From Diadema setosum (Eukaryota > Echinodermata > Echinoidea > Diadematoida > Diadematidae), in assembly GCA_033980235.1 (NCBI GenBank), contig CM067062.1:20265203-20329202 (forward strand): DNA of 64,000 nt, written 5' to 3'. This document shows, in pieces, positions 1 through 64,000 of the stretch. The notes under the pieces were generated by a model. It worked only from the letters and a program-made list of their open reading frames with translations, was not told where the DNA came from and ran no database searches. Positions within the stretch are counted from its first letter, which is position 1. Each line of letters starts with the position of its first letter. The position numbers and the translations under genes were made by a program.

Positions 1-1034
1 ATGTACGGAATATCGTAGCATGCAGCAGCGTGATGTACGGTGAATGACGGTACGGTGCTTACAGGGCCAGGGTAAGGGAAACTTGCCGAAACTTTTACAA
101 ATTATGTTTACGAACCAAAAGAAAAGGAAATTGCTTGAATAAAACGTATGCAAAAATCGTTTCAGTATTTTCGGGGGTGCGTCAAATGTACCGAGGATGT
201 CCGTCAAAAAAGTGACCGAGGTGTGCGTCACTTTCAATGTGTTGTCCGTCAAAAAAGTGACTGTGGTGTCCATCAAAAACCCTGTGTGGTCAGTCAAAAA
301 ATGGCCATGACGCACCCATGTCCGGGGGTAGTGGGGTGCGTCATTACATTGACAAGTGCATTATCCTTCATGTTTCCAGTCTGCGCTGAAACTAAATCAT
401 TATCAGTCCTACTATTTCTTTGTGACAAGCAGGTGTCTTGTGTGTGTGTGTGTGGATGTCACCTTGCTAACAAAATAATGTAAACATCAATCTTTTCGCA
501 AGATTTTATCTTTTGCCCTGAACAGCTCCAAACATGTTGTGGATTCTTGAATCATTTTGCACAATTGCTTGATACTTGTATGTTTTAATCCAATTCACAG
601 AAAAGATTTCACATTTCCCTGCATGAAAGCTGATGTGCTGCCCGATCCATTCGAATGTACGGCCTGCACACAAACTACTACATACACACATACTCTCAAG
701 TTAATACTACAAGGGCACATGCATACACACTTGCACACTTGCATCATTGATGAAGCCCACAATTCCACCTGCTCAAAATGTGCTAAGAAAATTGTGGAGA
801 TATTTTCATAGGCTATAGAATTCACGCTGTGCAAAAGTAGTGTGAAATACACAAAAATTAATAAACCATGAAAACTTCTGCTTTTACAGTATAGTATAAA
901 AAAAAAACCCCAAAGTACATACCAGTGCTTTCATTTGCAAGCCTTTATACAGAGTATTTCCAACTGTATAACTCATATCATAAATGCTAAAACAGAGAGA
1001 AATCCTGTAAAGAGATTTTTGACTGACTTCTCAC
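1..1034. other. SANBR intron, left edge of window
   Basis: No exon could be assigned. It holds short imperfect repeats of GTCAAAAAAGTGAC (about 180-300) and a CA/TG-rich part (about 660-750). The next SANBR exon must accept phase 1 and lies further left or is too diverged to see. Confidence 0.5.
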
Positions 1035-13982
<12,948 letters not shown>

Positions 13983-13989
13983 GTCCACA

Positions 13990-14310
13990 CGGTACACAAT
14001 CTTTCACGCCAGGCCAAGTTCAGATATCGGGTGGTCACGTGATGTGAATGCCCTTTCAAAAGGTCGCGCTGTCGACCGTGCTGCTACACTCAAGCAGCGT
14101 ACGCACGGTTACTAGTATACAGCTATAAACTGTACTGGGCTTGGCGGCGGCTGGCGTCTGGTCGGGCGAGGAACATTGAGCTCCATACCACGGTTTCAAA
14201 ATTGTGTAGCAGACGCCAAGGTTTGTTCGACACATTCAACGCACACGCGCTCGCTCTGGAGCACATCCGGTCACGCATGCGCATAAGTCAAGGCGCCATT
14301 TTGAATTCTG
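13990..14310 (-). promoter_or_regulatory. Candidate SANBR promoter region
   Basis: Just upstream of the SANBR start is a GC-richer stretch with a CACGTG E-box at 14036-14041 (within GTCACGTGAT), an NRF1-like CGCATGCGCA at 14274-14283, and a YY1-like GCGCCATTTTG at 14293-14303. Clusters of these motifs are typical of housekeeping promoters. I see no convincing TATA box; the start of transcription is not fixed by sequence alone. Confidence 0.45.
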
Positions 14311-14793
14311 CAACAACGAAGCCCGACGGTCAGGAATTGCGCCAGAAAGTGTCCTATTTGTTCCACGGACTTATCGCAAGTGGTCTCCATGGACCCAGTG
14401 TGGCGAACTATTCTTCTATAATAGAAACATGCATTTAACGTGAGTAAAGTATTCTGTTTAAAGGAGAAAAGTATACATGTTCCTAAGTTTTGTAGCTGTG
14501 TTGAGGTTCCTCACTTCGAGGCTGCATGCCGTGCTCGTCAGACGCTGTTTTCGCATAGCGTAACAGTGTCTGGTCGGGCTAGGTAGAGGTCTAACACTGT
14601 TAGTGTGAGAAAGTAGTGGCCTGTGTCGTTACAACAGATTCCATTTTTGAGCATCCTAGCTATCCACAACAGTTAGACAGACCCTAGGCCCTACTTGAAT
14701 ATTTTTAGATATCTAGAAATACGAGTAGAATTCTAACGGTCGTTATAGGATGCCTCCTTCATCCATCCCGATCATGCCGATCAGATCACAAAT

Positions 14794-14837
14794 CGGCAAT
14801 TGTGCACTTTGCGATTGCGTCAAGTGCACAATTGCCG
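14794..14837. repeat. 16-bp perfect inverted repeat
   Basis: CGGCAATTGTGCACTT and its exact reverse complement are separated by 12 bp. An outer pair (ACAAATCG and CGATTTGT) continues the symmetry. It could be a foldback element remnant or a transcribed hairpin. Confidence 0.8.
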
Positions 14838-15549
14838 AAATGGATTGGTTTGCGATTTGTAAAGTCGTAAACGCCCTACTACTTCCAATAAAACAATTAG
14901 ATTTAGATTCTGGTAGAGCCTACTAGACTACACCACAGGAGAAAAGGTCTACTTGCAGCCAGCTGCAGCATGCAGTCTCACACAGTCATACACGACTCAG
15001 GCAACAGCGGCCAACCCACACGCCGCGCCCGCCGCAGCCCTGCGCTGCAGCGGGCACCATGCATGCAGGGAGCTAAGGACGGCAGTGCCGAGAGCTCCCC
15101 TGGCCCTGGCTGTGCCGTAGCCGTGTGCAGTGTTCGCTAGTCGCGCAGCGCCATCGTGCCGCTTCGCGGACTTTTCCTCATAGATAGCGGTTGAAATCAT
15201 AATAAAATCTTATCTAATAGCATTCTGCAATAAACAGACGAAATCAGTCATATCAATCAAAATTTATTAGTCTTTCCTCACCTAATATCATGAATATTGC
15301 CGGAATACTTTTCTTCGATCTCTTTGGCTTCTGCTGTCGTCAAGTTGATTGCGGTCAAAGGTCATGAAGAAATAGGCTTTCTACAAGGCTCACATAATAA
15401 TTTTCAGTGAAAAGTTCTGAGAAAGTCGGATTTCTGAATAATAAATTAATACACAAATTTGTATACTTCACGATGTATTATCGGCCCGTACTATCCCGTG
15501 TTACCGTAAATGAAAAGCCGAAATGCAGTGTGTACGATTTGTGTTTGTG

Positions 15550-15551
<2 letters not shown>

Positions 15552-15586
<35 letters not shown>

Positions 15587-15596
15587 GGGGGGGGGG
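15552..15596. repeat. (TG)n(G)n microsatellite
   Basis: About fifteen TG units run into eleven G residues. Confidence 0.95.
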
Positions 15597-18500
15597 TTGG
15601 CATTTTCTGAATAATGTCTTCACGAATAAGTGATAGCACTCGCCATGCATGCAATGAAATGATTCTGTTCTGGCGATGACAAATTTTCGCGTTGTTTTCT
15701 CTCTATCCTTTCTTGATGAAATCAAACGGATGATCTGCATCCTTTTTTAACGAAATGATAGAACGGGCTGCAATAATTTCACTCAAATGTGAATTTGAAA
15801 TTGACATTCTAATTGCTGAGCAGACTGCCACAAACATTAGGCTTTATATTCAAATTGTTTATATACAAACCAAATCTTTGTTCCGATGAAATACTAAATG
15901 TGTTTGTATAGAGGGATTGTTGTAGATCATTGTGCTATATGGTGAGGAGAATGGAGAAATCCAAATATTTTAGGGTTGTTCTTTACAAAGGGATGTATTG
16001 TTTTGGTCGAGATGAGCCTTTAGGTTTCCATTTGTGTGTCTGTGTGTGTGTGTGTGAGATAATGAAAATCTCATACGATATGAAAACAAAATTTCAACGG
16101 ATGAAACTGGCTTTGAAATGACTGTTTATCATCAAACAAACAAGTCCTAATAAAAGTAGGGTACCCACCTCTGCAGGACCATGCGCACTTTTACTTTGTT
16201 AACTTTGTTTTTGGATACTATAGACAATTTCAAAATCAAATAAACTTTGAATTCCTCTTAGAATTGTATGCTCGTTAATACTTCATAAATGGTTTCTAAT
16301 TATCTCAAAAAAAGTTAAGATCTGAAACCCCATCTCGACAAAATCTATACCGTCCCTTTAAACTATGAGTTGGTTCAGGATTCTATACATGCATAACGGG
16401 TGACCTTCAGGAGTTTTTGTGCACGTATCTACATGCATAAAATTCTATCAATTTGAAATCAATCATTCTAACATCCGTCTAAATGTTATCAATAAAATCC
16501 CTTTTTTAAACAATGAATTTAACAGCTATAGGATCTGACAGAAATCAATTCTTTATGTATTTTTCAATTCATTATCCCTGATTACATTGCATCCTTGAAA
16601 GTCCTACTGCTATAATGGCCTACACATTTTTTTTTTTTTAAGATGACAGAAATAACTATGAGCATCAATTCGTTAAATAATTTAAGAGATATAACTCTAA
16701 ATTAGATGGTCCCAATGAATCGATCGCTATATAATTATGAGAAGAAAGTAAAAATAAAGAAATATCAAAAGTCCTAGGGATCAAAACTATCACACCTTTT
16801 GTATAGAGATTCGTATTCATAAGTCTTCTTATAGCATGAAACTCCAAGAAAGAAAGAAAGAAAGAAAAACAAACAAACTTCAAAAAACAGGGAAGTTAGA
16901 TTTCCTAGTTCAGATTAAGTTTTAAAAGAGATTATCAGTTTGGAACCAGGGTTCATGAACTCATTAATAATGAATTATCACAATTCAATATTCCTAAAAA
17001 AGTGAAAGCAGTCACTCACACCAATACACACATCTATATAAGGCATACAAATAGCACATTCTAGATAAAGGGTTTTGAATGCAGTCTACTTCAGTGTTTT
17101 TCAAAATCACAATCATTTTCACCTAACTTTAGAATAGGTAGGAAATGTTGTCACCACCTCACAACTTTCCACCTTTTTTTTTTTTTTTTTCATATAGGTC
17201 ATATTCGATTAATTTGCAGTTACAGTTGAGCACCTAAGGAGACTTTTGAGGCTGTGACATCATTATATTTCAGTTCTGTAATTTGTCCATGTGACTGTAA
17301 CAGAATTGTTGTGAAATGGTAACATGCCATGACTATGATATATTATCTTCCCTACTTTTGTGGTTGTAATGAGACTTGATCCTCACCAAAATTTTGCTTG
17401 ATGTTACTTTATAGTCACGGTGAACGTGGTTTGGATTTTCACTTCAACAAGAGTTGATGACAAAAACAAAGAACTCAATACCGCCAGACTCTTCGTCAAC
17501 AATTCATAACTCCTTTACAATTTTCTCCTGAAACTTAGGAGTGATGCCATCTCCTACAGAGATGAAAGAAACAGGTAAACGATTACTTCTGTGTCTAACT
17601 TTAATGAATGGACGCTCAACACATACACATTTTTTGTTTTCAAATGGTATATATATTCATTACCATTCAAAGGTAATATAAAAGTGGTTACTGTTGTACA
17701 TAAAAGCAACATGATTTGGACACAAGTAATAAAAGAATTATATCCTTCCTGTGTACAATTTTTTCTTTCACATACAATTATATAAGTGGAATCACACACA
17801 GGCAAACACATGCACACACTCTATATAGCGCTACTTCCCCTTTCACTGACATATAATTTTGGAAGTGGAAGAAGTCACACGCTCTTCCGAGCTTGACGGA
17901 GAAATACTCTACTCTCGACCAGCTAGAAAATTACTCGATTTGATACTTAAATGAATGATGTGGATTTAAATGCAGACTAATGACATTCAATTCATAGTTT
18001 TTCATATTTTTCAAAATTAAGAAAACATCTGTAACAATGTAGGCTACAATATAGGATATTATGTCAGAGGGAAACACAAGACAAATATATGTCTTCTTTT
18101 CATAGTTTATTCACAATTCTCATCATGAGAAATAACATGCCCAATTCTCTTTCCTTTGTCTTTATAATATTATACAATTAAATGTGTCCCCCTTTTTTTT
18201 TCTAAGAGAGCTTGTATCATCTTTCCAGCGAATGTCCAATCACAATGCCATCGTTGGCCATAGGATTTTGCAGTAAATCTATTTCCAAGAAGGGGTGCTC
18301 TCACATACTTCTTACATCAATAAAACCCAGGAATAAAACAAATTTTGTTTGGCAATAAAAAGTAATACTGCTAAGAGTCTAGTAGAGATGAAAAATTGAG
18401 CATAGTACATAGATTTGAAACTCCAAAGTTTATTGCTAAATTTTCATTTTGAGCATGTGAGCATTTGGATGATGGGAGGGGGCTTGTAAGCAGAGAGAGA

Positions 18501-18821
18501 AAAAGAAAGGACTTGAATAGCAACAAGTAAAAGAGGAAAAGTCTTATCAAGGTGCTTTACAAATAATTAAAAAAGTTCAGCAGAAGTACTCGTATGAAAC
18601 ATACCAACATACCAAAGTAAGGTGCAGCAAGTATATGTGTTTTCAAACGTTTAAAAAAAGTAACGTGGCACAAAATATGTTTGTAGTTGATACTTGGGAC
18701 ACATCTTTATCACAAACAGGATTGACGAATGTAGTTGATTAAATTGTATTGCAGCATCTTGGGATATAAACATATATAGTGTATATAATAACAATTTCTT
18801 CTTGCACCAAATAAATAACAT

Positions 18822-19355
18822 TTTTTTTTTTTTTTTTTTTATTGATTTTCAAAAACAAATCATACATAACATTCAAACAATCAAAGCAAAAAATAAAAAT
18901 AAAAATAAAAATAAAACAAAGCAAAACAAAACAAAACAAAAAAAGCAGCCATACCAAGTATTTCACAAATAGCAGTTGTCACCCATTTTCACAAATCACA
19001 AAGCAAAATAATGTAGGATTACGAGAGATGTCCCAAGCAAACCGCCGACAAGCCCGCGAACACGCCAGCCGGACCGCCGCTCACTCCACCAGCACCAATT
19101 CAGGCCCCTGGCAGACTCCATTCTTTATTCGAGTGTTACATTTTTAGTTAAACATGACAAATCATCCACCCACAGTTACGATACTCTTTACTCGACCCTT
19201 CTTTCTTCATACACTTACGCAAACATGCATACCCACACACAATAATCAATATACAAAATGGAATCTGCCCACAGAGCCGATTGGGTTAAGCCGGAATAGA
19301 GAGAGCAGCAAACCCACCCAGCAGGCACACAAGGCCACCAACGGAAAGCCGGAGT
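18822..19355 (-). mobile_element. Retroposed insertion with poly(A) tail and target-site duplications
   Basis: A 12-bp direct repeat AATAAATAACAT flanks the segment (18810-18821 and 19356-19367). Read on the minus strand the segment starts GC-rich (ACTCCGGCTTTCCG) and ends in AATAAA followed by about 19 A residues. Duplications plus a poly(A) tail are the hallmark of LINE-mediated retroposition. I do not recognise the source: it may be a 5'-truncated LINE, a SINE or a processed transcript. An AAAAT-rich simple repeat (18892-18940) lies inside. Confidence 0.75.
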
Positions 19356-19367
19356 AATAAATAACAT

Positions 19368-21683
19368 CTTGTCGACTTCTGTTTGTACGATCAAAATACA
19401 ATATATACATTATACCATGTTTACATGCATTTTGCATTTTTTGCCTTTTTTTCTCCTTCCATTTTGTGATCAATTTCACCAACTGTTGTTCACCAAACAC
19501 TGATTTATTGTTCAAGAAAGCAAGATAGTCCTCTATAAAGCAAGATAGTCCTATATAACAGGCACTTCGCATGTTCATACTTTGACTACCATGATGAATA
19601 TGAGTGACTGTTTTCAGCAAACATTTGTTGTTTGAGAAAGCATGATAGTCTGAAAAATTGCCACTGCAAATGTTCCACTATGACTGCACATGTTTCTTGG
19701 AAGATAAATGCATGAGAACTTGACGACTAGTCAAAATCAACGTTCTATATGCCCTCTCCATTTATTACCTACTGTTTAAGAAGACAAGATATAGAAAAAC
19801 CTATGGAAATAAAGCATAAAAATCCCTTTGCTCTATGGTATACACAAAGCATCAAACACATACCTTAGTAGATGTGTATATACCAAAAGAAATGGAAGTG
19901 CATTTCATTCTATTGGCACACAGTCATAAAATATATATGTACTGTCATATTTTTTTAGATTTTTTAATTTTGTTTTTGTATTAAAGATTTGTACTGCTCT
20001 AAAAGGTTATGCTAAAATGAGTTACTGTAAGATCATATGGTAAAGTGTGTACAGGTACAAATCAAACTACATCTCTACAGCAATCTACAGGAATATTTTC
20101 CCCAAAGACAAAAGGAAATGCATTCTCAGGAATCATTACTACTAAAGTTTCAATCTACACATAAAAACATCAATGTATCAAGTGCCTTTACTTTCTGTAT
20201 ATAATGAGTGCAATTTCGTGTAAAAAGTACATTGGACAATAGATTTTGTACAATACATAAAACACATGCGTACGTATTAAAAGGCCCAGCCGATACATAT
20301 ATTTACAACTACACTGTACACCCTGCGTCAGTCCATGGAAGAATGAATTCAATAACAGTACTGTAGTTTGCACATATAAAATCTATCGGCCTTCAATAGG
20401 TTGCCATTATGTAAACTGTGAAAATATAAACAGGCACATTCACTAGTATCAAATATGCTTTATATTATTGATGACAATAAATGCATCTGAGTGGTGACAT
20501 CATAATCTACTTCATTTCTCCCTGTGTGAAATCAAATTTGATATCATATCCATATCACCATAAGTGAAAGACTATACTCATTGCCAAGCAACTGCTTTGA
20601 TTAAGAAGCAAGTGACTATAGTTCAAGCCATTTTACAGTAAGGCAGACATGCTATGAACTGAGCCACCCTGCCATCACATTTTAAATTGGAGCACTTGAC
20701 TGTGTCACTGCAGTTTCATTATTCAGCTATACATCACAATATTCATGACCATACATCCTTTGTGACACCACTATCAGGGGTGCACGAACTCTCCATAATG
20801 TTTATACTTGTCTTATAAGATGATGAGAAATCGAACATGGAATTTCAGAGTGTGTGGTAGGTGGACAAGAATTTGGCTTGTTTGTTTGCTTGTTTGTTTG
20901 TTTGCACAGTAATGCAGACATATTTCTGCATTTATTTCAAAATGAATGTTTTCAACAATAACATGATATAAATGAAATATAATCAATGGACAAATTCAAC
21001 AAACAAATAATACAGAGTACATGAATATATGATACACACTTTAAATGATACACAGCAAGATTTATTATTATTTTTTTTTTTTGGGGGGGGGGCATATGCC
21101 TGCTCCTTTTTGAGGCGTTAGAAACTGAAAGTACATCACAAAATTATTTTTCCAAGTTAAATAATATTATCATGCCAAGGAATTTGGTTTCATCTTTCTT
21201 AGAAAGGATAATACCAACAATTACAAGAACATGATCATGGGCAAAATTTAATGGGCAGTGTTATATGATTTACAGATACAAAATTAATTTTGTCGACATT
21301 TGATGGTTCTCCACGCAGAACACTCATCTAACAAACACTGATACCTCAATAGCATAAAATGAAACAATCAAATTAACCATTCACAATCCTATAAGCCCCA
21401 ATTAGGTAACAACATAAAATGCTACCATGATGTCTCTCTTGGGAATCATGTGGTGTGAAGTGCGCATGGTTCACAAAATGTACAGTGCACTCGATCCTGG
21501 AAGCGAACACCGTTATAACAAAATTTCAGATACAACAAAGTAAAATTCAGGATCCAAACATATCATCTAGATATCTTCATAAACTTAATTTGTTCAGATT
21601 TAATGAAATTTTGATCTGAACGAAAGAAAACTGCCAGTCCTGAGGACTTAGCTTCGTTATGATGGGAGTCACTGGCACGTACA
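19368..21683 (-). other. Probable SLF1 3' untranslated and downstream region
   Basis: AT-rich sequence follows the SLF1 stop. Minus-strand AATAAA signals occur at 21066-21061, 20936-20931 and further left, any of which could end the transcript. No coding exon was recognised. Confidence 0.4.
21061..21066 (-). terminator. Candidate SLF1 polyadenylation signal
   Basis: AATAAA on the minus strand about 620 nt after the SLF1 stop codon. It adjoins an A/C homopolymer tract, so it may instead be simple-repeat noise. Confidence 0.3.
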
Positions 21684-23520
21684 TCACACGTGCCCTGCAT
21701 AGAAGTCTACAATGGACCAAAGGCGAGCAAGGAGATACGTAGATGGGTTGATGCCGGCAGACGTCTCCTCCTGCGCCTCGGGCGTGTCCATCATGGCGAG
21801 TACAAGCCGACGGAGGTGAGCTTTGAGACCTTCCATGTACTGACTCAGGTCCGCATACACCTCCCTGTCCCCCTGGAGGGTGTCACGTGATGGGAAGCTG
21901 TCAGTAAAGGCATTATTGAGCTGTTGACTAGAGGTTTGTCCTCCACCGGGTGTAGCTGAACTAGTTGATTTCCCAGCTGCCTGGAAGGAGGGCTGGTCAT
22001 TAAATCAGATGGGTTAGACATTCTATGTCATCATTTCTCAGGATAACCAAACTTTTTAAGCTGATCATGATTTTTATATGCTACTTAATTAACACAGAAC
22101 TCTGGCATTGTCAGTTTCAGGTTACATCACTCATTCCGTGACCCCAGTAGTACTGATGCAGAACATAGTTTGAATACATCCGTTCAGTTTTTATTGTTTG
22201 TGGCTACAGATACAAATAGTTATCAATATTCTTTTACTCTACTCATCTTTTTTTCAAACATAGCATCCACTAAATGTGTCATCTAATGCAGGAAGAGGAA
22301 CTGAATGATAATATGACAGGAAGTTATGACATTTTGAAGTTTTGCTAATTTCTGCAAAACAGTTCTTGTAGAGTGGATATAAATATGCAAACGAGCAAGC
22401 TAATTATATCATACTCATTGAATATTAAAAAAAAAGATTGACAGAAATTCAATGTTTCTGTAATTGAAGTCTGAGTCATGTTATTCCTGGTTGAATAACT
22501 TAATTCAGAAAAGTGACCAGTTTGATAAACCAGGATTTGAGCCTCATGCATAACTGCATTTGAATGAAAAATTGGATATTTCAAAACTTTATGTACAAAC
22601 TATAAATGGCAAGTTGTGAGGGGATGACATTTTGCCATTTGCATAGTCATATATTGACTGTTCAAGAACTGTTTCCTGAAATATTATCGAAACTATGAAA
22701 TGTCTTGACTTTCTAATTTTTACCCGATTTTGATCATAATTTTACCATTGAACTCGTATATTTTACTCTTTCTCATCTGACTAACTTAAATCTGGACTGG
22801 ATTTCCCCTTTAAAGGGATGGTACAGTATTGATGGAGATTAGAATTGGGCTTTTAACTTTTTGCGAGATACCAAGAAAACACAATATGAAATGGTACAGA
22901 GCATACCATTTTAAGAGGAATTCGAAGTTTATTTGATGAAAATCAGATTTGGAATGATTGAAACATCCAAAAATAAAGTAAAACAAAGTGATCGTAATAA
23001 AATGTGGGTCCCACACTTTATTAGAACCGCTCTGTTCTGGATATCTCAGCCATTTCAAAGTCAATTTTCATCAAATAAATGTTGAATTCCTCATGGAATC
23101 ACATGCTCTTTCATATTTCATAAGAGGTTTCTCGTTATCTCGCCAAAAATGTTAGAAACCTGAAAGTAGGTCTCAACCAAAAATATACGATCCCTTTAAG
23201 GGTTTAATAACTCACCTTGTTCTTCCTCATCTTAGGCTGTTCCAAGGTCATGGAGAGATCCACTCCACCTTGGACCCTAGTGTGGAGGTCTTGTGTCTTG
23301 ATGTAGCTCTGCAACAAGAACATCAGAGTCACCACAAACTTCTGCAACTCCTCCTGGGGGATGGACGAGCCACTGTTGTTGCTACTGTTGTCCCCAGGAG
23401 TACTAAAGAAGAGACAGTTGGAGTGATTCCCTTCACTGTTTACTGGTATGATGCAATTGCAGTCTGGAGCTGGCTGCGCTAATCTTGGTCTCTCACAGTC
23501 TGGAACAAGGTGTGCTGATG
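21684..23520 (-). CDS. SLF1: SLF1 C-terminal exons and stop
   Basis: Exon 23520-23216 (305 nt, phase 1 to 0) has a good acceptor after a T/C-rich tract and encodes a Cys-containing start, a Ser/Asn linker and a helix (EELQKFVVTLMFLLQSYI). The last exon, 21980-21684, encodes 98 residues ending LWSIVDFYAGHV and TGA. The human C-terminus has a comparable WLLDLYAGNI stretch. These exons follow cassette D only. Confidence 0.75.
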
Positions 23521-26500
23521 CTGGACAGACAAACAGACAAACAGATATAGTATATATACGTGTATATAATATATATAGTGGGATGATGCTGATACTCGTT
23601 CCACACGCCTCTCTGTCATCTTTGGAAGAATATTATCAAAACAATAATGAAGACAGAAGATGTTGCAGGATGGCGGCTGGTGGAAGCTTTCGACCTTGGG
23701 TCGATCTTCTTCAGCTTTATTGTCTGTTTATAATTTGTACTCAATGTATCATGTACATTACAAACTGACAGAATCTTACCTTCTCCATTTTCCTGGTCGT
23801 GGAAAGGTGATCCAAGTCCCTCTAAAGCAATCTTCATTTCGTTTGTCAAAGAAGGAAAGTCCATCACAGTTTTTCCCTCCTTGTTTTTCATTGACACCAG
23901 CCTCTGGCCTATATTGTGTGCAAGACATAAACATACTTGATTATGAAATATGGTTTCATCCTCTTCTGGCTGTTGTGACTACAGATTATAAACAATATTA
24001 TAATATCATAATAATATTATAATATTATAATATTATATTATATTAGTACTGGTCTCCATGAACAAATGGTACATTTGAATTCATTTCACACTGCTGTGAA
24101 CAAACAAGGAGTTTGAAAAAACTGATTCTTATTACAATTCACCCCGTTGAAGACTAGTCCCGAGTATACTTGGGCAGGTGTCCATAGGAAATGCATGTCT
24201 TGCAGCCCATCATTAGCCCATCTTTAACGGGTTTATAAATGCCACTCACATATGCCATTCCCAGATACGCCCTTTCCAGTTTAACCATACATAAGTCAAT
24301 ATATCCTAATGTCATTTTATAGACCTATAATTAGCATCTTTTGGATGTGATTTATGCATGAATCAATGCAACTCACCAGTACAATTATCTGCAGTAAACT
24401 ACCCACAAACTAGACAAGGCACTGTCAACAGATAAATGGTACATTATAGACTGTTTTGTACTATTTGAACTGTTCTGAAATCAAGACTAGATTTCAGTCA
24501 AACTTTCACTCACCTCCTACAGCAACTAGCAGCTTGACAACATCCACATGATTGTTGTGTACAGCATCATGAAGGACAGTGGTACCACATTCTGGACTGA
24601 GATAGAGATCTAACTTGGGAATATCAGTTTTTGATCCTGAAACAGAGATAATTGTTCCTCTTAATTTTCTTTGTTTTTTTAACACTTGAAAAAAGCTTTA
24701 TTACATATCCTGACTCGAAAATATTTTCCTCTCACATTCTTCTTTTTTAAAGATCAGTTAACATACAAGTTAAGAGCCACATCTAATTATACAACTGTAC
24801 TGTACAAACTGATTTTCCCTCAAAATTTTTATATTGCATCACATTACAAATTCGAGTTATACCCTTAAAATTATATATGCAGTGATAGAGTGGATCTTCA
24901 TTAATTGTGAAATTGAACAATATTTCATATGTAGGCTTTCCATCTTTATGACAAATTTGTACCAAATCAAAGGGAGATAGTGCACTTAGCTTGTCTGTTT
25001 ATGGAGAACTTTTATATATTCATAAATGTCAGAGAACTTTTATATATTCATAAATGTCAGAGAACTTTTATATATTCATAAATGTCATCACAGTAGGGCC
25101 TAGTGTGTTTGAATCACAAGACAAATGTGGGTGATCACGTGATTGTTACAAAAATGGGGAATGAATAGTATTGTTATTTCTAAACTGCAGAAAATCTTTT
25201 CTCCAGTCACCTGATGTCAATATATCAGGACGGAAATTGAGCAGCTCCTGAACGCATTGGATGTTGCCATGGTTACATGCTTCATGAAGTGGAGTCCATC
25301 CAGCATGGTCCCGGGCATTGACATCGATGTTTGGAGATGTCAGGAGCTGACGTACTTTGTCCACATGATTCTTGATACAGGCTACATGGAGAGGAGTTTC
25401 ACCTGATGGAATAGGAAATTCAGCAAGTTTGGATATCAGACGACTTTACCAACTCAGGAAAAACAAATCCACTTATAAATATAAGTATGAGTGATCATAT
25501 TTACTACAACTTTAAATGCAGTAGAATCAATTGATAGTTGGACGTTAGCAAATAGAATGTCCATTATGCTTGATGATGCTCACCAGAAAACAAGGTTTTA
25601 TCTCATTAAACATAAGGGAGAAATGACAATATCTAACCATATAGCTGTTCACATACTTTATTAAAACTATAAATATTATAATATCATATTTTATATTCGT
25701 GATACAAAATCTTACAGGAAAGGATATAGAGAACTTATTCTATTAAGACATGATTATCATAACCTAAAAACTTACTTTGTTGTAGCGATTACCCAAGGTA
25801 AAAGTAAGAGAATCAAACTGATCATTGCATGGTCAAAATATTCATTGAAATATCAGAAACATTTATTGTATGACAATCTCAGCATAATGCTTATTGTGTC
25901 TTTTTCCCTACAATCCATTAGGCTTGTTACAGAATCTCTAAATGATGTTCACTAATCTACACAGTCGAAGGACTTTGGTGAATACGTCACTCTATAAATC
26001 AATCCCCTCAAAAATGCTTCAGTGTCTCCAATTCAGGCAGAGGCAGTATATTTCAGATTTAGATTTTATTTATTTCATATCCAAGAAAAGTACAATTACA
26101 GTAAAATATACATTATTACATAAATTCAGTATGATATTGGAATACAGGAAAATACTCTGAACTAAAGAAGAATAAATGTTATGACTTTTAGAATCAATAT
26201 TGTTAAAAATCATATGGAGGAGGTTGCTAAAAAGCAGGGCTTGTAATTTGCATAAATAACAGCTAATCACTGAATTAATGAAATAAAGCAAATTGCTAAA
26301 AATGGATGAGAAATGACAAAACACACGCACAAAAACACAAACACACACAAACATGAGGCAGCTCTCTTGTAAAAGAAGGGTAACCTTCAAAGAAATATAT
26401 ACAGGAAGAGGCATAAACAAGACTAGGAAGGAGGTGAAGGACAAGAAGTTGAAGGGTATCAATACACATGCACATGACACACAAGATGAGAGGGCTGATG

Positions 26501-29500
26501 AAGTATTAAAGGAGCAATATAGACAGAGGACTGTGTTTTGAGACGATAAACGATTTTGATGACGAGAAAAATAAAAGGACTTGATTTTAGGGATTACATA
26601 AGTGTAACTCTTCTGCTATACAGGAATTTATTTTAAAAAAATGCATTGTTGTGTTGAGGAAAGTAGTTTACTCCATAGCACACTACTTTGACCACCATTT
26701 TTATTTGTCAGTTACCGGTACTCACCTTTCATATTCTTGCGATTGACTTTCACCTTCTTCTTTGGTGTAGTCTCCAGTTTTTCTGGTTGCTGAGAGCTTA
26801 CATTGACAAGAGTGAAATCATATCACTTTAATATCAGTCTGAGTGTTGGATATTTTGTCACACTTTTGGTATCAACTTTTACTGCAAAACAAGTAAACTG
26901 AATTGGTTTAATTACGCCCCCACACTCTTTCATAATTTTTTACTGGGAAAAACTCTAAAGAATTCAGAAATTTCACTCTTTGCTCAAATTTCAATACGAT
27001 AGCAGTTTAAATGATATAAAGAGAAATATATTCTTGTTCGTTGTTCATTACTAGCCTACAGGTTCATGAATGATGAAAATGGGTCATAAGAAAATGATTT
27101 TGGGTATTTGGGAACACACAGTCTTTCTACTTGTGTCAAAACATATGTTACAGTGGCTTGGAAATTGCAGTTGTATTATTGTTAGGAAGATTACTAAATA
27201 TTAATGGGAGACTACTCATGACCATGTACTGCACAGCATTGCTTTTCTGTAGAAATATTCTGTTCAACTATGTAATTACTAACATCTGTGCTCCATGCAA
27301 GTTGGTCAGGCTTGTTTGGATAACAAATAACCAGGGAAAAATAAGCCTACCTGGGTTGTTTTACAGGAGTTGGTACGAGGTCCATCTGTTCATCTTGTAC
27401 GTCTAGTACTGACAAGAGATAATTAATTGGCCAAAATGATGTAATGTTGCTTTTAACTGAGAATCTACTGAATTTAGATAGTACTGTTTTAATGATACTG
27501 ATTTAAGCATTGTTTATTTAATTCCTAGCCTTTTGTTGGAAGACAAATTATTCAATGATATCCAATTACAAAAGCTCATGTTCTGAATTCCTTTTTTCTT
27601 CTCTTCTTTCTGTGTCAATAAGTGATGATCGTAGGATAAAATAACACGAGAATGTGGATTCAATGTGAGAGTACAGAATGTTCTCAAGCTGATGAAATTT
27701 CAGGATCTGAACAAACAAACAAACAAACAAACAAAAACAAACAAACAAACAAACAAGGAGGAATGATACCTCCCAATTTGATGCAACCTTTTAGCTCCAA
27801 CAAATGTTGTTAAAGGAAATGGAATACAGTCAAACCTGTCTATAGCGGCCACCCAAGGGATACAGGAAAAGTGGCCGTTATAGACAGGTGGCCGCTATAG
27901 GCAGGTAACATGTATCGTCGTTGTATACATCTATATATACTTACATGTACATGTATGTGTGTACGTATGCACATGTGTGTATCATGCATAGAACAATGCC
28001 GGTGTTCATGAAATTGTTGCACAGTACATGTAGCATGTGCACAGTCATGAAGAAAGCTTAACACTAGTGCATCATTGTGACTGAATAAGTGATGAATGCA
28101 ACGGTGGCGATCACTGAACGTTGCCCAGGAATGACTGGCACGGCTAACAAGCAGAAAAACACGCTGAATTATCGGCTCGGCTACGGCTCCACCGGGTTTA
28201 TGGCCGCTATAGACAGGTTAAAATCTACCACGGGAAACAAAATTTGTGGCCGCTGGCCGCGTTAGACAGGCCAAACGGCCGCTATACACAGGGTCTTTAA
28301 CATTGCTTTTCTCTCGGGGGGATATTTCAGTGGCCGCTATAGACAGGTGGCTGCTATAGACAGGTGGCCGCTAAGGCAGGTTTGACTGTAGTTTTGGTTG
28401 AGATGAGGGATGCAGATTTTAACTTGACACAAGGTAATTAGAAACAACTTATAAAATTAAAGAGCAGACAATTCTAATAGGAATTCAAGGCTTATTTGAT
28501 GAAAATGGGTTTTGAAATGGCTGAGAAATCCACAAACAAAGTAAAACAAGGTGGTCTCAATAAAAGATGGGACCCACCTTTTATGATGACCTCTTTGTTT
28601 TTGAATATCTCAGCAAGATTTCAAAATCAATTTTAATCAAATAAATTTTGATTTCCTCTTAGAATATTATGCTCTTTCATGTTTTATAAGAGGCTTCTAA
28701 TTTCTCACAAAAAGTTGGAATCTTGAAGCCCCATTACCACTAAAACTATACTGTCCCTTTCAGGGAGAATGATACCAAACATATCTGGATTGAGTGAATG
28801 TAGCAATATCAGTAAAACACATCAGCAAAGTTTGAGGGAAATCTGACAATCCATTCAAAAGTTTGGAATTTTAAAGTTTTGGTACTGCCATCGCATTCTG
28901 CAGTGGCGTAACTCAAACTTCCCTAATATATGTTCTACTCCTGTTGCGTGCATTCACTCAATCTACATACACTTTGTGGGTATCATTCCAATATAAGAAT
29001 CAGATGTAGAGTGCTCTGTTACACAGAAGTTTTACCTGCTTCATTTTCTTGGTGACCCAAAGATGGTCCAGTTCCCTTTAAAGCAGTCCTCATGTCAGCT
29101 GTCAAAGGGAAGTCCCAGACAGTCTTTCCCTCGATGTTTTTCATTGACACCAACCTCTGACCTACATGGAGTATGTATAGGACAGAAATTAGATCCAATC
29201 AAAATACTCTCTCTTCTGTGCAGGTTGAATTTGAATACCAAATAGTAACCCTGCAGAATAATGATCCTCAAGTAAAGAAACAGTACATTTGGGTCTATTT
29301 CACATTGCTTGGAACAAGTAAATTGAAACCCAGGTATCCATTAATTCCATTCAATCATCAGTACTACACTTGCAGAAATCCCTAAAGTTTTCCAGCGTAG
29401 CTGCACAGTGTTGTAATAGTGGACCGGATTCAATGATGAACAGAGGACATAGTTGTTTAACGATAAAATGAACAACTTTAATCCACTATCACAAACTAGC

Positions 29501-32500
29501 GTCATGTAATGACTGCTGCTCTGACCGTATCACTCAAATATAGAATACATGGAATATGCGTACACTTGTGATAAATGTAGTGCGCTCACATAACACAACA
29601 TCCCCCTCCTTCTGAAAAGATACAATGACGAATATTTTTTAAACTGCACTTGTACATATGGAAACATTCACATTGATCTTCCAAGTAGTATAAATGTGAA
29701 TCTCTGACACAGAGTGCTGAAAAATGGAGGAAGCTTGTTTGAGATTTGCATAGATACATTGAATTATAATCAGGCAGGCAAATGAAATCTATTCTTCCTG
29801 AAACAGCTGGTCTCACAAATGCAATGTATTCAGCAACTCTTTTTTTTATCAGTATAAGTTTTACATTTCTCATATATACTAAACAACTCTCGACATATCT
29901 GGTATCGAAAGATAAGACGAATAAAACGATAACGTTATTCAAACTTATTGTCACAAAATGCATGCAGTTTAACACCAGCATATTTACAAATAATTTCACG
30001 TATATATCTTCGTGACATCTTTAATAATATGAGACACGAAGAATTATATTCATACGGAATGTATATATGTAATACAAACATAATGATTTAGCATTTGAGT
30101 TTGTACTCAGATTATCATCAACATAGGAAAAATATGCTTGTATGTTTGTCGTTTTTTTTTAAACATCCAGTTGAGATTAACTTTCGTGTGTGAAACTAGT
30201 GAACAGCTACATCATAGTTTCAATACACAAATGTGATGAACAGTTATACATGTACAGTGTATATAATATAGTATGCTATAAACATTTTGATAAATGTAGC
30301 ATATATCATAGTCATTATGGTTCCTGACTTAAATTTCAAATATTGTTTTGTGAAATAAAATGATGTGTATCACTTGGTTACACAAATGTGTTGTAAATAA
30401 ATCAACACTAAACATAATGAACATATTATTTACACTGACAATGCTGCTAGTTTATCTTCCAGCATTGCATTACTCTTGGTACCGCGATGGGGGTCTGACT
30501 TCACGTCCATATCGCGTTATGTACCGGGTAGAGACTGATTTACTATCAGATTGTCTTTGTCTTCTGTCTGGATGTTGTCTCCTTTCCTCACTCCTGTCGT
30601 CGTCTTCGAAGTGAACCCGTTTTGGAACTGTTGGCTTCGTTCCGGTTGGCATCTCTCTCAGGTGAGATCTATTTCTCCTCAAGATGCTACCGTTGGGAGT
30701 TGCTACTTCGTAGGATCTTGGTTCCTGACGTACTTTGCTCACTTCGGCAGGAAGCCAAGTGTTGTCTTTGGGATTCAGAACTCTCACTTTCTGTCCAATG
30801 TGCAGAGGTGGTAAATCTCTACCTCCATGCAAGTCGTGATTGTGTTTCATGTTCTCCTGTCTCTGAAACAACAAATCAGGCGTAGACGATTGTCTGGTCA
30901 GGTGGTGACTTGGAAGTGTTGTCCTGATTGGTCTTCCAAAGAGTAATTCAGCAGGTGATGGTAGGTTGGAGTCGATTGGTGTGGCACGAAAATGTAGTAG
31001 TGCTGTCTGGATGTCTTGTCCAGTTCTGGTACACTTGGTCATGATTCCTTTCACAGTTTGTACTGTGGTAAATGGAAATATGCGGTCTGCTATTGTTGCG
31101 TCAATGCGTTGATGCGCGTTGTGTCCATGCCAATGGCGCAGTGTGCTTGTGGTTGGCATGGGCACAACGCAACTTTTATTTTCATGAGATAAGATGACGC
31201 AGATTTAATTGATTCTTGACTTTGACTTTGGCTTGTGAGACAAATGGACGTGGACATAGTCTCTGCGAGCTCTTTGATGTCGAATAATCAAAAGTTCGAC
31301 TATATTTGTTATTCTGTATAGAGTCTAGACGCATTACGACATGTAGCTGAGGATAATGCGGATGATACGGAGTTTATACATGTATCGGCAGACTGAGACT
31401 GTTTGATTTGTTTAATAAAATCCATGCAACGTCAACTGGAGACTGTCAGCGTCATCATTAATCCAGCTTACAACAGTACCATGCGTTCAGCGAGTCCGTT
31501 GGATCTTGGATATCGTGGAGACGATGTAATGTGATCAATTGACCATTTCTCACACATCTCTTGGAATGGTCTTCCAACGAATTGTGGACCATTGTCTGAT
31601 ATCAGAGTTGCTGGTGGTCCGAAAAGACTGAAGATACCACTCAGTATGTTTGCAACTGCCGCACTGGATGTATCCGTCAACTTGCGAACGATTGGATACT
31701 TTGAATGGTAGTCGGTCACCAACAGGTATTCTTCCTTGTTGAAAGTAAACAAGTCAGTTCCAAGCTTCGTCCACGGCGAAGTTGGTATGTCGTGAGGTTG
31801 CAAGGGTTCTCTTTGTTGCTTGACCTGATTTTCTTGGCAGGCGTAGCAATTCTTTGAGATTTGCTCATGTCTTTATTGATGTTCGGCCAATATACGGTTT
31901 CCCTTGCTAGTCTGCGGGTACGTTCAATACCTTGATGACCCTGATGAAGTTGATTCAGGATGTCTTGTCTGAGGTTTGTGGGAATGATGACTTGATTGCC
32001 TTTGAAAAATACACCATCTGATACTCCGATTTCATCGCGGTATGGCCAAAATGTTCTGACCTCTCTAGGTACTTCCTTGATTGTGTCTGGCCAACCATTC
32101 GTGACGATTTGCCACAGAGCTCGCAAGGTAGGATCTCTCGACGTCTCTTGTTGCAGCTCATTTCTCTTCTTTTGTCCAAAGAAGATAAGATCAGTCTGTG
32201 ATATGTCGATTTCCTCACAGATCTCTTCCACATTGACATCAAGGGGAACGTCTTGATTCTTGCTTGGATTAGGCATTCTGCTCAAAGCATCTGATATGAT
32301 CATCGATTTGCCTGGCTTGTACTTGACATCATAGTCATAGCCTTGAATTTTGATGAGAAGTCTCTGCAAACGTGGTGGCGCACATCTCAGTGGCTTTCTG
32401 GTGATCATCTCTAAGGGTTTGTGATCAGTTTGGACAGTGAACTGGTTTCCGAACAGGTATGTGTGGAAACATTGTATTCCAAACACGAGGGCTAGCGTTT

Positions 32501-35500
32501 CTCTCTCTATGTTGGAGTAGTTAGCTTGTGACGATCAGAGAGACTTTGAAGCAAATGCGACAGGTTTGTCTTCTTGCATCAAGCAAGCTCCTAAGCCTTT
32601 TGATGATGCGTCGACTTCTAGGATCGTTGTCTTCCTTGGATCATAGTACTGCAAACAAGATTCTGCAGAGATCGCTTTCTTGAGTTCGTTGAAAGCATGT
32701 TGATGATCGTCTTGCCATGTGAATGGCACATCTCGCTTCAGTAGTTCACGTAATGGTGATGCCTTTTCAGAGAAGTTGGCGATGTGTGGAGCGAGATAGT
32801 TAAGAAGACCAAGGCACTTCTGTAGATCTTCTTTGTCTTGAGGTGTTGGCATGGCATGAATGTCTTCAATCTTCTGTGGATCAGGGCGGATGCCATCTCT
32901 GGTATATACAGAGCCGAAGAAGTTGATGCAGTCAGTTTTGATGATACACTTCTTACTGTTGAAGACAAGTCCTTCTCTTTGGGCAACTTCCATCAGTCTG
33001 TGGAGGTTTTTGTCATGCTCTGCCTCGGTACGTCCAACAACTGCAATATCATCAGCGATACAGATGCATCCATCTACTTGACCAACGATACGGTCCATGT
33101 GTTGCTGGAACAAGTCTTGGCTGACAGAAAGTCCGAAAGGTAGGCGTGTGTAGCAGTATCTGCCAAATGGAGTACGAAAAGTTGTCAGCTCCTGGGATTC
33201 TTTGGATAGGTGAACAGACCAATATCCAGATTTCGCGTCGAGTTTAGAGAAATACTTTGCTCCGGAGAAAGCTGGGTTGACCTCTTCAAGAGTTGGAATC
33301 TTGTGGGGACATCGTTTGAGATTCTGGTTTAATCTCCTGGGATCTAGGCATACTCTCAAGGATCCATCTTTCTTGAGAACTGTAGTAATCGAACTACACC
33401 AGTCGGTGTGATGGTCGATTTGTCTGATGATGCCTTGCTTCTCCATTGAGTCAAGCTCAGCCTTGAGTTTGTCTTTGATGTGGACGCTGCACTTTCTTGG
33501 TGCATCAATGGTGGGGACAGCTCCTTCTTTGACATGTAGTGTTGCTTCTCCATGAAAGTTACCAATACGATCAAACTGTTCCGGATAGAGCACTTGCAGG
33601 TCCTTGACAGATTTCAACGGAGACGGTCTGTTAGTTGGGCTACGACTCTGAGGGTGCATCTCATGGATTGTTACCACGTGTAACTCACTGCACATAGGTA
33701 GTCCAATTATCACTGGTCCTGAGACATCGACCACGTAGAAAAGTTGATCTCTCCACTCGGAGTCTTTGTACTTGCACGTGATCTGAAGGGTGCCCGAACA
33801 ATTTATCGGGGAACCGTTGTATGCGGTAAGACGTGCTGAAGTCGGGTGTACAACTGCTTGCCACCTGCTTCCATACATGGCCTTGATTGTCCGCAGAGGG
33901 AGTGTATTTCCACTCGCTCCGGTATCGACCTTTGCATGTAAGATGTGTTGTCCACGTTTGCTGGGACAGATAATTCCAATCTTCACGAATGCTTCTTTCT
34001 GATGCACAGAATCGATAGATGCGTCTAGGTCGTTTCCCAGTACGATAGTGTTAAATTCCTCAAAATCTTCCTGGGTTTCTCCTTCTGGCTCTTTGGAGAA
34101 CTCGGCTACCTTTTGTTTGGTTGGCTGCCTGGTGGGTGTCTTCTGTCGTCGTGGTGAAAAACTGCGGTTACCACCTTGGCGTCCTCTGCTTGGACTTCGT
34201 CCTCGAAGCACTTTTCTGTGTTTTGTCTTTCTGCAGCATTTAGCCCAGTGTCCTTTGGAACCACATGCTTTGCAAATGTCTCTGTAGGCTGGACACTTTC
34301 ATGGTGGATGATTCAAATTACAGTTACCACACTTCTTGCGTCTATCTTGGTTATGTGATAGAGCATCTACGTTGCTTGCGGAGGAGTCGATCGAACGAAG
34401 ACACTGTTTACCTACGGCTATGGCTTCATATTTCCTGCCTTCATCAAGGAGGTTTGCTATCTTGTAGCCTTTGGGTTGGTCTAGAAGATCTTTCTGGAAC
34501 GCCTCAATAGGTGTAGACGCAATGACTAGCTCTGTCACGCGTTCTGAGAGCTCATTTTTGGTAAAGTCACATTCTTTGGCTTTACTCCGGCATCTATTTA
34601 CAAATTCGTCGATAGTTTCATTTGTGTGTTGACGATATCGCATCAGTTCCAGTCTGTGGATGCGAAAATTCAGCTTGACTTTCAGCTGACCTTCAAGAGT
34701 AGACCACAACATTGCAGGTTTTTCTTGATCCTCATTGGATAGACCGGATGCGTTAATTCTACGCAAACCTTCATTCCCTACTGCAATTTTGATTTTGATT
34801 GCTTGTTTCTTTGGGTCTTGGACATCGTTGTCTTGGAAGCATAACTCCATGCGTTGTTTGAATAACTTGAATTCTTCCGGCACATCAGCACTATTCCAAT
34901 TCATTTCTGGATACTTTGCCATCGTGCGTTTTGATTTAGATTAAGTTGGAGATACAAATTATACAATGCTTGATATCAACGTCACACTTTGCAAACTAAC
35001 GGCTGAAATGTTACAGATATAGTATACAAAGTACACAAATCAAGAATAGTTTGCGAACACAGAAATATATGACACAAAATCACTATTGATATACATGTAT
35101 CAATAAGGTACACTCTCCAAAACACATCGAAACATGTCTAGATGTCAAGATTACCACAGTAATACACAGATGCATATATGTCAAAACATTCATGTACACA
35201 AATAACGAATGTATGTAATTGTCCACACGCAAGTGTTCAAATGTCTGAGATAGTTTAATGAATTGTACTAATTCTCATCTCTTTTATCTGGTTGCATATG
35301 GATTCACTCTCAGTCTGGATCGTGCCATGTCTTGATTGTCCGTCCTCGCTACGTTGTACATGTAGCTTGCAGGGTAGATGAACTGCGATAACGGGAAACT
35401 GCGTATGCTCTGTCAGAAATATCCTTCCGCTGAGTGATGGTCTCGGTAGAAGCAATGATGTCGCAATACACGTTGCTATGCCGATAAGATAAACACAATT

Positions 35501-38500
35501 CTGGCCAGTCCAGGATAATACGCGTCTATCTGCGTCTTCTATTGTTATGTCAACAATGGATGTCAATGGATACGGTGCGCTCAGGTAATGCGAACTTGGT
35601 CTATTGTTACGTCAACAATGGAAGTCCTTGAATGAAACGCTCGGGTATTGCGCGTACTTGGATACGGTGCGCGTCGATAATGCTTGTTTACAGAACTGCA
35701 ACTGTCCAATGTGGCGAATGTCAGTGATTCGTGCGACGAAAATGTTCTGACAACATTTTGTACGAGCTACACAGCTATATCTTACGATGTAGAAACGAAT
35801 ATAGAATGCTCTGCAAAGCGTTCATCAATCCGATGATATGTATTCGTATCGTTATTTGCTGATGATCCCACCGCTGCCACCATGTTGTAATAGTGGACCG
35901 GATTCAATGATGAACAGAGGACATAGTTGTTTAACGATAAAATGAACAACTTTAATCCACTATCACAAACTAGCGTCATGTAATGACTGCTGCTCTGACC
36001 GTATCACTCAAATATAGAATACACTTAAAAGAAATCAATATCCTATTTTCACTGCGATTTATTAACATCCGTCACACTTTGATAGATACATGAATCATTC
36101 ATATAGTGATAAGTTCAAATGAGGAACTACTTTTACTTAAAGACCTCAGAATCAAGGTGCCACACAGAAGATTGAAATAGAGAGTATTTTGTATCAATAT
36201 GACATGGCCTGAAATCAAGAAGAGATTTTTTAATCAAACTTTCACTCACCTCCTACAGCAACTAGCAACTTGACAACATCCACATGATTGTTGTCTACAG
36301 CATCATGAAGGACAGTGGTACCACATCCTGGACTGAGATAGAGATCTAGCTTTGGAACATTGGTTTTTGATCCTGAAATAAAGAGGATTTCTCCTTTCAA
36401 TTTCCTCCCTTTCACACTATCAGAGAGTTATATCAAAATTCTCGGTAAACTTAAAAAAATATCTTGAATACCTTTAATTAAAAAAATCAGCTATCACAGA
36501 GCTTTTATCATATCTTCTTTTTAACACTTTCAAAAAGCATAATTTGAAATCACAACCTGAAAACATTTTCCTCTTACATCTCTTATTTGTAGAAAAAAAA
36601 AATCAGCTTATATTCAAGCTTATCAACAAAATATATATGCATATCTGTCATCCCTAAATACATTCATAAAGAAGCATACTGCATCACAGTATCATCCGGG
36701 GTATGAAGAGCTATAGGCCCTACCCTAAATTCTGACACAACAGATCTTTATTAAATGAAAACTTGAAAAATTCCCTGTTAATGCACAGTTTTTACCTTCA
36801 CACCAAACTCTAACCAACATTGACAGGATGCACTGCACTCTGCTCATCTGTTTACTGAAAACCTAAACTTATGTTAGGGCATGAATGTCATGTATGCGTG
36901 ATCTTGTGATTTTTTTCACAAAATTTTCTCTTCTCTCACCTGATGCCAATGTATCAGGATGGAAATTGATCAGCTCCTGTACACATTTGATGTTGCCATA
37001 GTTACATGCTTCATGAAGTGGGGTCCATCCAGCATAGTCCCGGGCATTGACATCGATGTTTGGAGATGTCAGGAGCTGACGTACTTTGTCCACATCATTC
37101 TTGATACAGGCTACATGGAGAGGAGTTTCACCTGATGGAATAGAAAGTTCAGCAAGTCTTGGTGATGATTAGGGAACAAGATTTATGTTATTTTTTTAAA
37201 CATAATTCAGGAAGGGCAATAATTAACCCACAGTTTTTCAAATAGTACAGCTAGTAATATGAAATTTCTTGAGAATGTTAGATAAAAACCTTTCATACAT
37301 GGATTATTGCAAATGAGAAAAGTACTTTGGGAGAGAGATCTTATAAGGTAAAAGTTAGAGAATCAAAAGTAATCATTGGTCAAATCAATCATATCATAAA
37401 CTTTTACTATATGAAATTTTTTTTTTTTTTGCACACCTTTTTTCGAAGAATCCATGAGACTTGTTACAGAATCTGTGAATTTTGCTGATTGTTCTAAACA
37501 GTCAATGGACTTTGGTAAATACATGTCAGCTCAAACAAGGAAAATGCTGCGCTCTGTAATATATATTGGTATATCATCCATTCTTGGAGCATAATGGAAT
37601 ACAAAGTTCCTCTACAAATCAAATCAAATGCTTCAGTGTCATCAAAGATGGAAGAGATACTATAATGTTGAAGAAAGCAGGTTGACCACTTCATTGCTTC
37701 ATTATATTGAAAAGTCCCTTACCTTTCCTGTTCCTGCGCGTGACATTCATGCTCTTCTTTGGTGTAGTCTGGGATCTTTCTTTTTGCTGGCTGCTTATAG
37801 TGACAAAAAAATGAAATTGTATCACTCAAACATATAAATGCTAATATAATAGCAGGTAATTCAAAATACAGAGAATTTTTTTTTTCTAGTTTGTTGCTTA
37901 GTTCTGGCTCTTATGTGCCGTGTCATGGATGATTGAAATGGGTCCTACAAAAAGATTTTGAGTATCTGGGAAAGCATCTCTTCCTACTCTTGACAAAAAC
38001 AGATAATATAGCGAACTCAACTGGATATTGAAGACACACTACTGCAGGCCTCGAATTTCGCCAGTTTTAGGGACAGGCAATTTTTGGTTTTAGGGGCACT
38101 CTCTCTCAAAATTTTTTAAGGGCAGCAAGAAAAAGTTGCAGTAAGCATGGTAATTTTGAGAGAGGGATTGCGGCAAGTAGATAGGGCATTGCAGCAAATT
38201 GCCTTTTGCCTCCCGGGTAATTCGAGGCCTGCTACTGTAAGAGAAATCGCTAATTTATAAGTTGTTATCGCAATATCAATTAATGTTTAAAGATATAGCA
38301 TTGTCTCGATGGAAATATCTGAACAACTGTGTAATCATTTACATCTCTGCCCCCATCCCCCAATAAAAAAAAAAGGTTGATGAGGCATGTGCAAGTATTT
38401 CCTTGAGGTATGTTTAAATAACAAAAAGAAACTAGAAATGTCACTTTGGCGACTGGTATGCCTCCGCCATAATGCATGATTTTCCCAATAGGTCTAGATA

Positions 38501-41500
38501 GTACATGTGGACACTGTGTGATTACATTTTCACAAATTGGCAAAATATTGGAATGACAAGTTTGTCACAAATGTGTTGAATGTTCACCTTCCTTGATGTA
38601 GGTTTAATTGGATGAATAGGAGAGCATGTATCTAGGGATTTAAGGACTTTAACTTGACTTTGACCCATTCATACATTTAGGCATTGAGTAATTTTCAAGG
38701 TACAGGTGTGGAGAAAAAGTTCAATTTCTGAATTGAATAGTAAATTGTTACCATTTTCATCTGGCCCTTGACCCTAAAATTCATAAGATAAATACTTTCA
38801 GGTAGAACATGCATAATATGTACTAAGTTTTAAGGTAACTTGAGCCACTTCCAAGATATGGAGGAAAAAGTTAGTTCAGCACTTTCACTTATCTTTGACC
38901 TTTTGACCTTTGAGGCAAAAAGAGAAAAAAAAAAACTTTCCAGAGAATTTCTATTAGGTTAAACACGCATACACCAAGTGTAAAAAAATAACCCTGCTGG
39001 CATTGCATAAATATGAGGGTAATAGTAACATTTTGAAGTCTTGCACTTGACCTTTGACCCCTGACCTTCGACCCCATGAACCCTACATTCTCTAGATAAT
39101 CACTTCCAGTCAGTACATGTATATACTATGTTCCATGAAGATACCTTGAACAATTTTCCAAGGTACGGAGAAAAAAAAAGAAGTTTTAATATTTTTACTT
39201 GACCTTTTGACCTTTGACCTTTGACCTCATGACCCAAACTGTCACCAGAGAATCTTAATTGGGTAATACATGTATACACTAAGTTTCAAGAAAATCTCTT
39301 CAGGCATTCAATAGATATGGTGGAAATAGTGAAATTTTATGTATTTGACCCTGACCTTTTGACCTTTGACCTTTGACCTCATGACCCAAACTTTCACCAG
39401 AGAATCTTAATTAGGTAAAACATGTATACACTAAGTTTCAAGAAAATATCTTCAGGCATTCAATAGATATGGTGGAAATAGTGAAATTTTATGTATTTGA
39501 CCTTGACCTTTTGACCTTTGACCTTGAGCATGTGCACCCAAAAGTTGATAGGCACAACTTCACCCCCTAATACACATACATGCCAAGTTTCGTTAGGATA
39601 CCTCAACAGGTTTCGATAGTTACCTTGTCCACAAAATTCATTACGGACGGACGGAAGGACGGACGGACGGACGGACGGACGGACGGACGGACGGACGGAC
39701 GGACGGACGGACGGACGGAAGGACGGACGGACGGACGGACGGACGGACGGACAACCCGAAAACATAATGCCTCCGGCACCACTTCGTGGCGGATGCAAGC
39801 CTACCTGCACAGTTTTGGAGGAGCTGGTATGGGATCCATCTGTTCATCTTGTATGTCTAGCACTAAAGAGAGACAATTAATCAGATAGTATGATAAGCTA
39901 TCATTTTTTTCTATCAAAATCAATGGAATTAAAGTGTACATTAAAATTCTTATTCATATTCTTATTCTTAAAATTCTTATGATAGTATGATAAGCTATCA
40001 TTTTTTTTTTCTATCAAAATCAATGGAATTAAAGTGTACATTAAAATTCTTAGGATATTGTTTAATTCCTCGCCTTCATTTTGAAAACAAGCTATTTCAC
40101 CATTTCATTGGGTAACTATCAATTTCTCTTTCTCCTTTCTTCTAATACTCTAAGAGAAGATCAAAACTCAAATATATATGTGAATTGAAGGAATGCAGAA
40201 ATATTAGCAGAATACATCAGCAAAGTTTGAGGAAAATTGGACAATTGCAAAATGTTATGAAAGTTTAAAGTTTAGATACAGCCATTGCTGGATGAGAAGA
40301 CTAAAGCAGTACTTTGTGACAAGACATATGGACAATGCTATAAAGAAAATAAAATTCAACATATTTTCACTCTTTGACATAGAAAGGGACTTGACTTACA
40401 TCTTTCAGAAAATGGGGAACATTACCATAACATGTCATTAACGAGTTGAGGAATGTGTACTTTTCATACTAAATAGAAATTTTATGGAATTCTCTTTATA
40501 TTTACTTTATATTGTTACACAATGTGGTGTCTCAAGCTGTAGTAGTTTTCTCATCCAGCAATGGCTGCACCGAAACTTTAAAAATTCATAACTTGCAGAT
40601 GTGTGTTACTACTCTTTCTGCATTCACTCAATCAACATGTATATTTGGGTTTCATTCCCCTTTAAGTGATGTTTGGAGTATACAACATCATTATCACTTT
40701 GGATTAAATGTGAGAGTAAATTAAGATGATCTAAAAATAGTGGAGTTTTAAGATCTAAACTAGAAATGTCGCTAAGGCGAATGGTATGCCTCCGCCATAA
40801 TGCATGAGTCTCCTAATAGGTCTATAGTACATGTAGACAATGTGTGATTACCGTCATTTTCACAAAATTGGCAAAATATCAAAATGACAAGTTTGTCACA
40901 AATGTGTTGAATGTTCACCTTCCTTGACCTAGGTTTAATTGGATGAATAGAAGAGCATGTATTTGGGGATTTAAGGACTTTAACTTGACTTTGACCCATT
41001 CATAAGTTTATGCATTGAGTAATTTTCAAGGAATGGAGAAAAAGTGCAATTTCTGTATTGAAAAGTTCATTGTTACCATTTTCATCTGGCCTTTGACCCT
41101 AAAATTCATAGGATAATCACTGTCAGGCACAACATGCAGAAATATGTAGTAAGTTTCAAGATAACTTGAGCCACTTCTGAGATATGGAGGAAAAGGTTAG
41201 TTCAGCACTTTCACTTGCTCTTTGACCTTTTGATTTGAGGCAAACAAAAAAAAAAAGAAGAAAAAAGAAAGCTTCCAGAGAATCTCTATCAGGTTATACA
41301 TGCATACACCAAGTGTAAAAAGAAATAATAATCCTGCTGGCATTGCATAAATATGAGGGAAATAGTAACATTTTGAAGTGTTGCCCTTGACCTTTGACCC
41401 ATGAACCCTGAATTCTCTAGATAATCACTGCCAGTCAGTACATGTATATATACTATGTTCCACGAAGATACCTTGAACAATTTCCAAGATACGGAGAAAA

Positions 41501-44500
41501 AGTCAAGTTTTAATATATTTACTTGACCTTTTGACCTTTGACCTCATGATGCCAAACTTTCACCAGAGAATCTTAATTGGGAATACATGTATACACTAAG
41601 TTTTAAGAAAATATCTTCAGGCATTGCATAGATATGGTGGAAATAGTGAAATTTTACGTATTTGACCTTGACCTTGAGCATGTGCACCCAAAAGTTGATA
41701 GGCACAACTTCACCCCTAATACACATACATGCCAAGTTTCATTAGGATACCTCAAAAGGTTTTTTAGTTACGCTGTCCACAAAATTCATTACGGACGGAA
41801 GGACGGACGGACGGACGGACTGACGGACGGACGGACAGCCCGAAAACATAATGCCTCCGGCACCACTTCGTGGCGGAGACATAAAAACCTCAACAACAAT
41901 AACAAGGAGGAATGATTCCAGATAGGGTCCTTTATTGCGATTTCAAAGGTATTACTTCATCTGAAGTCGAGTGACAAGCTTTGACAAAAAAGAATCATGA
42001 CAGGATTTACTTTCAAAAGTAAGAAAATGAACTTATCAAATCAACACCCTTTATTTCGCTACTGACCTGTAATTTGCTATTAAAATCAAGAGGACAGAAT
42101 ATTAACTTAATTATTCTCCAGACTACATAAGGATCATCTTAAATGTACTTTGGCAATCTAGAGCAATATCAGTAAAGTTTTCAGATTACACACATTTAGT
42201 TCCCGCTTTAATACAATCTTCCAGCCCAAACAAAATAGGCCTACAGTCGAGGAAAACAGTCAGATGAGGAGTGCTTTCGACTGTTTCACAGAAGAAGAGA
42301 CATTTCTTTACACAAAGTTTTTCAAAGCTTTACCTGCTTCATTTTCTTGGTTACCCAAAGATTTTCCCTCTAAAGCAGCCCTCATGTCTGCTGTCATGCA
42401 GAAGTCCCAGGCAGTCTTTCCCTCGCTGTTTTCCATTGACACCAACCTCTGACCTATGTACAGGACAGAAACAGATCCAAACCAAAACACTGGCCATTCA
42501 GACTGATCTTGGTGCAGGTTGAATTGGAACACCAAATGGTTAATACTGTAGTGTAATGATCCCCACGAAGAAAAGGCACATTTGGGTTCATTCTATATAA
42601 ATTGCTGGTAATGAGTAAAGTGAAATCCAGATTTGCATTCATTCAACCATCAGAACACCACTTGCAAAAGTCCCCAAAGTTTTCCAGCTTAGCTGCACTG
42701 CACTTAAAGAAATCAATATCCTATTTTCACTGCGATTTATCAACATCTGTCAAACTTTGATTGATGCATGAATGATTAAGAGATAAGTTTAAATAAAGAA
42801 GTACTTTAACTTAAAGACTTCAGAAGGTGCTATATACAGAAGATTGAAACAGAGAGTATTTTGTATCAATATGACATGGCCTGAAATTAAGAAGAGATTT
42901 TTGAATAAAACTTTCACTTACCTCCTACAGCAACTAGCAGTTTGACAACATCCACATGGCTGTTGGCAACAGCATCATGAAGGACAGTAGTACCACATTT
43001 TGGACTGAGATAGAGATCTAGCTTTGGGACACTGGTTTTTGATCCTGAAACAGAAATTATATTTCCTTTCAATTTCCTTTTTTTAACGCTTTCAAAGAGC
43101 TTAATTAGAAATCTCAACTTGCAAAACTAGAACTATCATTCAATGTGATTAATATCCCCACCTAACACTGAGGGAGTTAGCTCAACTAGCAATAGTTACT
43201 TTGTATGCTTATTGAAAAACCAACAACAATTACCATGACAATGTATTGTTCAACATTGAATAAATGCATATTTTGCTCACTGATAATTACATGTGCCATA
43301 TCTCAGGTCAAGTGCTCAAAACCTGTGTAAAGTAAATAAATCAACAATTTCTATGATTTTCATTAAAAAATGGTGCTACCAGGCAACACAATGCTTGACA
43401 TTAAGAAAAAATGAAGTTTTCACAACTATATATCATAGCTGTCACATGTGCCAAATTTCGAGTCAAATGCTCAAAAGCTGAGGGAGTTAGGTGAGTTCAC
43501 AATATCATTGTATGATTTCATTCAAAATATGCTGTTACCATGGCAACACATATTCCAACAATGACAAAAGGTCAATTTTGCAGAGCTCGGTAATATGGTG
43601 ATAATATGTGCCAAATTTGAAGCCAAATGCTAAAAAAAGAAAAGAAATAAGAGTTAGCTGAATTCCAAATTTTTATGATTTCCAATCAAAATATACTGTT
43701 ACCATCCCAACGCAATGTTCAACAATGACGAAAGATGAACTTTGCACATCTTTGTAATATAGCCATCACATGTGCCAAATTTCAAGCCAAATGCTGAAAG
43801 ACTGAGGGAGTTAACAGAATCAATTTTTTTTTTTTTAATGATTTTCATTGAAAATATGCTGTTACCATGGCAACACATTGTTCAACAATGACGGAAGAAT
43901 AAATTTGCACATGTATGTACTATAGCAGTCACATGTGCCAAATTTCAAGCCAAATGCTCAAAAACTCAGGGAGTTAGCTAATCCACAGTATTTTTGTATG
44001 ATTTTTCATTCAAAATATGCTGTTACCATGGCAACACATTCTTCACACCAACGACGAAAGATTAAGTTTGCACATCTTTGTACTATAGCGGTCACATGTG
44101 CCAAATTTCAAGCAAAATGCTCAAAGACTGAGGGAGCTAACTGAATCCACAGTATTTTTGTATGCTTTTAGTGAAAAGATGCTGTTACCATGGCAACACA
44201 TTGTTCAACAATGACGAAAGAATAAGTTTGCACATCTATGTACCATAGTAGTCACATGTGCCAAAATTCAAGGTAAATGCTGAAAGACTGAGGGTGTAAG
44301 CTGAGACCACAATATTTCTGTATGCCTTTTATTGAAAAAATGCTGTTACCATGACAACGCATTGTTCAATAATGACGAAAGATCATCACATCTACGTATT
44401 ATAGCGGCCACATGAGCCAAATTTCAAGCCAAATGCTCACAGACTGACGGAGATATCTGAATCCACAGTATTTTGGTATGATTTTCATTCAGAATATGCT

Positions 44501-47500
44501 GTTACCATGGTAATGCATTGTTCAACAATGACAGAAGAATAAATTTGCACATGTATGTCACATGTGCCAAATTTCAAGCCATATGCTCAAAGACTCAGGG
44601 AGTTAGCTAATCCACAGTATTTTTCTATGATTTTTCATTCAAAATATGCTGGTACCATGGCAACACATTCTACACCAATGACGAAAGATTAAAAGCATGA
44701 ATATATTTTTCCATTTACGGATGGAACAAAAACCCATCATTACTGCTTCAAAATAGTTCTAAAATGTGAGTTACGGATAGAAACAACCAATGTAAGAATT
44801 TGAACCAGTATAATCGATGTTAAGTATTAAGCTTGTTAAATTTACGAAATGTGAAAAATAGTTATAATAAAAATGTTTCCAGACTAAACCGTCTACAGTT
44901 ACGGTTTAATGAGAAAAATAGTGATATCTCCTTATATTCTAGGCTTTATTGCGAAAATTTTATACAGTTTGATGCTTTGTGATACAACTGACCGATACAC
45001 ATGCATCAAAAGTGATATCTTTTAAATCACTATTCCCAAAGGTAAACAGGACGTTTAAGTTTGCACATCTTTGTGCTATAGACCGATTCAGTGAGGCTAT
45101 TTATGTATTATCGGCATGGGCAGCGCCATTACTGCCGTGTCCCCACCTACCCCCCCCCCCCCCACTCCCCCACCCCCCCCCATCATTAGCATGCGCACGG
45201 AATGAAAAACTGATGCATGGTTGTTTTAGCCGATAGGCGTCTCCTACTGAGTGCGCGAATGCTTGCTTAATGCGCGAACCTTTGTTAAAAGTGCAAATAC
45301 TCCTGTTACAAGTGCGTGATAAACATGTTGCCCGGTGGGGTGGGGGAGAGGAGGGGGGTAGGCTGGGACACCGTAGTTAGAGCTAATGGCTGCGCTCAGT
45401 GCTGTATATAAAGAGAGTCTGGCCAACTCGGTGTTTGGCTTACGTGTTTTGAAGCCTGTGATTGGTCAAAAGCTGGTCCCGTGATCTACAGGCGCCATGT
45501 CGTTACTGAAGTGCGCTCATACGCAATGCCCATTGTTAACTGCCCCTTATTTGGCTTGGTTATTTTGTTACGTCTGAGCGTACACGCTAATCCTGTGACG
45601 CGTAATACGAGCGTAATACGCGCGGTAACGACATGGCGTCCAAATTAGCAGTTGGCCAGACTCTCTTAATATACGGCACTGGCTGCGCCCAGTTCCCACA
45701 AATTGTCTGCTGCCCTCAACGAACCCGAATCGGTTTATAGTGGTCACATGTGCCAAATTTCAAGCAAAATGCTTAAAGACTGAGGGAGCTAACTGAATCC
45801 ACAATATTTTTGTATATTTTTAGTGAAAAGATGCTGTTACCATGGCAACGCATTGTTCAACAATGACGAAAGATTAAGTTTGCACATCTACGTACCATAG
45901 CAGTCACATGTGTCAAATTTCAAGCCATATGCTCAAAGACTGAGGGAGTTAGCTGAATCCACAATATATTTGCATTCTTTTTAGTGAAAAAATGCTGTTA
46001 CCAAGGAAACGCATTGTTCAACATCGACAGAAGATGTGTTCTGCACATCTACATACTGTAGTGGTCACATGTGCTAAAATTCAAGTCAAATACTAAAAAA
46101 ACTCAGGGAGTTAGGTCAATCCACACATTTTTGTATGATTGGTATAAAAAAAAAACTGCTGTTGCCATGGCAAGAGATTTATTCACAAACAAAAAAGGCA
46201 TCCTGCACAACTACACATTACATTGATCTTATATATCCCAAATTTCAATTGGATTGCTATAAAACTGAGAGTAGTTCGATCCAAAATATTGTGAGATTTT
46301 AAAAAAAATTTGCTGTTGCCATGGCAACAAATTATGCAATACTATTGAAAAAGATGTCTTGCACATCTACCTTGAATAGCGGTCACATATGCCAAATTTT
46401 GGGTCAATTGCTTAAAAAATGAGAGAGTAGCTCAATCCACAAGTTTTTATTAAAATATACCGTTGCCATGGCAACGCATTGGCGATACTAACAAAAAAGG
46501 TGTCTTGCACATCTATCTTTGATAGCAATCACATGTGCCAAATTTAGGGTCAATTGCTCAAAAAATAAGACAGTATTCGATCCACAACATTTTGTAAGAT
46601 TTTTTTTTTAATTTGCCGTTGCCATGGCAACGCACTATGCAATACTAACGAAAAAGGTGTCTTGCACATCTTCCTTTGATAGTGGCCACACATGCCTTAT
46701 TTGGGGTGATTTGCTAAAAAAATGAGAGAGTAATTTGATTCACAATTTTTAATGAAAATATGCCGTTGCCATGGCAACGCATTATGCGATACTAAAAAAA
46801 AAAGGCGTCTTGCACATCTACCTTCAATAGCGGTCACACATGCCAAATTTGGGGTCAATTGCTTAAAAAATAACAGAGTAGTTCCTCCACAACATTTTGT
46901 AAGATTTTTGTAAAAATTTGCCGTTGCCATGGCAACTCATAATGCAATACTAACTACTTCCTTTGACAGTGGTCACACATGCCAAATCAGGGGTCAATTG
47001 CTCAAAAAATGAGAGAGTAGTTCGATCCACAAGTTTTTATGAAATATGCCGTTGCCATGGCAACGCATTATGCGATACCAACGAAAAAGGTGTCTTAATT
47101 GCACATCTACCTTTGATAGAGGTCACACATGCCAAATTTGGGGGTTAATTGCTCAAAAAATGAGAGAGTTTGATCCACAAGATTTTGCAATGGACCGACC
47201 GCCCGACCGCCCATCCGACCGACTGACCGGCCACCCGACCTCAGAGTGATTCCTATATCCCCCCATGTGTGGGTGGGGGTATAATTATGTTCATGTACAG
47301 TAAGATATTTTCTCTTTTTTGCCAGAAATTACATTACAGCAACAATTGAACTCTCATATAGAGAGTTTTTGAATTTTGAAGTAAAATTGCTGGGATACAG
47401 CCAATCTTTATTAACTCTTTATAGAATGGGTAGCGAGAATCCTGCGATCTGATTGGTCGAAAGCTATGTGTTGATTTTTACTGGCCGCACGCTACGTACG

Positions 47501-50500
47501 CTGAGTCACAGTGGTAAACATGTTATCGCGCACTTGTAGCAAGAGTACGCGTACTTGTAACAAAGGTTTGCGCACTAAGCAAGCGTTCTCGCATTTAGGT
47601 TGGCCATGCGTCCAGTAAATACTGATGCATGGCTGGCCGTGCATCCAGTAAAAACTGATGCATGCTCGTTTACGGCAAGCCAAAAGGAAATGCATCCAGT
47701 AATTTTGTCATCGGGTAACACGATAGAAAAATGGGTTTTTGACAAGAAAATTACCCATTCTATAAATCAGATAACGCACATGTCTTTTCGTGCGTCAGTC
47801 GGAATATAGTGTGCATGCGGTAACTATGGAATTTAGCCTAAACCCACTCGGCTTCGCCTCGTGGGTTAAGCATTCCATAGTTACCTTATGCACACAATTC
47901 CGACTGACGCACTCAGACCTGTGCGTCATTTGTATATTATGTGCCACTCGTACGTTCGCATGTCCGACTCAGTCGACGGCGTGCCAACTTCGCACACTCT
48001 GCTCAACAAACAAAGCCGCCAAAACCGATTGATAAATCGCCAATCCCACGGTACAATCAAAGCGTTTCTCGCGCTTTTGTTCCTCTCACATACGGCTTGC
48101 ATTCTATGTGGTGAATGACTATCAAGCGACTAGATTTTGCATGTACACTTTAAGTTTCTGTCACTATTTTATGTGCAAAAGTCGTTCTTTTACAGTAATG
48201 TAGCAACTGGTAATTCGAAGAAAAATTGAAAATAGAATTGTTATACATTGTATATGGAAGCAAAGTTTGGCATTCCTCTTAACAGAAATTTGTAGAAGTT
48301 ATACAGATTGGAAAAACAAAATTCTTTCTCTAAAGCATGACTATCTTTGTGTCTCAGAATAACGTGGCACACAGGGGGTTTCCACCATGGCACATAAAGA
48401 GTTAATTGTAAAATTGAACTAGAAATGTCGATATGCCGATTGGTATGCCTATGCCATAATGCATGATTTGCTTGACCTTTGACCTGGCCTTTTACCCAAT
48501 GACCCCAAAATTCCCTAGATAATCACTGCCAGTCAGTACTTGCATAGTTATATACTATGTTTCATGAAGATACCTTGAACCATTTCCAAGATACAGTGAA
48601 AAAAGTGAAATGTTAACATTTTCACTTGACCTTTGACCTCATGACCCGAAACTCTCACCAGAGAATCTTAATTTGGTAGTATACACTAAGTTTCAAGAAA
48701 ATATCTTCAGGCATTGCATAGATATGGGGGAAATAGTGAAATGTGGAGCATAATTGACCTTGAGCATGTGCACCCAAAAAAGGCACAACTTCACCCCCTC
48801 ATACACATACATGCCAAGTTTCATTAAGACACCTCAAAAGGTTTTTTAGTTACGCTGTCCACAAAATTGATTACGGATGAATGACGGACGGACAGACAGA
48901 AGAACAGACAACCTGAAACCATAATGCCTCTGGCACCACTTCGTGGCGGAGGCATAAAAATTCCATATGTGGACTTTCATCATAATTCCCACCCACATTG
49001 AAAAGATGTAATGCACTTTCCTCATCTGTTTAAGAGATCTTCACTTACATTTTGTTCACAAATGTCAAGAGGTATTGATTATCAAATGCAGTACAAACGT
49101 AGATGATCATGTGAGCTATAAGATCATAACATAAGAAACAAGGAAAAGTAGAAATTAAGCGGTGCGTAATACATGTCCCCGCCTGAATTAGCATTTTGTA
49201 GCAAAATGTACAATATAGGTAAAAACTCAAGGTCAAAGGTCAAAGAAGTCAAAGGTCATGTGTGTAGAAGTTTTGAAGCCCTCACCTAGTGCCATCACAT
49301 AAAGCAAACGGAAGTGAAATCGGGTTAGAAATGGCGAAGGAGTAGCATTTTGTAGCCAATGTACAATATAGGTCAAAAATCAAGGTCAAAGGTCAAAGAA
49401 GTCAAAGGTCAAAATTCTGTGTACAAGTTTTGAAGCCCTCACCTAATGCCATCATATAAAGCAAACGGAATCGAAATCGGGTTAAAAATGGCGAAGGAGT
49501 AGCATTTTGTAGCCAATGTACAATATAGGTCAAAAATCAAGGTCAAAGGTCAAAGAAGTCAAAGGTCAAAATTCTGTGTAGAAGTTTTGAAGCCCTCACC
49601 TAGTGCTATCACTTAAAGCAAACAGAATCGAAATTGGGTTAGAAATGGCGAAGGAGTAGCATTTTGAAGCAAAATGTACAGCATAGGTCAAAGGTCAAGG
49701 TCAAAGGTCACAACTGAAATTCTGTGTAGAAGTTTCAAAGCTCCCATGTAGTGCTATCATATAAAGCAAACAGAATCAAAATTGGCTAATAAATGACAGA
49801 GAAGTAGCAAATTGAACATTTTGATCACACACGGACGCACACACACAGACAGACGGACGGACGGACGGACACACGGACACACACTCGTACGGAGCCCGTT
49901 TCATAGTCCCCTGCTCAAACTCGTTCGGCGGGGACAAAAAAATCTTTTCTTCTCTCACCTGATGCCAACAGGTCAGGACGGAAATTCAGCAGCTCCTGTA
50001 CACATTGAATGTTGCCATAGTTACATGCTTCATGAAGTGGAGTCCATCCAGCATAGTCCCGGGCATTGACATCGATGTTTGGAGATGTCAGGAGCTGACG
50101 TACTTTGTCCACATCATTCTTGATACGGGCTACATGGAGAGGAGTTTCACCTGATGGAATAGAAAGTTCAGCAAGTCTTGGTGATGATAAGGGAACAAGA
50201 TTTTTTTTTTTAAACATAATTCAGGAAGGGCAATAATTAACCCACAGTTTTTCAAACAGTAGAGTGATATGAAATTTCTTTAGAATGTTAGATAAAACCT
50301 TTTCATACATGATTATTGCAAATGAGAAAAGTACTTTGGGAGAGAGATCTTATAAGGTAAAAGTTAGAGAATCAAAGGTAATTATTGGTCAAATGCAATC
50401 ATATCATAAACTTTTACTACATGAAAAACTTATTGTTGTTTCTCACACCTTCTTTCAAAGAATCCATGAGACTTTGCAACTGATTGAAAAACTGCCCTAG

Positions 50501-53500
50501 CTACGACGAAAGAATTTCATGGATCCATGAGACTTGTTACAGAATCTGTGAAATTTGCTGATTGTTTGAAACAGTCAATGGACTTTGGTGAATACTTGTT
50601 AGCTAAAACAAGGAAAATGCTGCATTCTGTAATGTATTGGTATATCATCCATTCTTGGAGCATAATGGAATACAGAGTTCCTCTATAAATCAAATACCTA
50701 TAATGCTTCAGTGTCAACTAAGGCAGATATATTGTAATGTTGAAGAAAGTAAGTTGATTACCTCATAGCTCAGAACATTGACCACTATTATATTGGTAGG
50801 TCCCTCACCTTTCATATTCTTGCGCTTGACATTCATATTCTTCTTTGGTGTAGTCTGTGATCTTTCTGGTTGCTTGCTGTTTACAGTGACAAAAATAAAA
50901 TCACTCAAATATTTGTCTGAATATTGGATATTTAGCCTTAGTTTTGGTACCAATCTCTACAGTAAAACAAGGAAACTGCATTGGTATAATAAGGTCTATG
51001 CTCTCTCTTATCAAAGTTTTGTTTTGTTTAAATATCAAAAGAACTTTGCAATTTCAGGCTGTGCTCAAATTCTAATTCCATGACAGTTGATTCAAAATAT
51101 TTACAGAGAAACATTTTCTAGTTTGTTGCTTAGTTTTGGCTTATAGGTTCATGGATGATGAAAATGTGTCCTAGATTATGATTTTGAGTATTTAAGAAAG
51201 TACTTTTTTTCTACTCTTTGCAGAAACAGATAATCGGCGAATCGGATATTGAAGATGAACTATTTTTAGGGAAATCACTAGATTTTAAATAAAAGATTAA
51301 TAAGGACTTAATTATTATTACATTAATTAATGTCTAAAGGTACAGCATTGTCTCAATGGAAATATTTGTACCAACTGTGTAATCTTTTACATCTCTATTC
51401 CCCCCCCCCTCTGCCCCCCCCCCCAAAAAAAAAGAAGGTTTATCAGGCATGTGCTAGTATACAAATGATGCACAGGATAGAGTGCGTTAGTGTAGGCGAA
51501 GTGCACTCGAGGGTATTTACAATTGTGAAACATGCACGAGGCGAAGCCGAGTGCATGTTGCACTACATTGTAAATACCCGAGAGTGAGCTACGCCTACAC
51601 TAACGCCACGAAATAATCCTGTGCATCATTTGTTTTATAAAATGGGTCGAAAATTCGAAAACTAACATCATTTTTCAGCGTTTTTCACGTACCTTTGTGG
51701 GTCAAGACGTCCGAAGATGTTCGTCCCAAACTTTTACGCACGTCGCACTCGCGGAAGTCCCGCACATACAGTATAATAAGTATAATGGGGGGTTGGGTTT
51801 CCGGACACCCGCATGAAAACTTACTTATTTTACATAGAATATGCACCCTTTACCTTAAAGACTTGATATAGACTCCTCATATAGGCCTACTAGACAACAT
51901 ACTCTGAAAACGGCGTGAGAATTAACCTGCTAAATCATTGGATTTGCTCTTCAAAGTGACTCCATGTACGCGTCCGGTCCCATAACGCTTGGTCTACTGT
52001 ACTGAACAAAGTGTACGTATAGTACAGTATACGTACGTACGCCACATATGTTATGCACAAGGGAAGACAGGCCGGCCGGCCGGCAGCCCGAACTAGAAGT
52101 TGTTTACAGGATTGACAGCGCGTACGCGTATGCATGCAATTCATCAAAGGAGCCGCCGCGCGCACAGACGATCGGCAATCTACCATAGGATTACAGGCAG
52201 TGCAATTGTACTGAAGTAAAGGAAGGAGGTGTGTCTCATTTCAGCGCTTCCTATTGGCTACATTCTTGAACCCATTTTATAATATTTCCTAGAGGTATGT
52301 TTGGATAACAAAATATCATGGAAACACAAGCCTACCTGCATGGTTTTGGAGGAGTTGGTATGGGATCCATCAGTTCATCTTGTGTGTTTAGTACTGATGA
52401 GAGGCAATTGATCAGATAGTATACGATATTGCTTTTTTTCTAGGGAAATCTAATTTAAACAGTAAAGTTGTATTGCTTAATTAATTCCTCACCTTAATTT
52501 TGAAGACAAGCTATTTCATCATTTCATTAACTATCAATTTCAATTCCTCCCTTCTTCTTACACTCAAAAAGGAAAAAGAAACCCAAATATTATAAATTAA
52601 CCCTAATCCCACCGGGTTTTTTGAGGGACTTGGGGCTTTTTGGCCCCACCTTCAGATCTCGGTCATGGATCGCGCGATCCTCGCAAAAATTTGCATTAAG
52701 GTAGAGGCTAATGTAATCTACAGGACTGTATAGTAAGATTTTTCAAATTTTAATTTATGTATTTCATATTAATTGAATTATGCTAATTTATGCAAAAATA
52801 ATTTTTTCCCTATAAATAAAAAAATAAAGCTCCAAGACTTCTAATTTTTGGCGAACATATTCTTTTCAATATCCTCAACAATAATATTGAAGCTAAAATT
52901 CGGCTTCATAATTATTTCTGATGTATTTTTGGTTCATTGAATTTTTTATGTATTTCTTTGTTTTCTTACTTTTTGTTTTTGTTGGTTTTTTCGTCAAAAT
53001 TTGTCGCAGAAACTTTTTACAGCATAATCAGGCTAAAATATATCATTATCAGCCACTGAAAGTAAAAATATTTATTATTATATAAATTAATTGCAAAAAC
53101 ACAATTTACATTGGATTTGTACACAAAATCATGTTTTTGAGCAATTTTTGGGTCGACAAATTTTTTAAAGGGGCGTGGCTTCAAGACAGTATGCCCGGGA
53201 GCGACAAATTTGGTCTCAAAATTTGCGCGATACTTGAAAGAAAAAAGTCATAAAATGTTGCGGTGAGAGCATCACACGTTGCGAATAATCACACGAAATG
53301 TCAAGGGGGGGCCAAAATGCCCCCCGTGGGAATATGGTTAAAGGAATGCAGCAATATCAGCAAAATGCATCAGCAAAGTTTGAGGAAAATTGACAATTGA
53401 CAAAAGTTATGAATGTTTGATGTTTTGGTTCAGCCATTGCTGGATGAGGAGACTACAACAGTAGGCCTACTTTGTGACCCGTATGGAGAATGCTAAAAAA

Positions 53501-56500
53501 AAAAAAAAAAATGTAAAGAATACATTTTCACTCTTCGACTTAGATAGCCACTTGACTTACCTCTCTCATAAAACGGGAAATAACCCTTTATGTCAGTAAC
53601 AAGTTGATGGAATTCTTTTTATATTTTCTTTATCTCGTTCCACATATGTGGCATCTCAAACTGTAATGGTTTTCTCATCTAGCCATGGCTGCACTGAAAC
53701 TTTAAAATTCAGAACCTTTCAAGAGATTGTGTGATTTCCTCAAAACTTGCAGATGTGTGTTACTACTCTTTCTGCATTCACTCAATCAACATGTATATTT
53801 GGGTTTCATTCCCCTTTAAGTGATGTTTGGAGTATACAGCATCATTATCAGTTTGGATTTAATGTGCGAGTAAAGATGATCTAAAAATAATGGAGTTTTA
53901 AGATCTAAAAAACCTCAACAACAATAACAACAGGGAGGAACGATTCCAGATAGGGTCCTTTATTGCGATTCGAAAGTATTATTTCATCTGAAGTCAATTC
54001 ACAAGCTTTGACAAAAAAAGAATCATGACAGGAATTACTTTCAATATTTTGAAAATGAACTAATCAAATTAACACCCTTTAATTCATTACTGACCTGTAA
54101 TTTGCTAAATCAAGAGGACAGAATATCAACTTAATTTTTCTCCACACTACATAAGGATCATTCTAAATGCACTTTCGCAATCTAGAGTAATATCAGTAAA
54201 GTTTTCAGATTACACAAATTTAGTTCCTGCTATAAAATCTTCCAGCCCAAACAATTAGGCCTACAGTCGAGGAAAACAGTCAGATGAGGAGTGCCTTCAG
54301 CTGTTTCACAGAAGAAGAGACATTTCTTTACACAAAGTTTTTCAAAGCTTTACCTGCTTCATTTTCTTGGTTACAGAAAGATGGTCCAGTTCCCTTTAAA
54401 GCAGACCTCATGTCAGCTCTCAAGAAGAAGTCCCAGACAGTCTCTCCCTTGCTGTTTTTCATTGACACTAACCTCTGACCTATGGATGTACAGGACAGAA
54501 ATTAGATCCAAATTAAAATACTCTCCCTTCTGTGCAGGTTGAATTTGAATACAAAATGGTAACACTGCAGAGTACACGTAATGATCCCCACAAAGAAACA
54601 GTTCATTTGGGTCTATTTCATATTGCTTGGAGCAAGTAAAGTGAGACCCAGATTTGCATTAATTCCATTCAGTCATCAGTAAAACACTTGCTGAAATCCC
54701 CAAAGTTTTCCAGCGTAGCTGCACAGCACTTAAAGGAAATCAATATCCTACTTTCACTGCAATTTATTAACATCTGTTACACTTTGAAAGATACATGAAT
54801 GACTATATAGTGATAAGTTCAAATGAGGAACTACTTTTACTTAAGGACCTCAGAATTAAGGTGTCATACAGAAGATTGAAATAGAGAGCATTTTGTATCA
54901 ATATGACATGACCTGAAATCAAGATGAGATTTTTGAATCAAACTTTCACTCACCTCCTACAGCAACCAGCAACTTGACAACATCAACATGGTTGTTGGCA
55001 ACAGCATCATGGAGGACAGTGGTACCACATTTTGGACTGAGATAGAGATCTAACTTTGGGACACTGGTTTTTGATCCTGAAACAGAAATTATATTTCCTT
55101 TCAATTTCTTTCTTTTAACACTTTCAAAGAGCTTCACTAGAACTCACCACTTGAAAAAAAAAATCATGATCATAAATTCCTGTCATTTAAAAAAATCAGC
55201 TATTGTACAGCTTATGAACTAAATCTACTTGTATATATCTGTCAATATCAAGCAAAATTATGTTCATGTACAGTGAGATATTCTCTCTTTTTTGCCAGAA
55301 ATTACATTACAGCAACAATTTAACTCTCATATAAACAGTTTTTGAATTCTGAAGTAAAATTGCTGGGATACAGCCAATCTTTATAAATTGTAAAACTGAA
55401 ACATTCCATACGTGGACTTTCATCATGATTATGAGCAATTCCCACCCACAATGAAAAGATGTCAAGAAAGTATTGATTATCAATGCAGGACAAACATAGA
55501 TGATCATGTGAGCTATAAGATCGTGACTCTAAAGAAAAGAAAATCTTTTCTTCTCTCACCTGATGCTAACGTATCAGGACGGAAATTCAGCAGCTCCTGC
55601 ACACATTCAATGTTGCCATAGTTACATGCTTTATGAAGTGGCGTCCATCCAGCATAGTCCCGGGCATTGACATCGATGTTTGGAGATGTCAAGAGCTGAC
55701 ATACTTTGGCCACATCATTGTTGATACAGGCTACATGTAGAGGAGTTTCACCTGATGGAATAGAAAGTTCAGCAAGTCTTGGTGATGATTAGATGACAAG
55801 ATTTTTTTAAAAAACATAATTTAGGAAGGGCAATAATTAACCCCCAGTTTTTGAAACAGTAGAATAATATGAAATTTCTTTGGTGAATACATGTCAGCTC
55901 AAACAAGGAAAATGCTGCGCTCTGTAATATATTGGTATATCATCTATTCTTGAAGCGTGACGGAATACAGAGTTCCTCTATATATCAAATACCTATAATG
56001 CTAAGGAAGAGATATTATAATGTAAGTTGAAGAGAGCAGGTTAATTACTTCATAGCTCAGAACCTTGACTTTCATTATATTGAAAAGTTCCTTACCTTTC
56101 CTATTCTTGCAGCTGACATACAAGCTCTTCTTTGGTGTAGTCTGGGATCTTTCTGGTTGCTTGCTGCTTACAGTGACAAAAATAAAATCATATCACTCAA
56201 ATATTGTCCCAATATTGGATATTTAGTCTCAAATTTGGTACCAATCTCTACAGTAAAACAAGGAAACTGCATTGGTATAATAAGGTCTATGCTCTCATCA
56301 AAGTTTTGTTTTGTTGAAATATCCAAAGAATTTTGCAATTTCAGGCTGTGCTCAAATTGTAATTCCATGACAGCTGATTCAAAATGTTTACAGAGAAATA
56401 TTTTCTAGTTTGTTGCTTAGTTCTGGCTTATAGGTTCATGGATGATGAAAATGTGTCCAATTTTATGATTTTGAGTATTTAGGAAAATATTTTTGTTCCT

Positions 56501-59334
56501 GCTCTTTGCAGAAACAGATAATATCGTGCATCAGATATTGAAGATGATTTTTTTTTTTTAGGGAAATCACTAAATTTCAAGGGAAGATTTGAAGCTTGAC
56601 TTTCATGTTCCTCTTTGGAGTGGCTGAGAGGAGAAGAGCAGCATGTGATATGAAAATCTGATTAATTTATCACATCTGAGTAATTTGGAAACATGCTCTT
56701 TCAAGTTTTGAGCTCATTAGAATATAAGATGAATTAGAATATTCAGATCTTTTGGCATTCAATAAAGTCTTTTACCACTAGATTTTGTATGATGTCAATT
56801 GCTGTCATTTCCATTGACTTTTTTTAAAAGGATATGTTACTAATTTCTACATGATAAGGCTAAGTTAGACTATATCTGTATATCCATATCTTTGCACTGT
56901 GTAAAATAGGTGATGAATAATTACTCCCAAGTTATGAAATATTGTGTGGATGATAATAAAGGAAACCAAAACCCCAGAGAAATGTGGATTGAGAGAAAGC
57001 AGCAACATTAGTAGAACACATCACTGAAAGCTTGAGGAAAATTGGACAATTGATGCAAAAGTTATGAATTTTTAAAGTTTTGGTGTTGGAACCGCCAGAT
57101 CAGGAGACTTCTAGAGTTCATGACGTCATATAAAGGAAATTCCACAAAAATCAATTTTTCATGAAAATTACACATTCCATTAACTTGATACTGATATATG
57201 TTAAGGGTAGTAATTATTTCCCCTGATTTCTGAAAGCGGTTAGTCAAGTGCTCTTTCATTATGCTAAAAAAGTGAAATCATGTTTAATTTTTTCTTTATT
57301 ATTTCCTTCGTTGTCCACAAGTAGTCTCCTCATCCAGCGGTTCCAATACCAAAACTTTAAAAATGCATAACTTTTGCATCGACTGTCCGATTTTCCTCAA
57401 ACTTTCACTGATGTGTATATATGTTACTGTTTTCACTCAATCCACATTTCTCTTTGGATTTTGGTTTCCTTTAATATGAAGATAGATGAATGTAAGTAGT
57501 AAGGACTTGGTAAAATGTTGTTGAAAACGTGAAGAGTGCTAGAGCTACAACTACATCCGTATGTGCTCCACTTTGTCCACTTTTCATTTGAGTGCCAATG
57601 CAATCCACATGAGAAAAGTAAAGCATGAGCAAAAGTTTGGGTGACTAATTCCAGCAAACAAAACAGTCTTTCAACAGACAACAGCATGCATTCAGAGGTC
57701 TCCTGGTGAAGGCTAACTTGGCTCTAATATCAAATTCACCCCAAAAATGAATAAACCTTATGAAAGAGAAAAACATTCCCTACAAAACAATACAACAATG
57801 GCAAAAATCAGCAAAAAAGATATGACATTTTAAAATTTCTTCTTTTTTTACACAAAACATTTCTTGACCAACACCGTCCTTATAAATAATTAAATCAGCA
57901 AGTTGATGATGTCATGCCCTCACAATTTCCTATTCATTTCATTTCATTTTCTTTTGAAGTTTTTTTTTTTTTTATACGGATTTCTTCTTTAAAGATTTTT
58001 AGTTGAAGGAATGAATGGATGCTGTGGAAGAGGAAGAATTAATACCTGATGGCCTTGGTTGCCAAACTTGCACCTGTCATTTCCTGTTCACTGATGGACT
58101 GAACAGGGTGTGGTGCAAAGTAGAAGTAGTAAGACACCTGGGGTTGTGCAGAATGGAATACAGAAAAAAATGCATTGGTTATTTTTTTTTTTGAACTGCC
58201 TCCTCTGTCCTACTTTTAAAAGGCAATGTTATTTCTATGACTATTTAATTGTTCTAATGATGATACATTCCTTTATTTTATTATTATTTTTTCAACTGGG
58301 GTAATATTTTTTTCAACCCATATCGGGCCATTGCAACTATGGGATATTCCGTAGTTCGTCTGAACGCCGAAGGGGCCACATACGGAATATCCCGTAGTGA
58401 ATAAAATGACATGTGAATAATGTCATTCACTTCCGCTGAGTACTATGACTGTTCTATGCATTGAATGGCAGCATGTTATATACCATATTAAAGAGATTTT
58501 TTTCTTCTTTCAGATGATATATAACTTGTTTTTTGGTTTTTTTCATTGCTTGCTAATAAAGAGCGATTGTTTGGAGAGTTGTCTGTTTGTCGGCGTGTGC
58601 GCGAATGGTGCTGGGCCACTTGGGTGTTTGTATACACAGGTGCGTTGGCCTGCGATATGGGTTAACAATGTAGGGTTGAATAAAAAAAGAACAGGGTCTG
58701 GAAATAAGACATGTTAACTGTGAAAAGGCATGATTATTAATTTATGTACTTGTATGTATTCAATATCATAATTTATATTAATAAAAAAAAAACAACAACA
58801 AACAAACAAACAAACAAAGAAACCCTAAATCTGGCATGATAAAAGATATTTCCAACTCTTTATAGTTGTTAAGCTCAAGTCAAAGAAAGAGGGCAGGCCA
58901 CTATGTCATCCATCTAAAGAGTAACAGCTGAAATTCTTGATCTGAAGAAAAAAAAAACCTACATTCTGAGTAGAGAGTAAACCAAATCTATACATAAGGA
59001 GTCAAACTCACATGATCAAGACAAACTGTAATTATAATTAATTAACTATATAAACACAGGACTTCATGTCAGTTATGAATTTATATTCAGACATTTATGC
59101 TTTTCAATGATTCATTTTGCATAGATATTTGTTGATATGGTGCTTGAATACACTTGAAAAGAAGCAGTAGAAAATCAAACAAGATACCCATTGCTTTGGT
59201 GTGAATTCTTCAAAAAATGCAAAGTGGGAGAAAACTCAGAACTTCAGAATGATAGAAATAAAGACAATTTATTTCCAAATGTTCTCACAATCTACTGTAT
59301 TTTACATAATATTATCACATTACAGATATTCCAG

Positions 59335-59371
<37 letters not shown>

Positions 59372-62300
59372 ACAACAAAAGAAAACATGCTTGGGTCTTT
59401 AAGAGCAAAGTGTATCAATGTCTTGCATTTTCATGTCATGTTATATCAAGTATCTGCAGGACTCACAATCTTCTTCAAGGTGAGGGGCTGGTGAGCCCAA
59501 ATGGCACTTGACTCTGCCACCAGCTGGTCACTGTAGGTCTGGAGGAAACTTTCGGCCACACCTTGGCACACCCAGCTGGGCTTCAGCAAGGACAGGAATG
59601 TCTCCAGGCACGCCTTGCTCTTAGGAATATCATCTGAAAACATAGAGAGTAAACTTCATATCAATCACAAGGTCTTGACCAAAGGCTAATGCGAGAACTT
59701 ATATGTTACATATGTTTGTGGTAGGTCGAAATCCTATAAAAATAAATACAATAAGAAGAGAAAGGAATGAGAACAAAGGTGAGGAAAGGAAGGGAAAATA
59801 TAGTATATGAAAATGAAACTTAAAAGAGCAAAAAGAGTAATTCAGTAATCACTGAATGTTTGTGTAACAAAATACAATAGGCCCTAAATATCTTCAAATC
59901 GCTCACTGGCCTTGAACATGGCATACTAATTTTTCTTGAATGAAAAATCTTTACACTAAAACAACAACATCATTTTATATGCAGGTTTGAGATGACAAGA
60001 CAAAGGTTAAGAACAAATTTACTTTTATAAATCATACACACACCTACTCATGGGGCTGATCCTGTTTCAATGACTGTAGTTTCAGGCCATATGTACAGTA
60101 TAAGCCTACCAACTGGTGAAGAATTCATCCACATGGATGAGCCGAGTGGTGAAGAAAAGATCGGGAGTTTCATAGTGTCTTGTGTTAACCCTAAAGGGGC
60201 CGGGCTTTTTTGGCTATGCTCAGAGTCTAATAATGCTTGAGAGTCTAATTTTTGGTCTGTAAATCTGTTGCAGCATATTCAACGATTGTACATCACAAAA
60301 ACTTCCAAAGTTCATTTCAATTCTTATGTATTTTATTGTTTTCAGAATTTCTTATGTATTTCTTTGTTTTTCAACTTTTGTTTTTTCTTTTTTTCATTGG
60401 AAATTGTCACTGACCACTTTTCTACCATAATTAGCACAAAACTAATCAATGAAAGTGATTAATTGTAAAAATAATCAGGTTTTTATGACTTTCACGACAG
60501 AGCACTGTTTTCCATAGGAAATGTACACAAAATCACAAAATTGTGCCCGTTTTGGGGCGACATTCCGTTACAAAAAAGGGCGTGGCTTCGCAAAAGTACT
60601 CGCGGACGTCGCAAATTTGGTCTCAAAAGTTGCGCGAGACTTGAACAAACAAAGTCAAGAAGCCTCGCGACGAGGCCTTCTCGCGTAACAGAATTATAGC
60701 GCGAAACGTCGAGGGGGGGCGGATTCCGCCCCCCCCCCCACCCCCCCCCCCCCGGCCCTTTTACGGTTAAGACTGGTACCATCTATAGCCGATACCTGGA
60801 ACCACCATTTATATAAATGCAACTGTTATTAATTGTTTACTTTTTTTTTCACAAGACAGATGCTCTTCAACACGAATACTGTTACAATACCGGTACATCT
60901 GATGGATCTCAGTACTTTTCTTAATGAACCAGTGACTATCAGAGCTCGAACTTGAAAAGAAAATCTACACCCTCTGTTTTTTAAGGATACATCATGAACA
61001 GCAACTCACTCTGTTTGGCAATTGATGCCAATTTCTCAACGAAAGCCCTTTGATTTTCATCTCTCGTCTTGGTTGGATTACTGGCAGATCTCATTTCTCC
61101 AAGTCTCAAGAATATCTTGGCAGCCCTCTGGACAAGTGTGCCTATCAAATCAGCTACAGACATCTGCTTCAGGACAGAGAAACAAGCAACATTTCGAGCA
61201 TTTTCACATAGTTGAGGTGTTGAAGTCTAGTTTCTAGTAAAGCAAACAGTCGACTCTGCATAAGTGGATCTTGACGGGAGTGAGGAAAATGTATTGACTG
61301 AGGCAATATTCAACTTATGGGTATCCAGAGGAATAACAAATTTAGTAGTATACTTGGGCAACTGTATCACACTACTTCTCAGGTGCTAACTGTTCAGGTA
61401 ACCACTCACATATATGAATATTACTTGAAGGCATATAAGACACTTTGGACAATTTTCTTTCAGTGGACACTCTGAAATAGATCAGAGTTATTCAAATGTT
61501 CATAATTGTGTTCTGCAAAGCAAAATGAAATACAATCATCTATTATATCAATATATTCAAATTTCATGTGAATTTCACACTTTCACATTCTTTTTTTAAT
61601 AAGAAATTAAACTAGAATTTAACTCTTGAAGTCAACATGTGTACCTTTGTTACAAATTGAACAGATCTGCGATTAGACAAGGCAGCTGCTAAATTGTGTC
61701 TCGTACATCTGGGAAAGTACAAACTGCACATTTTACTGTGACACGGATGAGTACAATGCACTAATAAAGGGTATGTAGAAGAGTGACAAGGTAATAAAGG
61801 CAGTTTTGGGGTAATCAAGAAGCCAATGGCAATTTACATACAAAAAAAAGAAAGATTAGTGCTTACCCAGTCCTGACACACGGCGGCCATTTGAACTGCA
61901 TCCACAAAGAAACATAGAAGCTGTGTCAGGTTGCTTGGAACATTGGAGGAAAACCTCTCTAAACCACAAGATGTCCACAGGACCTGGGTCAGGATATTTA
62001 TGCAGGGATCATCAGTGGGTGCTGGACAAGCTGTATCATTATTCTCAGCCCTAAGAAGGATTAAGATTTCAAGCAACACAGAGTGTGATTAACATATCAC
62101 AATATGCTTTGCGCATTAACCACTTGCAATCTTTAAAACATTTTTTAGAGCATTCTTCTGTAAGGCTCAAGAAGTTGTAGACTTCTTTTCATTTTCTTTT
62201 TTTGGCACTATCTCTCTTGTGACATGATTTCTGTTTGACAGAAATCATGTGCTAACCTTTTTGGCAAATTTCAACCTTTCCCATTATTTTTCCCCCCTGT

Positions 62301-63318
62301 TCTTTGCAAATTAGTGGCCCTGAACTTGCAATCTTACTTTAGGATCACCCATTTCCAGGATGTAACATCTCATAGCGATAACTCCATTAAATACATCTGT
62401 ATATAGTATATCTAGATCTGAATGTTATGATAATTATCAACATTTCTTTATATGAATGAGAATGCTAGGACAGACATATGCATAGTTCAATTTTGAAGTC
62501 ACAACAATCTATATTTTACACACACACACACTGTGTCTTACATAACATACCTACTAGAGCCGATTGCCAAGAAATTGTCCTCCATTACAGCAACCAGAAA
62601 GTGGAGAAGCTGCTCGGCCGTACTCTTGGCAACCATGACAGACTTTTCATTCTGGTTTCCAGGGGCTTTCTCTGTGATTTGGCTCCCTTCCAGTGCTTTC
62701 CTGGTAAAGCAAAAATAAAGGGGCTATAATTGTGAGCCAGATGCATCTTAGAATATCCACAACTATAAAAAGAATTCCACAAGTTTTATTCTTTTTTTTT
62801 TTTTTGAAAAGTACACATTCCCTGGACTTGTTACTAATGTATTTTACCTGTATTAAAATGATTACAGTATTCCCCCTGCCTTCTGAAAGAGGCAAGTCAA
62901 GTATTCTTTTACTATGAAAAAGAACTTAAAATATTACGTATAATTTTCTTTCAATCATTCTATGCATGTGACATCACACCTCAGGCTTCTAATCTAGCAA
63001 TGATGGGTCTGAAAACATGAATTATAACTTTTGAACGGATTGTCCGATTTTCCTCAAACTTTCACTGATATGTGTTCTACTAATATTGCTGCATTCACTC
63101 AATCCACAAACATATCAAAGTGAACTTGTTCTTTAATTCTCTAACCTTATTACACTGGCTAAGAATTCCCAGGGCTGGTTGCCATGTTTACCCTCACCAG
63201 AGGGCGCCATAGCATTGAGATACAGTTTTTGCAGAGATGCGTGGCTGGCAGGTCTGTGCAGACACAAGACCTGATTCAAGGTGTGTACAGCCATGCCAGC
63301 GATGGTTTGATCATTACT
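21684..63318 (-). CDS. SLF1: SLF1 (ANKRD32) orthologue with four tandem ankyrin cassettes, 5' end missing
   Basis: SLF1 links RAD18 at damaged DNA to the SMC5/6 complex in the nucleus. Twenty-seven exons join in frame over 3735 nt (1244 codons plus TGA at 21686-21684). Exons: 63318-63146, 62700-62551, 62050-61867, 61163-61010, 59633-59467, 58137-58046; four cassettes listed separately; 23520-23216; 21980-21684. Order and sequence follow human SLF1 from roughly residue 450: QPWEFLASVIR, KPSWVCQGVAESFL, LKKIVSYYFYFAP, GETPLHVACIKND, GWTPLHEACNYGN, LHDAVANNHVDVVKLL. The BRCT domains expected at the N-terminus lie beyond the right edge. Human SLF1 has one three-repeat ankyrin domain; here the cassette occurs four times, with every copy open and phase-compatible. 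The gene call is firm; whether one mRNA carries all four copies is inferred. Confidence 0.88.
22809..23201. mobile_element. MITE with TTAAAGGGATNGTA-type ends
   Basis: Ends TTTAAAGGGATGGTACAGTA and TATACGATCCCTTTAA. Related copies lie at about 28391-28765 and, partial, 16147-16364, sharing TCAAATAAA(C/T)TTTGA and the AGTTATGCTC-like blocks. Confidence 0.78.
23780..26796 (-). CDS. SLF1: SLF1 ankyrin cassette D (last, without the Pro-rich exon)
   Basis: Exons: Lys-rich 26796-26726 (weaker TAAG acceptor), ANK1-2 25402-25211, ANK3 24636-24514, post-ANK 23908-23780 (43 codons). ANK1-2 reads GWTPLHEACNHG. The post-ANK exon is the most divergent (VMDFPSLTNEMKIALEG) and joins in phase 1 to the C-terminal exon at 23520. 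Introns are the least similar to the other copies, so D may be the ancestral or oldest cassette (inference). Confidence 0.88.
24142..24236. mobile_element. Short MITE, second copy
   Basis: CCCCGTTGAAGACTAGTCC to TCTTTAACGGGTTTAT; the same family as 5986-6080. It lies between the post-ANK and ANK3 exons of cassette D. Confidence 0.7.
25004..25087. repeat. 28-bp tandem repeat, three copies
   Basis: The unit begins GAGAACTTTTATATATTC and is repeated exactly three times in the intron between ANK1-2 and ANK3 of cassette D. Confidence 0.95.
27351..37793 (-). CDS. SLF1: SLF1 ankyrin cassette C
   Basis: Exons: Lys-rich 37793-37723 (one codon longer than in A and B), ANK1-2 37131-36940, ANK3 36372-36250, post-ANK 29161-29036, Pro-rich 27408-27351. 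All are open and in phase, with GWTPLHEACNYG and LHDAVDNNHVDVVKLL intact. A 6.6-kb Ty3/gypsy element sits in the intron between ANK3 and the post-ANK exon, antisense to nothing: it lies in the same orientation as the gene. Confidence 0.88.
27711..27758. repeat. (AAAC)n microsatellite
   Basis: About eleven units in the intron between the Pro-rich exon of cassette C and cassette D. A similar tract is at 58791-58817. Confidence 0.95.
27825..28390. mobile_element. MITE with TACAGTCAAACCTGTC ends
   Basis: Left end TACAGTCAAACCTGTC followed by TATAGCGGCCAC; right end is its complement with a short deletion. The motif GTGGCCGCTATAGACAGG is repeated several times inside. No coding capacity. Confidence 0.85.
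28391..28765. mobile_element. Second copy of the AAAGGGA-ended MITE
   Basis: Ends ACTATACTGTCCCTTT on the right; internal blocks match 22809-23201 (CTTATTTGATGAAAAT, TGGGACCCAC). The left end is diverged and directly abuts the preceding MITE. Confidence 0.65.
29409..29600 (-). repeat. 3' LTR, 192 bp, complete
   Basis: On the minus strand it starts TGTTGTGTTATG and ends CTATTACAACA, with TGTTGT/ACAACA as terminal inverted repeats. A purine tract immediately precedes it. Confidence 0.9.
29601..29613 (-). other. Retrotransposon polypurine tract
   Basis: AGAAGGAGGGGGA lies immediately before the 3' LTR on the minus strand, where plus-strand priming is expected. Confidence 0.8.
29614..30469 (-). 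other. Retrotransposon 3' noncoding segment
   Basis: About 850 bp of AT-rich sequence between the pol stop and the purine tract. There is no env-like gene; the open stretches here have no recognisable motifs. Confidence 0.55.
30470..31059 (-). pseudogene. pol: Retrotransposon integrase C-terminal part (pol, part 3)
   Basis: Sequence beyond the solo LTR continues with TVKGIMTKCTRTGQD, LLFGRPIRTTLPSH and an integrase C-terminal fold (LHIGQKVRVLNPKDNTW), ending ITRYGREVRPPSRYQE and TAA at 30472-30470, a typical Ty3/gypsy terminus. Confidence 0.85.
31064..31475 (+). mobile_element. Solo LTR of a different element, nested in integrase
   Basis: A 412-bp segment with TGTGG...AACA ends is flanked by the 4-bp duplication GTAC (31060-31063 and 31476-31479). 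Removing it restores continuity of the surrounding integrase reading. A TATA-like CTATATTTG and a later AATAAA suggest plus orientation, opposite to the host element. It shares no clear similarity with the host LTR. Confidence 0.85.
31476..32534 (-). pseudogene. pol: Retrotransposon RNase H end and integrase (pol, part 2), frameshifted and split
   Basis: After the TGA the same frame gives the remaining RNase H motifs (NIERETLALV, TDHKPLEMI, DALSRMP) and the integrase His-His part (HQGHQGIERTRR). Near 31860 the frame shifts: the Cys pair (NCYACQ) and the catalytic core (GTDLFTF, ISDNGPQFVG, NGLAERM) lie in another frame. A solo LTR cuts the core after the catalytic Glu. Confidence 0.88.
32535..34298 (-). 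pseudogene. pol: Retrotransposon protease and reverse transcriptase (pol, part 1)
   Basis: The frame continues from gag without shift. It contains the second zinc knuckle, an aspartic protease active site (VDTGASGN), reverse transcriptase motifs (FSKLDAKSGYW, LPFGLSVSQDLFQ, ADDIAVVG with the Asp pair), and the start of RNase H (LEVDASSKGLGACLM). A TGA at 32537-32535 follows FASKSL and interrupts RNase H. Confidence 0.9.
34299..34922 (-). pseudogene. gag: Retrotransposon gag, ended early by a TGA
   Basis: The frame opens MAKYPEMNWNSADVPEEF and encodes a capsid-like helical segment followed by the first zinc knuckle (CGNCNLNH). A TGA at 34301-34299 falls inside this knuckle, before its last Cys. 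The next codons in the same frame continue with a second knuckle (CKACGSKGHWAKC), so the stop is a mutation inside a gag-pol frame and not a natural end. Confidence 0.85.
34923..35866 (-). other. Retrotransposon 5' leader
   Basis: About 940 bp of noncoding leader between the primer site and the gag start. It includes an imperfect direct duplication at about 35538-35680 (TTGTTA(T/C)GTCAACAATGGA repeated). No conserved protein is visible. Confidence 0.55.
35867..35882 (-). other. Retrotransposon primer-binding site
   Basis: TGGTGGCAGCGGTGGG directly follows the 5' LTR; a start of TGG is expected for pairing to a tRNA 3' CCA end. The tRNA is not identified. Confidence 0.65.
35883..36023 (-). 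repeat. 5' LTR, truncated to 141 bp
   Basis: It matches the 3' LTR over all 141 bp by eye but lacks the first 51 bp of U3. The break shares TG with the target (TTAAGTG), suggesting a microhomology deletion that also removed one target duplication. Confidence 0.88.
38431..39796. mobile_element. GGCGGAGGCATA-family element, copy 1
   Basis: It starts ACTAGAAATGTC then GGTATGCCTCCGCCAT and ends TTCGTGGCGGATGC, an inverted pair. Inside are imperfect tandem units of about 160 bp with TTTGACCTTTGACCT runs and a (GGAC)n tract at 39644-39752. It is absent at the same place in cassette A and stops 8 bp from the donor of the cassette B Pro-rich exon. Confidence 0.85.
39644..39752. repeat. (GGAC)n microsatellite
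   Basis: About 27 tetranucleotide units with few interruptions. Confidence 0.97.
39805..50876 (-). CDS. SLF1: SLF1 ankyrin cassette B
   Basis: Exons: Lys-rich 50876-50809, ANK1-2 50150-49959, ANK3 43044-42922, post-ANK 42453-42334 (two codons shorter than in A), Pro-rich 39862-39805. All are open and in phase. ANK1-2 keeps GWTPLHEACNYG; its first repeat has VARIKND where the others have VACIKN or VACINN. The intron between ANK1-2 and ANK3 has grown to about 6.9 kb through inserted elements, and the whole cassette spans 11 kb compared with 3.8 kb for A. Its flanking intron sequence is closest to cassette A. Confidence 0.88.
40759..41884. mobile_element. GGCGGAGGCATA-family element, copy 2
   Basis: Same ends and internal order as copy 1, with a shorter GGAC tract (41793-41836). 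Cassette A reads AGATCTAAAAAACCTCAAC straight through at the equivalent site, so the insertion in B is defined to within a few bases. Confidence 0.88.
43152..47283. mobile_element. C-rich-TIR element carrying an X-box satellite array
   Basis: Comparison with cassette A shows this about 4.1-kb block as an insertion in cassette B. The ends are imperfect inverted repeats (ATATCCCCACCTAACAC against TATACCCCCACCCACAC). Inside are about 19 diverged units of roughly 150-160 bp, each with a GTTACCATGGCAAC or GTTGCCATGGCAAC palindrome, a CACATGTGCCAAATTT block and an AGGGAGTTAG block. A CGAC-rich tract (47193-47240) lies near the right end. No protein is encoded. Confidence 0.75.
45082..45734. mobile_element. 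Inverted-repeat element nested in the X-box array
   Basis: ACCGATTC at the left and GAATCGGT at the right are flanked by CTATAG and TTATAG. It interrupts a unit of the array (TTTGCACATCTTTG...TATAG then TGGTCACATGTG). Within, inner arms around 45410-45435 and 45650-45680 (GAGAGTCTGGCCAACT type) form a second foldback. A segment at 45240-45330 is related in reverse orientation to 47515-47600. Confidence 0.65.
47415..48401. mobile_element. TTAA-flanked element (piggyBac-type MITE)
   Basis: CTCTTTAT and ATAAAGAG termini are flanked by TTAA on both sides (47411-47414, 48402-48405). The matching place in cassette A (near 55383) lacks the insertion. No transposase is present. A long hairpin (47773-47927) and an inner element with TTTATAGAATGGGT ends lie within it. 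Confidence 0.7.
47773..47927. repeat. Long hairpin, arms about 60 bp
   Basis: Arms containing TGCGTCAGTCGGAAT, GTAACTATGGAAT and their complements surround a loop GGCTTCGCCTCG. Similar hairpins with the same type of loop occur at 51462-51632. Confidence 0.8.
48418..48956. mobile_element. GGCGGAGGCATA-family element, copy 3, internally shortened
   Basis: Begins CTAGAAATGTCG, keeps one TTGACCTTTGACC block and a short GGAC tract, and ends TGGCGGAGGCATA. About 540 bp long. Cassette A lacks it (near 55395). Confidence 0.85.
49174..49936. mobile_element. C-rich-TIR element with DR1-rich tandem units
   Basis: Perfect 10-bp ends TGTCCCCGCC and GGCGGGGACA. Four tandem units of about 155 bp begin near 49189, 49342, 49498 and 49656; each carries AGGTCAAAGGTCA-type direct repeats. 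A GACGGACGGACGGAC tract is near the right end. It is absent from cassette A and ends 22 bp from the splice donor of the cassette B ANK1-2 exon. Confidence 0.85.
51462..51632. repeat. Long hairpin element
   Basis: CAAATGATGCACAGGAT at the left is complementary to ATCCTGTGCATCATTTG at the right; inner arms include GTGTAGGCG and GGGTATTTACAATT, around a GAGGCGAAGCCGAG loop. It is followed by a second structure bounded by ATAAAATGGGT (about 51636) and ACCCATTTTATA (about 52270). Confidence 0.82.
52336..56163 (-). CDS. SLF1: SLF1 ankyrin cassette A (first in the protein)
   Basis: Five exons: Lys-rich 56163-56096, ANK1-2 55751-55560 (64 residues), ANK3 55076-54954, post-ANK 54479-54354, Pro-rich 52393-52336. 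Splice phases are 2-1, 1-1, 1-1, 1-1, 1-2. The ANK1-2 exon reads GWTPLHKACNYG, where the other three copies and human SLF1 have GWTPLHEACN. ANK3 keeps LHDAVANNHVDVVKLL. The intron before the Pro-rich exon holds a dispersed inverted-repeat element, itself interrupted by a TTAA-flanked element (52597-53341). Confidence 0.88.
52597..53341. mobile_element. TTAA-flanked element, copy 1 (nested)
   Basis: TTAA then CCCTAATCCCACCGGG at the left; CCCGTGGGAATATGG then TTAA at the right. It splits an older repeat that is uninterrupted in cassette B (40.17-40.67 kb). No coding capacity. Confidence 0.75.
56958..57472. mobile_element. MITE with AAAGGAAACCAAAA ends
   Basis: Terminal inverted repeats of about 37 bp (AAAGGAAACCAAAA then GAGAAATGTGGATTGAG). 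Related copies lie at 40167-40672, 53341-53820 with its left part near 52570, 28767-28993 and 62813-63136. The copies inside cassettes A, B and C share position, so this insertion predates the duplications. Confidence 0.85.
58046..63318 (-). CDS. SLF1: SLF1 exons before the ankyrin cassettes (six exons)
   Basis: Exons 63318-63146, 62700-62551, 62050-61867, 61163-61010, 59633-59467 and 58137-58046 give about 307 residues of mostly helical sequence. They correspond to the human region between the BRCT part and the ankyrin repeats. The best matches are PWEFLASVIR (human SLVEVLIRS), PSWVCQGVAESF (SSWLQMFVAEAVF), and HQPLTLKKIVSYYFYFAP (EPLSLQKMVYSYLPA). Phases are 2, 2, 0, 1, 0, 2. The last exon ends in phase 2, as does the last exon of each cassette, so it splices equally well to any Lys-rich exon. 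Confidence 0.85.
58332..58403. repeat. Hairpin repeat
   Basis: ACTATGGGATATTCCGTA and TACGGAATATCCCGTAGT flank a loop containing GAACGCCGAAGGGG. It is in an SLF1 intron. Confidence 0.8.
59335..59372. repeat. (CA)n microsatellite
   Basis: CA dinucleotides upstream of an AACAC run in the SLF1 intron right after the 59.5-kb exon. Confidence 0.95.
60185..60770. mobile_element. TTAA-flanked element, copy 2
   Basis: TTAA-CCCTAAAGGGGCCGGG at the left and CCGGCCCTTTTACGG-TTAA at the right, with internal similarity to 52597-53341 (GGGGCGTGGCTTC, CAAATTTGGTCTCAAA). It lies in the SLF1 intron between the 61.0-kb and 59.6-kb exons and includes a C-rich homopolymer stretch. Confidence 0.78.
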
Positions 63319-64000
63319 CTGGGTGGAAGGAGGAGGAACATAAAATATATGGGATATTAACCCTTTAGCAACTGAAGATTTGATCTAAATTTATATATGA
63401 TGGCCTATTGTTCATTAAAAGGTACAGCAACATTACTCTTATCTTGACATCTTTCTAAATTATGTAAGATAGCTCAATGCATGTTTATTTTTGTCGATTA
63501 TAAGTTATGCTTATCTGAAAGCCTATTAAGACTATACCAAGAGAATGATGTGTCACAGAAGTTAGTCTTACAGACTTTCGTTGACTTTTGACATCTTTCT
63601 ACTTATGTCATTATATATTCTATATGAAAACAATAAAAATGATAAAGCATAAAACTATTTTAAAAAAAAGCAACCGGGCGGTTTTGGGCATTTTAGGGAA
63701 TAATAAGACAGGTGGATTCGGGCAGTTCAGTTACTAATGGGTTTATTAAAGCTCATGCAGTTACACACTGCTTTGAAAAGATAGTCTGTTGCCCTGTCTC
63801 TCTTGACAGATTTCTACTTCAGACTCATTATGGAGGTTCATCGGATCCTTGGCTACAAAGTATTTTTTTTCAAACCTCACCTGTACCTGCATATCCATGT
63901 CATACACTGACTATACTGCACTCTTCAGTGACAGTGTGACTGCACTGAATTATTAGAAGTTATAGGAAAATGATGCAGTATTGGTTGAGGAGTGTTTATG
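63319..64000. other. SLF1 intron, right edge of window
   Basis: AT-rich sequence upstream of the first SLF1 exon seen here. No exon matching the preceding human segment was found. Confidence 0.5.

Follow-up and report, generated by a model that had tools for sequence, protein, structure and literature searches.

The stretch of Diadema setosum DNA analysed here (the window, 64,000 nucleotides of scaffold 4) carries on its minus strand a gene of six upstream exons, 19 cassette exons and two downstream exons, all in one frame. The cassette exons, each with GT-AG splice sites and stop-free in frame as read from the window sequence, form four ankyrin domain (ARD) cassettes between 56163 and 23780, which comprise a Lys-rich linker (68-71 nt), ANK1-2 (192 nt), ANK3 (123 nt), a post-ANK exon (120-129 nt) and, in A, B and C only, a Pro-linker (58 nt) that is missing from D. 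Joined in the order u8-u7-u6-u5-u3-X, four cassettes, E1-E2, the exons make up 3732 nt, or 1244 codons, and the only stop is terminal. Exon joining thus confirms the original prediction of 19 stop-free spliced exons in a single frame of 1244 codons, and the cassette exons fill exactly its limits, 23780..56163. The exons are listed from upstream to downstream with the evidence in brackets; P0003 is the SLF1 of Diadema antillarum, and P0001 an uncharacterized protein of the same species.

63146..63318, minus: exon u8, N-half of SLF1-like helical region, phase 0 to 2 (67% to P0003; splice sites)
62551..62700, minus: exon u7, phase 2 to 2 (splice sites; comparison to P0003)
61867..62050, minus: exon u6, phase 2 to 0 (splice sites)
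61010..61163, minus: exon u5, phase 0 to 1 (acceptor matches that of the canonical gene)
59467..59633, minus: exon u3, phase 1 to 0 (barely differs from its canonical SLF1 counterpart; a gene-conversion tract)
58046..58137, minus: exon X, VSYYFY..., phase 0 to 2 (splice sites)
56096..56163, minus: cassette A Lys-rich linker, phase 2 to 1 (splice sites, open frame)
55560..55751, minus: cassette A ANK1-2, phase 1 to 1 (K at position of human E847)
54954..55076, minus: cassette A ANK3, phase 1 to 1 (splice sites, open frame)
54354..54479, minus: cassette A post-ANK, probable cap, phase 1 to 1 (splice sites, open frame)
52336..52393, minus: cassette A Pro-linker, the phase adaptor, phase 1 to 2 (splice sites, frame test)
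50809..50876, minus: cassette B Lys-rich linker (splice sites, open frame)
49959..50150, minus: cassette B ANK1-2 (splice sites, open frame)
42922..43044, minus: cassette B ANK3 (splice sites, open frame)
42334..42453, minus: cassette B post-ANK (in frame, 6 nt shorter than in A and C)
39805..39862, minus: cassette B phase adaptor (splice sites, frame test)
37723..37790, minus: cassette C Lys-rich linker (splice sites, open frame)
36940..37131, minus: cassette C ANK1-2 (splice sites, open frame)
36250..36372, minus: cassette C ANK3 (splice sites, open frame)
29036..29161, minus: cassette C post-ANK (splice sites, open frame)
27351..27408, minus: cassette C phase adaptor (splice sites, frame test)
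26726..26796, minus: cassette D Lys-rich linker (splice sites, open frame)
25211..25402, minus: cassette D ANK1-2 (splice sites, open frame)
24514..24636, minus: cassette D ANK3 (splice sites, open frame)
23780..23908, minus: cassette D post-ANK (direct phase-1 join to E1, like canonical SLF1)
23216..23520, minus: exon E1, start of C-half after ARD insert, phase 1 to 0 (53% to P0003, 84% to P0001)
21684..21980, minus: exon E2, C-terminus and stop (46% to P0003, 78% to P0001)

The exons flanking the array are homologous to residues 378-698 (upstream of the ARDs) and 913-1061 (downstream) of P0003, and the ARD insert, judged by sequence only, splits a helical (Nse5-like) region, the split-domain concept being that given for human SLF1 in PMC9708086. 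Separate tandem genes were rejected, because only one upstream and one downstream exon set was found at the locus and strong matches to SLF1-type ARDs are confined to the array and the canonical locus (43 of 457 and 58 of 288 genome candidates scored).

SLF1 (also ANKRD32 or BRCTx) is an SMC5/6 localization factor. The canonical SLF1 of D. setosum (C4:19.620-19.643 Mb) is intact, has a single ARD and lies 0.64 Mb from the array gene, measured between gene ends. By sequence comparison, the array gene is a diverged SLF1 paralogue and not canonical SLF1 itself: dS between the two is approximately 0.6-2.0 (exons other than u3, where not saturated), with 96.2% DNA identity over 186 nt and dS of 0.088 in u3. 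The N-terminal tandem BRCT of SLF1 binds phospho-RAD18, and SLF1 ties the post-replicative mark H4K20me0 to SMC5/6. No match to the tandem BRCT (canonical residues 1-250) better than E 0.76 was found in the window and 110 kb upstream (control search on the canonical locus, 4e-54 to 5e-15), and matches to P0003 residues 1-315 genome-wide were found at the canonical locus only (43 of 457 candidates scored, so that weak ones may be missed). The array gene thus apparently lacks the usual front domains of SLF1. From the helical region to the C-half, by way of Lys-linker, ANK1-2, ANK3 and post-ANK, the two genes have the same order and phases of exons, with 32-98% identity by exon to P0003, and they share six pocket residues in three of the four cassettes. 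The array gene differs in its four ARDs (canonical SLF1 has one), its three additional adaptor exons, its diverged C-terminus and the absence of any detectable tandem BRCT. The original prediction of SLF1 with a multiplied ARD therefore stands as to in-frame multiplication of SLF1-type ARDs, but the gene concerned is a paralogue.

The partner domains of TONSL and BARD1 differ from those of SLF1. All three proteins have ankyrin domains that read H4K20me0 by one mechanism (PMC11551741), TONSL and BARD1 with one four-repeat ARD apiece, and the four-repeat fold of this type is recognizable in the array, where the post-ANK exon probably encodes the fourth-repeat cap. Four cassettes are present as predicted, but the estimate of twelve repeats counted three in each, and the human domain, taken at first to have three repeats, has four, of which the fourth is a cap (PMC11551741). 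Human residue numbers were placed on the cassettes via the spacing of the numbers published in that paper, in a table that omits the Strongylocentrotus purpuratus cassette Spur_X3_1, which lacks ANK3. B, C and D retain six of the seven residues that contact H4, with all of the pocket residues E808, D838, W842, E847, N850 and D881 present. At position 874, 18 of 21 rows have C, and the three amphioxus rows carry D. Cassette A has five of the six pocket residues, with K in place of the acidic E847, and its histone pocket is probably weakened.

Other echinoids possess predicted proteins of this kind. P0001 (780 aa) has three complete ARDs instead of four, the same array type, kind of linkers and C-terminus, and cassettes that form one clade with those of the window. 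Its database model begins inside the array, which counts against the reading preferred below. Two- or three-ARD database models of SLF1 are also found in S. purpuratus (X3 with three cassettes, one lacking ANK3, and X5 with two) and Lytechinus variegatus (LOC121408831); unlike the array gene, these keep the BRCT domains (Pfam), and their cassettes group in a clade of their own, which indicates that the Strongylocentrotus/Lytechinus expansion was separate or has been homogenised. The multi-ARD proteins thus occupy two branches in the domain tree (built without Spur_X3_1, and later also without the near-duplicates Spur_X5_2 and Bflo_bel_1), and the hypothesis that every multi-cassette array shares one origin gives AU p 0.022 for a group named after the tree was seen; concerted evolution could produce the same picture as separate origins. 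Grouping the four window cassettes alone gives AU p 0.19, and orthology of cassette D (WIN_D) with the third P0001 cassette gives AU p 0.33. Protein searches returned five clusters with P0003 300-705, among the 7986 candidates sharing most words, and two with P0001 566-780; the taxonomic survey is therefore thin and takes in no protein from any named starfish, sea cucumber or brittle star. Foldseek comparison of a three-ARD model is not discriminating (ankyrins and DARPins among the 50 matches listed), and the BARD1 ARD ranks with the best structural matches to P0001 module 3. No description of a multi-ARD SLF1 was found in the literature searched, as had been supposed, but the models in D. 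antillarum, S. purpuratus and L. variegatus show that such forms already exist in databases.

On balance, we favor a working SLF1-like paralogue whose predicted product would tether four ARDs, three of them binding H4 by avidity. An SLF1 copy on the same chromosome would have diverged, apparently losing the RAD18-binding tandem BRCT, while the ARD cassette amplified inside the split Nse5-like (SLF2-binding) region and the 58-nt adaptor exon restored phase, making each extra cassette readable. If the gene is transcribed into one mRNA with all cassettes, the pockets kept in B, C and D may give avidity for the unmethylated H4 tails of new chromatin, the helical region meanwhile holding SLF2-SMC5/6, and cassette A would be a weak reader or spacer; the array is plausibly a multivalent reader. 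Counting against this reading, no counterpart of P0003 314-337 was found, an acidic pocket residue has been lost from cassette A, and in ANK1 cassette B carries R at a position where all seven other aligned sequences have C.

The adaptor exons bear most directly on how the cassettes are read. Absent from canonical SLF1, the locus of which has no convincing match (best E 0.27), the exon bridges post-ANK (phase 1) and the following Lys-linker (phase 2), and the frame of the joined array breaks when the three copies are left out; in this way even a cassette with unequal end phases (2 to 1) can be multiplied. The locus may instead be a splice-choice cluster, a possible but rather unlikely arrangement in which transcripts with one cassette or a variable subset would usually specify a one- or two-ARD protein with interchangeable readers. 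In every cassette, exons 2-4 start and end in phase 1, cassette plus adaptor is frame-neutral, S. purpuratus models X3 and X5 have unlike sets of cassettes, and X with any single cassette (exons 1-4) and E1 is open in four of four cases (675-679 codons), the last also counting against the four-ARD reading. Adaptors would be useless in a one-cassette mRNA, however, and all three nevertheless retain their length of 58 nt and their splice sites, and counterparts lie between the ARDs of the D. antillarum model. Because they are needed only for serial reading, multi-cassette mRNAs are favored and mutually exclusive exons are argued against.

Aligned introns differ more between cassettes than the ANK1-2 and ANK3 exons do. 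In the C-D pair, 76 of 373 aligned intron sites differ, against 19 of 309 sites in these exons; the A-B pair shows a weaker contrast (230 of 2253 intron sites, with 31 gap openings, versus 22 of 309 exon sites). Which cassettes are most alike varies by intron: B and C in intron 1, A and B in introns 2 and 4, and A and C in intron 3. This mosaic suggests exchange between cassettes, so the two comparisons may not be fully independent. Nonsynonymous changes in the ANK1-3 exons are fewer than neutral, indicating purifying selection, and dN/dS versus canonical SLF1 is 0.10 in the upstream exon 338-398. Loose constraint elsewhere (E1 0.72, E2 0.47, linker A1 0.54) and the lack of detectable constraint on the post-ANK exon between cassettes both count against a working paralogue. 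A decaying paralogue, with open frames as a remnant and no useful protein, would account for the unconstrained post-ANK exons, the E847K change in cassette A, the BRCT not found in the window and 110 kb upstream, and the D. antillarum model that starts within its array. It is nevertheless improbable, given zero stops or frameshifts across 1243 codons, the constraint on ANK1-3 and the 338-398 exon, and the better conservation of exons than introns (strong for C-D, modest for A-B), which makes the open frames more than chance. The earlier argument that a pseudogenised duplication would not keep nineteen frames open therefore holds, and a second argument lies in the 58-nt linkers, needed only if cassettes are read serially. 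False duplication in the assembly is scarcely credible and was rejected, since aligned introns are 7-25% divergent between cassettes, with unlike lengths and inserts (intron 2 of B is 6.9 kb and intron 3 of C 7.1 kb, versus about 0.5-0.6 kb in other cassettes), and a multi-cassette model exists in a related species.

Provided that expression follows the predicted gene structure, these results suggest an undescribed multi-ARD version of SLF1. More tentatively, SLF1 may repeatedly have evolved, among echinoids, into a multivalent reader of chromatin just after replication; a BRCT-less paralogue in Diadema might load SMC5/6 by H4K20me0 avidity alone, independently of RAD18 and damage ubiquitin signalling, with the adaptor exon keeping frame and letting copy number drift freely. 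Sea urchin embryos are tractable and have fast early S phases, so the idea is testable in these animals. A natural four-reader protein that apparently lacks the RAD18-binding part would uncouple the two recruitment signals, and would test whether the number of readers determines recruitment of SMC5/6.

Exon and frame analysis of the window, C4:20265203-20329202, places a gene with four ankyrin-domain (ARD) cassettes, A to D, on its minus strand. A genome search with SLF1 of D. antillarum (P0003) locates a complete canonical SLF1 on the plus strand at C4:19,620,495-19,642,598; ~0.64 Mb separates it from the closer end of the gene in the window. The canonical model comprises 20 exons and 1062 residues, 1007 of which are identical to P0003 position by position; it has the BRCT region and just one ARD cassette. 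Among the 58 of 288 candidates scored, strong SLF1-type ARD matches to the three-ARD protein of D. antillarum (P0001) are limited to the window, with four, and the canonical locus, with one; its other genome matches are weak and lie elsewhere. Thus, the window gene is evidently a paralogue of SLF1, rather than SLF1 itself with a multiplied domain as in the original prediction.

Exons of the window gene (minus strand)
Exon X, 58137-58046, minus strand: bridges the phase gap between upstream exon u3 and cassette A; matches the VYYYFY segment of SLF1
Exon 1, Lys-rich linker: 68-71 nt, phase 2 to 1, cassettes A-D
Exon 2, ANK1-2: 192 nt, phase 1-1, cassettes A-D
Exon 3, ANK3: 123 nt, phase 1-1, cassettes A-D
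Exon 4, post-ANK: 120-129 nt, phase 1-1, cassettes A-D
Exon 5, Pro-rich linker: 58 nt, phase 1 to 2, cassettes A, B and C only

The 19 cassette exons are all stop-free, with AG before and GT after each, and joining them to the upstream exons (u8-u7-u6-u5-u3-X) and downstream exons (E1-E2) reproduces the predicted single frame of 1244 codons with one stop, at its end. In the canonical gene, the post-ANK exon, with its phase-1 end, is joined directly to E1, and the Pro-rich linker exon is absent from the 20-exon model. Repeated units of Lys-rich linker to post-ANK alone would set phase 1 against phase 2, a clash resolved by the 58-nt exon acting as an adaptor, one copy of which lies between every two adjacent cassettes and none past the last; removal of the three adaptors in silico creates 20 stops, beginning at codon 491. 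The copies are all 58 nt long, though 7-12 of the 58 sites differ pairwise, and they have counterparts between the ARDs of P0001 (A5 and B5, 11/16 residues identical each; C5, 17/18). Because the adaptors restore phase, hold their length and have these counterparts, the pattern favours, but does not prove, mRNAs with several cassettes. Transcripts may instead carry one cassette, as X joined to E1 via any single cassette stays in frame (4/4). An (ACGG)n-type tract (window 39643-39753) lies ~50 nt downstream of B5 on the gene strand, with similar pieces at 41791 and 48864.

The paralogue goes on upstream of the window, with an exon resembling P0003 338-398 (88%) and a second resembling 265-314 (50%). 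BRCT domains were not found in the window and 110 kb upstream with canonical residues 1-250 as query (best E 0.76); as a control, the same query on the canonical locus gave E 4e-54 to 5e-15. Exon u3 with ~10 nt on either side (window 59461-59646) is 96.2% identical to the canonical exon 0.64 Mb away, and its dS versus canonical is 0.088, against 0.66-1.66 for the other upstream exons compared; on sequence grounds, this stretch is an exon-sized gene-conversion tract. Upstream of cassette A, window 56974-57474 resembles the exon 4-5 introns of A, B and C, and 56594-56621 is a 28-nt Lys-linker-like piece; together they are possibly the remnant of a lost fifth cassette. The stretch may otherwise be a dispersed repeat, since part of it (57155-57446) also matches window 62798-63108.

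From one cassette to another, the aligned portions of introns diverge by 7-25%. Intron 2 spans 6.9 kb in B and intron 3 spans 7.1 kb in C, each against 0.5-0.6 kb in the other three cassettes. This divergence and the cassette-specific lengths in B and C make an assembly artefact very unlikely. The closest cassette pair switches among introns, a sign of exchange between cassettes. The array also contains the following repeats.

Repeats in the array
30470-34940, minus strand, C3-C4 intron: Gypsy/Ty3-like retrotransposon whose open stretches resemble gag, protease/RT and integrase (named by eye)
43346-47096, within the B2-B3 intron: diverged ~160-nt repeats in array

In the ANK1-2 and ANK3 exons of pairs A-B and C-D, 21 of 41 changes are non-synonymous, against a neutral expectation of 71-75% (p 0.0007-0.006, taking the two pairs as independent). 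Constraint between cassettes appears moderate, since dN/dS over all exons is 0.47-0.78 (six pairs); none is detectable in the post-ANK exon between cassettes (~34/43 changes non-synonymous). Versus canonical SLF1, dN/dS is 0.10-0.44 in seven upstream exons (338-398, u8, u7, u6, u5, u3 and X), 0.19-0.26 in the four ANK1-2 exons, 0.54 in linker A1, 0.72 in E1, 0.47 in E2 and 0.38 in A4, the post-ANK comparison covering A and D, with dS saturated in D4 and in three of four ANK3 comparisons.

Relatives by ARD number (multi-ARD entries are gene models)
P0001, D. antillarum: three ARDs
P0002, S. purpuratus: three ARDs, one without ANK3
P0004, S. purpuratus: two ARDs
P0008, S. purpuratus LOC100892411: two ARDs
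P0121, L. variegatus: two ARDs
D. antillarum SLF1, P0005, one acorn worm protein and three amphioxus proteins: one ARD

By eye, P0008 models another SLF1-like paralogue, which has BRCT domains and two ARDs but seems to lack the helical middle region. In the cassette tree, the window cassettes group with those of P0001 (100/98), and the Diadema canonical ARDs are the sister of this clade; the cassettes of S. purpuratus and L. variegatus make up a separate clade (98/95). A second tree agrees (98/96 for both clades). ARD expansion thus appears to have been recurrent, or homogenised within lineages.

According to PMC11551741, the human SLF1 ARD contacts the H4 tail via E808, D838, W842, E847, N850, D874 and D881 and binds nucleosomes at 1-5 uM, but the W842A/E847A/N850A/D881A mutant loses binding. 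With these residues placed on the cassettes by the spacing of the published numbers, B, C and D each keep six of seven. At position 874, 18 of 21 rows have C and the three amphioxus rows have D; cassette A is the sole row with K at 847, and N850 is lost in one row, a cassette of S. purpuratus LOC100892411.

The original prediction knew of no such form, and no paper on a multi-ARD SLF1 came up by title or abstract start among the open-licence papers listed (SLF1/ANKRD32 with ankyrin, duplication or sea urchin). The component parts are known; the multi-ARD arrangement appears to be a new variant. Human SLF1 has an SLF2-binding, Nse5-like solenoid split by the ARD insert (PMC9708086), and the array of the window gene, similarly, stands at the matching place. 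Linkers of P0001 are low-confidence stretches in its structure model. We infer that the window gene is expressed and that its product would bind H4 and contact SLF2. In the simplest reading, it would be a solenoid bearing a string of ARDs on ~50-residue linkers, which, apparently without BRCT, would be independent of RAD18 and may be able to hold several H4 tails simultaneously.
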